56,081 nucleotides of DNA, from IMG/VR virus record IMGVR_UViG_3300044630_001132, positions 1-56,081 of that record, one strand, 5' to 3'. Shown here one piece after another: positions 1 to 56,081 of this stretch (the first letter of the stretch is position 1; each line of letters begins with the position of its first letter). Below the pieces are notes generated by a model. That model ran no database searches. It saw only the letters and a program-made list of their open reading frames with translations, and had not been told where the DNA came from. The DNA is from a virus. Position numbers and translations under genes: made by a program.

Positions 1-1588
1 GTGGTGGGCAAGACTGTGTTTCTAACCTAAAAAAAGAATCTCTAGTATTTACTGATATATCAACTAAAGCACTTCCGCCTTTTGGAAAGTCCTCAATATA
101 CATACTTTTAATTGGTATAAACTTATCAAATTCATTTACATTCTTTATAACATCATAGAAGTCTACTCTTGTATTAGGATTTAATATATTGGCTATAATA
201 CTACCCTGGTTATTTTCAAATACATTCTGTTCGCTAAATGCAAAGTCGTGATTCATTAAAGTCATAGTTCCATTAGATGCTACAAGGCTTCCTACTGGAA
301 TACCAGAGGTATCGTTGGGAATTGCCTTCGTTACGTCAAAGCCAAGTACGTAATCTGATATGTTTGCTGTAAGTCTTGGACTTAGTTCAATCAAGTCAAA
401 TGTATTATCTGGTCCATACAAGGTTTCAACTTTGACTCTTAGTCCTTTTAATAATACAATTTCTCTAAATGTTGTTTTGCCACCACTGATAAAATAGTCT
501 GGATCTGTTAAAGAAGATACAACGCCAATTCTTTTTGTGTCATCATCCTCTAGTAATTGAAATTTATATTCTGCTGCGAAAGATTCCCATTCAATATTTG
601 ATGAGTTCCAAACATAAACAGTTCCAGCAGATGTTGCTGTTGATCCAACAAGGTACGCTTCTCCGTTTACTGCCTGTGCTGATGGAAGATCTCCTACGCT
701 ATTTAGTTTATCAACATAATAAAATGAGCCTTTATATTTATCTGGAATATTAATACCATAGAATAATTCTACATATCCATCCCATTTAACAATGCTTGAT
801 CCATCTCTTCTTAATGAGTCTTCATTAAATTCAATTGCTGTTGTCCAATTATTATTGTTATCTAGGTATTGAACAGACCATCTTTTAGGAATACTAGACT
901 TGGTTATATCATTAAGTGGGTCTGTAATAAGATTATTATTTACATCTTTTATTGTTACCCCCACACTTTCTGCAAGGTTAGTTTGTAACTTAACAACAAT
1001 TCTATTAGATGCTACCTGTTCTTTATATACAACAAATGGGCATGCGTCTGTGATTACATATCCAATTGCATTTGGATCTAGTCTTTCTGATCTTCCTCGT
1101 TCAATACTGTCTTCAATTCTAAATGAATTCCAATATTTAAAATAATCATTTCTAGAAGCCATGTAGTATCTTGGTCTTCTTGCTGACTTAATATCATCTA
1201 TGTATTTACCTGTTTCAAAAAACAATGGCTTGTTAATACCAGATCTAGGTCTGAAAGAATTAAAGCACTGTTTTAAATCATAATAAAGTTGTCTATCTAC
1301 TTCTGGTGTAGTAAAAATTAATGATGCATCATTTTCATCAACAAGTGTTTCTGATTGTATACTTGAAACAAGTGCATCTGTATAGTAATCTCCTAAATCA
1401 TCGGGGTCGTATGAATTAGGTAAATTAGCATAAATAGAAGATGCTGCATCATTAGCCCTATATCGGTAATTTCCAAAGTTTAATATGTTTTCAAAATCAT
1501 TAAGATTCCATTCTGCAATTACTAATGATTCTGATTTTAAAGTGTTATTAGTTTTAAGATGTGTATTTAAATCGAAATCTACAAACAT
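1..1588 (-). CDS. Baseplate/tail-tip structural protein, 3' end cut by window edge
   Basis: An open frame of 529 codons starts at ATG 1588 and runs off the left edge without a stop. The ATG overlaps the stop of the preceding gene by one base (TAATG), the usual junction in this operon. The protein is rich in Asn, Asp and Tyr, with no membrane segment. A central part (about residues 285-330) contains a motif running from GDLPSAQAVNGEAYLV to VYVWNSS, a short beta module seen in many phage tail proteins. Its position just after the tape measure and a 196-residue tail protein is where siphoviruses encode distal tail and baseplate components. The exact role cannot be assigned from this part alone. 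Confidence 0.8.
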   Translation of the reverse strand, partial: MFVDFDLNTHLKTNNTLKSESLVIAEWNLNDFENILNFGNYRYRANDAASSIYANLPNSYDPDDLGDYYTDALVSSIQSETLVDENDASLIFTTPEVDRQLYYDLKQCFNSFRPRSGINKPLFFETGKYIDDIKSARRPRYYMASRNDYFKYWNSFRIEDSIERGRSERLDPNAIGYVITDACPFVVYKEQVASNRIVVKLQTNLAESVGVTIKDVNNNLITDPLNDITKSSIPKRWSVQYLDNNNNWTTAIEFNEDSLRRDGSSIVKWDGYVELFYGINIPDKYKGSFYYVDKLNSVGDLPSAQAVNGEAYLVGSTATSAGTVYVWNSSNIEWESFAAEYKFQLLEDDDTKRIGVVSSLTDPDYFISGGKTTFREIVLLKGLRVKVETLYGPDNTFDLIELSPRLTANISDYVLGFDVTKAIPNDTSGIPVGSLVASNGTMTLMNHDFAFSEQNVFENNQGSIIANILNPNTRVDFYDVIKNVNEFDKFIPIKSMYIEDFPKGGSALVDISVNTRDSFFRLETQSCPP

Positions 1589-2178
1589 TATACTTCCTCA
1601 AGAGATAATGAAACATTCCAAAAGTCATGATTAGATCCACCACGTTTTACTACGTTAAAAGAAAATGAAGAAAAATAAACTTCTATGACATCATTGTATT
1701 GGTGTAGATGATCAAACCTATCTATTTGTCCAGCAAACTTATCGTGTCTATCATATGACATAAACATATAGAATGATCCAGGGTTTGACTCGTACCATGA
1801 AACTATATCTGCACCTCCTGCACCACCGTCAGCAGTATACTCGGTTAGTCCAGATGAAGCATTTCCAATTACATTAAAGTTTGGATTATCACTATAAGAT
1901 CTTGAAGGAAGCATTTCCCAATCTAATGATATATTTAATTTATCTGCAATATGGTATGAACGCATTGTTCCATTAATCATTCTTTTTCTATTTTCAATTC
2001 TATTTTGTCCTATTGCTATTTCTCCACGATTATGATCTGATAATATAATAAAATCTTCTAATTCATTACCCCCTGGAACTAAAAGTCCATTGTTAACACT
2101 GCCACTATTATTAGCCCAGGCAATGGCCTGTGGTCTAGCATATTTCCATCTATTTTGAATATAGGTGCTGGTAGCCAT
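1588..2178 (-). CDS. Tail protein following the tape measure (distal-tail type by position)
   Basis: This 196-residue protein starts with a one-base TAATG overlap on the tape measure stop and ends with the same overlap on the next gene, so translation is probably coupled. It has no signal peptide or membrane segment. The N-terminal part is basic and aromatic (YIQNRWKYARPQAIAW) and the C-terminal half looks beta-rich (DVIEVYFSSFSFNVVKR). The gene after the tape measure usually encodes the distal tail protein that starts the tail tip, and that is the likely role here. I do not recognise the family from sequence, so the assignment rests on position. Confidence 0.7.
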   Translation of the reverse strand: MATSTYIQNRWKYARPQAIAWANNSGSVNNGLLVPGGNELEDFIILSDHNRGEIAIGQNRIENRKRMINGTMRSYHIADKLNISLDWEMLPSRSYSDNPNFNVIGNASSGLTEYTADGGAGGADIVSWYESNPGSFYMFMSYDRHDKFAGQIDRFDHLHQYNDVIEVYFSSFSFNVVKRGGSNHDFWNVSLSLEEV

Positions 2179-5100
2179 TAGTATCTATTCCCTCTGACAC
2201 TTCTATCTTTTGTCATTCTAATTTTATTCATTACTACGTCTGCAATTTCATTTGGAGATGCATTAGTATCTGCAACATTTACGTTTACATTATAATTATA
2301 CACTGGTGCAGACACATTTGAAACAGAAGTTGTGGCATCAACTGGTGAAATATTTGCAGATCCTAGTTGCATTCCAGCACCGAATACATTACTATTTAAA
2401 GATTTTAGCAATGGCATATTTGCTTCTGCTACAGACTTTCTCACTACAAACTCTCCAGGTGTTAACAGTGCTGGAACTTTATCTGTCATTCCTATTCCAG
2501 GAACTATGTTTCCATTGGCCATTTTAATTGGTGGTGGAGTTTCTGTAGACCCTTTAGGAAGTCCTCCAAACATAAGTTTTTGAATTGATCCACCATATGT
2601 TCTATTTTGAGCAGGACCTGCACCTTTAGGAAAACTATTCATAATGGTTAAAACTTCTTTGTAATAATCTCTAATACTCTTAGAATACTTTGCTTGATTA
2701 GCCATTGAGGCTTCTGCAACAACCTGTGCTGTTGCAACTTTTTGTTGAATTAAGTCATTTTCTCTTTCAAGTACTGCCATATTTTGTTTTATTTTGTAAA
2801 TAGTATCTTCATAAACAACGGTGCTTTGTGTTCTTTGATAAATTTTTTCATTATAAGAATCTATTTCTGCATCTATTTGTGCTCTAGTCATCATCTTACC
2901 ATTAATCTCTGTAGTTAATGCACTAATTTCTGCTTGACGCTGTGCTTCCAATGCTGTCTTGGCATCCTGTATTTGATTTGATGCAGCATCAGATGTCATT
3001 TGGGCAGCGGCTGTAGCAGCAGCACCAAAATCTCCACCAGTTAGTGCACTAGCAAGTGCAATAGAGTTTCTTTGTTGTTGATTGGCTCTTTCGTTTGATT
3101 GTGCCACTGCATCAAGAGCCTTTATTCTTCCGTTGTACAGATCATTGACAGTTTTTTCTTTCTTACCTAGCATATCCAATGCACGTTGTCTTATTGCTAC
3201 TTGTCTATTATCTAATTCATTTAATCTACTTACTTGATCAATTTGTTTTTGATTTTGTGCAATTTCTAAATTCATGCCTTGAATTTTAAGATTATTTAAA
3301 TTAATTGATTTTTGATCTTGAGTTAATCCTGCTGCTGCTAAGACTCTTTGTCTGATAGAGTCATCATTAATTTTTTTAATAATAGAAGATTGTTCTTTTT
3401 TAGATTTATTATAAAGTTCTGTAGCCTCTTCTGCACTTAGTGCAGCGGCTGCTTCTGGTCTTAATCCATTAACAATTAATGTAGATATAGCAGCAGTTTG
3501 TTTTTTAGTTAATTCAATACGCTCTAGTAGTTGTTGAAGTGCTGATTTTTCTGCAGCACCTCCATCTCCACCAAAGTCTGTAGTTATTTCTTCTCCAGGG
3601 GCACTGCCTTTTCCTTTTCCTGACAATAAATTATCAAAATAAAACTTTCCTTTTCCTAGCATACCTGCAAGTTTTACTTCCATTTCATCGGTCATTGCTC
3701 CACCAGCAAGCATTCCAAATTGCTCCATTTGTGTTGTAAAGTTTTCTGCGGAAAGACCCTTACTAATTTGCTCAACCATAGTATCGGTCAATCCCATATT
3801 TTTTAATGCTGACTGAGCAGCAGTTTTTGTTTTCTTTAATTCTGTTTCTAATAATTTTGCAGTACCAGTAGGAACTAATACTACCCCACCTTTTCCACCC
3901 ATAGCAGTCTTTTGATTTGCAAGATTGTTTAATTCACCTTTTGTAACTTTAAGTTTTTGTGAAATAGCGTCTAATCCACCTTGTGCTGTTTGCTGACTAG
4001 TTCTTCCTAATTCATTTGTTTTTCTATTATATTCATCAAGACTCATTGAACCATTTAATACTGCAAGTTTAAAATTAGACACTGACTCTTCTGATGTTTT
4101 AAATGCTTGAATTGTACTTTCTGCAATTAGATTGACTGCAATTTTATTTTTTTCTACGTCATCGTCTGTAAATATTTTTGCAAGACCACCCCAGAATCCA
4201 GCAGTATTTTGAGCAAACATTTGTTCTGTAATTAAGTTAACTTGTTCCATATCTACAGTAGGAGTTATTTTTCCAATAATCTCTATTTCATTACCTGTAA
4301 TCAATTGTCCATTTTGTCCTATTAATTGTGTTAATTGAGCAGATACATTTACTGCTAAATCTTGATCATTAAGAGTTTTTCCAATTTCAATTGCTACACC
4401 CCTGGCTTCTTCTGCTGTAATAGCACCAGAAACAACACTTCTTGCTAATTGATTTTTTAGTGCAGCAATTGTGTCTCCACCAGATTTTTTAACTAATTCA
4501 ATATCTGCAAGTAATTGCTTTCCTGCATCAGTTCCTACAAATTGACTAGCAGCCTCTTGTGCTGGCTGTCCAACTGCTCCACCTACTCTTTGTGCTAATG
4601 TTGATGTTACCTGTTGTGTTGAAGTTTGTCTTCCAAATGCTGCAGCCATTTGATCAACAGTTTTTGAAGATCCGTACATTGCTCTAGTTAATGCTGCACC
4701 AGAGTCTTCTAATTTTTTAATTTGTGCTACTACCTTATATGTTCCGTAGGCAAGTGCTGCTGTTGCACCGATTGCAAGGCCAATAGGGCTTGCTAGTTTA
4801 GGAAGAAGTGGTCCAAGTAATTGTAGTCCAAATAATGCTGGAGTGATTGAGTTTACAAAACTTCCTATTGATGAAGCAAATTGATTTGAACTTTGTGCCA
4901 TCATCTGTCCAGCAAACATTAATGGAATTGACGCTCCTGCGGCAACATTTCCTGCTGTTCCTAGTCCGCCTTTAAAAGATGAAATTGCTGCTTGTCTTTT
5001 TGTTTGTGGACCGTATGTAACATCTCCAGCAGTTGCAAAGTTTTTTACTTGTCCGCTATTAAGTGCTTCTAAAAATGGTTTATTTTTTGCTGCTGCATCT

Positions 5101-8100
5101 CTATTAACTACAAATTCTCCAGGTGTTAACAGTGATGGGACAGAACCACCTTTAGAGAAGCCAATACGCTCAACGTGTCCTTTATTATATCCTTCATATT
5201 GTGGCATTGATTGATATCCTGGACCTCCAGAAGATCTAGTTTGACCTGGACTAAATCTTATCCTTCCTAATGCCCCTGTGTAAACATAAGTACTTCTTTT
5301 CATTCCAGGAATTTTAGCAATTTTTGATGGTAAACTTTTTACCAGCCCAGCAACTCTACCACTAACTCTTGACTCTCCAGTTGGTTGTGCAAGTGCCGCT
5401 CTAGCAATTCCTAGTTTTTGTTTATCTGGAACGCTTGCACCTACTCTATCAACTGCTTCATTAAACACTCTAGAGTACATTTGATCATCTACAGTTTGTC
5501 CAGGACCTACTTTTTCCATTAAAATTTTAGTAGCCATTCTTCCCAATTGTTTTTCAACTTTTGGATCTGCTATTCCTGCTTCATCTAAAAGATATCTAAA
5601 TGGGCTAACAATAGAGCCAGATCCTCCGTGAACTCTTCTGTTTCCTAAAAAGAAACCAGTAACTTCTGCTCTTGTTGCAGTTCCTGCTCTCAATCTATTA
5701 TTAAAGTCATATTCTTCACTTTCACCAATCAAACTTTTTGCAAGGCTTCCTGCGGTTGGTTTAAATCTAGGCATTGGAGATATAAATCTAGTATATGTAT
5801 TATGTTGTAAATTTAAATCTGATAACATTTCATTTAATAGTGCTGCTGGGGCATTCCCAATTTCAAATGGTTGTTGGCTAACTAAAACATTTGGATCGCT
5901 ATATTGTCCACTTATAATCCTAGAATAATTATTACCACCAGACTGTTCTCTTGCCATTTTTGCTTGATCTTCAAAAAATCCACCACCGTTATATCCACCA
6001 ACTTTGCCACCATTTAACATTTTTAAAAAGTTTGTACCAATTGAACTAGTTGCTTTTTTATTTACAACAAATTCTCCAGGGGTAAGCATTGCTGGAACAG
6101 TGTCCTTATTTCCAGTTCCTGGAACAACTCCACCTTCTGCAAATTCTTTTCTAGGAAAACCACCTTTGATATTTCTTGTTTTTGCTATTTGCATTGCTGC
6201 ACCTGGAGTTCCTAAAGTAAATTTTGACATAGCAGCAGCCTCTGCCATTCTTGTAATTAATATTCCGTAAGTATCTGATAGTCCATTTATTGCTGCCCTT
6301 GCACCTTGTGCTGCACCAACTTGAGAAAGAAGAGCATCATTAACTGACATTGTTGCAGTACCTAATTGTTTTGCAGCAAGTGCTGAGTCTAATTCTTGAA
6401 GAGACATGTATTTCATTGATTGGGTTATTGCTTGAATTCCACCAAGGATTCCACCTTTCAAGGTTCCTTTTGTAAATATTCCTACACCCTGCATTAATTT
6501 AGCAAGTGTTCCACTTAAATTCATAAGCAAACCAAAGAACATAGTTCCTGCTGGAATAATAAGTCCTGTAATTATTGTGGCTAGTGCTGCAAATCTTTTA
6601 GTAAAGTCTGGTAAATTATTAAACCCTTCAACTATTTTTGTAAAAAAGTTAACAACTGGTATTGCTAGTTGGATGAATAGTTGACCAATTGGTGCTATAG
6701 ATAGTTTAAATCTTTCTACAGCAGCAGTTAATTGAACCCCAAAAGATTCTTCTATTGTTTTTAATTCTTTATCTGCTGATGCAGCCATTTGTTCTACAGA
6801 GAAACCTGCTGCATCCATTACTTGTTGTGCTTGAGATCCTTGACGTGTTAGGTTATCAAACAATGCACCAAGCCTTGCATATTGATATTTGCCAAATATT
6901 TTTTCTAATGCTTGCTGTCTTGTAAAGTTATCCAATGTTGATAATGCCTTGCTAAATGCCATTACGGTGCCCATTAGGTCGCCTCTATTTTGATTAACAA
7001 TGTAATCCATGTTAATACCTAGTTGACCCAATGTATCTTTTGCAGCCCTAGAAGGATTGATTAACGATGCAAGACCAGACTTTAATGCGTTAGCACCCTG
7101 TTCTGCTGAAACTCCACCTTCTTGCATAGCAGCAAGAAATACTGACAAGTCCTTTACGTCACCACCCAAACCTACAATTACTGGTGCGACTCTTGGAATT
7201 GCTGCAGCCAAATCTTGTAAACTTACTACTGTTTGGTTTTCTACAATGTTTAAAAAGTTAATTGCATTTGAAAGTTCTTCTCCAGACAATTTAAAAGCAC
7301 TTTGAAGTGCAATTGTTGTCTTTAATGCTTCGTTTTGATCCATTTGACCAAGTGTTGCTAATCTTGTTGCTTCTCTAACAGCATCTGTTAAGTCGGCATT
7401 TCTTCTACCTGAAGCGGCTGCTTGAGCGGCTAAGCCAATTGTATCTTTTACTGCAATTCCATATTTAGTATATTCTTTTCCTAAAGACATTACTGCATTT
7501 AAATTTCCTTGTAATTCTCCTGGAGTTGTAAAAATGTCTCCATAAACTTTTTTAAATGACACTACTTGTTTTTCTAAATCTGCAAATGTTTTTCCAGCAA
7601 CTATTCCAAATGAGGTAAGGGGTAGTGTAAAACCTACCATAAGTTGGCGACCAGCCCACTGAACATTTTTACCAAAATTAATAAGTTGGGTTGTGCCTTG
7701 ACGGAACATAGTGCTAAGAACTTGTGATCTTTGTGCTGCTACGGCTAATTCAGAGTTAAAGGCTGCCAGTGGTCTAATGGCAAGAGCCTCCTGCATACCC
7801 TTTGCTGACCCAGAGGTGGCAATAAACTGGGTTTGCATCGTTCTTGCACGTTCTGCAGCCAACCCCATAGTTTCTGCGAATAAAGCACTGTTACGGTTGA
7901 ATTTAGCATTAAAGAAATTACCTAAAGTTGCTTGACCCTTTTTAAGTGTTGAGTCAAGTGCTCCTGCAGCAGTTTGCATTCTTACTGTCTCAGCAGTAAA
8001 GAATTTACTTGAATTTATTGCATCTTTTAATTCGGATGAGTATTTTGCAGCAGCAGCAGTTTGAAAGGTATTACCTTTATTAATAGCAAGATTAAAAGCA

Positions 8101-8189
8101 TTTATTTGTTGTTGTAACGCTTTTAATTCTTTTGCAGCATTGCCAGTGTTGATTTCAATATCAACAATACCCTTGACAATTTCAGCCAC
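2178..8189 (-). CDS. Tail tape measure protein
   Basis: This is the longest gene in the window (2003 residues). The tape measure sets tail length and passes into the host during DNA ejection. Residues about 170-480 look like the TP901-type tape measure domain, including AGRQLMVGF, PLTSFGIVAGKTFADLEKQV and EGGVSAEQGANALKSGLASL. Hydrophobic stretches lie near residues 530-560 and 1110-1150. A helical, coiled-coil region rich in Gln, Ala and Lys fills about 1550-1850. A motif with core LTPGEFVV recurs three times, near residues 700, 1020 and 1910, each in a Gly/Pro-rich linker. At the usual helix rise of about 0.15 nm per residue the protein predicts a tail of about 300 nm. It follows the chaperone genes directly, as in other tailed phages. 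Confidence 0.95.
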   Translation of the reverse strand: MAEIVKGIVDIEINTGNAAKELKALQQQINAFNLAINKGNTFQTAAAAKYSSELKDAINSSKFFTAETVRMQTAAGALDSTLKKGQATLGNFFNAKFNRNSALFAETMGLAAERARTMQTQFIATSGSAKGMQEALAIRPLAAFNSELAVAAQRSQVLSTMFRQGTTQLINFGKNVQWAGRQLMVGFTLPLTSFGIVAGKTFADLEKQVVSFKKVYGDIFTTPGELQGNLNAVMSLGKEYTKYGIAVKDTIGLAAQAAASGRRNADLTDAVREATRLATLGQMDQNEALKTTIALQSAFKLSGEELSNAINFLNIVENQTVVSLQDLAAAIPRVAPVIVGLGGDVKDLSVFLAAMQEGGVSAEQGANALKSGLASLINPSRAAKDTLGQLGINMDYIVNQNRGDLMGTVMAFSKALSTLDNFTRQQALEKIFGKYQYARLGALFDNLTRQGSQAQQVMDAAGFSVEQMAASADKELKTIEESFGVQLTAAVERFKLSIAPIGQLFIQLAIPVVNFFTKIVEGFNNLPDFTKRFAALATIITGLIIPAGTMFFGLLMNLSGTLAKLMQGVGIFTKGTLKGGILGGIQAITQSMKYMSLQELDSALAAKQLGTATMSVNDALLSQVGAAQGARAAINGLSDTYGILITRMAEAAAMSKFTLGTPGAAMQIAKTRNIKGGFPRKEFAEGGVVPGTGNKDTVPAMLTPGEFVVNKKATSSIGTNFLKMLNGGKVGGYNGGGFFEDQAKMAREQSGGNNYSRIISGQYSDPNVLVSQQPFEIGNAPAALLNEMLSDLNLQHNTYTRFISPMPRFKPTAGSLAKSLIGESEEYDFNNRLRAGTATRAEVTGFFLGNRRVHGGSGSIVSPFRYLLDEAGIADPKVEKQLGRMATKILMEKVGPGQTVDDQMYSRVFNEAVDRVGASVPDKQKLGIARAALAQPTGESRVSGRVAGLVKSLPSKIAKIPGMKRSTYVYTGALGRIRFSPGQTRSSGGPGYQSMPQYEGYNKGHVERIGFSKGGSVPSLLTPGEFVVNRDAAAKNKPFLEALNSGQVKNFATAGDVTYGPQTKRQAAISSFKGGLGTAGNVAAGASIPLMFAGQMMAQSSNQFASSIGSFVNSITPALFGLQLLGPLLPKLASPIGLAIGATAALAYGTYKVVAQIKKLEDSGAALTRAMYGSSKTVDQMAAAFGRQTSTQQVTSTLAQRVGGAVGQPAQEAASQFVGTDAGKQLLADIELVKKSGGDTIAALKNQLARSVVSGAITAEEARGVAIEIGKTLNDQDLAVNVSAQLTQLIGQNGQLITGNEIEIIGKITPTVDMEQVNLITEQMFAQNTAGFWGGLAKIFTDDDVEKNKIAVNLIAESTIQAFKTSEESVSNFKLAVLNGSMSLDEYNRKTNELGRTSQQTAQGGLDAISQKLKVTKGELNNLANQKTAMGGKGGVVLVPTGTAKLLETELKKTKTAAQSALKNMGLTDTMVEQISKGLSAENFTTQMEQFGMLAGGAMTDEMEVKLAGMLGKGKFYFDNLLSGKGKGSAPGEEITTDFGGDGGAAEKSALQQLLERIELTKKQTAAISTLIVNGLRPEAAAALSAEEATELYNKSKKEQSSIIKKINDDSIRQRVLAAAGLTQDQKSINLNNLKIQGMNLEIAQNQKQIDQVSRLNELDNRQVAIRQRALDMLGKKEKTVNDLYNGRIKALDAVAQSNERANQQQRNSIALASALTGGDFGAAATAAAQMTSDAASNQIQDAKTALEAQRQAEISALTTEINGKMMTRAQIDAEIDSYNEKIYQRTQSTVVYEDTIYKIKQNMAVLERENDLIQQKVATAQVVAEASMANQAKYSKSIRDYYKEVLTIMNSFPKGAGPAQNRTYGGSIQKLMFGGLPKGSTETPPPIKMANGNIVPGIGMTDKVPALLTPGEFVVRKSVAEANMPLLKSLNSNVFGAGMQLGSANISPVDATTSVSNVSAPVYNYNVNVNVADTNASPNEIADVVMNKIRMTKDRSVRGNRY

Positions 8190-8862
8190 TAATCAATCAC
8201 CTCGTAGTCTAATCCCTCACCAATACCGAACCCTGCTTTCCTTGCGGAAATACCTTGCAGAGAAACTATATCGTTAGGGTCAGTGGTCTTCCCACCACTA
8301 AAGGCTTTGGCTTTAATTCTTTCCCAAGCCTCTTGACCTTCAGACGAATTGTCTTTATCCATATCTACACCTTGTAAAGCAGCGAAGAATTTTCTATCTT
8401 CATGCTCTTGCTTGCTCTTTGCGTTTAGTATCGCTACTAACTCAGGCATTGATATAGAGTCTTCCATGTCTTTGTAATTCTTCCAAAATCCCAGAAGAAA
8501 TACTTTAGACTCTATCTCGGCTAGATCTAGTTCGTCCCAACTAGAGCCGCCGCTAGTGCGTTTGGGTCGTTCAACTTAATACCCGCTGCCACTTCGATGA
8601 TTTTATAAACTGTAGGAAGATCGATGATCTCTTCAAATTTTGCTGGATCAGATAACTCTACATTGTATTGCTTCATTGCAATTGCCGCACAATTTACTAA
8701 TAAATCCATTGATTTAATATTATCTTCTGCAATTTTTGGATCAGAAATCTTTTGAAACTCTTTCATAAATTCTCTTAATAGAGTAATTTTTAAAGGAGCC
8801 ATAGTAATTTTTGTTCCATCTTGTAGTTCAATTTCAACTGGCTCATAAACACTTGTTGCCAT
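8189..8862 (-). CDS. Tail assembly chaperone, long form made by -1 frameshift
   Basis: The frame ending at 8189 has no good independent start. Read upstream it stays open through 8560 and contains SSWDELDLAEIESKVFLLGF, typical of the C-terminal extension of tail assembly chaperones. A canonical slippery heptamer CCCAAAC lies in the correct phase (codons CCA AAC) at 8566-8560. Slipping by -1 joins the 111-residue short protein to this frame and gives about 224 residues. In the lambda G/GT system the long form recruits the tape measure and the short form coats it. The gene ends one base into the tape measure start. The fusion is inferred from sequence; the family behaviour is well established. 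Confidence 0.85.
8527..8862 (-). CDS. Tail assembly chaperone, short form
   Basis: This is the zero-frame product that ends at TAG 8527-8529. I place the start at ATG 8862 rather than at ATG 8883, because a perfect AAGGAGG lies at 8874-8868, five bases before ATG 8862 and inside the longer reading. The result is 111 residues beginning MATSVYEPVEIEL. The protein is small and helical with an acidic surface, as expected of a G-type chaperone that binds the tape measure before the tube polymerises. It lies between the tail tube gene and the tape measure and shares its N-terminal part with the frameshifted long form. Confidence 0.85.
   Translation of the reverse strand: MATSVYEPVEIELQDGTKITMAPLKITLLREFMKEFQKISDPKIAEDNIKSMDLLVNCAAIAMKQYNVELSDPAKFEEIIDLPTVYKIIEVAAGIKLNDPNALAAALVGTN
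8560..8566 (-). other. -1 programmed frameshift slippery heptamer CCCAAAC
   Basis: The heptamer has the X XXY YYZ form and lies in phase, with zero-frame codons CCA AAC. It is about 31 bases before the zero-frame stop. The -1 frame is open from here to 8189, so a single slip gives the long chaperone. Confidence 0.85.
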
Positions 8863-8887
8863 TAAAGCCTCCTTAAGACTCATTAAA

Positions 8888-8916
8888 ATTATAGCACAAA
8901 ACCCACTCCCTGTATA
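8888..8916 (-). promoter_or_regulatory. Promoter for chaperone/tape measure genes, extended -10
   Basis: A TGC-TATAAT extended -10 (TATAAT at 8893-8888) is preceded, 17 bases upstream, by TATACA (8916-8911), which matches four of six bases of a -35 box. That hexamer is exactly the loop of the adjoining terminator hairpin. The predicted start near 8881 leaves a short leader that contains AAGGAGG. Confidence 0.6.
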
Positions 8917-8926
8917 GGGAAGTGGG
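8898..8926 (-). terminator. Terminator after the tail tube gene
   Basis: On the minus strand the arms GGGAAGTGGG-type and CCCACTCCC (8926-8917 and 8910-8902, in plus-strand terms) pair over nine bases with one bulge and a six-base loop. A short TTTT run follows. It lies just past the tail tube stop, where tube mRNA would be separated from the low-abundance chaperone and tape measure message. Confidence 0.65.
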
Positions 8927-8949
8927 CTAAGTGTTTATGAAATTATTGT

Positions 8950-9597
8950 TTAGACTGTGCGGTCAACAATTCTTCCGTAAGATCCGTTGGCTGCTGAAAG
9001 CAAGCGGAAAGTTACTTCAAACATTGAAGGTGTATCACGTTTTGCTGAAACTGTTACATTTTCGATTGAAAGTGCACGGTTTGCAACATATACGCGTTCC
9101 TTAGTAATGTTTGGGTCACCTGTTCCTGGACCTACTGCAACAAGAGCACGTTCAACTGGAACATCACCAATGTCACCAGATTTTAGTTCTAGTGTTTCGG
9201 TTGATCCTGATGTTGATTTATCTGCTTCTTTCGCTGCAATTGCTGTAATCAAGTTGTCCAAAGTTGCTTCAGCGAATGCTGTAACTAAACTTACGGACAT
9301 ACCTTGCTTGTACAGACGTGCAACGTCTAGCAATTGGTCTACTTGAACTTCACCAAAGTCTGGTTGGAATTGTAATTCCAAACCATTCATGGTGTAGCCT
9401 ACGTTTGTAAATGCAGAACAAGCACTCATTGTTGTTTTGAAGTCGATTCCGTTTGCGAATGCTGGGACTCCTGTAGTTGATGCAGATGAAAATCTGTATG
9501 AACTTACGGAATCAAAGTATTCAAGGGAATCGTCTGCAACGAATAATGCTGCTGCACCTACGATAATTTGCTTAGAATTACCACGATTATATGCCAT
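8950..9597 (-). CDS. Major tail (tube) protein
   Basis: This 215-residue protein is the probable tail tube subunit, which stacks as rings around the tape measure. It has the expected size, is beta-rich, lacks membrane segments and sits directly before the chaperones. Features include a tube-like N-terminal strand (KQIIVGAAALFVADD), a central MNGLELQFQPDFGEVQVDQL stretch and a C-terminal strand RDTPSMFEVTFRLL. A strong ribosome site (GAGGAGG) lies about seven bases before ATG 9597. A terminator follows at 8898-8926. Only one tube gene is seen and no sheath gene, which supports a non-contractile tail. Confidence 0.85.
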   Translation of the reverse strand: MAYNRGNSKQIIVGAAALFVADDSLEYFDSVSSYRFSSASTTGVPAFANGIDFKTTMSACSAFTNVGYTMNGLELQFQPDFGEVQVDQLLDVARLYKQGMSVSLVTAFAEATLDNLITAIAAKEADKSTSGSTETLELKSGDIGDVPVERALVAVGPGTGDPNITKERVYVANRALSIENVTVSAKRDTPSMFEVTFRLLSAANGSYGRIVDRTV

Positions 9598-9647
9598 ATT
9601 ATTTCCTCCTCTATAATTTTTTGATAGTGGGGGCGTTCCTCAATACA

Positions 9648-9653
9648 ATTATA
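9648..9653 (-). promoter_or_regulatory. Possible -10 for the tail tube gene
   Basis: A perfect TATAAT lies just past the stop of the preceding gene and would give a leader of about 45 bases ending in GAGGAGG. No convincing -35 or TG extension is present, so this is a weak call. Confidence 0.35.
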
Positions 9654-9661
9654 AGTCTTGT

Positions 9662-10249
9662 TTATCGGTAGTCTGATACGGTATGAAAGTCAGCCTTAAT
9701 TATAATATCTCCAGAAAACACATTTCTTTGATCATCTAGATTAGTAGCATCTGCCATATAGGTTGTTTCATAGGCGTTTACACAATGGAAGTAGATTTTT
9801 TGATCCCCGCCGTATGTTTGTTGCATCCAAGCGTTTATATCTTCTGCTGCAGCATCATCTCTATCTATAATTTCTAAAAATTTCCATTTTAAAGCCATTA
9901 AATCTGCTAGATTTCCGTGACTTAGTTTTACACGAGACTGAACACCTTTAATTGGATAAAAATATTTATGTTGTCCACTTCTTTGTTTAATGAATTCATC
10001 ATGAACAATAGATACCTGTTGTGGGTTTGTTAGAGTATTAAAAGGTAGTGCATCGGCACCAGAGTTGATAATCGTTAAAGGAACAATTGGGCTAAGTTTA
10101 TTTCCTTCTTGATCAATTATCTTATTCAAATAATCAAACTCTGGTAATTGAATAATTTCATCAAATGCATATTTTAATATGTTTGCTGTTGGTGTAAACA
10201 ACATTACACTTGCTGCACTATAAGCCAATTTCATCATCTCCTGGAGCAC
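9662..10249 (-). CDS. Neck/tail completion protein
   Basis: The frame encodes up to 195 residues and overlaps the end of the preceding gene by 32 bases. The first codon of the longest frame is GTG (10249). The only ribosome-site-like stretch (CAGGAG) lies inside the frame just before two ATG codons and a TTG, so the real start is probably one of the first eight codons. The protein contains PEFDYLNKIIDQEGNKL and VKLSHGNLADLMALKWKFLE and is predicted to be soluble. Its position between the HK97 gp10-like gene and the tube gene is that of a tail terminator protein. I could not confirm the family. Confidence 0.7.
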   Translation of the reverse strand: MLQEMMKLAYSAASVMLFTPTANILKYAFDEIIQLPEFDYLNKIIDQEGNKLSPIVPLTIINSGADALPFNTLTNPQQVSIVHDEFIKQRSGQHKYFYPIKGVQSRVKLSHGNLADLMALKWKFLEIIDRDDAAAEDINAWMQQTYGGDQKIYFHCVNAYETTYMADATNLDDQRNVFSGDIIIKADFHTVSDYR

Positions 10250-10919
10250 TGTTTATCCACTGCATAGCAGCAGCCTTACCAGCACCCTTTGCGTTACTTG
10301 TTCTAATTGCTGAGTTAAAGTTTCTAGCATATGGCTTTGGGTTTTGAAAATGCTCATAAAACTTTATAGATCTTAAGTATACTTGAGAAAAGTAAGAGCC
10401 GTAAAATTCATTAAAGGTTCTTACAAACGATCCTCTAACTTCCTCTCCGCCAGGATTTTCAATAACTATTGGACCTTTTCTAAAAAATTCTTGACCGTCT
10501 ATTTCAAAAAATAAAACCTCTGCATCTTTTTCTTGAACTGTAATTGGTTCTCCATCTTCCATAATCTGTGCTTTATTGTAGAATGGATCACTGCCACTTT
10601 TAGGACTTGTTGTTGATTCTATAAAATCTGCTCCGACTGTTATGCCACCTTGTCCAACTTTTACGTTCAGTTCTACTAGTCTTGCAAATGGATTGCCAAC
10701 CTGTCCCCATTCATATATATGATGAAGCATACCTGGATGCATTCTTGCAACTCCATCAAGATATTGGTAAAAAGCATTAACGCTAGTATTAGCCATTCTC
10801 ATTGCTATTTTATTTTTACTTTGTTTAGTTTCAGTTAAAAATCCATCGGAATATTTAATAACATTATTGATTGTTCTATTTAGTTTAGTAGTGTTAAATT
10901 TTACTGCTATTCCACTCAT
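10218..10919 (-). CDS. Neck/minor tail protein, HK97 gp10-like by position
   Basis: This 233-residue soluble protein has a basic, helical N-terminal part (VKFNTTKLNRTINNVIKYSD) followed by a beta-rich centre. HK97 gp10-like completion proteins are arranged in a similar way, although usually shorter. It shares a one-base start/stop overlap with the preceding connector gene. The likely role is in joining or completing head and tail. Family membership is inferred from gene order and general character. Confidence 0.65.
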   Translation of the reverse strand: MSGIAVKFNTTKLNRTINNVIKYSDGFLTETKQSKNKIAMRMANTSVNAFYQYLDGVARMHPGMLHHIYEWGQVGNPFARLVELNVKVGQGGITVGADFIESTTSPKSGSDPFYNKAQIMEDGEPITVQEKDAEVLFFEIDGQEFFRKGPIVIENPGGEEVRGSFVRTFNEFYGSYFSQVYLRSIKFYEHFQNPKPYARNFNSAIRTSNAKGAGKAAAMQWINSAPGDDEIGL

Positions 10920-11371
10920 TAGTACAATACCTCGTTTTGTCTGACAGATCTTGAAAGATATCCGCGATAAAATTCTACCTCATGAAATCCATTATATGAA
11001 GGAACGAATGTCTTTAACTCATATTGAGTTGCCTTTTGATTCTTTTCTAACCATACTATTTTTCCAGAAGGATCCTTAACATTTGTTATTAATATTTCAG
11101 TTATAGAAAATATGCTTCCATTTTTTTTCTTTTGAATATCTTCATTTGTTCTTAATAATACATCCGAGTTATATTGAAACATAGGACCAGTATTTTTTAA
11201 TTCTCCAGTAAGTGTTTTATCTGACATAGATGATATGATTGAACATTTTATTATTCTATCTAATACCCAAGTTTTTTGTATTACCCCTAATTCGTCTTGC
11301 TTACTTTCAGAATAATACAATTCAGCAGACATTGGATAATATATATCTGTTAATCCAGATGCACTAAACAT
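10919..11371 (-). CDS. Head-tail connector (stopper-like) protein
   Basis: This is a 150-residue soluble, beta-rich protein located between the adaptor-like gene and the gp10-like gene, where siphoviruses encode the stopper that closes the portal channel. Visible segments include YYPMSAELYYSESKQDELG and YELKTFVPSYNGFHEVEF. It begins one base before the end of the preceding gene's stop region and ends with a TAATG-type overlap. The role is inferred from position and size. Confidence 0.65.
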   Translation of the reverse strand: MFSASGLTDIYYPMSAELYYSESKQDELGVIQKTWVLDRIIKCSIISSMSDKTLTGELKNTGPMFQYNSDVLLRTNEDIQKKKNGSIFSITEILITNVKDPSGKIVWLEKNQKATQYELKTFVPSYNGFHEVEFYRGYLSRSVRQNEVLY

Positions 11372-12256
11372 TTAGAACACCCCGACACGAATGGGTTTCT
11401 GGTATTTCTCCAAGATTCTATCTACTACACGATTTCCTGTACTTGCTGTCCAATTTTTAGCAAATTTAATTTTAAAATCATCGTTATCAAATGACTCAAT
11501 ATATCTATTTACATACTTAAGGTTGTCTGTTGCAATATCTTGAATAAGCATATCCATTGCATCCTGTATGTCTTGAGGAATTACTTTCCATCCAAAATCT
11601 GCATCCACAACATATTCATACCCATCATAAAACTCTAAATCAAGATATCTATCTCTCCACACTCTTGTATAGTTAACACGATTATTTCCATTTGGTAAAT
11701 TTTGAACTATTGCACTTAATTGTCTTTTATATACAAACTCTTGATCATTATTACTTAAGTTCTCATTACGCTGAAACATTACTTCATTATTTTCTAATAT
11801 GCTGTATATTTTTCCTGTAATTGGCTCATCTATCAATAATTGGTCTGAGTTATCTCCAACAAATTCTTTATTTTTACGCATGTATTCAAATCCACCTGTA
11901 TGAGAGTCTATAATGTATCTTGCCAATCTTTCGTACTCTATTGCTTGAGAATTTGTTATTTTTAATGCTGAAACTATACTAGATATATTTGTATATGGTC
12001 TTACAATATCTATATTTAATATTTTTGCTAATTCTCCATCTGATACTTTTTTTACTGACCCAGCAAGTTTTGCTGTATATTCTTTAAAATTTGAAGGCAT
12101 TATAAATACCGCTAATCCAGAGTTATTAGATGTGGCTGATGCTGAGTATTCTTCTCCAGTAATAAGATCGTTTAATTCTATTAAATAATTAGTACTTGAT
12201 GTTAATCCAGATATGGATGCACTAAGTGGACCACTATTATAATTTAAAATTTCCAT
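11372..12256 (-). CDS. Head-tail adaptor-like protein with N-terminal Ig-like module
   Basis: This protein has 294 residues. Its first 75 residues look like a small beta-sandwich (SGPLSASISGLTSSTNYLIE), as in fibronectin-type modules. The remainder is helical and charged, with ALKITNSQAIEYERLARYI and DAMDMLIQDIATDNL. It is the first gene after the major capsid protein, the standard place for the adaptor that docks below the portal. ATG 12256 follows GAGGTG by six bases and a promoter at 12274-12303. The Ig-like N-terminus is unusual for an adaptor and could be displayed on the surface. Confidence 0.7.
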   Translation of the reverse strand: MEILNYNSGPLSASISGLTSSTNYLIELNDLITGEEYSASATSNNSGLAVFIMPSNFKEYTAKLAGSVKKVSDGELAKILNIDIVRPYTNISSIVSALKITNSQAIEYERLARYIIDSHTGGFEYMRKNKEFVGDNSDQLLIDEPITGKIYSILENNEVMFQRNENLSNNDQEFVYKRQLSAIVQNLPNGNNRVNYTRVWRDRYLDLEFYDGYEYVVDADFGWKVIPQDIQDAMDMLIQDIATDNLKYVNRYIESFDNDDFKIKFAKNWTASTGNRVVDRILEKYQKPIRVGVF

Positions 12257-12273
12257 ATGTGCACCTCTACTTA

Positions 12274-12303
12274 ATTATACTATAAAAGAAAAGAGAGGGA
12301 CAA
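12274..12303 (-). promoter_or_regulatory. Promoter for the neck gene operon
   Basis: TATAAT at 12279-12274 lies directly after the terminator hairpin. An 18-base spacer separates it from TTGTCC (12303-12298), which matches four of six bases of a -35 box and overlaps the hairpin. The leader carries GAGGTG before ATG 12256. Confidence 0.5.
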
Positions 12304-12319
12304 ATTAATGCCCCTCTCT
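12284..12319 (-). terminator. Terminator after the major capsid gene
   Basis: A perfect eight-base stem (AGAGAGGG/CCCTCTCT at 12292-12299 and 12312-12319) with a 12-base loop is followed on the minus strand by TTTTCTTTT. A run of five T on the other side means it could act in both directions. It follows the capsid stop at 12336. Confidence 0.85.
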
Positions 12320-12335
12320 AATTTTTGTAAGGATA

Positions 12336-13319
12336 CTATCCTTGCATTCTTGCTACTGCTGATGTTTCTTCGATTTGTACACCAAAGCGTAGGAATACAG
12401 TGTATTCTACTGTATCTTTCTTTGGTTGGAACTCACGATGAACTGTAATGTCTCTTTGGAAACCCCAAATACGATTTTCAGGGAATGTCAAAACGACACG
12501 GTTTGCAGGCATTAGAGGAACTTCCAATAAAGGAAGACCTAGAACGCGATAAGCAATTGGTGCACCAACAAGTTGTGGTTCGGCTCCACCGATAACTCTT
12601 TCAACGATTCTTTCGCTGTTCATGTTACCTGTTGATCCAAGACCATTAATGATGTCAGATACTGTTTCTGTATCTGCGTAAAACTTCATATTAGAACGTG
12701 ATGCACGATATTTACGTGGCATCGCTAATACTAAGTTTTGCAAGGCTGATACGGTTGTGCCGTATGTTGCACTTGCTCCATTATTTTCTTTTGTTGTGAA
12801 ACCTTCAAGAATGTTAAGGAATGTGTTTGAACCAGTTCCTGTACCATTGATTGCAAGATCTTCTAGATCGTTTGCGAATGCACGAGTCATTACGCGAACT
12901 AAGTGATCTTCTAATCCAGCACCTTCAATGTTATCTTCTAGGGCTTCTGTTGCTACTTCCCAATCAAGACGAATCTTTTTTGTTGAAAGTTCAACCTTTG
13001 TAAATGTTACGCCAGCGTTTGTGTATGCTGCGTCTGCTTGTGCAGCAGCACGGATTACACGTTCGCCTACGTTCAATTTTTCAAGTTCTGCAGCGTTTGT
13101 ACGCATTGTTACTCTGCGTCCGTCACGTGCTAGTACTTGTTGTTCGAAAATATATTCGATAAATTGGCGTGATTGCTCAGGGGACAAGATACCACCGTCA
13201 TTACCAGCGGCACCTGCGACTCCAAGGTCTCCAGCGGCTGGGGTTGTTACACCACCAATACCTCCAGAAACAATAGATCCTGTTGCAGCAGCCTTATTTA
13301 AAATGTCATTTTCTGCCAT
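12336..13319 (-). CDS. Major capsid protein, HK97 fold
   Basis: This 327-residue protein follows the protease-scaffold gene and precedes the adaptor, the standard HK97 order. It starts with a Gly/Ala-rich region (about residues 10-42) that may be flexible or removed. A helical segment follows (LSPEQSRQFIEYIFEQQVLA), then an E-loop-like region (TFTKVELSTKKIRLDWEVA). The A-domain-like part contains AFANDLEDLAINGTGTG. The C-terminus reads VEYTVFLRFGVQI. GGGAGGTG lies about seven bases before ATG 13319. A strong terminator follows, as expected for the most abundant virion protein. Confidence 0.9.
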   Translation of the reverse strand: MAENDILNKAAATGSIVSGGIGGVTTPAAGDLGVAGAAGNDGGILSPEQSRQFIEYIFEQQVLARDGRRVTMRTNAAELEKLNVGERVIRAAAQADAAYTNAGVTFTKVELSTKKIRLDWEVATEALEDNIEGAGLEDHLVRVMTRAFANDLEDLAINGTGTGSNTFLNILEGFTTKENNGASATYGTTVSALQNLVLAMPRKYRASRSNMKFYADTETVSDIINGLGSTGNMNSERIVERVIGGAEPQLVGAPIAYRVLGLPLLEVPLMPANRVVLTFPENRIWGFQRDITVHREFQPKKDTVEYTVFLRFGVQIEETSAVARMQG

Positions 13320-13346
13320 AATATTTCACCTCCCAGTGAATTTGTT

Positions 13347-13967
13347 TTAGCGATATAGGTCAGCGGAATTGAGGAAACGCCCGCCCCACATCGACTTTCT
13401 TGTTATTTGTGTTTCCTGAACGACCCCGCCGAGATCGCCAGACTTACGGATAGCGGTATCGTCTTCTAGTGAGTCGACACGCTTTCCAAAATTATCTACA
13501 TTGCCTTTAATGCCTTTAATTTCCTCTTGTGCGGAAGCAATGCTCTTTTGCAGTTCTGCCATTTTTGCATTTAGTGATTTTACTGTTGTCACTAAATCTC
13601 CAAGTGCTGAAGCAACTGTATTTTGAACCTCATCTACTGATTCTTGTACTGTATCTACAGCCTTTGCTAAATTAGCGTTATCGCTTTCTTCAGCGGGAGT
13701 GACGGCATCTTCTGCTGATGCTTCTTCTGCTGCTGGTGCTTCTGCTGCTACTGCTTCTTCTGCAACTGGTGCATCTTCGACTGGTGCTGCTTCTGCTGGT
13801 GCTGCTTCTTCTGCATCTGCTGGTTTTTCAATGTTTTCATCTGTAACTACTTCTTCAGCGGCTGGTGCTTCTGCTGCAACTTCTTCAGTTGCTGCTGCTA
13901 CATCTGCGGCTGGTGTTTCAACAACTTCTTCAGTTGCTGGTGTTACTTCTACATTTTCATTTGCCAT
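13347..13967 (-). CDS. Nested scaffold protein from internal start
   Basis: An in-frame ATG at 13967 (Met262 of the full protein) is preceded by AAGGAGGG at 13982-13975 with a seven-base gap. This is one of the best ribosome sites in the window. Initiation here gives a 206-residue protein that contains only the acidic Ala/Glu-rich part and the coiled coil. Lambda makes its scaffold Nu3 in the same way from within the protease gene C. The short form would be needed in large excess over the protease. This is inferred from sequence and the known precedent. Confidence 0.75.
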   Translation of the reverse strand: MANENVEVTPATEEVVETPAADVAAATEEVAAEAPAAEEVVTDENIEKPADAEEAAPAEAAPVEDAPVAEEAVAAEAPAAEEASAEDAVTPAEESDNANLAKAVDTVQESVDEVQNTVASALGDLVTTVKSLNAKMAELQKSIASAQEEIKGIKGNVDNFGKRVDSLEDDTAIRKSGDLGGVVQETQITRKSMWGGRFLNSADLYR

Positions 13968-14750
13968 ATTATTTCCCTCCTTATCAGGATTTTCAGCCTT
14001 GGTTAGTTTATCACCAAGTCTATTTTTCTGTGATTTTAGTAAATTTTTTACCACAGAATTCTTTTCTGAATCATTTGATTCTACAAAGCCAATATTTGTC
14101 ATACCTTTATCGCATGATGGGCATGAAGAATCTTCTTCTTGAGAAAGTCTAATTAATGAGTCTGATTCGCACCAATAAACATTTTCAAGATCTACCTTAC
14201 TAATAATACCATCAATTTTGTTTTGTCCATCTGACATTTTTTCAATAGACACAATGTTTGCAAATTGATTTGCTGGGTTGTCTACTAACGAAAGTTCATG
14301 AAGGTCATAGTCTTTAATAACCCTAACTGCTTTGTCCATCTCGGCATCATAGATACTTTCAGAATCCTTGATGCTACCACCAATAGAGAAGCCAGAAAGA
14401 GTACCATCAAGAACCTTTTCCCAAGTGTCTTGAGCACCTTTAGAAATATATGCATTTACGAATACCCCATTATAAAATTTGTTTTCTTCTTGATTATAAA
14501 ATTTGTCTGATTTGAATGATACTACCCTGCCGACTGCAATAGGCATATGCATTTCACGAAGGTTGCCACGAAATCTTTCAAAGGCTTTTACGCTAACATC
14601 TGTTGGAACAATATCTTGTTGCTTATCAACATTGTCAAGAGTTGCAAAACCTGATACCATACGCTTTTCTTTATCTACCTTGGCAATAGGCATTGAAAGT
14701 TTGATGCTGTTTTCTTCTGAGTGCCAAAAGGCTTTATGTAAATTAGTCAT
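13347..14750 (-). CDS. Capsid maturation protease fused to scaffold
   Basis: The 467-residue product has two parts. Residues 1-175 look like a prohead serine protease of the XkdF-like/S78 type, with KEKRMVSGFATLDNVDKQQD, His68 in REMHMP, Ser122 in GFSIGG and ELSLVDNPAN. Cysteines 194, 210 and 213 (WC and CPSC) may bind a metal. Residues 262-467 are extremely rich in Ala, Glu, Pro and Val (about 262-360), then form a coiled coil (about 365-435), typical of scaffolds. The C-terminus ends in RFLNSADLYR. A strong internal ribosome site allows the scaffold to be made alone. Catalytic residues are assigned by motif only. Confidence 0.85.
   Translation of the reverse strand: MTNLHKAFWHSEENSIKLSMPIAKVDKEKRMVSGFATLDNVDKQQDIVPTDVSVKAFERFRGNLREMHMPIAVGRVVSFKSDKFYNQEENKFYNGVFVNAYISKGAQDTWEKVLDGTLSGFSIGGSIKDSESIYDAEMDKAVRVIKDYDLHELSLVDNPANQFANIVSIEKMSDGQNKIDGIISKVDLENVYWCESDSLIRLSQEEDSSCPSCDKGMTNIGFVESNDSEKNSVVKNLLKSQKNRLGDKLTKAENPDKEGNNMANENVEVTPATEEVVETPAADVAAATEEVAAEAPAAEEVVTDENIEKPADAEEAAPAEAAPVEDAPVAEEAVAAEAPAAEEASAEDAVTPAEESDNANLAKAVDTVQESVDEVQNTVASALGDLVTTVKSLNAKMAELQKSIASAQEEIKGIKGNVDNFGKRVDSLEDDTAIRKSGDLGGVVQETQITRKSMWGGRFLNSADLYR
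13975..13982 (-). promoter_or_regulatory. Internal ribosome binding site for the scaffold
   Basis: AAGGAGGG lies inside the protease-scaffold coding sequence (codons for Lys257-Glu258-Gly259) and is correctly spaced before ATG 13967. A motif this strong in mid-gene is unlikely to be a by-product of the local codons. Confidence 0.8.
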
Positions 14751-14801
14751 GCTACCTCTATTATAATAAGTGTTTATAGGTACTTTAAAAATTTATAACA
14801 A

Positions 14802-16358
14802 TTATTGTTGAGATCTACCTTCACCCTGAGCATTTCGCCCAGTTGTGGTTGAGGATGAATCTGAAGCATTGTTAGTTCTTTCTTGATCCCTATTTCTATT
14901 ACCAGTTGCTTGGGTCACCTGTTCTGCCCTTGCCTGTGCTCCAAGAACTACTGGTTCAGACCCTCCAGGTCTTACTGGATATCCCAATCTTTCACGAACT
15001 TCATTTGGAACAACAACCTGCATACGTAGATATCTCTCATCAATCTGACTTTGAGTTTGCTCATCTGTTAGTGTTAGTTCATTGAATTTAAGGGAGAGCA
15101 TATCTGTCTTTTCTTTAACAATCTTGTTTATTGTCTTTTCTAGATTTCTTTGAGATGGTCTTGCAACCTGCTCCTTAAATGTTCTATCTGCTACCAGTGC
15201 TGATGCGATAGAAATTCCTGCACCACCGCCAACCTTTGAATACGGAACCTGATGAGCCATTAAAATATCGTCACGGTTTGCTTTGCGATATCTATCAAAA
15301 GATCCGTCTTGAATACCATTTTCAATTGGTTCTAATTTAAAATCTACCTTATTATCGGGACCATCGCCAGGAAGCGGAATATACAATGTTCTATGGTTTT
15401 GTCCTTTTAAACCTGACTGCATAAATCTAAAGAACTTGTCCTCTGCTTCTGAACTTAACTTTGCACCCTTGACTACTGCAATGTATCTAGGAACAGCCTT
15501 ATTTTCAAAATAATCAACATTATACTTTGCTGCCAACTCGTTTCCTACCATCGATGTTGCTGCTGCAATTGTATCTGGCACGCCATAATATGAATTTTTA
15601 GGAGAATACTTTTTAATGTGAATTAACTCATTTGGTCTATTGTCACTAGTTACTGGATTAATATCTCTTTTTTCTTGAAAATTTCTAAAATATACAATTC
15701 TTTGATTTACTATTTGTATATACCCATCACGCATACGGCGAACTCTAATTGTAGTTGCTGGAATATGACCAATATACCCAATATCTCCATTTACCTTTCT
15801 ACCAATTTCAATATATCCATTTCCTACAGTTTCAACGTCTGTGTATACCTTTTCTAATACATGTGTAAAAGTATCTTCATCGTTTAAACTTTCTACCCAC
15901 GAAGTTAGGTCTGCCTTTAATCTTTGAATTTTTCTTTGTGCTCTCATAAGAGATGTGTCATCTGGAGCCTCTTCTAATTTTGCAACCGTAGAATCTGTCA
16001 TTTCAAAAGAGTATCCGAGTCCAACAATGTTTGCAACCTTTGCTTGAATTGCTGCATGGTTTGCAAATGAGTTTTCGTAAAAATATGCTAGTTCATCTAA
16101 ATTGTATGGTGGAATAACTACATCAAAAAGTCCGTAGGCTGTAACCATGTCTTGCTCTGGAAACAATTGTTTTGATTTTGCATCTTCTACGCCCTGATAA
16201 ACTTTGTTTACTGTTCTTGCTATTTTTCTTTTAAAGTTTGGATTAATTCCTTCATATGATTTTACCAATTCACCATCAGTATTAAATGGATCTACCTTTG
16301 TAGGCTTTTCTGATTTATCTAAATTATCTATTCTTGCTATTACGCCTTCATCTTCCAT
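14802..16358 (-). CDS. Portal protein
   Basis: This is the dodecameric portal at the capsid vertex through which DNA enters and leaves. From ATG 16358 it has 518 residues; the frame continues 13 codons upstream to a TTG (16397), which I consider less likely. Portal-like segments include DMVTAYGLFDVVIPPYNLDE, a GNGYIEIGRKVNGDIGYIGH wing region, RDDILMAHQVPYSKVGG and the helix FKEQVARPSQRNLEKTINKI. It resembles PBSX-type portals. The last 50 residues are low-complexity (Arg, Gln, Asn, Ser, Thr). It overlaps the preceding gene by 11 bases and precedes the protease gene. Confidence 0.9.
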   Translation of the reverse strand: MEDEGVIARIDNLDKSEKPTKVDPFNTDGELVKSYEGINPNFKRKIARTVNKVYQGVEDAKSKQLFPEQDMVTAYGLFDVVIPPYNLDELAYFYENSFANHAAIQAKVANIVGLGYSFEMTDSTVAKLEEAPDDTSLMRAQRKIQRLKADLTSWVESLNDEDTFTHVLEKVYTDVETVGNGYIEIGRKVNGDIGYIGHIPATTIRVRRMRDGYIQIVNQRIVYFRNFQEKRDINPVTSDNRPNELIHIKKYSPKNSYYGVPDTIAAATSMVGNELAAKYNVDYFENKAVPRYIAVVKGAKLSSEAEDKFFRFMQSGLKGQNHRTLYIPLPGDGPDNKVDFKLEPIENGIQDGSFDRYRKANRDDILMAHQVPYSKVGGGAGISIASALVADRTFKEQVARPSQRNLEKTINKIVKEKTDMLSLKFNELTLTDEQTQSQIDERYLRMQVVVPNEVRERLGYPVRPGGSEPVVLGAQARAEQVTQATGNRNRDQERTNNASDSSSTTTGRNAQGEGRSQQ

Positions 16359-16713
16359 GTTTTTTAAATCCCTTTTCTGCTGCCATCCAGGCACCAATAT
16401 CTGTTTCGCTTGGAATCAAGCCTGATTTCATTCTCTCTATTTGTTCTGCATGCTGTTCTTCTGTAACCCTGTTTACCCCAGCCATGAATTGAACTTTTCC
16501 TGCTGGTGCTCCGTAGTGCTCTGCTGCTTGTCTTATCTTTGACATTTTTTCTAAATCGTATGGTCTTCCAGGAATATTCATGATATTTCCATTACCGTCA
16601 CCAAAAGGTTTGCTATCTAAATCACACATCCAAACATAAATGCCCCAATCAGACTTTTTTTCTACTACACTGATCTTTGGCTTACCATTATTTTTTAATT
16701 TTCTTTGATTCAT
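16348..16713 (-). CDS. Conserved-looking small protein upstream of portal
   Basis: This 121-residue soluble protein has no family I recognise. It reads VEKKSDWGIYVWMCDLDSK, then PGRPYDLEKMSKIRQAAEHY, and ends basic (AAEKGFKKHGR). Its C-terminal end overlaps the portal start by 11 bases, so the two are probably coupled. There is no ribosome site before ATG 16713; the -10 box at 16726-16721 puts transcription start at or one base before the ATG, so the mRNA appears leaderless. A role in head assembly or packaging is possible but not shown. Confidence 0.75.
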   Translation of the reverse strand: MNQRKLKNNGKPKISVVEKKSDWGIYVWMCDLDSKPFGDGNGNIMNIPGRPYDLEKMSKIRQAAEHYGAPAGKVQFMAGVNRVTEEQHAEQIERMKSGLIPSETDIGAWMAAEKGFKKHGR

Positions 16714-16720
16714 GTCAACA

Positions 16721-16748
16721 AGTATACCATATTATACTGGTTTGACAA
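16721..16748 (-). promoter_or_regulatory. Promoter of the head operon, probably leaderless
   Basis: TTGTCA (16748-16743), a 16-base spacer and TATACT (16726-16721) are followed seven bases later by ATG 16713. The -35 overlaps the end of the LamG-protein gene. Confidence 0.6.
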
Positions 16749-19700
16749 GTGTTGTGTTCCAAGTAACGTCAGAAATTATATCTACACCGTCAGAATTTAA
16801 CTCTATAACTGAACTATCATCAGAAACTATACTAGAAGTTCCTAAATATGAACCCATAATGCTTTGTCCATCTATTGTAAATGTAATAGATGTTGTTGGT
16901 GCGTAAACAATTGACCACTGAGTTGGGCTCCAGTCTTCCCATTGAAGATCGATAGACACTATTTCTTCTCCAATTATTGCTTCTGATGCTCTGACCTCTT
17001 GCCAAGTTCTTGCGTCTGTTCTTTGACCAAGTATTTCTGTTGACTTTTGATATACAGTAATATTGTTATATAAAAATCCTTGATACAGTTCTAACTGACC
17101 AGATACACCATCTAGTAAGATAGTTTCTCCAAATGAGAATACTATAGATGACCATATCATTGGATATATGACTGGATGATTTATTTTTACACCGTTTTGA
17201 TAGAAGGTAAGATCTTCATCTTCAAATCCTGTTTCAGCATCAAATACTTTTATTAATGCACGATTTCCATTATCAATTGGATCAAGATATATGTCAAAAG
17301 TTCTATCGGGTGTAGATACTCTTCCAATTTTTTTAACAGAATCTACTATTGCATCTTCGTTATACATACACCATATTTGAAATCCACCAAGTGAATATGA
17401 AGATATCCTTTTGCTATTTATTGGTATAGAAAATGCTCTAGTGCTTTGTGAAGTATATGGAAGTATTGATATTCCAGAATCTCCTGTTAGATATAAATAT
17501 GGAGTTGAGTCTTTATAGATAGTAAATGGGTTCTTATCTTTATATGAATAGGCTCTATCGTATCTTGATATAGGATATATCTTATTTCCAGTTCTTGTAT
17601 TAATAGAGAAGAAATCACTTTCATCATTTGCTAATGAAGATAGGCTCATTCTTTTAATTTGTAATGGCTTTGAATTTACCCCCTGAACTTTTAGTTCTAA
17701 GTGAATTGTTATATAGTAATTTGAAAAGTCAACTAACTCTTTAGGTGGAAAAATAATTGTTCCGTCCGCTATCTCAAACTTAGTATCAATTACATCCGTT
17801 GTATTATCAAAATCAAGAACCCTGTTATTTGTTAGTTCTACAGTATTAGTATATCTAGAATATGATGTTTTTCCTACCTCATCAAAACTTTGAAGAGTTA
17901 TGTATGATTTCAAATTATCGTGATTATGATAGTTGGCACTAGATGATGGGTTTGTTAAAACTTGTGATGGATACTCTACGTTAAACTGAATCATGTCAAG
18001 ATCATAAAACTCTAGTCCGCTCTTACTTTTAATTAACTTACCAAAATATGAGAGTGGGATTGAATCTTCCCAATATCCAGCAGAGCAAACATCTAGCGTC
18101 ATAGATGATGGGCCAAGCAAAGGTTTTAAGGTATAGTTTCCTGTGTATTCAAACGAGTTGTTGTTGACTGAAGTAGAAGCAATACCTTGTTCATTAAATA
18201 TTGAGGTCATGTCTTTTTGATTAAAGAAACTATTATTAAATGTTATATTAAAGAACTTACCTAAGAATGTTGAATTTGCATACCCCATCAAACTTAAAGA
18301 TATATTTTGAGGACTTGAAAAAAAGTTTCCTAGAACATTCCCATAATTGATTGAAAGTTTATCTATGTCTATACCAACTGCAAAGTTAGCACTTGCGGCA
18401 ACAGATGCTGATGACAAAACTATGTTGTTATACGCGTACTTTAATCCAGAATTATCTAGGGTTACTTCAAAAGTATTATTATTAATAGAATTTTTAAAAT
18501 TCATAATTACTTGTGAACTTGCTGAAAGTACAGGAGGTGCTTGAAACACTCCGTATATAGATGCAACTCTATCTGTTATTGGGTTTATTGAGTCAAACTC
18601 TATTGATCCGTCAACATTGCTGTACGCATCATTTGGTCTCATTTTAATGAATGGATATTCTCCATCTACCTGTTTTAAGAAATTATCAGTAAGTATATCC
18701 GATGCCTCTTCTGTTTGTATTCCTAGCCAAGAATAAGAAAGCCATTCTAACCAACTCTTTTGTTCAAACTCTGACCAATCGCGGATATCTACAGATGTTG
18801 TAAAAATACCTGTCTGTCCACTAAATCTAAATTCTGGAAGATCATAATTTTGGAAACCTATGTATTTTGAATTAGCGTTTAAGTTATTAAAATAACCAGA
18901 GTTCCATGCGTTCATATCTGGATAATTTATTGTTGATGTGTATTGTGCAAATGGAAAATCAATATATGAAGATTCTCCTCCAAAATTATTTGTCACAGCC
19001 TCGGCATTGGGAACTGCCTGCCCAAAAATAAATCTTTTCTTTGCTAATTGATCTGGAACAATATAAGGATATATTGCTATACAGTCTAATTGAAATGGAT
19101 ATACATTTTCATTTGCAAAAAATCCTAACCAATCTACGTTTTTTGGTGGGAAATCAATTAATGAACTATCCAAATCTATTTCAATTACAACATCTCCATT
19201 TATTAATACACTTACAAAGTCTTGTGAATATCTTATATGAACTAGCATAGGTCTATACCACTTACCTATAAAGTATGACTTTGTATACCTTCCAATTTTT
19301 AAAGTTAAATAGTCATCATCAACATATAAACCATCGTCTGTTGCAAGAGGTCCAAATATCTTTACTTCTTCAAATACGTTTGGATTTATTCTAAGCCAAA
19401 ACTCCATTGTCATTTCACTGTATTGTCCAGTTTTATTTAAAAATCCTTTTCCAGGAATTGCAATAGATGGCATACCTGGTGTTATAGGACTCAATAACTC
19501 TGTAAGATTTCCAGATCCAAATACCATAGGAAGGCTTGTGTTGTAAGAAAGAAGTTTTCCGTTATCTATAAACACGTAACCATTATCGCTATCATTAAAA
19601 CCATAAGAGTCTACATGGGCTACAGAATAATTAGTACTTGGTACCAGAGAATCTAGTGATACATCTGTTAATGCACTAGGTACTATTCCTGAACTGTCAT

Positions 19701-20277
19701 ATAAAAACAATTCTGACCACTGACCTACCGATATTGAATTTATCATTAAATCGTAATCAGAAGCAGAACCGCCTTCTATGTAGTTAACTTTTAGGTATGG
19801 CATAGCAGATGCACCTAATGGAATTAAAGATGTGTGTTGAATAGTTTGCCACTCTTCTGATCCTACGGAATTTAAAATAATACTACTTTTTGTTCCATTT
19901 GAATATACAAGCCCTAATTCATAACTATCAATCAAAGAACCATAAGCATATACAAATGCAGAAATACATATAGTATCTTTATATAAGTCTAATGATGAGT
20001 ATGATACTGAGGCAGATGTTATTTTACTATAAGTAACACTCGCACTTGAGTTTTTTCTTAATACCCCTTTTGATTCATTTTTTAAAGGTATGTTGGTAGG
20101 GGTTGTGTATGATGTTTGCCACTGGGCATTTGAATCTTCAATATTCCAGTTTGTTACATCTTTATAGTTTTCATCCAGGGTTGATACGTAATATATTTCA
20201 TCATCTAATGACCATAGGGCAAGTGGATGTTCTGCGAATACCCTTGCGGCATAAATATTTGAGAAATTATGAGACAT
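16732..20277 (-). CDS. Large structural protein with LamG/carbohydrate-binding-like domains
   Basis: This 1181-residue beta-rich protein begins IYAARVFAEHPLALWSLDD, an N-terminus typical of phage minor tail proteins with concanavalin-like domains. A jelly-roll-like part spans about 50-200. A LamG-like domain spans about 285-410 (MTMEFWLRINPNVFEEVKIF and VLINGDVVIEIDL). A second one is likely near 1050-1110. There is no membrane segment. It lies between the ribonucleotide reductase and the portal operon, away from the other fibre genes, so it may be a neck, head or side appendage. Possible -10 TAAAAT with TG extension precedes an AGAGG ribosome site. Glycan binding is inferred from the fold. 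Confidence 0.75.
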   Translation of the reverse strand: MSHNFSNIYAARVFAEHPLALWSLDDEIYYVSTLDENYKDVTNWNIEDSNAQWQTSYTTPTNIPLKNESKGVLRKNSSASVTYSKITSASVSYSSLDLYKDTICISAFVYAYGSLIDSYELGLVYSNGTKSSIILNSVGSEEWQTIQHTSLIPLGASAMPYLKVNYIEGGSASDYDLMINSISVGQWSELFLYDSSGIVPSALTDVSLDSLVPSTNYSVAHVDSYGFNDSDNGYVFIDNGKLLSYNTSLPMVFGSGNLTELLSPITPGMPSIAIPGKGFLNKTGQYSEMTMEFWLRINPNVFEEVKIFGPLATDDGLYVDDDYLTLKIGRYTKSYFIGKWYRPMLVHIRYSQDFVSVLINGDVVIEIDLDSSLIDFPPKNVDWLGFFANENVYPFQLDCIAIYPYIVPDQLAKKRFIFGQAVPNAEAVTNNFGGESSYIDFPFAQYTSTINYPDMNAWNSGYFNNLNANSKYIGFQNYDLPEFRFSGQTGIFTTSVDIRDWSEFEQKSWLEWLSYSWLGIQTEEASDILTDNFLKQVDGEYPFIKMRPNDAYSNVDGSIEFDSINPITDRVASIYGVFQAPPVLSASSQVIMNFKNSINNNTFEVTLDNSGLKYAYNNIVLSSASVAASANFAVGIDIDKLSINYGNVLGNFFSSPQNISLSLMGYANSTFLGKFFNITFNNSFFNQKDMTSIFNEQGIASTSVNNNSFEYTGNYTLKPLLGPSSMTLDVCSAGYWEDSIPLSYFGKLIKSKSGLEFYDLDMIQFNVEYPSQVLTNPSSSANYHNHDNLKSYITLQSFDEVGKTSYSRYTNTVELTNNRVLDFDNTTDVIDTKFEIADGTIIFPPKELVDFSNYYITIHLELKVQGVNSKPLQIKRMSLSSLANDESDFFSINTRTGNKIYPISRYDRAYSYKDKNPFTIYKDSTPYLYLTGDSGISILPYTSQSTRAFSIPINSKRISSYSLGGFQIWCMYNEDAIVDSVKKIGRVSTPDRTFDIYLDPIDNGNRALIKVFDAETGFEDEDLTFYQNGVKINHPVIYPMIWSSIVFSFGETILLDGVSGQLELYQGFLYNNITVYQKSTEILGQRTDARTWQEVRASEAIIGEEIVSIDLQWEDWSPTQWSIVYAPTTSITFTIDGQSIMGSYLGTSSIVSDDSSVIELNSDGVDIISDVTWNTTLVKPV

Positions 20278-20292
20278 AGCAACCTCTAGTCT

Positions 20293-20301
20293 ATTTTAGC
20301 A
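20293..20301 (-). promoter_or_regulatory. Possible extended -10 for the LamG protein
   Basis: TGC-TAAAAT lies between the reductase stop and the LamG gene, inside an inverted repeat AGCAAC/GTTGCT. No -35 is evident. Confidence 0.35.
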
Positions 20302-20306
20302 CGTTG

Positions 20307-22247
20307 CTATTTAGTAATATCAACTATTTCGCAAACCCCAGCAACGCAAGACAATTCTTGTGTTCCAGTAGTTCCGTCCTCTTTTTCGTAAATAGAAAGC
20401 ATTTCCCATTGAATATTTGAAGGTGATTTCTTTACCCATTCTTCATATTCATCTTTAGTAATTTCTTGATATGGGGCTTGCTTGTAAGTATGCTCACTTG
20501 CTGGTAAGAAAGATACGCCACCAATTGAATCAAAGTTATCATAAACCCATGCACCTACTCTTAACCACTCATCTTCATGAACGTTTATAGTTACGCTTGG
20601 ATTATGTTCTGTCCAATATGTCCTATATGTTTTCCACATTTCTAGATGATCTATGGCTGTTAAATCTTTTGTTACAGTTGCATTTTTTGGAGCCTTTTGA
20701 GGAAAGTAGAATACAGTTGTTTCTTCTGGCTTCATAAAATCAGGTTCTGATGCAACTCCTGAATCTTTTAAAAATTGTGTTAATGGATCTTTATTATCTC
20801 CACGAACACTTCTTAAGTAGTATTCTGAATACCACGGATGGATACCGCTTGACACCCCGACCAATTGACTTACAGTACCAGATGGTTTAACACAAGTAAT
20901 AGATACGGAAGGATTAATGTTTAGTTTCTTTGCTTCGTTTTCATTAATCTTTACAGACTCTAATCTCATATCAGTCAATAACTGTTCTAATGCTTTTCCT
21001 GGAGTAGAGGTTATCTTATTTCCATAAATACCTGTTAGTGAAACTCCAAGCAATCTTTCTTCTTCACAATTATCTTTCCATGTCTTACGAAGATATTTAA
21101 AATTAGTCAAGGTTGATTGCCATGTTCCAAGTATTGTTGCAAGTCTTACCTTTTCTAATAAATCATCTCTTGTATCTTCTGCAGAGATAACAATCTCTGT
21201 TAAATTACAAAATTCATTAGGTCTTAAAATAATTTCTCCACATGGATTTGTTCCAGCAATTAATTCTGAATCTCTACGACCAAAGGACTTAACGTGTTCA
21301 CGAACAGAGTTCATATTGTAAATTCCACGTTCTCCAGATTTTGATTCGTATAAGTTTCTCCACTCTCTTAAAAATTGAGCAGTATTTGGTTTGTTATGAT
21401 ATACGGCTGAGTTATTTGCAAGTGCACGTTGTGGTTGCGTTTCCCACCATTGACCACTTTTTGCTTTTGCCATTTCAAAATCATCTAAGTTAGAAAGTGA
21501 TATTAATGCAGATCGGCGTACTCCACCTACTACAACTACCTCTCCAACTTTACACATTAAGTCATGTGCTTCAACTGGCTTTAGTCTACGTCCAGAGGCA
21601 TTTTTAAATGTGTCTACTGTAAATGTAAATAATGCACTAAGAGGTCCTGGTCCAGATGCACGACCACCAAATGTTTTTAGTCTTGCTCCTGCTGGGCGAA
21701 CTTTTGACATATCCCATTGAGGAACCTGACCTTGTGATAGCAATGCAATTAATTCTTTAAAACCTTTAGCCCATCCAAGTTTAGAATCTTCTACAACAAT
21801 AGTTGTTGCAGTTTGATTAAATGATTCTGCAATTATTGGTAGTTCATCGGTATACTTTGATTCAACACTAAAGCCAACGCCTGTTCCATTCATTAATACA
21901 TACATTGCTTCATCAAATGCACGAAGACTATCTACTGCAATAAAAGAACAGTTATACGCTGCAATGTGATCACGTTCTAGTGCTGGTCCTGCTGTCATCA
22001 ATGCTCTCATAGAAGGCATAATTTTGTGATGCAAGATTGCATCTTTAACTTCATCAAATATTTTTGCATTTGGACTATATCCATAGTTTAATACTAAGAA
22101 GTCCTTCATAAAGTTTACATACCTATCTACAGTTTCTACCCAGGTTTCTCTACGACCTTTTTCTTCGGTCCACCTTGCGTATCTTGATATATGAATAAAG
22201 TTTTTGTATGGATCTGTTATTGATCCGTTTTCGTTAATAAATGACAT
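20307..22247 (-). CDS. nrdJ: Adenosylcobalamin-dependent (class II) ribonucleoside-triphosphate reductase
   Basis: The enzyme reduces ribonucleotides to deoxyribonucleotides using a cobalamin-derived radical and would supply precursors for phage DNA. The 646 residues carry all key positions of the monomeric Lactobacillus leichmannii type: Cys100 (AYNCSFIAV), Asn334, Cys336 and Glu338 in GTNPCGEI, Cys347 in FCNLTE, and the C-terminal pair Cys634 and Cys639. The spacings (11 and 5) equal those of Cys408/Cys419 and Cys731/Cys736 in that enzyme. It is about 90 residues shorter, mainly in the region before the active site. ATG 22247 is preceded by TAGGAG. It needs oxygen-independent radical chemistry but depends on host or environmental cobalamin. 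Confidence 0.95.
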   Translation of the reverse strand: MSFINENGSITDPYKNFIHISRYARWTEEKGRRETWVETVDRYVNFMKDFLVLNYGYSPNAKIFDEVKDAILHHKIMPSMRALMTAGPALERDHIAAYNCSFIAVDSLRAFDEAMYVLMNGTGVGFSVESKYTDELPIIAESFNQTATTIVVEDSKLGWAKGFKELIALLSQGQVPQWDMSKVRPAGARLKTFGGRASGPGPLSALFTFTVDTFKNASGRRLKPVEAHDLMCKVGEVVVVGGVRRSALISLSNLDDFEMAKAKSGQWWETQPQRALANNSAVYHNKPNTAQFLREWRNLYESKSGERGIYNMNSVREHVKSFGRRDSELIAGTNPCGEIILRPNEFCNLTEIVISAEDTRDDLLEKVRLATILGTWQSTLTNFKYLRKTWKDNCEEERLLGVSLTGIYGNKITSTPGKALEQLLTDMRLESVKINENEAKKLNINPSVSITCVKPSGTVSQLVGVSSGIHPWYSEYYLRSVRGDNKDPLTQFLKDSGVASEPDFMKPEETTVFYFPQKAPKNATVTKDLTAIDHLEMWKTYRTYWTEHNPSVTINVHEDEWLRVGAWVYDNFDSIGGVSFLPASEHTYKQAPYQEITKDEYEEWVKKSPSNIQWEMLSIYEKEDGTTGTQELSCVAGVCEIVDITK

Positions 22248-22322
22248 TAAAAATTACAACTCCTAGTTTTTGATTTTGTGGGATAATAGTATTCTACACG
22301 AGTTTATGAGGAAGGTCAATAG

Positions 22323-22544
22323 ATGTTATCAGTACAAGAGGTAACTTTTTATAATGATTTAGTTAATAAAGGAATTGTGGGCAAAATTAATTGTCCTTTT
22401 GATTTAGATGATATTGTTGTTACAAAAGTTAACTCTGAAGATAAGGTTTACTTTGAATGTATTAGTTGTAATACAATATTTTATCCAGGTATCAAAGTTA
22501 TCAACACTATTAAAACTACAATTAGTAAGTTTAAATCTAATTAA
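22323..22544 (+). CDS. Small zinc-ribbon-like protein
   Basis: This plus-strand gene encodes 73 residues and is divergent from the reductase. Cysteines lie in KINCPFDLDD (Cys24) and in a YFECISCNTIF knuckle, which suggests a small metal-binding fold with an incomplete set of ligands. AGGAAGG lies about eight bases before the ATG. The C-terminus is basic. No family is recognised. It may be a regulator or a nucleic-acid-binding protein of the early or middle phase. Confidence 0.65.
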   Translation: MLSVQEVTFYNDLVNKGIVGKINCPFDLDDIVVTKVNSEDKVYFECISCNTIFYPGIKVINTIKTTISKFKSN

Positions 22545-22576
22545 TTATCACCAAAATAACATATTGTTATAAATAG

Positions 22577-22605
22577 TTGATTTTCTGGAATAAAAGGGTT
22601 ATACT
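22577..22605 (+). promoter_or_regulatory. Promoter for the lytic transglycosylase
   Basis: TTGATT (22577-22582), a 17-base spacer and TATACT (22600-22605) precede the AAGGAGGT ribosome site of the gene at 22644. Confidence 0.75.
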
Positions 22606-22643
22606 AGTATAGTCACTAAATTGTTTCTTCAAGGAGGTAACTT

Positions 22644-23153
22644 ATGAAGAAAGCATTATTAGCATTGTTAGCATTTATTGTTGTAGGAACATATACAAAT
22701 CGACTGGATAGTTTATTAATTCAATACCCTGCAGAGCCATTAGTGGTCGTCCCAGAAGGACAGACCACTTCAAGTGTTTTAGGGGCCGTACAGGCCGCTA
22801 GAGAGGCTTATAGCACCACTGCAGCAAGATCTAGGGCTAAGTTTGAAAACCCTAAATCAAAACCTGCAATTGCTGCTTATCAAGAGTATTTAAAAGACAT
22901 AGTACCTGAAAATGAAGAGTCCTGTTACTTTGAAATTATTGACAGAGAAAGCGACTGGAATCCACTTGCTCAAAACCCTAAATCAACAGCATTTGGGATT
23001 GGTCAATTTTTAAATAGCACTTGGAAATTGGTAGACTATAAAAAGACTAAAGATCCATACGATCAAATTGATGCAATGGTTTTATATGTTAAATTAATCT
23101 ATGGCGATGGATGCAATGCTTGGCATTTTAAAAGCCATCATGGTTGGTATTAA
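22644..23153 (+). CDS. Membrane-anchored lytic transglycosylase (SLT-like)
   Basis: The 169 residues begin with a signal-anchor (KKALLALLAFIVVGTY, residues 2-17). An Ala-rich linker follows. The C-terminal domain (about 90-169) has the SLT pattern: catalytic Glu102 in IIDRESDWNP, then STAFGIGQFLNSTW. Cys94 and Cys157 could form a disulfide outside the membrane. The domain cleaves peptidoglycan glycan strands. It could serve in lysis as an exported endolysin or in local wall digestion; the absence of other endolysin genes here favours lysis. The gene has its own strong promoter and an excellent AAGGAGGT site, and its end overlaps the convergent glycosyltransferase by four bases. Confidence 0.85.
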   Translation: MKKALLALLAFIVVGTYTNRLDSLLIQYPAEPLVVVPEGQTTSSVLGAVQAAREAYSTTAARSRAKFENPKSKPAIAAYQEYLKDIVPENEESCYFEIIDRESDWNPLAQNPKSTAFGIGQFLNSTWKLVDYKKTKDPYDQIDAMVLYVKLIYGDGCNAWHFKSHHGWY

Positions 23154-24241
23154 AGTTCTCTAATCTCTCTATAAACTTCATCCCAGTCTTTTCCTCTTGA
23201 CTCCATGGTATGAAATTCTTTTACTAATTTATAGTTGTTTTGTCGCTCAATATTTCTTGTTTTAGGATTCTTCAAATCTTCTAAATGAGATAACCATTGA
23301 TCTTCGGTTTTTGCAACTCTTCCAATTCCGTATTCTTTATGAAGGTATGAATACTCTTCCATATCTTCAGCAATAAATGGAACCCCTGCTGCTGCATATT
23401 CAAGACCTTTAATAAATGATTTGGCACGATTAAACTCAACTTCATTTAATGGTACTAGCCCAATATCCATTCTTCTAAACAATTCACCGTAGGTTAAGAT
23501 TGGCTTCATTGGCTGAGATGAAAAGTTTTTAATAGGGATTCCCATTTGTTCTTGAACTGTTGGTGCATTTATAATTGATCCAGAGTGATGGAATCTAAGT
23601 TTGTTATCTTCTATGTATTTGCCAACAAAAGGATTCAGTGTTTCTAAATCGTTTGAACGCCAAGGTGTGGCACCAACCCAACCAACTGTTGGAAACAGCC
23701 CAGAGTTATCTTTTCTCATTTTAAAATATTGTGTGTCTACGCCATTTCTAACAAGGTAGATTGGCTTATTGGGATACTTTTCTTTATAGTAATTATGTAA
23801 AAATGGGGTTGAAGTTATTAAAGCGTCTGCTAAGTCCATCGATCTAAAATAGTGTTCTCTATTATTTTTTGCATTAGTCTTTGGATCTGTTGCTGTATAT
23901 GCCATATTGGTTGGTTCTAATCCTGCATGATGATCATCAATATCTATAACTATTTTTTGACCTATTGTTTGTGCTTTTTCTATATTATCAACTATGCTAT
24001 CTAACATCATTAGTTTTAATACAACAATTTCCCAACCATGTACCGCTTTTTGTTCAGGTATTAATAATCCAAATCCATGTTCTGGGTGAAAGCCAGGAAA
24101 TCCCATTCCAACTTCCCAGTCTTTTTTCTTTAACTCTTCCATTGGAAGAAAGCATCTGTACCATGCACATCCATTAGGTTGTAGCGGTTTAGTTCCCCAT
24201 GACCAATCATAGGTCAAATAACAAAGGGTAGGTTTTGACAT
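23150..24241 (-). CDS. Glycosyltransferase (GT-B, GT4-like)
   Basis: The 363-residue protein has the two-domain layout of GT-B glycosyltransferases. The N-terminal part holds GCAWYRCFLPMEELKK and IVIDIDDHHAG. The C-terminal part has LVRNGVDTQYF, TVGWVGATPWRSND and the donor-binding helix region AKSFIKGLEYAAAGVPFIAE. It has no membrane segment and would act in the cytoplasm on a nucleotide sugar. The target could be a virion protein, phage DNA or a host surface precursor; the sequence does not say. Its consensus promoter begins immediately beyond the last fibre gene, so it is uncoupled from the array. Confidence 0.85.
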   Translation of the reverse strand: MSKPTLCYLTYDWSWGTKPLQPNGCAWYRCFLPMEELKKKDWEVGMGFPGFHPEHGFGLLIPEQKAVHGWEIVVLKLMMLDSIVDNIEKAQTIGQKIVIDIDDHHAGLEPTNMAYTATDPKTNAKNNREHYFRSMDLADALITSTPFLHNYYKEKYPNKPIYLVRNGVDTQYFKMRKDNSGLFPTVGWVGATPWRSNDLETLNPFVGKYIEDNKLRFHHSGSIINAPTVQEQMGIPIKNFSSQPMKPILTYGELFRRMDIGLVPLNEVEFNRAKSFIKGLEYAAAGVPFIAEDMEEYSYLHKEYGIGRVAKTEDQWLSHLEDLKNPKTRNIERQNNYKLVKEFHTMESRGKDWDEVYREIREL

Positions 24242-24264
24242 TATTCTCTTTCTTTAATTCAATA

Positions 24265-24293
24265 AGTATATCAGTACAAATATTTAGTGTCAA
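24265..24293 (-). promoter_or_regulatory. Promoter for the glycosyltransferase
   Basis: Consensus TTGACA (24293-24288), a 17-base spacer and TATACT (24270-24265) lie between the stop of the glycine-rich gene and ATG 24241. Confidence 0.8.
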
Positions 24294-25145
24294 CTATCTT
24301 GTTAAGTATCTAATAACAACTATTCCTGAACCACCATTTCCACCTAAACCGTTTCCTTCAACATCGTTTAGGCCTCCTCCACCACCTGATCCAGTATTTG
24401 CAGAAGCAGATTGTCCTTGACCACCAGCAGTTGCACCTCCACCACCGCCTCCAAGTCCACCACCAATAGGAGAATTATGTCCATTTCCGCCACCGCCACC
24501 ACCTGCATAAGCAATAGGGGATCCAGTTCTAAGAGAATTATTTATTGAAGAACCACCAGTAGATCCTGCACCATATTGGCTACCAACTGCATCAGGCTCA
24601 CTACCTGCACCTCCACCACCACGTCCACCTCTTCCACCACCTCTTGAACCAGGTGCACCATGTCCTTGTCCAACTATTCCTGTGCCACTTGGTCCACCAC
24701 CAGAACCACCATTAGCAGCAGTAAGATCGCCTCTATTGCCACCACCTCCACCTGTAGCGGTTAGTCCATTAAATATAGAATTTCCACCATTTCCTGCTTG
24801 TAAACTTCCAGCACTTCCTTGTGTTCCACCATTACCAACAGTGATTGTGTAAGATGCTGGTAAGAGTTTAGTAAAAGAACCAACTAAGTAACCTCCTGCT
24901 CCACCACCACCGCCACCAGTTTCATTGTTTGATCCACCACCACCACCGCCGCCAGCAAGAATAAAGTATTCACAATCACCACCAGATGTAACAATAAATT
25001 GTGAAGTTCCTGTAAATGTATGAACTGTATAATCTATATTATTTAATGTGTAATAAGTTATTTCGCCACCAGTGGCCATAAATCTCATTCTTTGTTGTTT
25101 TCTTTGTAGCCCTAGATTACCTCTAATGCTATTTATAAAAGGCAT
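24294..25145 (-). CDS. Glycine-rich tail adhesin
   Basis: This 283-residue protein begins MPFINSIRGNLG, the same style of N-terminus as the adhesin at 29997. After about 35 residues it has a beta-strand module (VHTFTGTSQFIVTSGGDCEY). The rest is made of polyglycine tracts separated by short variable loops and ends GGSGIVVIRYLTR. Glycine tracts of this kind form polyglycine type II helix bundles in the gp38 adhesin of phage S16, where the loops bind receptors. A receptor-binding role at the fibre tip is inferred by that analogy. It is the last gene of the array and follows the interrupted gene at 25712. Confidence 0.75.
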   Translation of the reverse strand: MPFINSIRGNLGLQRKQQRMRFMATGGEITYYTLNNIDYTVHTFTGTSQFIVTSGGDCEYFILAGGGGGGGSNNETGGGGGGAGGYLVGSFTKLLPASYTITVGNGGTQGSAGSLQAGNGGNSIFNGLTATGGGGGNRGDLTAANGGSGGGPSGTGIVGQGHGAPGSRGGGRGGRGGGGAGSEPDAVGSQYGAGSTGGSSINNSLRTGSPIAYAGGGGGGNGHNSPIGGGLGGGGGGATAGGQGQSASANTGSGGGGGLNDVEGNGLGGNGGSGIVVIRYLTR

Positions 25146-25154
25146 TTAAACTCC

Positions 25155-25712
25155 TTAAAAATTAAGATTTGAACTGCCTAAAACAATCCAAGCACTTGAT
25201 TTTCTTATAAAGGTAAAGTTATAAAAATCTATTTTTCCAGCACTACTTGTTGGTGATGGGTTTGTTCCAGTAGCCCACCTAATTGTTTGGTTTGCACCGT
25301 TAACACTTATTGAGTTTGGAAAATATCCAGTAGCACCTTGAACAACTGCTATAGATATTCCTGTTGATTTATCTTCTGTAGTTGGAAGATTAGTTAAAAT
25401 TACACCAAAGTTTGCTGATGGTGAAGAAACGTAATAGTTATTTGCTGTTGCAAAATCAACACTAACTGATCCAGACACTATTGACAATGTTGGAATTGAT
25501 TCAATTATTTCATTTACAGAAAAAAGACCATTAACTGTAACGTCCCCACTAAATGTTGAGTTTCCAGTAAAAGAAGAACTCCCAGAAACTGCTAAAGATG
25601 AAGCAGTTGTATGTTCATGAGGTGCAGGTTCACCAATTTAAGGAACCCAAGTATCTGTTGCAGAGTCATAAACTCTTGCTAATTTACCTACGCTATCATC
25701 TATAGTTGACAT
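25155..25712 (-). pseudogene. Fibre protein gene interrupted by an in-frame TAA
   Basis: ATG 25712 has a good AAGGAG site and opens a 185-codon frame that ends at 25155, except for a TAA at codon 25 (25640-25638), after DTWVP. The frame downstream stays open and clearly coding (IGEPAPHEHTTASS), and its C-terminal domain (ending SSAWIVLGSSNLNF) is a paralogue of those at 30785 and 37314. No ATG with a ribosome site exists after the TAA; only a TTG at 25487. A single C-to-T change (CAA to TAA) would explain it. It could be a true nonsense mutation, a read-through gene or an assembly variant. If inactive, the adhesin at 24294 may lose its partner. Confidence 0.75.
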
Positions 25713-25728
25713 TGTTTCTCCTTATTAA

Positions 25729-26049
25729 TTATACCACTGGGGTTATTTCAACCCATTCGGTATTCATCTCTTCCCAAACATAATATTTTCCTGGCTCATT
25801 TGGATATGCAATAGGTGCAACATATTCCCATTTATCTTCATCTAATATCCAAGAAGGGTATGGCTTAGGTGTTAAAAATTTTTCTAATTCTGTATTATAT
25901 GGATATCCTATAGCGGCAAAATTATTATGACTATATTCAACATATGAATATTCTGGATTTTGTGATTTAATAATTTCTATAAAATCATAATCACATACTA
26001 AAGTATCTTCAACAATATTTTCTGAATTAATTTTTGCCCAATTTGCCAT
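25729..26049 (-). CDS. Small acidic fibre-associated protein (cyanophage-like)
   Basis: The 106-residue protein starts MANWAKINSENIVEDTLV and is a shorter paralogue of the gene at 32949. Shared features are the N-terminal strand, NNFAAIGYPYN against KNYAGIGYTYD, and a C-terminal KPYPSWILDEDKWEYVAP stretch. The family is very common in aquatic phages, next to fibre genes. It is acidic, Trp- and Tyr-rich, and follows the glycine-rich adhesin at 26049 with a one-base overlap. A role as fibre chaperone or small fibre subunit is likely but unproven. Confidence 0.75.
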   Translation of the reverse strand: MANWAKINSENIVEDTLVCDYDFIEIIKSQNPEYSYVEYSHNNFAAIGYPYNTELEKFLTPKPYPSWILDEDKWEYVAPIAYPNEPGKYYVWEEMNTEWVEITPVV

Positions 26050-26780
26050 TATAGTACGTACCTTATAATTACTATTCCTGAAGAACCAGATCCACCTGGT
26101 GTATTTCTATTTTGATGATTTACTCTACCGCCGCCACCGCCACCTGATCCGTGACCAGATGCACTTCCTCCAGTACCATCACCGTTAATACCATTACCAC
26201 CGCCACCGACACCACCAGTTCCAGCACTGTGACCACAATCACCTTCATCTCTTCCTCCAGCACCGCCACCACCACCGTAATGAGTTCCTAAATAAAGTCT
26301 TCCAGGTCCACCATTTCTACTAGAAAAGGCTCCACCTGCTCCACCTCCACCAGGGCTGTTTGTAAAATTATCTGGAGACCCAGTTGTAGTTATTCCTCCA
26401 CCACCTGCAGAAATTGATAATCCAGTTCCTACAACACTAGATGTTCCACCTCCACTTTGAGTTCCACCTAAATTTCCTACTGCAACAGTGTATGAAGCAC
26501 CAGAAGAAACTGTAGCATTTGGAGTAAACTGAACACCTCCAGCACCTCCACCAGCACCACACTGACCATGTCCACCTCCAGCACCTCCACCGATAGCAAA
26601 TATTTCAACTACTCCACCAGTTATTACGTTAAAAGTAGATGTACTAGTAAAAGTATGAACTCTGTATCCACCAGAATCTGAAGTACTGCCACCAGTTGCA
26701 ACAACTTTAGCATACTTATTAACTCTGTTAGTTTTTGAATTATCACTAACTAATGTATTTCTAACTGATGTTACTGCCAT
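26049..26780 (-). CDS. Glycine-rich tail adhesin
   Basis: This 243-residue protein has the same plan as the other glycine-rich genes: a basic N-terminus of about 40 residues, a beta module (YRVHTFTSTSTFNVITGG), polyglycine tracts with variable loops rich in Asn, Asp, Ser and His, and the end SSGIVIIRYVL. It is coupled by one-base overlaps to the 109-residue protein before it and to the small acidic protein after it. A tip adhesin function is inferred from similarity to polyglycine-helix adhesins. The sequence of its loops differs from that of its paralogues. Confidence 0.75.
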   Translation of the reverse strand: MAVTSVRNTLVSDNSKTNRVNKYAKVVATGGSTSDSGGYRVHTFTSTSTFNVITGGVVEIFAIGGGAGGGHGQCGAGGGAGGVQFTPNATVSSGASYTVAVGNLGGTQSGGGTSSVVGTGLSISAGGGGITTTGSPDNFTNSPGGGGAGGAFSSRNGGPGRLYLGTHYGGGGGAGGRDEGDCGHSAGTGGVGGGGNGINGDGTGGSASGHGSGGGGGGRVNHQNRNTPGGSGSSGIVIIRYVL

Positions 26781-27109
26781 TACGAAATCTCCGAACCAAA
26801 CAAACCAAATACTACAGAACCACTTGATGCTCTTACTGTTACAATATCACTTGAATCAAGTGTTAATCCAACTGTTATCATAGCAGTATCGTTTGCAGGT
26901 AAAGAAGCATCATAAGTAATATAATGTTGATTTGCTAATGTTACACCATTTGGTCTTACTGCAATTCTATATGTTGCAGCAGTTGCTGCAAGATTGCAAA
27001 TAGATATTGTTGAAACTACAGTTTCGGTTGAACCAGGTACTGTGTAAAGAGTTGTATCTGTTGTTGCTGTAGGATTTGATTGTCCTAATACTTTATAACT
27101 TCTAGCCAT
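26780..27109 (-). CDS. Beta-rich fibre protein of the 110-residue family
   Basis: The 109-residue protein is a paralogue of the gene at 34753 (111 residues) and of the C-terminal half of the gene at 45246. They share TTLYTVPGSTETVVSTI-type strands, AVRPNG, an HYITYD-type turn and a final strand VFGLFGSEIS. Each of the three comes just before a glycine-rich adhesin. It is predicted to be an all-beta domain and probably links the fibre stalk to the adhesin or forms part of the tip. Function is inferred from context. Confidence 0.75.
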   Translation of the reverse strand: MARSYKVLGQSNPTATTDTTLYTVPGSTETVVSTISICNLAATAATYRIAVRPNGVTLANQHYITYDASLPANDTAMITVGLTLDSSDIVTVRASSGSVVFGLFGSEIS

Positions 27110-27754
27110 TTATGCCCCCATCATTAAAAATATGTCTTCCATGCCACTGCCGCCTTCAATTGCTATCCAGGCTGTACCGTTCCACACTAGTTGTTGATTT
27201 AACGCAGTGATATATACTATTGTACCAACAGTTGGAGATGGAATGTTGATATCTCTTGCTACTGTGCTTGCAAAAGCATTTATTCCTTTTTTAGCAATAA
27301 CGTTTCCAGAAATTGTTACATCTCCAGATACGCTTGCTGATAATGATCTAATTTCAGAATTTACAGTCAATGTGTCATAGGCTGTTGTTGGTGCAGAAAA
27401 AATGTGAGTTCCTGTCCAGGTGTAGTTTCTTCCTGTATCTACCTTTCCAGCAACTGCAAACCAAGTGTCAGTTCCCGCATCATACATGTATGCTGGCCTA
27501 CCTGTATCGTCTATGGTTGCATAAATTGCACTCCCAGATGGGGACACTGCTGTAGATGGAACGTTTGTTGCTGTTTTACTATATGTAAAAGTACTTGTTG
27601 TTGGAGTTCCTGTAACAGTATAGGATCCATTAAATGTTGAGTCTACACCACTAATTGTGATATATGTTCCATTGGTTAAACTATGGCTTGCTGACGTTGT
27701 AAGTGTTGCCACATTATCTGTAAGTTGTTTATTTGTAACTAATCTTAAAGGCAT
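27110..27754 (-). CDS. Tail fibre stalk/adaptor protein
   Basis: The 214-residue protein starts with a beta module (VATLTTSASHSLTNGTYI then VDSTFNGSYTV) that is also in the genes at 45246 and 37890. It then has a stalk-like part (DVTISGNVIAKKGINAF) and ends with TAWIAIEGGSGMEDIFLMMG, the same ending as in the gene at 45816. A run of six G before the ATG acts as ribosome site. A promoter with an extended -10 (27778-27786) drives it, directly after a terminator. It heads the cassette 27754-24294. Confidence 0.8.
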   Translation of the reverse strand: MPLRLVTNKQLTDNVATLTTSASHSLTNGTYITISGVDSTFNGSYTVTGTPTTSTFTYSKTATNVPSTAVSPSGSAIYATIDDTGRPAYMYDAGTDTWFAVAGKVDTGRNYTWTGTHIFSAPTTAYDTLTVNSEIRSLSASVSGDVTISGNVIAKKGINAFASTVARDINIPSPTVGTIVYITALNQQLVWNGTAWIAIEGGSGMEDIFLMMGA

Positions 27755-27777
27755 TTTATAAGCCCCCCATGTTTTTA

Positions 27778-27786
27778 ATTATAACA
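27778..27786 (-). promoter_or_regulatory. Extended -10 promoter of the distal fibre cassette
   Basis: TGT-TATAAT lies immediately after the T-run of the terminator and 24 bases before ATG 27754. No -35 is seen. Confidence 0.55.
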
Positions 27787-27787
27787 T

Positions 27788-27818
27788 AAAAAAGGAGGTT
27801 GCCGCTTGGACAACCCCC
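27788..27818 (-). terminator. Terminator after the holin-like gene
   Basis: An eight-base stem (GGGGGTTG with CAACCTCC, one G-T pair) with a nine-base loop is followed on the minus strand by six T. It lies just beyond the stop at 27835. Confidence 0.85.
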
Positions 27819-27834
27819 TAATTTAGTTAAATAT

Positions 27835-28080
27835 CTATTTCTTTTTCTTTACAGCAACCTTTTCTGCTACTGCACCAAATCCGAATTTGGTATCTTTTGG
27901 ATTAGCGGCACGGATTACAACCCATGCTGCTGCTGCAACTGCTGAGTTTAGGATTGTTCCTAATGCGTCACCAGTTAAAGCGGATACGTCTGCACCTGAA
28001 TCAACGAATTGAGTTACTAGTGCGATTACAAAGGCGTTCAATGCTGAACTAAGAACCTTCTTGTTTAGTACTGTTTCCAT
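27835..28080 (-). CDS. Putative holin (two membrane segments)
   Basis: The 81-residue protein has two hydrophobic segments, about residues 11-28 (SALNAFVIALVTQFV) and 40-59 (ALGTILNSAVAAAAWVV), joined by an acidic turn, and a Lys-rich tail KVAVKKKK. This is the layout of small r1t-type phage holins, which open the membrane at the time of lysis. It has a fully consensus promoter, a strong AAGGAGG site and its own terminator, so it is expressed independently of the fibre genes around it. The transglycosylase at 22644 is a possible partner. Function is inferred from size and topology. Confidence 0.65.
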   Translation of the reverse strand: METVLNKKVLSSALNAFVIALVTQFVDSGADVSALTGDALGTILNSAVAAAAWVVIRAANPKDTKFGFGAVAEKVAVKKKK

Positions 28081-28108
28081 TATTGTCCTCCTTTAAGAAC
28101 ATAGGTAA

Positions 28109-28137
28109 ATTATACACGTATTAACTGTGGGTGTCAA
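28109..28137 (-). promoter_or_regulatory. Consensus promoter for the holin-like gene
   Basis: Perfect TTGACA (28137-28132), a 17-base spacer and perfect TATAAT (28114-28109). It is one of the strongest promoter matches in the window, together with those at 51846-51875 and 55471-55500. Confidence 0.85.
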
Positions 28138-28149
28138 ATTAAGTATTTA

Positions 28150-28178
28150 TTGACTGGATAAGGATATGTTGATATACT
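28150..28178 (+). promoter_or_regulatory. Promoter for the carbamoyltransferase, probably leaderless
   Basis: TTGACT (28150-28155), a 17-base spacer and TATACT (28173-28178) lie so that transcription should begin at about 28185, the A of the start codon. No ribosome site precedes the ATG. Confidence 0.75.
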
Positions 28179-28184
28179 TGTCAA

Positions 28185-29735
28185 ATGCTAATTCTTGGTG
28201 TAAGTTCTATGCACGATAGTTCTGTTGCTATAGTAGAAGATGGCAAAATAAAAGACTTTTATAAAGAGGAGCGATTTACTGGAATTAAAAGAGACATGTA
28301 TCCTTGGAAGTCTCTAGATATAGTAAGAAATAAATATGTTAATAGTATAGATCATATAGTAGTTGCTAACCCATTTTATAATAACTATGATAGTTATCTA
28401 TCTACATACCTTTCAAAAATGTATTCACAAGATGTATTAAGTCTTTCTCATCTACATCACCAGCAACATGCTGCTTTAGCATTTTATAATAGTGGGTTTG
28501 AAAAAAGCCTAGTAATAATAATTGATAGAAATGGATCTTACGTAAATAACAAAGGTCATGAATGTGAAAGTGTTTTAGTAGCAGAATATCCAAGTGTATT
28601 TAAAACCTTGCACAAAAGATACTGGGATAATAATGGTTTAGGAATTGTAAAGGTATATGAATCAGCAACTACTCTTATTGGCCAGCATCCTTTAGAAAAT
28701 GGAAAAACTATGGGACTATCCTCGTATGGAAATCCATCTAAATCAGATGATTTCTTTTATGAAGATGGCAAAGTTAAGAATCATCTTTTTGAAGGTTTAC
28801 TTATGGATAGGTTTGACACAAGTGTGTCTATATTAAAAAAGAATAAAAACATTAGAGTAGATGGTGTTACAAAAGAAAACTACCAGCCCTATGCTGATTA
28901 TGCACACCAGGTACAAAAACAAACACAAGAACAAGTCTTAAAACTTATAAAAAAATTTACCAAAGAGACTGGGATTAAAAATGTTTGTATTACTGGTGGA
29001 TATGCTTTAAATGTAATAGCAAATAATTACTACCTTGAAAATTGTGAAGATATAAACTTTTATTTTGAGCCAATTGCTGATGATAGTGGAAACAGCATTG
29101 GTGCTGCAATGAACGTTTATAGAGATATGACCCTAGACAAGTCTATACACCCTCTAGAAGACACTTTTTTTCAAGGATTTGAGTATAACCTACCTTTTGA
29201 TACAGTAGACGTTTCATATGCAGATATTGTTAAAAACTTACTAGATCAAAAAACTATTGGTGTCTTTAATGGAAAGTCTGAGGCTGGACCAAGAGCCCTT
29301 GGAAATAGATCAATACTTTTTGACCCAAGAAATAAAGATGGTAAAGATATTGTAAACAAAATAAAAAATAGAGAATGGTATAGACCATTTGGTGCTGTAA
29401 TGCTAGAAGAAGATTTTCAAGAATACTTTTACACTAATGGAGATGCTAAGAATGAATATATGACTGTTGCCTATAAATGTAAAGAAGGGGCATCTTCTAT
29501 GATTCCATCTGTTGTTCATGTTGATAATACATCTAGAATTCAAACGGTTAGTTCAGGTCATATCTATGAATTGTTAAAGGAATTTAAAAAGAATACTGGA
29601 ATAGGGGTACTATTAAATACTAGTTTTAATACGGCAGGAATGCCATTAGTTGAAACTCCAGAAGAGGCTATTAATGTATTAAGATCTACAGCGTTAGATG
29701 CTATTTGGTTTCCTCAAAAAGGATTATTGGTTTAA
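28185..29735 (+). CDS. Carbamoyltransferase (NodU/CmcH family)
   Basis: Enzymes of this family transfer a carbamoyl group from carbamoyl phosphate, through carbamoyladenylate, to hydroxyls of sugars or antibiotics. The 516 residues begin ILGVSSMHDSSVAIVEDGKI, the family's Kae1-like N-terminal domain. The metal-binding stretch HLHHQQHAALAFYN lies near residue 90. The C-terminal domain has EAGPRALGNRSILFDPRN and LLNTSFNTAGMPLVETPEEA. It is somewhat shorter than typical members (550-600). It stands alone on the plus strand within the minus-strand fibre array, with its own promoter, and its stop abuts the convergent gene at 29736. It looks like an inserted accessory gene; the substrate may be a glycan. 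Confidence 0.9.
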   Translation: MLILGVSSMHDSSVAIVEDGKIKDFYKEERFTGIKRDMYPWKSLDIVRNKYVNSIDHIVVANPFYNNYDSYLSTYLSKMYSQDVLSLSHLHHQQHAALAFYNSGFEKSLVIIIDRNGSYVNNKGHECESVLVAEYPSVFKTLHKRYWDNNGLGIVKVYESATTLIGQHPLENGKTMGLSSYGNPSKSDDFFYEDGKVKNHLFEGLLMDRFDTSVSILKKNKNIRVDGVTKENYQPYADYAHQVQKQTQEQVLKLIKKFTKETGIKNVCITGGYALNVIANNYYLENCEDINFYFEPIADDSGNSIGAAMNVYRDMTLDKSIHPLEDTFFQGFEYNLPFDTVDVSYADIVKNLLDQKTIGVFNGKSEAGPRALGNRSILFDPRNKDGKDIVNKIKNREWYRPFGAVMLEEDFQEYFYTNGDAKNEYMTVAYKCKEGASSMIPSVVHVDNTSRIQTVSSGHIYELLKEFKKNTGIGVLLNTSFNTAGMPLVETPEEAINVLRSTALDAIWFPQKGLLV

Positions 29736-29987
29736 TTATTCTTCAATAATTTCAATATCTTGAATAAATTCTGGGTCTAAAAATTGTCCATATCCAGATA
29801 AAAATAGTTCTTCAGCCTTTGATTCATCAATATCATATTCTTTTTCACATACATACATATCATTAGATTCATCTACTTCAAAATCAAATGGACTTATAAA
29901 GGTTGAATAATGAGTTTCACTATCTACTTTTTTTACAACCCCGATAGTTTCTTCAATAGGGTTTAGTGGTTTAAATTTATAGTTCAT
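29736..29987 (-). CDS. Small acidic protein after a glycine-rich adhesin
   Basis: This 83-residue protein is strongly acidic, especially at its end (FLDPEFIQDIEIIEE), and soluble. It follows the glycine-rich gene at 29997 with a nine-base gap and ends exactly where the convergent carbamoyltransferase ends. I recognise no family. Small acidic proteins also follow other adhesin genes in this array (41802, 32949, 25729), so a chaperone or capping role for the adhesin is a reasonable guess. Confidence 0.65.
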   Translation of the reverse strand: MNYKFKPLNPIEETIGVVKKVDSETHYSTFISPFDFEVDESNDMYVCEKEYDIDESKAEELFLSGYGQFLDPEFIQDIEIIEE

Positions 29988-29996
29988 ATATTTTCC

Positions 29997-30776
29997 TTAT
30001 GGTTTAACATATCTTATCATGACAATACCAGATCTTCCAGCATTTCCACCGCCACCACCTGCACCAGTGTTATTTCCCAAATATGTTGTTCCTCCACCAT
30101 CTCTTGATCCACCTGCACCACCTCTAGCATATTCTGTTGAAGTTCCATTAAAGTTTATAGTAACACTTGCTCCACCTGGTTGAGAAGAAAGATCTCCACC
30201 GCCTTGAAGTCCAGCACCTCCAGCACCTCCACCAGATCCAGCACCCCAACTTAAATGTTGTTGAGCACCTCCGTTATTTCCTTGTCCAGCAGTACCACTT
30301 CCAAAACCAGTTCCTCTTCCTGCACCTCCACCAGATCCACCAGTAGTTCCAGCATATACGCTATCACCTCTACCACCATGACCTCCACCAATAGCACTTA
30401 CTAAAGAACCAATAGATGATACGCCGCCAGAACTTGGAACACTTGTTCCACCATTTCCAACTGTAATAGCATGAGTAATAGGAGTTACGTTAGAAATTGT
30501 TCCTTGTAGTAAACCTCCTGCACCACCACCTCCACCAGATCCACCAAAGTTAGTGTTTGGTCCACCACCTGATCCACCACCAGCGATAACTAAATAGTTA
30601 ATATCAGATTTACCACTTAAAACTTGAAATGTTCCACTGCTTGTAAATGTATGAACTATATAAGTTGTTCCACTAATAGTGGCTTCTGTCGTTACTCCGC
30701 CAGTTGCGGTAAATGGGCTTTGCTGCTGTCTTCCTGTTACGCCTCTAGCCCCACTGAATGATGATAATATTGGCAT
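29997..30776 (-). CDS. Glycine-rich tail adhesin
   Basis: This 259-residue protein has the N-terminus MPILSSFSGARGVTGRQQ, closely matching the style of the gene at 24294 (including ATGG before the beta module). A beta module (YIVHTFTSSGTFQVLSG) and YLVIAGGGSGGG lead into polyglycine tracts, ending GRSGIVMIRYVKP. It follows the 310-residue fibre gene at 30785, just as 24294 follows its paralogue. The adhesin role is inferred. Confidence 0.75.
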   Translation of the reverse strand: MPILSSFSGARGVTGRQQQSPFTATGGVTTEATISGTTYIVHTFTSSGTFQVLSGKSDINYLVIAGGGSGGGPNTNFGGSGGGGGAGGLLQGTISNVTPITHAITVGNGGTSVPSSGGVSSIGSLVSAIGGGHGGRGDSVYAGTTGGSGGGAGRGTGFGSGTAGQGNNGGAQQHLSWGAGSGGGAGGAGLQGGGDLSSQPGGASVTINFNGTSTEYARGGAGGSRDGGGTTYLGNNTGAGGGGGNAGRSGIVMIRYVKP

Positions 30777-30784
30777 AAGATTCC

Positions 30785-31717
30785 TTAAATATTTAGATTT
30801 GTACTACCAAGTACTATCCAAGAATCGGATAATCTTAGAAGTGAGAATATGAAGATATCAATCTTATTTAGAGAATTTGTTGGGGTTGGAGCAGTTCCAC
30901 CAACCCATCTTATTGTTTGGTTTGTACCATTAACACTTATTGCATTAGGAATGTAACCACTTGATGCTTGCGTTACCATAAAAGACATTGTTGTTACTCT
31001 ATTGTTTGTTGTTGGAATATTTGTAAGTATTACACCAAAGTTTGCAATTGTTCCTGATGATGTATGAAAAATTGCACCTTCATTATAATTTCCAGTTACT
31101 GATCCAGATACAAACGATATACTATTTACAACTTCTGTAACTTCTGCAATATTTGTTATTCCAGTTACTGTTAAGTTTGTTAAGTTTGCTGTTGTTGCAG
31201 ATAATGTTGTTGAGTTTAATGTTGGAGCAACAACCGTTCCTGTAAAAGTAGGATTTGCAGTAGGTGCATATGCTGAAATATTTACTGGTGAAATATCATA
31301 ATTTTTATCAACCCAAACTTGACCATGTGTTGGTGTGGTAGGCTCATCATTTACATAAGAAACCACTCCAGCGGCTGTAACGCTTGGAACTGTTCCATCT
31401 TGATCTACCCAAATATACCCTTCAGGAAGAACTGTAGTGGTATTGTCTGCTCTAACCAGTAAATGAGGAATCGCTGTTTGAACAACACCTCCACCAGATG
31501 GTGTACTTTCTTGTAATTCTAATCTTAAATTAAAGTCTGATAAATGTGAATGAATACTGTCTGCTGCTGGCGATTCTGCACCTGTATAGTTATCTAATCC
31601 GTAATGATAAAGTTTAAAAGCCTCTACGATATTTGCTTGATCGTTTAATGAGGGGATCTTTGTATCAAATTCTGTAGCACCGTATCCAGATGCATCACTT
31701 AAAAATTGACCTGCCAT
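30785..31717 (-). CDS. Tail fibre protein with conserved C-terminal domain
   Basis: The 310-residue protein has an N-terminal part (MAGQFLSDASGYGATEF), two short modules of the GQVWVDKN type (residues about 120-160), a repetitive stalk (TLNSTTLSATTANLTNLTV) and a C-terminal domain of about 110 residues ending SDSWIVLGSTNLNI. That domain recurs at 37314 and in the interrupted gene at 25155. AAGGTG precedes ATG 31717 and an extended -10 lies at 31736-31744. It probably forms the stalk that carries the adhesin at 29997. Confidence 0.8.
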   Translation of the reverse strand: MAGQFLSDASGYGATEFDTKIPSLNDQANIVEAFKLYHYGLDNYTGAESPAADSIHSHLSDFNLRLELQESTPSGGGVVQTAIPHLLVRADNTTTVLPEGYIWVDQDGTVPSVTAAGVVSYVNDEPTTPTHGQVWVDKNYDISPVNISAYAPTANPTFTGTVVAPTLNSTTLSATTANLTNLTVTGITNIAEVTEVVNSISFVSGSVTGNYNEGAIFHTSSGTIANFGVILTNIPTTNNRVTTMSFMVTQASSGYIPNAISVNGTNQTIRWVGGTAPTPTNSLNKIDIFIFSLLRLSDSWIVLGSTNLNI

Positions 31718-31735
31718 TTTGCTTCACCTTCTTAA

Positions 31736-31744
31736 ATTATAACA
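31736..31744 (-). promoter_or_regulatory. Possible extended -10 inside the fibre array
   Basis: TGT-TATAAT overlaps the stop codon of the gene at 31737 and would start transcription near 31729, ahead of AAGGTG and ATG 31717. Confidence 0.45.
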
Positions 31745-32312
31745 CGATAGTGATAGATATGTTGAAGTTCGCACTTCCAGATAAATCCGTTACACTGCCT
31801 GCTATTTCTTTTGCTTTTACTACAAAAAGTAATGACCTTGTTCCAACGGTACTTAAGGCTTTTGAGGAAATAGAATGTGCTATTGGTTGAGCATATTCTG
31901 GAGTAAGTTGAATTGATATATTTTGGGCTAATAAGGATGCTGGAGCATCTTGATAAATATTACTTAAAGGTATTGAAACACTTGCACTTCCACCTATAAA
32001 GTTTAATGCTTCTATTTTATTATATAAGATTGGTTGAAATTTTAATACTGATTGCCACTCATTACCCCCTGGAACTGTATTGTATTGATAAACAACTCCA
32101 TAGTCGGCACCGCTATCTGTTCTAACATATAAGTCACTAACTTTTGGACTTTCATTAACAAAAGCACCTGTGTTAATATTTGGATCTCCCGATCCAGAAT
32201 AAATTAAACTTCCTCTTTCTCCAGATGGTCCAATGTCTAATGCAACATCAATTGCTGCTGGTGGACCAAAAACTGTAATTGAATCTGTTTGAAGAACTGA
32301 ATTAATTGCCAT
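31737..32312 (-). CDS. Tail fibre protein
   Basis: This 191-residue soluble protein begins AINSVLQTDSITVFGPPAAI and has a short collagen-like turn (DIGPSGERGSLIY) near residue 28, followed by a beta-rich part that ends GSANFNISITIVL. It lies in a tight run of fibre genes (no gap to 32313). The family is not recognised; a short fibre or adaptor function is inferred from its neighbours and from the collagen-like segment common in fibre proteins. Confidence 0.7.
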   Translation of the reverse strand: MAINSVLQTDSITVFGPPAAIDVALDIGPSGERGSLIYSGSGDPNINTGAFVNESPKVSDLYVRTDSGADYGVVYQYNTVPGGNEWQSVLKFQPILYNKIEALNFIGGSASVSIPLSNIYQDAPASLLAQNISIQLTPEYAQPIAHSISSKALSTVGTRSLLFVVKAKEIAGSVTDLSGSANFNISITIVL

Positions 32313-32663
32313 TTATACCCTACCAGATACGTCTTGAGTTACGCTAATGTTTCCTGTCAGTAGTGTGTACTTTGTTGAAGCACTTGTATCGTTAATTTGA
32401 ACGTCATAAACATATGTACCTAAAGACATTAAGTCACCTAATGTTGGCGTGATTTTACAAATCAAAGATGTTGATCCAGACTTTGTTATGGTTCCTGTTC
32501 CAACTAAAGTTGCACCAGTACCTCTGTCTGTTGCCACTGTAAATAGATTAGAATTATATGATGTTAAATCAAATGCAGTTCCATTAGCATTTTTTGGATA
32601 AATAACAAACTCATAACTATCACCACGGTAGTAATTGAAATTATATGTTGCTGGAAATGCCAT
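32313..32663 (-). CDS. BppU-like N-terminal domain protein
   Basis: The 116-residue all-beta protein resembles the N-terminal domain of the lactococcal baseplate upper protein BppU: a first strand before YRGDSYEFVIYPKN, then FDLTSYNSNLF, and KYTLLTGNISV near the end. The gene at 51118 has the same plan. Such domains dock fibres onto the baseplate. No membrane segment is present. Having two copies suggests two fibre types with separate docking points, or domain duplication. Confidence 0.7.
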   Translation of the reverse strand: MAFPATYNFNYYRGDSYEFVIYPKNANGTAFDLTSYNSNLFTVATDRGTGATLVGTGTITKSGSTSLICKITPTLGDLMSLGTYVYDVQINDTSASTKYTLLTGNISVTQDVSGRV

Positions 32664-32691
32664 TTATATCACCCTTTTTATTATATCATTG

Positions 32692-32949
32692 TCAAGCAAG
32701 GTCGCCCCATGTTACAGTTTGTAGATTAAATACTGACTTAAATTCTATCCAAGTTCCATTTATTACTACATATAAACCTATAACTTCATTTAATTCCCCG
32801 CTTAATTTGAAATAAACTGTTCCTTCTTTTGCTGCATGTGTTGGATCTGCTGCACCAAATTCGTAGTTTGGTTGAACTCCAGCAATTGGAACCCATTCGG
32901 TTCCATTCCAAACTTGTGCTGGTCTTGAATTAGCAGATATGTTAGGCAT
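32692..32949 (-). CDS. Short fibre adaptor protein
   Basis: I place the start at ATG 32949, which overlaps the stop of the preceding gene (TAATG), rather than at the upstream ATG of the longest frame. The 85-residue product contains SRPAQVWNGTEWVPIAG near its start, a module also found at the N-terminus of the genes at 45816 and 40903 (RPAYVWNGTNWVPI and RPAYVWSGSQWIPV). It then has EGTVYFKLSGELNEVIG. The module is widespread in fibre stalks of aquatic phages. It probably acts as a link or cap in the fibre. Confidence 0.7.
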   Translation of the reverse strand: MPNISANSRPAQVWNGTEWVPIAGVQPNYEFGAADPTHAAKEGTVYFKLSGELNEVIGLYVVINGTWIEFKSVFNLQTVTWGDLA

Positions 32950-33317
32950 TATTCTGGGACTTCTTCTTCCCATTCTCCCTTATTATCATTCCAAGTATAA
33001 AATCCTTCTGATTCATATGGGTATGGAATTGGAGGTTCCCACTGGTATGTTGTTGTATTTAAAATAAATTTTTCAAAAGGTTTTGGTGGAATAAATACAT
33101 CTATAGAACTATCGTAAGTATATCCTATGCCAGCATAATTTTTTCTTATATTTGAATTGTAAGATGTTTGTTTCCATGTACCACCAAAAATATTGTGACA
33201 AAAGGTAGCACCAACTGATTCTGATTCTATACCATTACCATCTAAACAATCTTTGTTGTCTACAACGATAACTCTTGTAACTATGTTGTTTTGATCTATC
33301 TCTGCAAAATGTGCCAT
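32949..33317 (-). CDS. Cyanophage-like fibre-associated protein
   Basis: The 122-residue protein (MAHFAEIDQNNIVTRVIVVD start) is very close in pattern to a family I know from cyanophages and pelagiphages: FGGTWKQTSYNSNIRKNYAG, IGYTYDSSIDVFIPPKPF, and a Trp-rich end. A paralogue is at 25729. AAGGAGGAAA lies before ATG 33317. It is acidic and aromatic, without membrane segments. Its usual place beside fibre genes suggests a small fibre subunit or chaperone; no function is established. Confidence 0.85.
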   Translation of the reverse strand: MAHFAEIDQNNIVTRVIVVDNKDCLDGNGIESESVGATFCHNIFGGTWKQTSYNSNIRKNYAGIGYTYDSSIDVFIPPKPFEKFILNTTTYQWEPPIPYPYESEGFYTWNDNKGEWEEEVPE

Positions 33318-33348
33318 TTTTATTTCCTCCTTGTTATATTATATCCTA

Positions 33349-33873
33349 TTAGACTGTTTCGTAGGCAATAGAAAAACCTATTGAATCTATATTTACTATA
33401 GCCCTATTTGGTTGATTTCCAAAGTATGATTCAAAATTTGAGGCATCTGATCTAAAAGCCATTTGGGTAGTTGTTAAAGCCCATGTAGTACCAGCAAAGT
33501 TTACGTTTCCACTTGATCCGTAGATTATAAAACTTCCTATTGGTTGCCCAGCAGATGCTGCTGCTAATGGAAGTGTAAGCGTTACATTTGCCCCAGCAGT
33601 ACCATTTGCAGTAACTGCAATATATCCATTTGCAATAACAGTTTTTCCTAACTTAATATATTTACAATAGTTAATAGTTTTATTTATATTTGATGTACCC
33701 TGATCTAATTGAGGATTAAAAGACGTCCAAGCACTTGCTGAAAAATTTAATACAGTAGCGTATGTTGCACTTGCAGAGGCACTAGTTAAATAACCAAGTG
33801 ATGCAACTTCTGCATCTGTTGCTAATACACTACTTGTTGTTAATAAACTAGCAATATCTCTTGCTCTACCCAT
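33349..33873 (-). CDS. Tail fibre protein (MGRARDIA type)
   Basis: This 174-residue protein has the N-terminus MGRARDIASLLTTSSVLATD, common in fibre proteins of cyanophages and pelagiphages. After a SASASATYAT stalk segment comes a C-terminal beta domain (KYIKLGKTVIANGYIAV and GSFIIYGSSGNVNF). It is separated from the preceding glycine-rich gene by one base. It is likely a short trimeric fibre with a distal jelly-roll-like head. The function is inferred from family resemblance and context. Confidence 0.75.
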   Translation of the reverse strand: MGRARDIASLLTTSSVLATDAEVASLGYLTSASASATYATVLNFSASAWTSFNPQLDQGTSNINKTINYCKYIKLGKTVIANGYIAVTANGTAGANVTLTLPLAAASAGQPIGSFIIYGSSGNVNFAGTTWALTTTQMAFRSDASNFESYFGNQPNRAIVNIDSIGFSIAYETV

Positions 33874-33874
33874 T

Positions 33875-34753
33875 TTATTCTGTCCTATAGCGAATTATTA
33901 CAATTCCACTTCCACCAGCAGATCCAGCACCAGTTCCAGCACCATTACATCCACCAAGTCCACCACCGCCTCCACCAGTATGTTGTTGTCCTGGCGATCC
34001 TCCACCCCTACAAAACTCTCCACCATTTCCGCCACCACCTAATCCTCCTGCTGAGGTTCCGCCGCCGTTGTGAGCAGCACCACCACCGCCGCCACCAGAA
34101 TAATGAGTTGAAGTACCATTTATTGAACTTGATAATCCTGCTCCACCAGCACCACCTGGTTGTCCACTTGCACCATTTGCATTTGTACCAACTGCACCAG
34201 CACCGCCACCGCCACCGCCATTATGATGACCTCCACCACCATGCCCCCCTGCATGTCCTTGACCAGCGATTCCAGCACCACCAACACTTGTTTGGTTGTG
34301 TGCAGAGCCTCCTCCTGATCCTCCACTTCCACCTAATTGATTTGTAGTATGTGATCCACCAAATCCTCCACCTGTTGCAACAACTGTACTAAAAAATGAA
34401 TCTACTCCTTTAACTCCAGTACTTGCATTTGCTGAAGGGCCTCCACTACCAACTTGTACTGAGTATGTTCCTACTCCAACTGGTGTTTGTCCAGTTAAAA
34501 ATCCTCCCGCACCTCCACCACCTCCTGCAGGTGTACTACCACTAATACCTCCACCACTTCCTCCTCCAGCAACTACTAAATAGTCAACACTTCCTGCTCC
34601 GCTAATTACAGTAAATGTTCCACTGCTTGTATATGTGTGAACACGATACGTAATTCCACCACTAGTATGATTTATAGTAGTGTTTCCTCCATTTGCTACA
34701 AGGAATCCACCACTAGGGTTTTTTCCAACTGAGTTTAATGAACTTATTGGCAT
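33875..34753 (-). CDS. Glycine-rich tail adhesin
   Basis: This 292-residue protein follows the common plan: a short N-terminus (MPISSLNSVGKNPSGGF), a beta module (YRVHTYTSSGTFTVISGAG), YLVVAGGGSGGG, then polyglycine tracts with His-, Asn- and Ala-containing loops, ending GGSGIVIIRYRTE. Histidines are notably frequent in its loops. It overlaps the preceding 111-residue beta protein by one base. The same three-gene order is found at 45816-44218 and 27110-26049. Confidence 0.75.
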   Translation of the reverse strand: MPISSLNSVGKNPSGGFLVANGGNTTINHTSGGITYRVHTYTSSGTFTVISGAGSVDYLVVAGGGSGGGISGSTPAGGGGGAGGFLTGQTPVGVGTYSVQVGSGGPSANASTGVKGVDSFFSTVVATGGGFGGSHTTNQLGGSGGSGGGSAHNQTSVGGAGIAGQGHAGGHGGGGHHNGGGGGGAGAVGTNANGASGQPGGAGGAGLSSSINGTSTHYSGGGGGGAAHNGGGTSAGGLGGGGNGGEFCRGGGSPGQQHTGGGGGGLGGCNGAGTGAGSAGGSGIVIIRYRTE

Positions 34754-35088
34754 TAGTCAGCAGTCACCTCCGCATATGACATATTAAAACTTACACTTCC
34801 GCTTGATGCCCATACTGATAATACATCTAAAGGACCCATGGTAATTCCATCTCCTAATTGAACTGTATCATTTGCTGTAACAGTTAATCCATTAAACAAA
34901 TAATGTTGTGGTAATATTTGTGCACCCGATGGTCTTACAGCAATTTGAATTGATGCAGAAAGTCCTCCGTAGTTACACACATGTATGTTAGAAACAACTA
35001 CTTGAGTATTAGCAGGAACAGAATAAAGGGTTGTAAGAGTGCTTGCTACAGGAACTATCTGAGCAGGTGATTTATAAATATTAGGCAT
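34753..35088 (-). CDS. Beta-rich fibre protein of the 110-residue family
   Basis: The start is placed at ATG 35088, overlapping the preceding stop as TAATG; the longer frame to 35151 lies over the end of the preceding gene and has no ribosome site. The 111 residues match the paralogue at 26780: TTLYSVPANTQVVVSNIHVC, IAVRPSGAQILPQHYLF and a final VSFNMSYAEVTAD strand. The gene sits between a stalk gene and a glycine-rich adhesin gene, as do its relatives. Confidence 0.75.
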   Translation of the reverse strand: MPNIYKSPAQIVPVASTLTTLYSVPANTQVVVSNIHVCNYGGLSASIQIAVRPSGAQILPQHYLFNGLTVTANDTVQLGDGITMGPLDVLSVWASSGSVSFNMSYAEVTAD

Positions 35089-36572
35089 TAGTACACTCCA
35101 AAGAATGGGTGAAGACCAGAGTCTCCGCCACCACCAGATACAGCGATCCACTTAGTTCCATTATACACTTTCAATTTGGGTGCTGTGATGGTAGTTGAGT
35201 CAATCCATAAAGTTCCAGGAACTGGAGATGTAGGAGATGCTGACACATATGGTATATTTGGCTCAAAATCTAAATTTGCTATTTGAAATGGCTTTATACT
35301 TATAATTTCTAATATATCTCCAGATGTTAATGGGGTATCAAGAGTAATAACAGTATTTGCTAGTCTTGTATAGTCAGTAATAGGAGTTAATAATACACCA
35401 TTTAAAAATACCTGCTCAAATCCAGCAGTATAGTTTAAAGTAGTTCCACTTTCATCAATACCAGTAATTATATAAGCACTTGCCGAGTATTGTTTTTTCC
35501 ATCTAGTATATTCATTATATTTAGCATCTATTTGACCTTGGGTATATGTATTATTATTTGTTGAATTTTGATATGCATATATGTCAATAGTTTGACCAGA
35601 CACTATTGGTTGATTTAAAGTAATTAAGTTAGAATTTGTAGTAGTGTATTGATTATTGGCAATTAATACTCCATTTATGAATACTTGTTCATACCCTGGA
35701 TTATATTCTAAATTATATAGATTATCATCGTTACCAGTTATTGTAGTTGCTGATGCGGAATATGTTTTTCTCCATCTAGTAAAAGCCATACTTGCTGTTT
35801 TAGGAAGGTAGTCATCAATTGCGTCTGCAATTGTTAAGTAATCAGTGCTTGCAACAAACTGAGTTAAGTATGTTGAAGAAGCGGAAGATTGAGTTAAATA
35901 TATAGATGATGCTGAAGATTTTGACAAATAGTCTTGTGCTATTTGAGAAGGAGTAGTGTAAATATATGAAGCACTTGCTTGATTTAAATATATAGATGAT
36001 GCTGAAGACTGAGATAGATATGTTGATGATGCTGAAGATAGTGTTAAATAGTCAAGAAATTCTGGTTCAACAAAAGATGTTCCATTAAAGTACTTTAAAA
36101 CTCCATTATCAGAATCTACCCAAAATGTTCCTGTAATTAAAAATGGATCAGAAACTGATGGGTCTTCTGATTGATAAATAGCAGCACTCTCTGTAATATT
36201 AGCCCATTTTAATCCATTCCAAATATATGTTTTTTTAGTATCTGTTTCGTATATTGATAAACCAACGTTTGGAGATCCTGGCCTAGTTGCAGATGTAACA
36301 TATACAAATGGATTTAGTCTTACATAGTCCAAACCTAATTGAACATTGGTTGCACTTGACGAACTATAAATTGATGGACTGTATGCTATTTGTGTAGCAC
36401 TAGTTGCTGTATAGTCTGGAGTTGCTGAAGCACTACTGTTTACCCAAACAGTTCCTATTTCTACAATATCTGGCTCTGAGTCTTGATAAACAACCTTTGC
36501 TGTTGTTCCTAAAAGGTTGTCAACGGCTGGTTGCCAAGAAAGTCCATCCCATATATATAACGGCTTTGTCAT
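35088..36572 (-). CDS. Tail fibre with ASxxYL stalk repeats
   Basis: The 494-residue protein starts MTKPLYIWDGLSWQPAVDNL, a form of the WNG module of other stalks. Residues about 170-265 contain repeats of the type SSASSIYLTQ, each about 13-17 residues, with interruptions; these probably form a trimeric triple-helical or beta-helical stalk. Two copies of a later unit follow (RWRKTYSASATTITGNDDN and RWKKQYSASAYIITGIDES), each ending in a GVLL-type turn. The C-terminus is LWIDSTT, KVYNGTKWIAVSGGGGD. It has its own extended -10 promoter and AAGGTG site. Confidence 0.85.
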   Translation of the reverse strand: MTKPLYIWDGLSWQPAVDNLLGTTAKVVYQDSEPDIVEIGTVWVNSSASATPDYTATSATQIAYSPSIYSSSSATNVQLGLDYVRLNPFVYVTSATRPGSPNVGLSIYETDTKKTYIWNGLKWANITESAAIYQSEDPSVSDPFLITGTFWVDSDNGVLKYFNGTSFVEPEFLDYLTLSSASSTYLSQSSASSIYLNQASASYIYTTPSQIAQDYLSKSSASSIYLTQSSASSTYLTQFVASTDYLTIADAIDDYLPKTASMAFTRWRKTYSASATTITGNDDNLYNLEYNPGYEQVFINGVLIANNQYTTTNSNLITLNQPIVSGQTIDIYAYQNSTNNNTYTQGQIDAKYNEYTRWKKQYSASAYIITGIDESGTTLNYTAGFEQVFLNGVLLTPITDYTRLANTVITLDTPLTSGDILEIISIKPFQIANLDFEPNIPYVSASPTSPVPGTLWIDSTTITAPKLKVYNGTKWIAVSGGGGDSGLHPFFGVY

Positions 36573-36588
36573 TTAATTCACCTTTTTC

Positions 36589-36597
36589 ATTATAGCA
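36589..36597 (-). promoter_or_regulatory. Extended -10 promoter for the middle fibre cassette
   Basis: TGC-TATAAT lies between the stop at 36598 and AAGGTG-ATG at 36572. No -35 is seen. Confidence 0.5.
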
Positions 36598-37305
36598 TTA
36601 TAAGCCATAAAAAGATTTTGCTGCATTAAAATTTCCACTTATTTCTGAGTCAGACAAAGCACGATTATACACTCTAACTACAGATATTCTACATTGAGAA
36701 AATTCTCCAGGCCATCCATTATGTATATTACAAATCTGTGCTGTAAAGTTATTAGTAAATCCACTTTTTGATCCTCTTGATAATCCATCTTTAAATGCAT
36801 ATGCAATAGAAGATTCTCTTTTAAATACAATATGATTCCATGTGTTTAACATCAATGACCACCCAGGGGTTGAGTTATATGTCTCAAAGGTTGGGGTATA
36901 CAGATACACCTGCCCGCCCCCAATACTTCCTACGTCTGCTTTTAATGCCATGGTACTTTGTTGTGGAAAAGCAATCATATGGGTATACTTTGTAAAATCT
37001 TGTGGGTATATCCAGCACTCTAAAGTAAAATCTCCTGTGCCAAAAGCAAACTTGGGGTTAGATGCTATAGTTGCAGAGTCATCGGTTCCGTCAAATTGAA
37101 TATATGGCCTAGTAAAGGTTGGTCCATTTACTAATGTTGCGTTACTTGGGCTAGCACTAAGATCTGTCCAAATAGTTCCAGAAGATAGATAAGAGTTAGA
37201 GTTGCTTGCATCTAAATTTAAAATTAAACCATTTGTAGAAACACTGTTTCTATTTGTTTTTCCATATATACCACGATTTCCACCAAAAGTTGTTAGTCCT
37301 GGCAT
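36598..37305 (-). CDS. LamG-domain adhesin
   Basis: ATG 37305 has a good AGGAG site; the longer frame (to 37350) overlaps the previous gene and lacks one. The 235-residue protein begins MPGLTTFGGNRGIYGKTNRN, comparable to the N-termini of glycine-rich adhesins at 24294 and 29997. The rest is a concanavalin-like (LamG) domain: LILNLDASNSNSYLSSGTIW, FTLECWIYPQDFTKYTHMI, WNHIVFKRESSIAYAFKDGL, RVYNRALSDSEISGNF. These domains bind carbohydrates. It takes the place of a glycine-rich adhesin behind the paralogue at 37314, an example of exchange of the binding head. Confidence 0.85.
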   Translation of the reverse strand: MPGLTTFGGNRGIYGKTNRNSVSTNGLILNLDASNSNSYLSSGTIWTDLSASPSNATLVNGPTFTRPYIQFDGTDDSATIASNPKFAFGTGDFTLECWIYPQDFTKYTHMIAFPQQSTMALKADVGSIGGGQVYLYTPTFETYNSTPGWSLMLNTWNHIVFKRESSIAYAFKDGLSRGSKSGFTNNFTAQICNIHNGWPGEFSQCRISVVRVYNRALSDSEISGNFNAAKSFYGL

Positions 37306-37313
37306 ATTTACTC

Positions 37314-37880
37314 CTATATGTTTGTACTGGCATTTCCGATAACTATCCAAGAGTTAGATCTTCTAATCATTGAAAAGTTATAAATATCAAGTTTTCCAGT
37401 TATGCTTGTTGGAGTTGGTGCTGCACCATTTAACCATTTAATAGGCTGAGTGATACCATTAATTTGAAGTAATGAAACTCCATATCCTATATTACCTTGA
37501 GGAATAATTAAAGACACAGTGTGTGATTTTAAATTTGTAATAGGAACATTGTCAACATTTAATGCAAAGTTAGCAGTAGCAGCATTTGATAAATAAAATA
37601 AAGCAGATGTAGTAAAATTAGCATAACATAAATTACTTGCAGTTACTATTACATCTTGAACTCTTTCTGATATTTCAGATATGTCTAATCTACCTGTAAT
37701 GTCTACGTCACCTATAAATGATGACGATGCTGTAGTTGCTGGGGGGCTAGAAATATTACTTCTACCAGATATATTATTAGTTCCAATAGTATTATTAACA
37801 ATTGATGAGTTATCTGCTGATGATAATACAGGAATGTTTAATTCATAATCATATTGATGATTGAGTTTATTTAATCCCAT
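37314..37880 (-). CDS. Tail fibre protein with conserved C-terminal domain
   Basis: The 188-residue protein has a short N-terminal part (MGLNKLNHQYDYELNIPVLS) and a C-terminal domain ending SNSWIVIGNASTNI that is paralogous to those of the genes at 30785 and 25155. Shared features are an ANF strand followed by a V/L-N-V/I-P turn, INGITQPIKWLNGAAPTPT and KLDIYNFSMIRRS. It is followed by the LamG adhesin. It probably carries that adhesin on the fibre. Confidence 0.75.
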   Translation of the reverse strand: MGLNKLNHQYDYELNIPVLSSADNSSIVNNTIGTNNISGRSNISSPPATTASSSFIGDVDITGRLDISEISERVQDVIVTASNLCYANFTTSALFYLSNAATANFALNVDNVPITNLKSHTVSLIIPQGNIGYGVSLLQINGITQPIKWLNGAAPTPTSITGKLDIYNFSMIRRSNSWIVIGNASTNI

Positions 37881-37889
37881 ACCCGCCCC

Positions 37890-40800
37890 TTATGCCTGGG
37901 CTTCGGTCCAAGAAAGTCTTCCTTGTACATCCAGTGATGATGCAGAGGTATTTGTTACTACAATTGTAAGAACATCTGGTCCATCAGGATAGATATTTGT
38001 GTTAGCGTTAGGACCGCCACCGCCAAGAATTGAATTACCTAAATCACGAACCCTATCAAGTTCTAGTGTTGATGTTCCTTGGGTAAAGAAACCTCCAGTT
38101 ACCTCTCCACCAGAGACTGAAGTTGATCCTCCTGAATAGTTAGCAATTTGTGCAAGACTTGAGTTTGCAACACCAGTTGCGTTGTTAACTGCGTTTGTCC
38201 AAGCAGTTGCTGTACTTGGAGTTCCGTTAAGAACTGCTGTTACAAGCATGTTTGGAGTTAAAGTTCTTGTTGTAATACCTAGTGATACTAAAACTAACTG
38301 CATTCTGTTTACAAGTTCACGTGTTCCAAAGTTTGCAGCAATACCGTTATCCACAGAAGGTGCTACTCGAATTGAAAACAGTGCTCTTGATGCACCAGCA
38401 GCAATGGTTGTAAATGTTGTTTGTCCATATGTAAACACAAGTGACTTATCGTCATCGTACCTACCGTCCATAATTACAGAAGTGCCCCAATGTGATATTT
38501 GTGAAGAATATGATGGGAATGCTAACTCTACCATTACTGGAGAAGTTGCAGAAATTGTAAATGCTTGTGGACTTGCCATACCCATTGGTGCAAATAAGAC
38601 ACCAGTTGGATTTGTTGTTGTTGCTGCTTGAGTAAATGTTAAAGTTGTTCCATTAATTGCAGAAACATATGTTCCGTCTGGGAAGTTAGCACTAATAACT
38701 CTTTGTCCAATTTGAATTCCAGCAGCACTAGAAACTGTACCAACATTCGTTCCATTTGTTATTGATACCGTAACTCCACCTACTGAGCCACCTTGTGCTC
38801 TAGTTAAGCCAGTAAATGATGTTGCTGTTTTTCCTACGTAGTTAACATATTCATACTTAGAACCATCTCTAACACAAAGTGTTCCACTTGGTGGGAAGTT
38901 ACTTGTATCTACTACGTTTAATGCTGTGTCTGTGTTTGAAGCACTAGTTGTTAAAGAAGTGTAGATTGGATCTGTTGATGATTCATAACGTGCTGGTAAG
39001 TTACCTGAACGCATGTATGCTTCATTGTTAATATTATTGTTTGGCATCTTGTGTACATAAGTTACGTTTCCATCACGACCACGCATACCCCAACGTACAT
39101 ATCCTGCACCATACCAAGAATAATCAACATAAAACATTTGCATTTTTGCTAAATCTAGTAACATTCCTGATGGGCCAGTCCCATCCATCTTATCAATATT
39201 CCATTGTGATTGAGGAATCTTAAAGTCTACTGTTTTAGAAACAATTGCAAATTGTGTTGTAGAACCTCTATATGATGGAGTAATTGTCATGCTTGTATCA
39301 CTTTCAATACTTTGAATCTTATAGGAAACTCCACGAATTACTATAAAACTACCAACTTCTAGTTGTCTTGCAAAATATGTTGGGAATGAAGAGTCTGTTT
39401 GTGTAACTGTATTTGAATTATTTGTAACAGTTACTCTTCCAGAAATTTGAAATGTAGAGTTTCTACGAACTGCGTATAGTGTTTGACCATTGAACTCAAA
39501 AAATAGTCCATTTTGATCATCAAAAATACCTAATTTATTTGAACATCCATACCATGAAATTACTGCTGCATAATAAGGACCTTGTCCTACTGATACTGTA
39601 GGAACTGTTGGAACTGTGTATTGAAATCTGTTGTATCCAACTATGGAAGTAATAGTAAATTCTCCATTATAAACTGGGTCTAAACATCCAGCAATTCTTA
39701 CTACGGCACCTGGTTGTAAATTGTGTTGATCTTTAGTTTGAACAGTTACTGTTTGTCCTACTGAGTTAATAGAGTCTAGTTGTAAGTTTGGTTTTAAAAT
39801 TGTTCCTGAAGACATTTGCATGCCTTTTCCTGATTGATAACGGAAATAACGTCTTGTTTGACGAATTGCTTGTTCATTATTTGAGTTTGCATTTGTAGAA
39901 AATACAACTCCTCCGTCAAATGGTCTATGTAAAAATTGAGATTTTGGAACCATATAAACTTCTGCCGCTGCACCAGACAATGCTCCAGTTGGTGCTGCTA
40001 ATGTGTAATATGTAAACTGTGTTGGACTTGTAATTGTACAAACTGGAAATGTTCCGTTTGGTGCATTTGTTGTAGCAGTAGATCCAATTATATTAACTTC
40101 GTTTCCAATTGCTAATCCGTGTGGCACTGTAGTTGTTACCGATACTGCCTGTCCTGCGTAAGACATTGTAGGTGCTCCACCAATTCGTGCACCAGTATAA
40201 ATACTTCCTGAATAAATTACTGTTTTATTAGTATCCAAAATAGATGTTACGGTACCTGAGTTAAGTGCTCTACCTGTATAAGTAAATGTACTTGTTCCTC
40301 CACCGCTTTCAACTGTGAAATTACCATTGGCAATTGATAGATATGTATCATAAACTGAAATTGATGTTCCGTTTGCTGGTGCTGTACCACTAGAAAGTGT
40401 TACTGTAACAATTCTTGAGTTATTTAACATTGTAATTGCAGAAACGTTTGGAATTGGAGATGGTGATGCGTAGGCAAATGGTCTGTGATTAATTAATCCA
40501 AGATTTTCCCATTTAGAAACTTGTGGACCGTATTCAAAGTCAGTATCGATAAGTGCTTGTGGGGTTGTAACTCTAAGTTTATTTGTAGAATCTAAATATG
40601 TTTCTGCTGGTTCAAATTTTTCGTTATATTCATCAACAAGGATAGATATTTTATCTGTTGATGACATTGCTGCAGTATTATAATTTAAAACAACACTGGT
40701 TAATTCATCCATATTGGAATTAACTGATGCTGAAACTGTACCTCTTAAACTTGGGTCTGAGAAATTGTAGATTACGATATTTTTTGTTACGTTGGTTATT

Positions 40801-40898
40801 AAAATTAGTCTTTCTGCTGGTATGTAGTGGTTAAATACAATTGTTCTTGTTGCTGGATTAAATGTATATTGTGTTTCAAAGATTACTTTTCTTGCCAT
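37890..40898 (-). CDS. Large virion structural protein, cyanophage type
   Basis: The 1002-residue protein begins ARKVIFETQYTFNPATRTIV and closely follows the pattern of a large structural protein that I know from T4-like cyanophages and pelagiphages: FEYGPQVSKWENLGLINHRP, RYFRYQSGKGMQMSSGTILK, DYSWYGAGYVRWGMRGRDG and MRSGNLPARYESSTDP. Between these are beta modules of the form VTVTTxxxHGLxxGxxV (about residues 260 and 385) shared with other fibres here. The C-terminus ends SSLDVQGRLSWTEAQA. No membrane segment. It may form a baseplate-linked fibre or tail plate component. Its exact place in the virion is unknown. Confidence 0.85.
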   Translation of the reverse strand: MARKVIFETQYTFNPATRTIVFNHYIPAERLILITNVTKNIVIYNFSDPSLRGTVSASVNSNMDELTSVVLNYNTAAMSSTDKISILVDEYNEKFEPAETYLDSTNKLRVTTPQALIDTDFEYGPQVSKWENLGLINHRPFAYASPSPIPNVSAITMLNNSRIVTVTLSSGTAPANGTSISVYDTYLSIANGNFTVESGGGTSTFTYTGRALNSGTVTSILDTNKTVIYSGSIYTGARIGGAPTMSYAGQAVSVTTTVPHGLAIGNEVNIIGSTATTNAPNGTFPVCTITSPTQFTYYTLAAPTGALSGAAAEVYMVPKSQFLHRPFDGGVVFSTNANSNNEQAIRQTRRYFRYQSGKGMQMSSGTILKPNLQLDSINSVGQTVTVQTKDQHNLQPGAVVRIAGCLDPVYNGEFTITSIVGYNRFQYTVPTVPTVSVGQGPYYAAVISWYGCSNKLGIFDDQNGLFFEFNGQTLYAVRRNSTFQISGRVTVTNNSNTVTQTDSSFPTYFARQLEVGSFIVIRGVSYKIQSIESDTSMTITPSYRGSTTQFAIVSKTVDFKIPQSQWNIDKMDGTGPSGMLLDLAKMQMFYVDYSWYGAGYVRWGMRGRDGNVTYVHKMPNNNINNEAYMRSGNLPARYESSTDPIYTSLTTSASNTDTALNVVDTSNFPPSGTLCVRDGSKYEYVNYVGKTATSFTGLTRAQGGSVGGVTVSITNGTNVGTVSSAAGIQIGQRVISANFPDGTYVSAINGTTLTFTQAATTTNPTGVLFAPMGMASPQAFTISATSPVMVELAFPSYSSQISHWGTSVIMDGRYDDDKSLVFTYGQTTFTTIAAGASRALFSIRVAPSVDNGIAANFGTRELVNRMQLVLVSLGITTRTLTPNMLVTAVLNGTPSTATAWTNAVNNATGVANSSLAQIANYSGGSTSVSGGEVTGGFFTQGTSTLELDRVRDLGNSILGGGGPNANTNIYPDGPDVLTIVVTNTSASSLDVQGRLSWTEAQA

Positions 40899-40902
40899 TG
40901 TG

Positions 40903-41802
40903 TTAGCCTCCCAGCATTATATCTGTTGCTCTGAACGGATATATCCTGTTTCTTGTAGTTGTTGCTGAACCCATCATTATCCTAGCATCGAACGTTGATC
41001 CAGCGGGTGGTCTTTCTGAAAATGCAATGTACCCTTCTGAGTCTATCATAAATCCATCTCTAGGAAGCATTGACTGCCAGACGTATTCAGGAAAGTCTAC
41101 TGTTTGTATTATACCATTAATCGTAAGTAATAGTCTATAGGGATTTGTAAGATTTACTATTTCTCCTCTATATGTTGGATAGAATCTATTCTCTATACCG
41201 TCAAATTTCCACTTTAAATCATCTAATGGAATTATGTCATCGTTTACAAATAAAGATATTTTATTATTAGTATCATCATAATTTACTGATACCCCCGCAG
41301 TTGAGGCACTTGAAAATAGTGAGGCAATTAAGTCTTGAATAAACTCTTGCCCAGAAGATCCGTAGTTAATGTATTGTGCAGAAGCACTTTCTTTACTTAG
41401 ATATTCTGCTGAAGCATTAGTCTTATTTAAATAGTTTGAAGACGCTGTTGTATTAGACAAATAGTTTGATGTAACATTATTTGATAATGTTACTAAGGAA
41501 GAATTTATAGCACTTACAGAAGCACTATTAGAGTTAGTAAAGTTAAATAAATCAGTTGTTGTTGCAAACCCTGCAGATGCTGACATTAACTCTTCTAAGT
41601 CAGTGTGAGTATGGGTACTGCCTGTTACAGTGTCATCTGAGTCTACCCATAGAAGTCCAATCTTAGGGTCACTTGGAGATGCTGATTGATAAGCAACATA
41701 CGTATAGTTTCCAATATTAGTTATATCATTTACAGGAATCCATTGTGATCCAGACCACACATATGCTGGTCTAGTTGTTAAGGAAAATGGGGCTGATGCC
41801 AT
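40903..41802 (-). CDS. Tail fibre stalk/adaptor protein
   Basis: The 299-residue protein starts with the module RPAYVWSGSQWIPVND, then IGLLWVDSDDTVTGSTHTH, followed by ASxxYL repeats (residues about 115-145, for example SNYLNKTNASAEYLSKESAS) forming a stalk. The C-terminal part (KWKFDGIENRFYPTYRGEIV then YRLLLTINGIIQTVDFPEYV) looks like a beta domain found in aquatic phage structural proteins. It precedes the 1002-residue protein and overlaps the chaperone-like gene at 41802 by one base. Confidence 0.8.
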   Translation of the reverse strand: MASAPFSLTTRPAYVWSGSQWIPVNDITNIGNYTYVAYQSASPSDPKIGLLWVDSDDTVTGSTHTHTDLEELMSASAGFATTTDLFNFTNSNSASVSAINSSLVTLSNNVTSNYLSNTTASSNYLNKTNASAEYLSKESASAQYINYGSSGQEFIQDLIASLFSSASTAGVSVNYDDTNNKISLFVNDDIIPLDDLKWKFDGIENRFYPTYRGEIVNLTNPYRLLLTINGIIQTVDFPEYVWQSMLPRDGFMIDSEGYIAFSERPPAGSTFDARIMMGSATTTRNRIYPFRATDIMLGG

Positions 41803-42188
41803 TATGCTTCATCTCCAACTATAAAGTCTTCGTCTTCTGGCCTTACTTCTCCAGGAAATCGAGGGTATTCAACATATGCTGGAAACTCTGTATTAGAAGG
41901 AAGATCTCTTAATGCTTGTCTATAAATAGCCCACTCAGATTTTAATTCCTCTGTAATAGGAGCATCTGATATTTGTGTCCAATCACAATTTAACAATCTT
42001 CTATTTCTAGACTCTCTTAGTTCAACCCATCTAACAATATTATTTTTTTCAAAATCTATCATTTCATTTACTTTAGTATCTAATTCCTCTTCAGTATATT
42101 CAATATACTCACCGAGTTCATTAGCACTCTTATGACTAATTAAACTAGTTCTAAACATTTCTCTTAATTCTATTTCTTTTTCACTCAT
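41802..42188 (-). CDS. Tail fibre assembly chaperone-like protein (Phage_tail_APC type)
   Basis: The 128-residue acidic protein contains RLLNCDWTQISDAPITEELK followed by WAIYRQALRDLPSNTEFP. This DWTQ...DAP...W..YRQALRD pattern is the signature of the phage tail assembly chaperone family PF16778, found beside fibre genes. Such proteins help fold or trimerise fibres and do not usually stay in the virion. It follows three tandem glycine-rich adhesins and precedes a stalk gene. Among the small acidic proteins of this array it is the only one with a recognised chaperone signature. Confidence 0.85.
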   Translation of the reverse strand: MSEKEIELREMFRTSLISHKSANELGEYIEYTEEELDTKVNEMIDFEKNNIVRWVELRESRNRRLLNCDWTQISDAPITEELKSEWAIYRQALRDLPSNTEFPAYVEYPRFPGEVRPEDEDFIVGDEA

Positions 42189-42190
42189 AA

Positions 42191-43192
42191 TTAAAATGAA
42201 GTAGGATTAGTAAAACCAAATCTTACTATAACTACCCCATTACCTCCCCTTCCTGCTGAACCACTTGGACTTGCATGCGATCCACCACCACCGCCACCTA
42301 AACCATCTGTACCGTTTCCTGGAATTACGTTAGGACTATGACTTGCACCATTTCCTCCACCACCAAGTCCACCTGTAGAACTTGCAGTATGTCCATGTCC
42401 ACCACCTCCACCTGAGTAATGTGTTGCTGTACCAGTAATGCTGTTTAATAATCCTGGTCCACCTGGTCCGCCATTGTTACCAGTAACACTAGTTCCAACT
42501 CCACCTGCACCACCACCGCCACCACCACCCCAACTGCTACCATGCCAACCATGACCACCAAAGTTTCCTTGACCTTGTTGAGCCGCACCACCATGGCCTC
42601 TTTGGTTTCCAATAACATCTCCGCCACCAGAACTATTTCCCATTGCTGCTCCACCACCTGAACCACCTGGTGTACCATTGCCATAAGCACATTGATAACT
42701 ACCTCCACCTCCACCACCTATAGCCTGCAAATGCATAAATAATGAATTACCACCTGTACCTCCTGGAGCAGCACTACTATAAGGACTAGAAGATCCACCT
42801 GCACCAACCGTTATTGGTGTACTAGTTGTATCTACTAAAATATTAGATTCGTAAATATAACCGCCTCCGCCACCACCTCCACCATGATGATTTCCTCCAC
42901 CACCACCGCCACCAATCACTAAGACATCTGCATATGCACCAATGAATGGAGATAAATCTACAACTTGTGAACCTGTATTATTAAATGACTTAAAAGCAAA
43001 CCAACTTGCACCTGATGCGTAAGTTGTCCAACCATAACTTTGAATCCATTGAACAAATGTTGGACTTGCACTAAATATTTGTGTTTTAGGCACACCTTGA
43101 TTAATTTTTGTTGTAACAAATCTATATAAGGCTGGATTTGCTCCAGCAGGCAAAACACTTGCTAATTCAGAAGTAGAAAAATTATCTTGCAT
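42191..43192 (-). CDS. Glycine-rich tail adhesin, third of a tandem triplet
   Basis: The 333-residue protein has an N-terminal domain of about 75 residues (FSTSELASVLPAGANPALYR, ... SYGWTTYASGASWFAFKSFN) shared with the next two genes upstream. It then has ADVLVIGGGGGGGNHHGGGG and long polyglycine tracts with His-, Asn- and Ser-rich loops, ending GGNGVVIVRFGF. It overlaps the second gene of the triplet by one base. The shared N-domain probably fixes the adhesin to a common fibre site, while the glycine-rich part varies. Confidence 0.8.
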   Translation of the reverse strand: MQDNFSTSELASVLPAGANPALYRFVTTKINQGVPKTQIFSASPTFVQWIQSYGWTTYASGASWFAFKSFNNTGSQVVDLSPFIGAYADVLVIGGGGGGGNHHGGGGGGGGYIYESNILVDTTSTPITVGAGGSSSPYSSAAPGGTGGNSLFMHLQAIGGGGGGSYQCAYGNGTPGGSGGGAAMGNSSGGGDVIGNQRGHGGAAQQGQGNFGGHGWHGSSWGGGGGGGAGGVGTSVTGNNGGPGGPGLLNSITGTATHYSGGGGGHGHTASSTGGLGGGGNGASHSPNVIPGNGTDGLGGGGGGSHASPSGSAGRGGNGVVIVRFGFTNPTSF

Positions 43193-44217
43193 TATCCAAT
43201 ACCCCCTGGAGAATAAACAATTTGAGTTCTAATAACAACTATACCAGTTGCACCGTTACCGCCTCTAATACCGTTACTATGACCTCCACCGCCACCGCCA
43301 CCACCACTATTTGGAGCAGCATTTGCGTGATTACTAACCCAAGATGACTGTTGTAGTCCTAATCCTCCACCACCAAGTCCACCAGAACCACTATAGTAAG
43401 AATGATTCCAACCACCCCCACCACCTGCAAACCAACGTGTATATCCTAAAATTGTATTTGATAAACCAGTGCCACCTGGTCCACCATTTTCATTACCAGT
43501 TCTTTGTACGCCTACAGATCCAGCACCACCTCCGCCACCACCAGGGTATGCTGGGCTAGAATGCCACCCACCACCACCGTGATTTCCTTGACCAGTTACT
43601 GCATAACCAGGAGTTCCTCTTTGACTATTTGATCTCCAAGTAAAATTATCACCGTTACCACCAGAATGTCCAATTGCTCCTCCGCCACCAGAACCTCCAG
43701 GAGCACCAGAACCAACGTTACTATGAGTTCCTCCACCTCCACCACCTATTGCCACTATGTCGTCAATAACTGAGTTAGCACCATTAGCACCCATTACGTT
43801 GGAATTACTTGATATAGCACCAATACCACCTTCACCAACTGTAATAGAAATTGATGATTTATTAAAAACTTTAGTTGTTAAACGATAACCACCTGCTCCA
43901 CCACCGCCACCATGTTGTCCACCACCACCGCCACCACCTGCAACACATAAAACATCAAAAGTGTTTTTTTCAAATGGTGTTATTGTTGTTGTAGTAGTTC
44001 CAGCAGTATTAAATTCTTTACATGCATAAAATGCATTTGATTGAAAATATATTTCCCATCCAAGTGATTCTAAATAATTTAAATAACTTATACCATTATA
44101 TGTTTTTGTTCTAGTAAAATCATTTTGCATTGCATAAGAGAAATATCTATATACCCCGCTAGTATTTCCATTTTTTAATAATGCAGTAACGTCATCAGAA
44201 GTATAAATCTCTGGCAA
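43192..44217 (-). CDS. Glycine-rich tail adhesin, second of a tandem triplet
   Basis: The 341-residue protein begins MPEIYTSDDVTALLKNGNTS and shares the N-terminal domain of its neighbours (YLNYLESLGWEIYFQSNAFY, ACKEFNTAG). A beta module with TFDVLCVAGGGGGGGQHGGG leads into polyglycine tracts. Loops contain Trp, Ser and Tyr residues at positions where neighbours differ. It ends GGNGATGIVVIRTQI and abuts the gene at 44218. Confidence 0.8.
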   Translation of the reverse strand: MPEIYTSDDVTALLKNGNTSGVYRYFSYAMQNDFTRTKTYNGISYLNYLESLGWEIYFQSNAFYACKEFNTAGTTTTTITPFEKNTFDVLCVAGGGGGGGQHGGGGGAGGYRLTTKVFNKSSISITVGEGGIGAISSNSNVMGANGANSVIDDIVAIGGGGGGTHSNVGSGAPGGSGGGGAIGHSGGNGDNFTWRSNSQRGTPGYAVTGQGNHGGGGWHSSPAYPGGGGGGAGSVGVQRTGNENGGPGGTGLSNTILGYTRWFAGGGGGWNHSYYSGSGGLGGGGLGLQQSSWVSNHANAAPNSGGGGGGGGHSNGIRGGNGATGIVVIRTQIVYSPGGIG

Positions 44218-45246
44218 TTAAATCGACCCCGCTGGGAAAGATAGTGGGAATCTTACTATTACTACTCCAGATCCGCCATTTCCACCAATGAAGGATGTTG
44301 TCCAACTGCCACCGCCACCGCCGCCAGTATTTGCTATGCCATCAGTTGCTTTGTACATGTTTGTTCCACCAAAACCTCCACCACCATTTCCACCTACTCC
44401 ACCAGGGTTTGATTCACCACTTCCACCACCGCCACCACCAGCGTAAAATTTAGTTACTCCAGTTATTGTGTTTGATAATCCTGAACCACCAGCACCACCT
44501 CTATTACCAGTTCCAGTTCCGCCATCAGCACCAGCAGCACTGGCACCACCACCGCCACCACCTACGTGATTTGATCCATAGTATCCACGACCACCATTAT
44601 TGCCTTGCCCAGAAGTTCCTGTACCACCAATACTAAAATTACCATTACTTGGACCAAGGGATCCTCCACCACCAGATCCTCCAGCAGCACCATTTCTTGT
44701 TGGGTCTCCACTCCAAGCACCACCTGCACCTCCACCTATTGATGTTATTGAACTAAATACAGAGTTTTGACCATTGCTACCTCTAACATCTGTTGCTTGA
44801 ACACTTGTACCACCATTACCCACTGTAACCGTTACGTTACCATTTACTGCAAAATTTGTTTCTAATCTATATCCTCCTGCACCTCCACCACCACCGTGAT
44901 GTCCAGCACCTGAACCTCCACCTGCAACAACAAGTACGTCAGCATTTGTTCCGTTAAATGGACCAGCATTCCATGTTGTTGTACCACTTATAAATTCTTT
45001 GTAAGCATAATAATTTCCATTTGTATCTCTATATGTTGTATAACCATTTGAAGAAATATAATCTAAATAAGCAGTACCAGATAAAATATTTGCTTTTGAT
45101 TTACCCTGGCTAATTGCCCATGCAACATATGAAAATGTTGCGGGTGATGAATTAATTGGAATAATATTTGCTAATTCAGAATATGAAAATAAAGTTTGAC
45201 CTACCGAACTACTTCCTGTAGTTCCTCTTATACTATTAACAGCCAT
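44218..45246 (-). CDS. Glycine-rich tail adhesin, first of a tandem triplet
   Basis: The 342-residue protein starts AVNSIRGTTGSSSVGQTLFS, so it joins a MAVxSIRG-type leader (also in 26049 as MAVTSVRN) to the triplet N-domain (YLDYISSNGYTTYRDTNGNY). The beta module ADVLVVAGGGSGAGHHGGGG begins the glycine-rich part, which ends GGSGVVIVRFPLS. It follows the 189-residue beta protein with a one-base overlap, keeping the order stalk, beta protein, adhesin. Confidence 0.8.
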   Translation of the reverse strand: MAVNSIRGTTGSSSVGQTLFSYSELANIIPINSSPATFSYVAWAISQGKSKANILSGTAYLDYISSNGYTTYRDTNGNYYAYKEFISGTTTWNAGPFNGTNADVLVVAGGGSGAGHHGGGGGAGGYRLETNFAVNGNVTVTVGNGGTSVQATDVRGSNGQNSVFSSITSIGGGAGGAWSGDPTRNGAAGGSGGGGSLGPSNGNFSIGGTGTSGQGNNGGRGYYGSNHVGGGGGGASAAGADGGTGTGNRGGAGGSGLSNTITGVTKFYAGGGGGGSGESNPGGVGGNGGGGFGGTNMYKATDGIANTGGGGGGSWTTSFIGGNGGSGVVIVRFPLSFPAGSI

Positions 45247-45815
45247 TAGACTATTTCTCCCCCAAATAAAGATATAGCGATATTTGGAGAACCAAACGCT
45301 ACTATTTTATCTCCAGATGTAATTGTTAATCCTAAAGTTAATGAAATTTGATCTCTTGCAAGTATTCCTGGGCCCCATGCTATAAAATGTTTTTTACTTA
45401 AAGTTTCTCCAGTTTTTACTGCTGCTAAAAAGAAAGTTCCATCTATATCTGAGCAATTTGTTACTGTTATTGTAGATATTAAAGTTTGAGTACTTGGTGA
45501 TGCTGGGCATGTATAAACTATTGTCTCTGGAACATATGAAACACTTGCTCCTACTGTTGCTGCAGTTACAACATTGCTTGCTGATACAGGGTATGTAAAA
45601 CTTGTATTGTTTGGTACTGTGGAAACATTTTGAGTTCCATTAAATACTGCATCTATTCCAGTTACGGTTACGGAATTACCTTCTAAAATATTGTGGGCTG
45701 AGGCAGTTGTTAAGGTTACAAGGTTACTGGTAAGGTTTCTAAATGAAATGGATCTTACTTCTGGTGTTAAAAGTGTTTGACCTAAAATCTTTAAGGTTTT
45801 TACTTGTTGTGCCAT
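45246..45815 (-). CDS. Fibre protein: beta module plus 110-residue family domain
   Basis: This 189-residue protein is a fusion. Residues about 25-95 form the module LVTLTTASAHNILEGNSVTV with VFNGTQNVSTVPNNTSFTYP, which is also at the N-terminus of the gene at 27110. Residues about 98-189 form the domain of the genes at 26780 and 34753 (TLISTITVTNCSDIDGTFFL, KKHFIAWGPGI, AISLFGGEIV). It thus shows that the modules are exchangeable. It comes before the adhesin triplet. Confidence 0.75.
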   Translation of the reverse strand: MAQQVKTLKILGQTLLTPEVRSISFRNLTSNLVTLTTASAHNILEGNSVTVTGIDAVFNGTQNVSTVPNNTSFTYPVSASNVVTAATVGASVSYVPETIVYTCPASPSTQTLISTITVTNCSDIDGTFFLAAVKTGETLSKKHFIAWGPGILARDQISLTLGLTITSGDKIVAFGSPNIAISLFGGEIV

Positions 45816-46511
45816 TTATACTCCCATAAGCAGTAGCGTATCAAATATATCTCCGCCGCCGCCAGCACCTGACATTTCAATCCAGGTACTTCCATTATAC
45901 ACTTTCAATATCGGTGCTTCTGCTTCTGTTGTGTCGATCCAAAGTTGTCCAGTTGCAATTTGATATGCAGGGGATGAAGAGTTGTAGGTAATATTTGGTT
46001 CATAGGTAGCAGATGCTGCTGTAACTGTTAGGTATGTTGCTGAAGCATTGGCGGTAGAAAGAACATTCATTATATTTTGATTAGTAAACTGAGTAGAAGA
46101 TGAGTTATATACCAATAATTCATTATTTAAAGGGGTAGCAATGGTAGTATCTGTAAGGCTGTTTAAATTTGTAATGGTAGAAGATATTGTGATAGTATTT
46201 GTAGCACTAGCAGCATTTACGGTTATGCTTGTTCCAGCCTGTATGTTAAAACTATCAAAGTCAGAGTCTGACAGTATTGTTTCGGTAGTAGGTGTTGTTG
46301 TTATAAACCCAAATCCATTAGGGTTTACTATTCCAGTACCTAAATAGTCATTACTATCTACCCAAACTGTTCCAACATCTAAATTATTTACATCTGGCTG
46401 AGTTGGTTGATATAAAACTGCATCGTTTCTTGTTTGAGTAATAGGAACCCAATTAGTTCCATTCCAAACATATGCTGGTCTAGTAGTATCTAGTATTTGT
46501 GCTGATGACAT
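45816..46511 (-). CDS. Tail fibre stalk/adaptor protein
   Basis: The 231-residue protein starts with the module RPAYVWNGTNWVPITQTRND and DVGTVWVDSND, then a repetitive beta segment (TSITVNAASATNTITISSTI) and ASxTYL units. The C-terminus is GQLWIDTTEAEAPILKVYNG, WIEMSGAGGGGDIFDTLLLM, the ending shared with the gene at 27110. It heads the cassette of adhesins 45246-42191. There is no obvious promoter of its own. Confidence 0.8.
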   Translation of the reverse strand: MSSAQILDTTRPAYVWNGTNWVPITQTRNDAVLYQPTQPDVNNLDVGTVWVDSNDYLGTGIVNPNGFGFITTTPTTETILSDSDFDSFNIQAGTSITVNAASATNTITISSTITNLNSLTDTTIATPLNNELLVYNSSSTQFTNQNIMNVLSTANASATYLTVTAASATYEPNITYNSSSPAYQIATGQLWIDTTEAEAPILKVYNGSTWIEMSGAGGGGDIFDTLLLMGV

Positions 46512-46528
46512 AGTATAATCATAACCCC

Positions 46529-49279
46529 TTAGTATCTAACCCTAATAACACCTTGTGCTCCGCCACCACTTGAGTGACATCCACCACCACCGTAGAATTG
46601 AGATGCACACTGTCCACCAAATGTTGTTGGTGATCCAAATTCAGAATTTGAGTATTGAGTTCCTCCACCTGCTGAGCCAAATGAACATCCTCCAGAACCA
46701 CCATTGAAAATTACTGTTGCACCAACCATTGAAGATGTTCCAGCAAAACCACTATTACAGTTACCATTAAATTCAGATACTCCTCCACCACCATTTCCTG
46801 CTGTTCCACCAAATCCAGTTGTTACCCCACCAGAACATCCAGATAAGTTATTACATCCAGCACCTGAACCAGCACCACCAACGTTTAATGAATAAGTTTG
46901 TCCAGCAGTTACTGCAACGAGTGGATTGTAAACAATACCTCCACCTCCACCGTTACCACCAGGACCGTTTCCTCTAGAAGCACCAGCACCACCACCACCA
47001 CCTACTAGAAGGACTTTAACAAATGTTAACTGAGTAGGTGCTGTAAACGTATTGCTTCCTACTGAAGTATATGTTGTTATTACTGGTGCTTTTAATAAAA
47101 TACTAAATGATCTTGTTGTTGAATTTGTTCCATCGCTTGCTGTTAATCCAAATGTATATGTTGTATCATTTACAACTGGAGATGCTAGTCCAGATATGAC
47201 TCCAGTAGAAGCACTTAGTATCATACCTGGTGGCAAATCTCCACTAGAAATAGAATATTCTAAGTTTTGCAAGTCTGCGTCACTAGCACTAACATTAAAT
47301 GTCTTTATTCCTCTTTCAATATCATAAAGCATTCCAAGTGATCCTGATGGTGTAATCCATGAAGGTGTTGATCCTGCATCTAATGCTCCAGCAAGTATTC
47401 CAAAATTACCAGTTGGATTTGTTACTCTAATACTATATGGCTCAAATGCCTGTGCTAATGATGGTGTGCTTGCTTTTAACAATGTTGCAGAAACTCTTTG
47501 AACAACTGTTGCATTGTATGGAGTTCCATTTGTTCCTATAAATTGCACTGTAGCACCAGACACAAAGTTGGCTCCAGATATATCTATTACCGTTCCAGGT
47601 GCAGTTGAACTAACTGGAAGAATAGATGTTACTGTTGGTGTAGGAACGTATGATTCATACTTCCATTCATTTCCATCCCAAATATTTAAAATTGCAGCAG
47701 TTCCAGTATTATCTATCCACATTTCTCCTAACTGTGTTGGTGTAGGTGATGCTGATTGATATGGAATAAGTTTTTGATACATTGCACTAGCCTCAGCCTT
47801 ACTTAAATATGCTGATAAATCAACATTTACATTTGATAATTCTGCTTTTGTAGCATAATTTGTTGATGCTGATTGTATAGATAGTTTTGTATCTATTAAT
47901 GATGTAAGATTTGACGAAGCACTATTAATTTCTGATTGTGAGTAAGCACTTGCTGAATTTAAAGCATAAGCACTTGCTGAGTTAGTATAAAGTTTTGTTG
48001 CATATGATGAAAGATCCAATGTTGATTCGGCATTACTGGTAGTAATAATTTTAGAATTACCAATTTTTATATCTCCTTGTAAATCAGCAGTTAGTTTAAT
48101 ATTTTCATTAGGACTTGATGGATTTTGTATATAAAGAGATGAGGCACCAAGATATAGGTCTTTTACTCTAAAAGCACTTGATCCAACAGAATAAACATTA
48201 TCTGCATCTGGTAATAGATTTCCATTATCATCTTCTAACCAGTATGTAAGTTGATTTACAAAAGGAGCAGAACTTCCACTATACCCCACAGAAGCGTTAC
48301 TATCTACCCATATATCACCAATGGAAAGTTGACTTGTATCTGGTTGTTCTGTTGAATAAATAACAGAAGCACCATCACCACCTCCACCACCTCCAGCAGT
48401 TCCTGTTAATATAATTTGATTACTTGCTGAGTTGTATGTAGCAGTAATATTTGTATGATTACCATGTACTAAAGCAGTTGATGAGGTAGTTAAAGATCTT
48501 TCATTTGTAAAGTATAATCTACTACCCTCTTCAATATCAGATGTAGTTAAAGCATTTATTTGAGATAATGCATTTGCACTAGCAGCATTAAATGCTGAAA
48601 CTGATGCAGAATTTAAATATCCTTGTATTGGTTCATTTATCCATATTGATGAAGATGAATTCCAAGTAATAATATCTTTATTTTGTACTCCATTTATTCT
48701 TACATCGTGTAATTCTTTTAGTTCAAATCCGTTTTGTATTTTTACAAAAATTTCACCATTATTAGCATTACTTCTTGATAATATTCCAAGATATACTAAA
48801 TGATTTGGTGCTTGTGGTTTATTTGTTAATCCATATACCACTGTGCCAGAGGCACTTCCTAGCCATATTGGATCTCCATTTTGTCCAGCAATTGTATTTA
48901 ATCCATCTAATATACCTTCTAAAACTATATATCCATGTTGATTTGCATTAAGTGCAGTTTGCGTAAAACCTATAGTTTTGCTTGAAGTTGATTCAGAAAT
49001 ATTACTTGATGGTCCAATAATTATGTTTGTTCCATCTGATCCAGTTACATATACTGGAACTCCTTTAGCAAGTGCTACTGGTCCATTTTTAACATATGCG
49101 GTTATTCTAGATGCATCTGCAGGACCTTCGTTTATACCAGTTAATGTATGCCAACTTCCGTTATAATATATTTTTATAACATCATTGGTAGTATTAAAAT
49201 ATAACTCACCCTCTGAGCCACTTAGTGGATCAGTTGGTAAATTTACTAATCTTAACCCTGTTAAAAAATTTCTTGCCAT
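46529..49279 (-). CDS. Large tail fibre with IPT/TIG, Ig-like and glycine-rich domains
   Basis: The 916-residue protein begins ARNFLTGLRLVNLPTDPLSG, similar to the gene at 49336 (GELYFNTTNDVIKIYYNGSW against GQVYFNTSNQKLKFYNGSA). A long stalk follows, with ASAYALNSASAYSQ repeats near residues 430-480. An IPT/TIG-like domain lies at about 545-625 (SILPVSSTAPGTVIDISGAN). A putative Ig domain lies at about 635-730 (LEYSISSGDLPPGMILSAST). The C-terminal 170 residues form a glycine-rich domain ending GGGAQGVIRVRY. It thus combines stalk and adhesin in one chain, unlike the split cassettes. Confidence 0.85.
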   Translation of the reverse strand: MARNFLTGLRLVNLPTDPLSGSEGELYFNTTNDVIKIYYNGSWHTLTGINEGPADASRITAYVKNGPVALAKGVPVYVTGSDGTNIIIGPSSNISESTSSKTIGFTQTALNANQHGYIVLEGILDGLNTIAGQNGDPIWLGSASGTVVYGLTNKPQAPNHLVYLGILSRSNANNGEIFVKIQNGFELKELHDVRINGVQNKDIITWNSSSSIWINEPIQGYLNSASVSAFNAASANALSQINALTTSDIEEGSRLYFTNERSLTTSSTALVHGNHTNITATYNSASNQIILTGTAGGGGGGDGASVIYSTEQPDTSQLSIGDIWVDSNASVGYSGSSAPFVNQLTYWLEDDNGNLLPDADNVYSVGSSAFRVKDLYLGASSLYIQNPSSPNENIKLTADLQGDIKIGNSKIITTSNAESTLDLSSYATKLYTNSASAYALNSASAYSQSEINSASSNLTSLIDTKLSIQSASTNYATKAELSNVNVDLSAYLSKAEASAMYQKLIPYQSASPTPTQLGEMWIDNTGTAAILNIWDGNEWKYESYVPTPTVTSILPVSSTAPGTVIDISGANFVSGATVQFIGTNGTPYNATVVQRVSATLLKASTPSLAQAFEPYSIRVTNPTGNFGILAGALDAGSTPSWITPSGSLGMLYDIERGIKTFNVSASDADLQNLEYSISSGDLPPGMILSASTGVISGLASPVVNDTTYTFGLTASDGTNSTTRSFSILLKAPVITTYTSVGSNTFTAPTQLTFVKVLLVGGGGGAGASRGNGPGGNGGGGGIVYNPLVAVTAGQTYSLNVGGAGSGAGCNNLSGCSGGVTTGFGGTAGNGGGGVSEFNGNCNSGFAGTSSMVGATVIFNGGSGGCSFGSAGGGTQYSNSEFGSPTTFGGQCASQFYGGGGCHSSGGGAQGVIRVRY

Positions 49280-49294
49280 ATCAATCCTTAATTA

Positions 49295-49322
49295 GAGAGG
49301 GTAGGTATTTCACTACCCCCTC
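49295..49322 (-). terminator. Intergenic hairpin after the 472-residue fibre gene
   Basis: A ten-base stem (49295-49304 with 49313-49322, one G-T pair) with an eight-base loop follows the stop at 49336. The minus-strand flank is TAATTAAG, not a T-run, so termination may be weak; it may instead be a processing or stability element. Confidence 0.45.
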
Positions 49323-49335
49323 AATATATTTTATA

Positions 49336-50754
49336 CTATCCAACAATAACTACGCGGTATGCGTTGTTTGTTGGTGCTGTTGCAAATGATACAGTTACTG
49401 TATTTGCGTCTGTTCTAACTACATCAGTTTCTACTGTGTCGAAAGTTGAGTTATCATAAACATTAACAACAACATCTCTGCTGTTTAGATTATGAGTAAT
49501 TGCAAATGAAGTACTTGATCCATTTCCAACGTTAGCAGATGCTTTCTTTGTAAAACCATCTGTTACTAATGCTGTTTCTAATGTACTTTTATCTACTGCT
49601 AATCCACTTGCTGTTGACAAGTAAGAGTTGGATGCTGCAAGAATTACAGAAGCACTAAGTGTTCCTGCACCTTCTGCATTATCAGTATATGTAAAGTCAA
49701 TAGTTCCAGAATCTGTTGCCATTGTTCCAACAACATCTTCTACTGACTCTTGAAAATCAGTAATAGCAGATGCACTATGTGTATGACCTTCTAGTGATAC
49801 AGCAGTACTTGTTGTACCGTTGTTTGCAGTCCACTTGTCTTCTGATTCATCCCAAAAGAATGAAGCATTAGTACTGTCTCCACGCTCTACTTCAATACCA
49901 CCATCTGCAACAGGAGTTCCTGTAGCATTACTGTTAATAAGAATAATATTATCTTCTACAGTTAATGTTGCTGTATTTAAGTATGTTGTGCTACCTGATA
50001 CTGTTAAGTTTCCGTCTACAACTAAATCACCAGCGACTGTTACGTTATCTGGTAAACCAATTTGTACAGCACCTGCTGATGCAGATACAGTAATTTCATT
50101 GTTTGTTCCAGTAAGACTTGTTACGCCAGTGTTAGTAATTGTTAAAGCGGCACCTTCGCCACTTCCGCTAATATCAATACCAGTTCCTGCTGTTGCAGAA
50201 GCAACATAGTCACCTGTTGTATCAGTTCCTAGTGCTACAGAGTTTGGTTGAACTGTTGCATTAATTGTGATGTCTTGATCACCTTTGAAACTAGCACTAC
50301 CACTTAAATCTCCACCTAGGGAGATTATTCTTGCTGTTTCTAATGCGGAAGCAGTTGCTGCGTTTCCTGTAGTATTAGCATTAATTGTTGATGGTAAACT
50401 TAGTGTCACAGAACCTGTTGATGCAGATACATCAATTTCGTTTGCAGTGCCAACAAGGGCTGTTACACCAGTGTTAGTAATAACTAAACTACTTGTTTCG
50501 TCATTATAATTTACATCTATACCAGTTCCTGCATCAATTAAAGACGCAATCAAATCTTCAATTTCTTCGTTAGAAGCACCTACGAATTGCCATGCTGAAG
50601 CAGAGCCATTGTAGAATTTTAATTTTTGATTTGAGGTATTAAAGTAAACTTGACCTGCTTTTCCAGTTTCTGGATCTGTTCCAAGATTTTGAATAACACC
50701 ATTCAGTAATTGATTGGTATTAAGATCTAAGTTTGTTAAAAATTTTCTACTCAT
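49336..50754 (-). CDS. Tail fibre protein
   Basis: The 472-residue protein has the N-terminus SRKFLTNLDLNTNQLLNGVI shared with the gene at 46529. Residues about 100-240 are repeated beta units (GTGIDVNYNDETSSLVITNT, then GTGIDISGSGEGAALTITNT). A cyanophage-like stalk unit follows (VAGDLVVDGNLTVSGSTTYL). The last 75 residues (SFAITHNLNSRDVVVNVYDN to AYRVVIVG) form a beta domain common at fibre ends. AGGTG lies before ATG 50754. It is one of the proximal fibre genes and probably the main long fibre or its base. Confidence 0.85.
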   Translation of the reverse strand: MSRKFLTNLDLNTNQLLNGVIQNLGTDPETGKAGQVYFNTSNQKLKFYNGSASAWQFVGASNEEIEDLIASLIDAGTGIDVNYNDETSSLVITNTGVTALVGTANEIDVSASTGSVTLSLPSTINANTTGNAATASALETARIISLGGDLSGSASFKGDQDITINATVQPNSVALGTDTTGDYVASATAGTGIDISGSGEGAALTITNTGVTSLTGTNNEITVSASAGAVQIGLPDNVTVAGDLVVDGNLTVSGSTTYLNTATLTVEDNIILINSNATGTPVADGGIEVERGDSTNASFFWDESEDKWTANNGTTSTAVSLEGHTHSASAITDFQESVEDVVGTMATDSGTIDFTYTDNAEGAGTLSASVILAASNSYLSTASGLAVDKSTLETALVTDGFTKKASANVGNGSSTSFAITHNLNSRDVVVNVYDNSTFDTVETDVVRTDANTVTVSFATAPTNNAYRVVIVG

Positions 50755-50773
50755 TTATTTCACCTGCCCTTTT

Positions 50774-51118
50774 TTATGAAAAATATGCCTTTCCTGAAAA
50801 TGCTCCAGCAAAGGTTAGTACTATAGTATTTTCATTAGGATAGTTATATGACCCCTCAATAACTGTTCCTGCTGAATCTACTACTGTTACATTAGGTATA
50901 AACCCTAATCCGTGATTGACAGTCCATACTGTTGCTGCTGTTGTTTGTGTATGAACATATCCTAACTCGCCATAGTCAACTGTTCCTGCTGGACCTTGTG
51001 GACCAGAGGTTCCAAGACTTATTACAACTGTTTGTTCGTTTACTGATACGTCTACATTTTGTTCTGCAGATATAACTGTTACTGGACTTTCAACAACTGA
51101 TACAGTTACTTCTGCCAT
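50774..51118 (-). CDS. Short fibre protein with collagen-like turn
   Basis: The 114-residue protein has a Val-rich strand region (TVSVVESPVTVISAEQNVDV), the collagen-like GTSGPQGPAG near residue 40, and a C-terminal beta domain (ATVWTVNHGLGFIPNVTVVD then NTIVLTFAGAFSGKAYFS). That last domain is common in phage fibre proteins and resembles the C-terminal domain of the gene at 49336. It overlaps the BppU-like gene by one base. Confidence 0.8.
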   Translation of the reverse strand: MAEVTVSVVESPVTVISAEQNVDVSVNEQTVVISLGTSGPQGPAGTVDYGELGYVHTQTTAATVWTVNHGLGFIPNVTVVDSAGTVIEGSYNYPNENTIVLTFAGAFSGKAYFS

Positions 51119-51462
51119 TAACGAGTCACCTCTGGGGTAACATTAAATCTGCCTTCGATTAAACGATCTGTAATACCACTTACCGATTCTACTTCAAGAT
51201 CGTAAACGTGGTCCCCAGTGATGAAATTTGTTGTTGTTGAATCTGGTATAAGAATATCTATTGTTCCAGCACTTCCACCAAGGGTAATGCCACTTCCATT
51301 TGTTAAAAATACAATATAGTCAGTTGAATCGTGAGTTTCTCTTACTTGTAAACGTGCTGAATATCCAGTAAGATTTACTGGTGTTTCGTCAATTTTATAG
51401 GTCAATGTCCTACGGAATGTGCTTCCTTGTGGACAGACAAAGTTCAATTTCCCTGGGGTCAT
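51118..51462 (-). CDS. BppU-like baseplate/fibre docking protein
   Basis: The 114-residue all-beta protein follows the plan of the BppU N-terminal domain: LNFVCPQGSTFRRTLTYKID, PVNLTGYSARLQVRETHDST and DHVYDLEVESVSG. The gene at 32313 is a paralogue. It is the first gene of the fibre array and could anchor fibres to the baseplate. It has an extended -10 promoter and a leader whose 5' end folds into a hairpin that touches the AGGAG ribosome site. Confidence 0.75.
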   Translation of the reverse strand: MTPGKLNFVCPQGSTFRRTLTYKIDETPVNLTGYSARLQVRETHDSTDYIVFLTNGSGITLGGSAGTIDILIPDSTTTNFITGDHVYDLEVESVSGITDRLIEGRFNVTPEVTR

Positions 51463-51495
51463 AGGGTACTCCTAAAGGCTGTACGCCTTAGTTTT

Positions 51496-51504
51496 ATTAT
51501 ACCA
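51496..51504 (-). promoter_or_regulatory. Extended -10 promoter at the head of the fibre array
   Basis: TGG-TATAAT lies 34 bases before ATG 51462. Transcription should begin near 51489, at the foot of a small hairpin (51472-51491) that ends in the AGGAG site. Confidence 0.55.
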
Positions 51505-51507
51505 AAT

Positions 51508-51843
51508 CTATTTGTCTACTATTGAGATTACAATATCTTTAATTACTTCTAATTCTCCAGAAATTTGGGAAAGTTCATTTTTCATTTTGTTCTGATCTCT
51601 ACGAATGTAGTCAATTTTATCTGACATAGACGAGCCACCATTTGGAGTAACTTGTCTTTCTATTTTTTCTATTCTTTCTAGTAAGGTATTACCTTTATTG
51701 TCTTTTCCTAATAACCCTTCAAATCTTCTAGCCATAACATATCCAACACCTAGTGCTGCTACTATGATGGTTAACATTTGCCAGGTATCTGAAATCATAG
51801 CCATAAATGTTGGATTCATAATAATACAATTGTAACATTCCAT
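51508..51843 (-). CDS. Small membrane protein with coiled coil (holin-like)
   Basis: I use ATG 51843 because GGGAG lies ten bases before it; the longest frame begins with a TTG at 51852. The 111-residue protein has one membrane segment near residues 20-40 (WQMLTIIVAALGVGYVMARR) and then a charged region with a coiled coil (QNKMKNELSQISGELEVIKD). Small one-span proteins of this kind are often annotated as holin-like or as tail-associated membrane proteins in actinophages. It overlaps the divergent promoter of the gene at 51897. Its function is uncertain. Confidence 0.6.
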   Translation of the reverse strand: MECYNCIIMNPTFMAMISDTWQMLTIIVAALGVGYVMARRFEGLLGKDNKGNTLLERIEKIERQVTPNGGSSMSDKIDYIRRDQNKMKNELSQISGELEVIKDIVISIVDK

Positions 51844-51845
51844 TA

Positions 51846-51875
51846 TTGACAATCTCCCTATTTACCCACTATAAT
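51846..51875 (+). promoter_or_regulatory. Consensus promoter for the DUF7455-like gene
   Basis: Perfect TTGACA (51846-51851), an 18-base spacer and perfect TATAAT (51870-51875). It gives a leader of about 15 bases with GGGAG. Confidence 0.8.
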
Positions 51876-51896
51876 TAATACATAGGGAGTGGTAAA

Positions 51897-52133
51897 ATGG
51901 CAAAATCTAAATTGATAGAAAAAGAAGAAGTTAAATATAAATTAACAGCCTTGGATCGTTGTGATCGCTGTGATGCTCAAGCATATGTTAGTGCAATCGG
52001 GGTATCTGGAGAATTATTATTTTGTGGACATCATTATAAGAAAATAGAAGATTCAATAAAAGAATGGGCTTTTGAAATAAATGATGAAAGAGATAAACTA
52101 AACGAAAATCGTTTGACAGGATCTGCAAATTAA
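51897..52133 (+). CDS. DUF7455-like small zinc protein
   Basis: The 78-residue protein has the pattern YKLTALDRCDRCDAQAYV (Cys in RCDRC) and GELLFCGHHYKKIEDSIKEW, close to the DUF7455 family that is widespread in Actinobacteria and their phages. Two Cys in the first knuckle with Cys-x-His-His in the second could bind one zinc. The C-terminus is charged and helical. It stands alone, with a consensus promoter and a strong terminator. The function of the family is not known to me. It is the best host clue in this window. Confidence 0.85.
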   Translation: MAKSKLIEKEEVKYKLTALDRCDRCDAQAYVSAIGVSGELLFCGHHYKKIEDSIKEWAFEINDERDKLNENRLTGSAN

Positions 52134-52176
52134 GGTATAATTGTAACTCTGGAACACATATAGTTCCTCATAGTCT

Positions 52177-52229
52177 GAGAGCCAGTCCCCCACCACCACA
52201 CCACAGGGATTGGCTCTCTCCTTTTTTTT
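52177..52229 (+). terminator. Strong terminator after the DUF7455-like gene
   Basis: A 13-base stem (GAGAGCCAGTCCC at 52177-52189 with 52206-52218, one G-T pair) and a 16-base loop rich in A and C are followed by a run of eight T. Confidence 0.9.
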
Positions 52230-53828
52230 CTAATCTTTATAAATTCTATTCTTTAGATAATCAGTTAACTTAGGTGCTTTTTCTGCAGCCTTTATCCATT
52301 TGTTTCTTTTATTTAAGAACTTAGACTTAATGGTTGTATTAAGTTGATTATAGTCTTGAAAAGGATATGCCAACGTTTTTGTAGAATAGGTGTGGTCATC
52401 TAATAATTGATATTGAAGTCCAGTGGCAATAAAATGAATTCCTCCGTGTGGATCAGAATATTGTTGTTTAAACATATAAAGATCTTGAAAATCAAAATAT
52501 CCAACAATTCTATCTGGAGTCAATTTAACCATTTTTTCGCTAAAGGTTCTTTTTTGAATATCTTGCCAGTATTTAGTATCATCTCTATGGCTTAATGCAT
52601 AATGTAATGAAACAAATTCTGTAAAGTTTTCAAAAAGACCTCTTACTGAGGCATTGTAAATATCCTTATCCATTTGGTTTACTTTTGGCAAAGACAGTAT
52701 TCTAACAAGTTTAAATAAGAATTCATGAACGCTAAACAAGCCGTTACTTTCTAATGGCTCAATAAATCCAGCAGACAATCCGATGGCTACAACGTTCTTT
52801 ACCCAAGTTCTTTCATGAATGCCTACACGCATTTTAATATCTCTAAATTCTAACTTATCAATTTCTTCTTGAGTTCTAGGTATTACCATTTTGTCAGACA
52901 TTAGATAGTTTTTAAATTCTTCTAATGCTTGTTCTGGTGATGCATAGTTATCACTGTAAACATATCCTGCACCAAGACGAGACCATAGTGGGATATTCCA
53001 ACACCAACCATTTTCAATTGCAGTTCCGTTAGTAAATGGTTCTAGTTCTTTTTCTTTGTCTTTATATTCTATTCTTGTTGCCCAGGCACGATTGTTCACA
53101 AGAACATCTGCTTTTGATATAAATGGTTCTTCTAATGTTTTTCCTAGTAGTAGGCTCTTGAATCCTGTACAGTCAATGTATAGATCAGATGACAATACTG
53201 TTCCATCTTGTAAAGTAATAAATTCAACACCATCATCGTTTAACTTAATATTTTCTACTGTTCCAAAGATGTGGTTTACGCCTTTTGGTTTTGAGTATTC
53301 GTCTCTTAAAAATCTTCCTAGAAGTGCTGCATCAAAATGATAAGCAACATCTGTTGCTGGGGTAAAGTTTTCAAATTCACCATTTTTGTTGTCTGAAATT
53401 TTATTTTGTTCGTATAATGCTGCTGAAGGAATATAACATCTTGAGTATTCTTCCCATGATAGTTCAGGATCTTTATATTTCATTAAATGCCAATCCCAAA
53501 GTCCCCATATGGTATCTTCTAGATGTGGTTGTCCGAAGGGGTAGTGAAATCCTCCTGCATCTTTGTCATAAAAGTCAGTAAACTTAATACTCATCTTATA
53601 TGATGCATTACACTTTTTCATCCAATCTTCGTCTTTTAATCCTAGTGAATGAAATAAATAATTAATACCACCTAATGTGCTTTCGCCAACACCTACAGTA
53701 GGAATGTCTTCAGACTCAACAAGTGTAATTTGTTTATCTGGAAATTTGTTAATTAATAATGCAGCGGTGATCCAGCCTGAAGTTCCGCCACCAACAATGG
53801 TAATGCTTTTAATGTTTTTTGATTTCAT
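52230..53828 (-). CDS. Flavin-dependent (tryptophan-type) halogenase
   Basis: Enzymes of this family use reduced FAD, oxygen and halide to form hypohalous acid, which is passed to a lysine and then to an aromatic substrate. The 532 residues have all the hallmarks: FAD motif GGGTSG at 13-18, GVGEST near 47, the catalytic Lys78 in SYKMSIKF (Lys79 in PrnA), and WCWNIP at 275-280, the WxWxIP signature that blocks monooxygenation. GFIEPLESNG also matches. A marine viral member, VirX1, halogenates diverse substrates. No flavin reductase is visible, so the host would supply FADH2. The gene begins one base after the small membrane protein's stop. The substrate is unknown. Confidence 0.95.
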   Translation of the reverse strand: MKSKNIKSITIVGGGTSGWITAALLINKFPDKQITLVESEDIPTVGVGESTLGGINYLFHSLGLKDEDWMKKCNASYKMSIKFTDFYDKDAGGFHYPFGQPHLEDTIWGLWDWHLMKYKDPELSWEEYSRCYIPSAALYEQNKISDNKNGEFENFTPATDVAYHFDAALLGRFLRDEYSKPKGVNHIFGTVENIKLNDDGVEFITLQDGTVLSSDLYIDCTGFKSLLLGKTLEEPFISKADVLVNNRAWATRIEYKDKEKELEPFTNGTAIENGWCWNIPLWSRLGAGYVYSDNYASPEQALEEFKNYLMSDKMVIPRTQEEIDKLEFRDIKMRVGIHERTWVKNVVAIGLSAGFIEPLESNGLFSVHEFLFKLVRILSLPKVNQMDKDIYNASVRGLFENFTEFVSLHYALSHRDDTKYWQDIQKRTFSEKMVKLTPDRIVGYFDFQDLYMFKQQYSDPHGGIHFIATGLQYQLLDDHTYSTKTLAYPFQDYNQLNTTIKSKFLNKRNKWIKAAEKAPKLTDYLKNRIYKD

Positions 53829-53829
53829 A

Positions 53830-54114
53830 TTATGCTCCTAAAAAGTATTTGAGTAAAGCGGAAATAGCAAGGACAGACCAGGCTATGTTAAAAAGAATAA
53901 TTGTAGGTAATGTCTTTTTAGTCGATGACCATATTAAGGCGAGCGATGACATTAAGGCGAAAATATAAAGCCACCACCATTGTTTACCTAGTAACAGTCC
54001 TGGAAAGATAATGATCACTTTAGTGAAAAAAGCAAAAAATTCGACAGTATTAGGTTTATTCCAATATTTCTTTTTTCGCATTGTCTTAACTGCGGATATC
54101 CACTCTATGTTCAT
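53830..54114 (-). CDS. Small membrane protein paired with the halogenase
   Basis: ATG 54114 has AAAGG at five to nine bases upstream; the longer frame to 54171 lies over the promoter. The 94-residue protein has three hydrophobic segments: about 25-42 (FAFFTKVIIIFPGLLLG), 46-61 (WWWLYIFALMSSLALIW) and 68-92 (TIILFNIAWSVLAISALL). The basic N-terminus should be cytoplasmic. Its stop lies one base before the halogenase ATG, so the two are co-transcribed and probably act together, perhaps by placing the enzyme or its substrate at the membrane. I recognise no family. Confidence 0.7.
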   Translation of the reverse strand: MNIEWISAVKTMRKKKYWNKPNTVEFFAFFTKVIIIFPGLLLGKQWWWLYIFALMSSLALIWSSTKKTLPTIILFNIAWSVLAISALLKYFLGA

Positions 54115-54142
54115 ATGACCTTTCTTTTGAGTCGGCGATACT

Positions 54143-54171
54143 AGTATATCACCCCCATATCTTTTGCACAA
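54143..54171 (-). promoter_or_regulatory. Promoter for membrane protein-halogenase operon
   Basis: TTGTGC (54171-54166), a 17-base spacer and TATACT (54148-54143). It is back to back with the promoter at 54191. Confidence 0.65.
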
Positions 54172-54190
54172 TAGGTGACTATCGTCACAT

Positions 54191-54219
54191 TTGCAATTTT
54201 TCGGGGTATAGGATATAAT
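54191..54219 (+). promoter_or_regulatory. Promoter for the zinc-ribbon gene, probably leaderless
   Basis: TTGCAA (54191-54196), a 17-base spacer and TATAAT (54214-54219). Transcription should begin at about 54226, which is the A of the start codon. Confidence 0.7.
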
Positions 54220-54225
54220 TATCCA

Positions 54226-54438
54226 ATGAATGCAAAACCATGGGATTTATTAAATCCAAATATAGAAAATGTTCCAGATGAGATATATGCCAATAGGATT
54301 GTAACTTGCTATGGATGTGATAATTTTATTAAAATGACGTCCCAATGTAAAAAATGTGGTTGTTTTATGAATTTAAAATGTAAATTGCCTCATGCTTCTT
54401 GTCCTATTGGATTATGGGACGTATATAAACCAGAATAG
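54226..54438 (+). CDS. Small zinc-ribbon protein (DUF6171-like)
   Basis: The start is placed at ATG 54226, at the predicted transcription start, instead of the upstream ATG 54175 that lies before the promoter. The 70-residue protein begins MNAKPWDLLNPNIENVPDEI and has a run of cysteines: CYGCDNF, CKKCGCFMNLKCKLP and HASCPIGLW. This pattern matches small zinc-ribbon proteins frequent in cyanophages (of DUF6171 type). It would bind one or two zinc ions. It is separately transcribed from the halogenase operon. The function is unknown. Confidence 0.8.
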   Translation: MNAKPWDLLNPNIENVPDEIYANRIVTCYGCDNFIKMTSQCKKCGCFMNLKCKLPHASCPIGLWDVYKPE

Positions 54439-54462
54439 GAGTTTTATTTACCCCCCTGGTTT

Positions 54463-55035
54463 TTAATAAAAATCTATATTAACAATAATTCTTTTAGAAT
54501 GCTCTTTAGGCTTACTAGAAGAATGATATCTTAATCCATCAAATAAAACAGCATCTCCTTGTTTAGGAGTATATCTACTATGAAGAGTAAATTCTTTTGG
54601 ACTTTCCCCTCCGACTTCTTGAACCTCGTTATACATAAAGGTATCACCGTCTGAGTCATTAACATAATATAAAAGAACATTATGAGGATATTTCATATCT
54701 ACATGAGCATGATGTTGTAGATCATTGGGAGTCCAAGTATTAAGTGCTGCCCTAACTCTATAAACAGACTTTACATCTATGCCAGTCTTTTCTTCCATAA
54801 AATATAACAATGGTTCAAAGTCTTTATAAAAATGAGATGTTGGTTGATCATTATGATATAAGACATGATAGAAACCGTATTGAAACCCTGAAAAATTTGC
54901 ATCTTTAGAGTCGGACTTTTCGTAGCCAGAGGTGTTCTCACTCCAATACCATGGAAAATCATTTCCTATAGTGAGATCAAGTAATTTATCAGAATATGAT
55001 TTAGGAACCAAAGGTTCAATTCTTTGTAATAGCAT
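54463..55035 (-). CDS. 2-oxoglutarate/Fe(II)-dependent oxygenase
   Basis: The 190-residue protein has the double-stranded beta-helix motifs of prolyl-4-hydroxylase-like oxygenases: His111 and Asp113 (HHAHVD) bind iron, His171 (LRYHSSS) is the third ligand, and Arg182 (SKRIIVNIDFY) binds 2-oxoglutarate. The loop QGDAVLFDG before His171 is typical. These enzymes hydroxylate proteins, nucleobases or small molecules. Similar single-domain members are frequent in aquatic phages. It has its own promoter and an AAGAGG site. The substrate is unknown; a virion or translation protein is possible. Confidence 0.9.
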   Translation of the reverse strand: MLLQRIEPLVPKSYSDKLLDLTIGNDFPWYWSENTSGYEKSDSKDANFSGFQYGFYHVLYHNDQPTSHFYKDFEPLLYFMEEKTGIDVKSVYRVRAALNTWTPNDLQHHAHVDMKYPHNVLLYYVNDSDGDTFMYNEVQEVGGESPKEFTLHSRYTPKQGDAVLFDGLRYHSSSKPKEHSKRIIVNIDFY

Positions 55036-55059
55036 TATGCCTCTTTCTATAGAATAGTA

Positions 55060-55088
55060 ATTATACTCTTAATTACCAAATAAGTCAA
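55060..55088 (-). promoter_or_regulatory. Promoter for the oxygenase
   Basis: TTGACT (55088-55083), a 17-base spacer and TATAAT (55065-55060); it overlaps the end region of the gene at 55090. Confidence 0.8.
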
Positions 55089-55089
55089 T

Positions 55090-55278
55090 CTATCTACCCT
55101 GGTTTTTTGATTGTCTTTCTCTAAGTTTATTATATTCTTCAGTTCCCATATGTTCTTCCAAAGTCATAGTGGCCTTTCCTTTAAACCTATTTAACATTTT
55201 CCAAAAAGGATCTTTCTCTTTATTATATTGAAATTGTCTTGGAATATATGATTTCATATTAGACTTTTGTCTACCCAT
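55090..55278 (-). CDS. Small basic hypothetical protein
   Basis: The 62-residue protein is basic, with no membrane segment: MGRQKSNMKSYIPRQFQYNK and then EKDPFWKMLNRFKG, ending RQSKNQGR. Its ATG lies eight bases inside the end of the zinc-finger gene upstream, so the two are translationally coupled. No family is recognised. It may bind nucleic acid, judging by charge alone. Confidence 0.6.
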   Translation of the reverse strand: MGRQKSNMKSYIPRQFQYNKEKDPFWKMLNRFKGKATMTLEEHMGTEEYNKLRERQSKNQGR

Positions 55279-55429
55279 TTTTCTTACCCTTCTTTATTTT
55301 CATACAACTATAACACATAGATCTATACCCATCAGTGGATTTATCATATTTATCAAAATCTGAATAATTTTTTATTTCTAAACACCATATACACTTTTTA
55401 TCTTTAGGGGATTTGTTTTCTTTTTTCAT
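55271..55429 (-). CDS. Free-standing zinc-finger protein of endonuclease VII type
   Basis: This 52-residue gene is too short for a usual cutoff. It begins MKKENKSPKDKKCIWCLEIK and continues NYSDFDKYDKSTDGYRSMCY, then SCMKIKKG. The CxxC...CxxC pattern, with CIWCLEIK against CIRCLETK and CYSC against CKKC, matches the zinc module in front of the HNH endonuclease at 55607. It has a fully consensus promoter (55471-55500). A good ribosome site is not seen. It overlaps the next gene by eight bases. Confidence 0.7.
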   Translation of the reverse strand: MKKENKSPKDKKCIWCLEIKNYSDFDKYDKSTDGYRSMCYSCMKIKKGKKNG

Positions 55430-55452
55430 TCTTTTGTTTGTTGATTATTCTG

Positions 55453-55469
55453 CCCCCCCTTACCCCCCC
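55453..55469 (-). other. Two G7 runs in the leader (G-quadruplex candidate)
   Basis: On the minus strand the sequence is G7-TAA-G7, just after the -10 box of the promoter at 55471. Four GGG tracts with short loops fit a quadruplex. It is unusual in this AT-rich genome; homopolymer error in assembly is possible. Confidence 0.5.
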
Positions 55470-55470
55470 A

Positions 55471-55500
55471 ATTATACACACATGTAAAGGAGTTTGTCAA
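55471..55500 (-). promoter_or_regulatory. Consensus promoter for the zinc-finger operon
   Basis: Perfect TTGACA (55500-55495), an 18-base spacer and perfect TATAAT (55476-55471). Confidence 0.85.
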
Positions 55501-55504
55501 ACCG

Positions 55505-55581
55505 TGAGGGAATGAGATACCCCCTGCGTTCCTTTATAGGGTAGAGGCAGGGGGCCTGGTTCTCAGAGAACGTGTCCCTTA
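55505..55581. other. Structured non-coding element (three-way junction candidate)
   Basis: The segment can fold into an outer seven-base stem (55505-55511 with 55575-55581, one G-T pair), an eight-base GC-rich stem (55520-55527 with 55547-55554) and a small hairpin (55559-55571, GTTCTC/GAGAAC). No T-run follows on either strand, so it is not a simple terminator. It lacks the arms of a tRNA. It lies between the HNH gene and the promoter at 55471. The strand is unknown. Confidence 0.45.
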
Positions 55582-55606
55582 CTAGATCCGTAAAAATATT
55601 ATATAT

Positions 55607-56081
55607 CTATTTTTTGTTAAGGTAGTCTATCATATTTTTTAAAATTTTAATATCGTCATTTACTTGACCCAGGGCATGGTTACAAGATATGCATAAAAGG
55701 CCTCTAACGCACTTTCCACAAGATTTTTGTCCAGGACAACAACTATGGTCATGATCTATAGAAAGTCTTCTCTGTCTGCCGTTTTTTGGCTCGTACGACC
55801 TTTTACAGATATAGCATTGATTGTTTTGATCTTTTTCCATCTTTATAAACTGATCCAAAGATATGCCTTTATTACTTATACCACTAAGGCTTCCAATAGT
55901 CCACATGCATTTTTTACAACAAGACCCGCCACCGCGTTCAGTATTAAAGTTCTTTAAAGATTTTGTTTCTAAACATCTTATACATTTTCTAACACCAATA
56001 GTATCTATAATTGGAACATCTACTGGTGCCTTTGGTTTTTTGTATGATTTATTTGAACAATACTTACATTCAGATCTATAC
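55607..56081 (-). CDS. Endonuclease VII-like HNH nuclease, 5' end cut by window edge
   Basis: The frame is open from the right edge (base 56080) to the TAA at 55607, 157 codons. It has an N-terminal zinc region (ECKYCSN, then KCIRCLETKSLKNF, SCCKKC) and a C-terminal domain of the T4 endonuclease VII type: CYICKRS, LSIDHDHSCC, GLLCISCNHALG. The DHDH with the two CxxC pairs forms the zinc-bound HNH site. Such enzymes resolve branched DNA or act as homing-type nucleases. The internal ATG 55906 is not the start, because the zinc region is in frame before it. Confidence 0.85.
   Translation of the reverse strand, partial: YRSECKYCSNKSYKKPKAPVDVPIIDTIGVRKCIRCLETKSLKNFNTERGGGSCCKKCMWTIGSLSGISNKGISLDQFIKMEKDQNNQCYICKRSYEPKNGRQRRLSIDHDHSCCPGQKSCGKCVRGLLCISCNHALGQVNDDIKILKNMIDYLNKK

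Follow-up and report, generated by a model that had tools for sequence, protein, structure and literature searches.

What a phage would gain from a 27 kb array of recurring fibre-like genes is the question raised by positions 24294-51462 of the virus record IMGVR_UViG_3300044630_001132, analysed here over positions 1-56,081 (the window, 56,081 nucleotides). The preliminary description had seen duplicated, exchangeable fibre cassettes in this region, and this is borne out by paralogy, tip-only replacement, a mosaic gene, a varying number of cassettes and the occurrence of the cassette as a single copy in cultured actinophages. Its statement that nearly half of the window serves receptor binding overstates the share of the genome, since the window is not a whole genome but a linear fragment of one. 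With relatives longer than 80-87 kb, the array would make up at most about one third. The 27 kb also hold an opposite-strand carbamoyltransferase, the small ORF 27835 and probable chaperones. With a probability of about 0.6, we consider the region to be a host-recognition cluster in which several adhesins with plug-in tips are expressed together and recombination has brought about their diversity, and we predict that the phage carries about ten different attachment-tip proteins.

Cassette composition of the array

Paralogy was tested by all-against-all comparison of the array proteins, which are named here by their lower coordinate (Table 1). Three cassettes of a stalk, a 110-residue beta protein (beta-110) and a tip had been proposed (type A), and the comparison confirms them, the supposed paralogues being significantly similar. 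Within the beta-110 family, E-values are 5e-14 for 26780 against the C-terminal part of 45246 and 2e-5 for 34753 against 45246 (for 26780 against 34753 see Table 1), and the stalks 45816, 35088, 40903 and 46529 are mutually related (E 1e-12 to 1e-5). The fused modules noted earlier also hold: 45246 joins an N-terminal module in common with 27110 to a beta-110 domain and groups in a starred clade with its orthologues from the relatives G001 and G002, and 46529 carries its own Gly-rich domain. The stretch 45816-42191, read earlier as a single stalk/beta/adhesin cassette, is such a cassette but ends in three tandem Gly-rich tips instead of one. The three pairs of a SWIV protein and a tip (type B) were likewise recovered (E=5e-39 for 25155 against 30785, 2e-29 for 25155 against 37314), although two differ from the earlier account. 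The tip 36598, termed an MP-type adhesin earlier, is a LamG/ConA lectin and no relative of the Gly-rich tips, with which it has only the N-terminal plug in common. In the pair 25712-24294 the SWIV frame is interrupted by a TAA after codon 24, at 25638-25640; its orthologue is open in the contig L210 (2892-3449). The paralogue E-values and the recurrence of the gene order on independent contigs argue that the cassette pattern is not due to chance.

Table 1 Features of the array and its borders, from high to low coordinates
Feature	Coordinates	Strand	Evidence or remark
Trp halogenase bordering the array	52230		
Stalk-like virion protein at array head, 472 aa	49336..50754	(-)	phrog_8309/356/2647 tail and virion matches
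Long stalk with fused C-terminal Gly-rich tip, 916 aa	46529..49279	(-)	PF21722 E=5.5e-9, residues 738-908
Cassette A1 stalk	45816..46511	(-)	Paralogue of 35088 and 40903
Cassette A1 adapter, N-module as in 27110 fused to beta-110 domain	45246..45815	(-)	
Cassette A1 Gly-rich tip 1	44218..45246	(-)	PF21722 E=3.5e-17; 14 Gly-rich motifs
Cassette A1 Gly-rich tip 2	43192..44217	(-)	PF21722 E=3.2e-25
Cassette A1 Gly-rich tip 3	42191..43192	(-)	PF21722 E=2.3e-18
Tail-fibre assembly chaperone-like protein	41802..42188	(-)	PF16778 Phage_tail_APC E=7e-21; PHROGs tail fiber assembly E=4e-20
Stalk paralogue	40903..41802	(-)	E=1e-10 vs 45816
1002-aa virion structural protein (S1002)	37890..40898	(-)	phrog_5838, 1046 bits
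Cassette B1 SWIV adapter	37314..37880	(-)	E=4e-26 vs 30785
Cassette B1 tip, LamG/ConA lectin	36598..37305	(-)	PF13385 E=3.7e-17
Cassette A2 stalk	35088..36572	(-)	All-against-all paralogy; 84% in G001 and G002
Cassette A2 beta-110 adapter	34753..35088	(-)	E=9e-27 vs 26780
Cassette A2 Gly-rich tip	33875..34753	(-)	PF21722 E=2e-19
Mosaic tip combining the plug of a tandem gene with the body of the following one	33349..33873	(-)	
Small tip-associated protein, APC2 family, chaperone-like by position	32949..33317	(-)	Paralogue of 25729, E=3e-14; phrog_7759 E=2e-46
Cassette B2 SWIV adapter with own stalk	30785..31717	(-)	90-93% in G001 and G002
Cassette B2 Gly-rich tip	29997..30776	(-)	PF21722 E=1e-13
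Carbamoyltransferase	28185-29735	other strand than array	
Small ORF with own promoter-like site	27835		
Cassette A3 stalk	27110..27754	(-)	N-module common with 45246, E=1e-12
Cassette A3 beta-110 adapter	26780..27109	(-)	Predicted 8-strand beta-sandwich
Cassette A3 Gly-rich tip	26049..26780	(-)	PF21722 E=1.4e-9
APC2-family small protein	25729..26049	(-)	phrog_7759 E=1e-20
Cassette B3 SWIV gene, in-frame TAA at codon 25	25155..25712	(-)	
Cassette B3 Gly-rich tip	24294..25145	(-)	PF21722 E=1e-21
Glycosyltransferase bordering the array	23150		Weak Pfam match

The same neighbourhoods occur elsewhere. Among the loci retrieved, a Gly-rich protein comes next after 27 of 71 beta-110 and 26 of 61 SWIV proteins, mostly within 0-14 bp; behind 13 of the 71 beta-110 genes an S1002 structural protein stands in place of the tip. 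The window's own S1002 protein is 43-45% identical to virion structural proteins of T4-like cyanophages and is a candidate attachment hub. The AlphaFold model of the beta-110 protein 26780 (pLDDT 89.8) gave matches in a viral library with TM-scores up to 0.94 to phage proteins, some of which are named tail fibre-like. A SWIV model found nothing below E=0.04 in the PDB, and a profile scan with the beta-110 alignment found no sufficiently conserved stretch. The family phrog_7759, matched by both APC2-type small proteins, is of unknown function in PHROGs. A promoter scan of the array returned as many sites as expected from shuffled sequence, and promoter claims therefore rest on single strong sites only.

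Variation among relatives

In line with the check on cassette number and order suggested earlier, the order was found to recur on independent contigs while the number varies; G003, for example, has five beta-110 genes followed by tips. The relative G001, with 95% identity to the window in both portal and RNR, keeps the array gene for gene, with tip changes at single loci. Across relatives the tip alone may be replaced, diverged, lost, split or fused at a given locus. At the 36598 locus the window and G002 encode a LamG protein and G001 a Gly-rich one, with 24% identity as opposed to 75-84% in the flanks, and among orthologous tips 33875 is the most diverged (54-61%, the lowest value in G001). 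The stalk-like protein 49336, by comparison, is 93% identical in G001 and G002. The fused gene 46529 is split in G002 into a stalk (20939-22918) and a tip (20016-20939), and the last cassette is cut down in G001 to a gene for a 67-aa plug and present in L210 at 95%. Judged by its sequence, 33349 is a mosaic of a tandem gene pair whose members have remained separate in G001: its first 60 bp are identical at 58 of 60 positions to G001 21652, and bp 120-525 at 348 of 405 to G001 22719.

All orthologous array genes are under purifying selection, with dN/dS below 1 for every one of them (tips 0.08-0.5, compared to 0.05 for portal and RNR). The paralogues of the window are matched in relatives by positional orthologues of their own; the duplications are thus old, and a recent triplication of the cassettes was rejected.

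Plug pairing and competing readings

Eight Gly-rich tips lie above the curated cut-off of PF21722 (Gly_rich_2, 24.3 bits), namely 24294, 26049, 29997, 33875, 42191, 43192, 44218 and the C-terminus of 46529. They are mutually related by phmmer and contain 10-15 Gly-rich motifs and 36-44% Gly. In every orthologue pair the motifs are more conserved (78-100%) than the segments between them (33-94%), the identity within the motifs being partly compositional as these sequences are of low complexity. Probably for the same reason, namely masking by the low-complexity filter, tblastn of a Gly-rich tip against named phages gave no match. Antibody chains, the only PDB matches of a Gly-rich tip, were judged compositional and rejected as homologues, and no gp38 was retrieved by that search. 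The Gly-rich tips behind SWIV proteins have plugs that differ from those behind beta-110 proteins, and in the unrelated contigs L088 and L230 LamG tips behind SWIV carry the MP-type plug. At the sequence level plugs tend to be adapter-specific: the first 10 residues of a tip predict the preceding adapter with a leave-one-out accuracy of 82%, compared to a mean of 50% and a maximum of 69% in shuffles, for plugs that are phylogenetically non-independent.

These patterns suggest how the cluster may work. Several short fibres would be built in parallel from one kit of stalk, adapter and exchangeable tip, with a beta-110 protein or a C-terminal SWIV domain as adapter at the end of the stalk, onto which the tip would dock by its short N-terminal plug. 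Most tips are Gly-rich and adhesin-like, with conserved Gly motifs and variable segments, others are LamG lectin-like or of other folds, and some cassettes add a small chaperone-like protein. Recombination at conserved plugs or adapters would then exchange, lose or fuse tips while stalk and adapter stay. Domain type and the pattern of variation suggest that the tips may bind receptors. A more far-reaching version, in which each virion carries around ten tips, two adapter types define two plug families, a tip of any fold can be attached provided that it has the right plug, and receptor repertoires are built by recombination at plugs, is tentative and in our view has less than an even chance of being correct. 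If true, different phage lineages of aquatic bacteria would have the kit in common, and the plug rule, if confirmed, would make adhesins of many uncultured aquatic phages recognisable from sequence.

The Gly-rich and LamG proteins could instead be surface decorations in the form of head fibres or of adhesins that bind particles or exopolysaccharide in general, rather than specific receptor-binding tips. At TM ~0.5 the beta-110 model resembles not only fibre tips but also a trimeric cement protein and a turret protein, and some of the cassettes could therefore sit on the head as decoration; PHROGs lists the S1002 family under head and packaging, and LamG and CBM-like tips would suit glycan binding. 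Against this stand the tail-fibre assembly chaperone inside the array, the tail fibre-like names among the viral-library matches, the concentration of variation in the tips and the behaviour of Gly-rich adhesins elsewhere, which follow host range in hafunaviruses (PMC8651126) and have OmpC as their target in T-even phages (PMC12892980). We regard decoration as an unlikely, if serious, alternative. An ordinary accumulation of fibre genes, in which whole genes are laterally replaced and conserved N-termini reflect common descent only, would agree with the age of the beta-110 paralogues, their positional orthologues and the descent of plugs within lineages. It does not account for the plug difference between the two adapter types, the MP-type plug on LamG tips in unrelated contigs or the mosaic 33349, and appears decidedly unlikely.

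The earlier suggestion of a store of alternative tips can be read as a silent reservoir, of which only one tip or a few would be produced at any time and the others brought in by gene conversion, inversion or a diversity-generating retroelement. The large number of related tips with conserved plugs, the one gene with a nonsense codon and the recombination that did take place between tandem genes would fit such a reservoir, yet nearly all genes of the array are open, all orthologous ones are under purifying selection, and intergenic gaps are mostly 0 to 30 bp. This operon-like spacing suggests that the genes are probably made together, in which case different types of tip would be present side by side on one virion. 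In the window and six relatives, seven records that are all incomplete, searches for a reverse transcriptase, a tyrosine integrase and a serine recombinase or resolvase found none, and switching by such elements was rejected. Long inverted repeats are absent from the array, where only short imperfect arms (75-84% complementary) occur, and these were rejected as inversion repeats. A silent store is thus improbable. An assembly artefact by chimeric or collapsed repeats, conceivable for a metagenomic contig with repetitive glycine codons and one in-frame stop, is extremely improbable, since contigs obtained independently from other samples (G001, G002, L210) show the same order and isolate genomes a miniature version of it.

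Known adhesin systems and cultured actinophages

The multi-adhesin cluster that we favour has counterparts in several known systems. Like gp38 of T-even phages (T2, S16, PP01), which forms a polyglycine II sandwich and sits on the fibre as a separate small tip protein (PMC6851490, PMC12892980), the window tips, as judged from sequence, alternate at least 10 Gly-rich motifs with variable segments. They differ from it in being larger, in their eight copies instead of one and in having a short plug instead of a helical Trp attachment domain, and their alignment contains no invariant Trp. Hafunaviruses, which are haloarchaeal myoviruses, also have a hypervariable region in which a small protein follows a Gly-rich adhesin (PMC8651126), but belong to another virus lineage with a single adhesin gene described per genome. 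The host recognition cluster of pelagimyophages and cyanomyophages likewise forms a large hypervariable island, which encodes fibres, ConA domains and glycosyltransferases (PMC7029224), and cyanomyophages share the S1002 protein with the window. The array is such a fibre and glycosyltransferase island, bordered at 23150 and 52230 and variable among relatives. The pelagimyophage and cyanomyophage genomes, in contrast, are T4-like with other flanking genes, and repeated adapter/plug cassettes are not mentioned in the passages of its description considered here; judging by its portal, the window has no T4-like structural flanks. The branched tailspike complex of Ackermannviridae (CBA120) resembles the window in that several receptor-binding proteins from one gene cluster are carried together (PMC11721090). 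It consists, however, of beta-helix depolymerases joined by XD/TD domains, and Pfam and PHROGs scans of the array, for which the preliminary description had also suggested a branched fibre system, gave no gp10/XD/TD-type branching domain or beta-helix spike.

The phage probably infects freshwater Actinobacteria. Its portal is nearest to those of Streptomyces phages (53-55%), and WhiB genes are present in G001 and G003; a search for the portal in bacterial genome contigs gave no relative. Freshwater Actinobacteria are abundant and highly microdiverse, for which phage predation is an assumed cause (PMC10202952), yet few descriptions exist of the fibres of their phages. Cultured phages that infect Pontimonas or 'Ca. 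Planktophila' have a single-copy cassette of stalk, beta-110 protein, Gly-rich tip and small chaperone. The kit that these two sets of phages carry once is amplified in the window, where all four genes are adjacent in the same order at 27754-25729 and are accompanied by one extra tip gene at 36572-32949. The array may illustrate how phages of abundant, hard-to-grow bacteria track changing host surfaces.

The Planktophila phages LanE43AprE7 (E7) and F5 (OX376640, OX376641) have stalk, beta-110 protein, Gly-rich tip(s), further tips and an APC2-type small protein in the order of the window, in a highly variable region that is possibly involved in host recognition (PMC10202952). They differ from the window in their known host and 39 kb genome, in lacking SWIV and LamG cassettes and in having only one beta-110 cassette, which comprises five tips. 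Both infect the same strain and their Gly-rich tips are 99-100% identical, which may reflect kinship only, as the two phages are close relatives. With its one cassette, the cultured pair of E7 and 'Ca. Planktophila' LanE-43 makes receptor choice testable. The Pontimonas phage phiPsal1 (MG835450) has an 86-aa stalk, a beta-110 protein, a Gly-rich tip (PF21722 E=1e-23) and an APC2-like protein and differs from the window in that its single cassette directly follows the tail genes. The Gly-rich tip of phiPsal1 is annotated as two hypothetical proteins.

Cassettes, fused modules and exchangeable tips

The array is a real, selected and modular multi-adhesin cluster. Hypervariable host-recognition islands that carry Gly-rich adhesins are known, and this array, one variant of them, is unusual in its number of tips, in tip-only swaps across folds, and in a rule that pairs adapters (beta-110 or SWIV proteins) with plugs (the short N-terminal parts of tips). 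Both cassette types described as repeated were borne out when the window's proteins were compared with one another by BLASTP and phmmer: beta-110 proteins 26780 and 34753 align end to end (E=9e-27) and each also aligns with the C-terminal half of 45246, the three SWIV proteins resemble one another in the final ~120-140 residues (E from 4e-26 to 5e-39), and the stalks have N- and C-terminal motifs in common. The modular fusions also held, as 45246 joins the N-terminal module of stalk 27110 to a C-terminal beta-110 domain and 46529 ends in a Gly-rich tip of its own. Eight domains of the Gly-rich type in the array score above the Pfam PF21722 cut-off. The tip 36598, previously considered an MP-type adhesin, is instead lectin-like, of the LamG/ConA type (PF13385, E=3.7e-17). 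The SWIV/tip cassette at 25712-24294 is present, but its SWIV gene (minus strand) carries TAA after codon 24 and so is not intact. In contig 3300042691_011198 (L210) the orthologous gene has an open frame and shows 95% identity downstream, which makes the window's copy either a nonsense allele or an error.

The preliminary description assigned nearly half of the window to receptor binding. The window, an IMG/VR virus record, is a linear fragment of 56,081 bases and, because relatives reach 80-87 kb, the array occupies at most about one third of a genome. Its genes lie on the minus strand.

Three related contigs, 3300037189_002988 (G001), 3300042691_002288 (G002) and 3300031857_000082 (G003), were mapped. 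The G001 array follows the same order as that of the window. Compared locus by locus, the head genes show 72-97% identity, as do most of the stalks and adapters. As proposed, tips are exchangeable: at the 36598 locus a LamG protein in the window and a Gly-rich protein in G001 (24% identity in forced alignment) stand between a conserved SWIV neighbour (75%) and stalk (84%), and BLASTN yields two homologous blocks interrupted across the tip. Tip 33875 is 54-61% identical in relatives, the G002 counterpart of 46529 has stalk and tip as separate genes, and at the right end of G001 all that remains is a frame of 67 codons, whose opening residues match those of the 25712 gene before the two sequences diverge. 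Cassette number differs as well, with five stalk/beta-110/tip cassettes plus others in G003.

Gene 33349 is a mosaic of two G001 genes, 21652 and 22719, which lie in tandem 3' of tip 20775 and differ in plug and body. Its plug is that of 21652 (58/60 bp identical, versus 46/59 with 22719) and its body that of 22719 (348/405 bp). Judged from these alignments, this is what a deletion by recombination at the plug would leave; alternatively, the change may have run in the opposite direction, with one gene split into two.

Features in and beside the array, and in related genomes
Feature	Genome	Position	Strand	Remark
1181-aa protein	window	16732-20277	-	no Pfam or PHROGs match; 42% identical in G003 vs 88% for portal and capsid; another fast-evolving virion protein, possibly surface-exposed
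Lysozyme-like SLT gene	window	22644-23153	+	Pfam E=5.5e-6
Terminator-like hairpin	window	27819-27793	-	strong; after 81-aa ORF 27835
TTGACA-17-TATAAT	window	28137-28109	-	perfect; before ORF 27835
Carbamoyltransferase, NodU/TobZ-type	window	28185-29735	+	between two cassettes, opposite strand to array; same place in G001 and G002, 92-98% identical
97-nt internal repeat	window	50050-50146, 50392-50488		in stalk gene 49336; 74% identical
Tryptophan halogenase	window	52230-53828	-	PF04820, E=1e-108; borders array
Tandem proteins	G014	10600-16692 (L189)		~eight, ~180-260 aa
Gly-rich run	G008	18448-23707 (L181 18448 to L182 3707)		five large proteins, 253-394 aa as called
Gly tip	phiPsal1	15857-16753 (L208)		complete gene; PF21722 E=1e-23; public annotation as two hypothetical proteins

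The tandem proteins of G014, found also in G011, G016 and G006, replace part of the array and are unrelated to the window's cassettes. The Gly-rich run in G008 is a second one, with N-termini unlike those of the window's tips, and adjoins a Trp halogenase; both G008 and Actinomycetia phage DSL-LC01 have halogenases next to fibre genes.

Adapters and plugs

Among fetched loci with 71 distinct beta-110 and 61 SWIV proteins, the next protein, mostly within 0-14 bp, is Gly-rich after 27 beta-110 and 26 SWIV adapters and a LamG protein after one and three, respectively. The downstream protein's first ten residues predicted adapter type with 82% leave-one-out accuracy after removal of near-identical plugs (200 shuffles: mean 50%, maximum 69%), the plugs not being phylogenetically independent. 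Because Gly tips can be told apart by the preceding adapter (18/20 after SWIV, 25/28 after beta-110), the plug, as far as sequence indicates, goes with the adapter and not with the tip fold. On contig L088, the order of a 1002-aa virion structural protein (37890 in the window; only 46% identical), SWIV and LamG recurs, as do three consecutive SWIV/Gly pairs.

The beta-110 model is a confident all-beta sandwich (pLDDT 89.8) with close matches to many uncharacterised phage proteins, a TM of about 0.85 to cyanophage tail fibre-like proteins, and weak matches to PDB entries such as a trimeric cement protein and a Bdellovibrio fibre tip. The SWIV model gave no useful match in the PDB.

Age, selection and expression

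Recent cassette duplication was ruled out by a tree of 33 beta-110 domains, in which starred clades unite WIN_45246 and WIN_34753 each with its own positional orthologues and WIN_26780 groups with its own at moderate support. The extra beta-110 genes of G003 cluster with those of G008, G011 and G016.

Every array gene that is a true orthologue has dN/dS below 1 (tips 0.08-0.5; portal and RNR 0.05), values at swapped loci being meaningless. Intergenic distances are -1 to 80 bp, mostly below 30 bp, apart from the places where the carbamoyltransferase is inserted and where the SWIV gene carries the stop, and no switching enzyme was found in the window or the related records searched, which are incomplete. 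Together, dN/dS, spacing and the lack of such an enzyme in these records favour co-expression of all cassettes. The elements flanking ORF 27835 suggest separate expression of this ORF inside the array.

Cultured phages and the likely host

In the Pontimonas phage phiPsal1 (MG835450) a stalk, beta-110, Gly tip and APC2-type (small chaperone-like) protein lie in a row, and the Planktophila phage LanE43AprE7 (E7) has a stalk, beta-110, two Gly tips, three more tips and an APC2-type protein. The Planktophila phage island, reported to contain part of the tail fibre, two collagen-like and three DUF2541 proteins, is extremely variable by recruitment (PMC10202952); by order and composition, these collagen-like proteins would be the Gly tips. 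The Gly tips of E7 and F5, isolated on one strain, are 99-100% identical. The portal is 53-55% similar to those of Streptomyces phages, and WhiB, treated as an actinophage marker (PMC6802176), is present in G001 and G003. Portal, WhiB and the occurrence of the cassette in two groups of actinobacterial phages thus point to an actinobacterial host.
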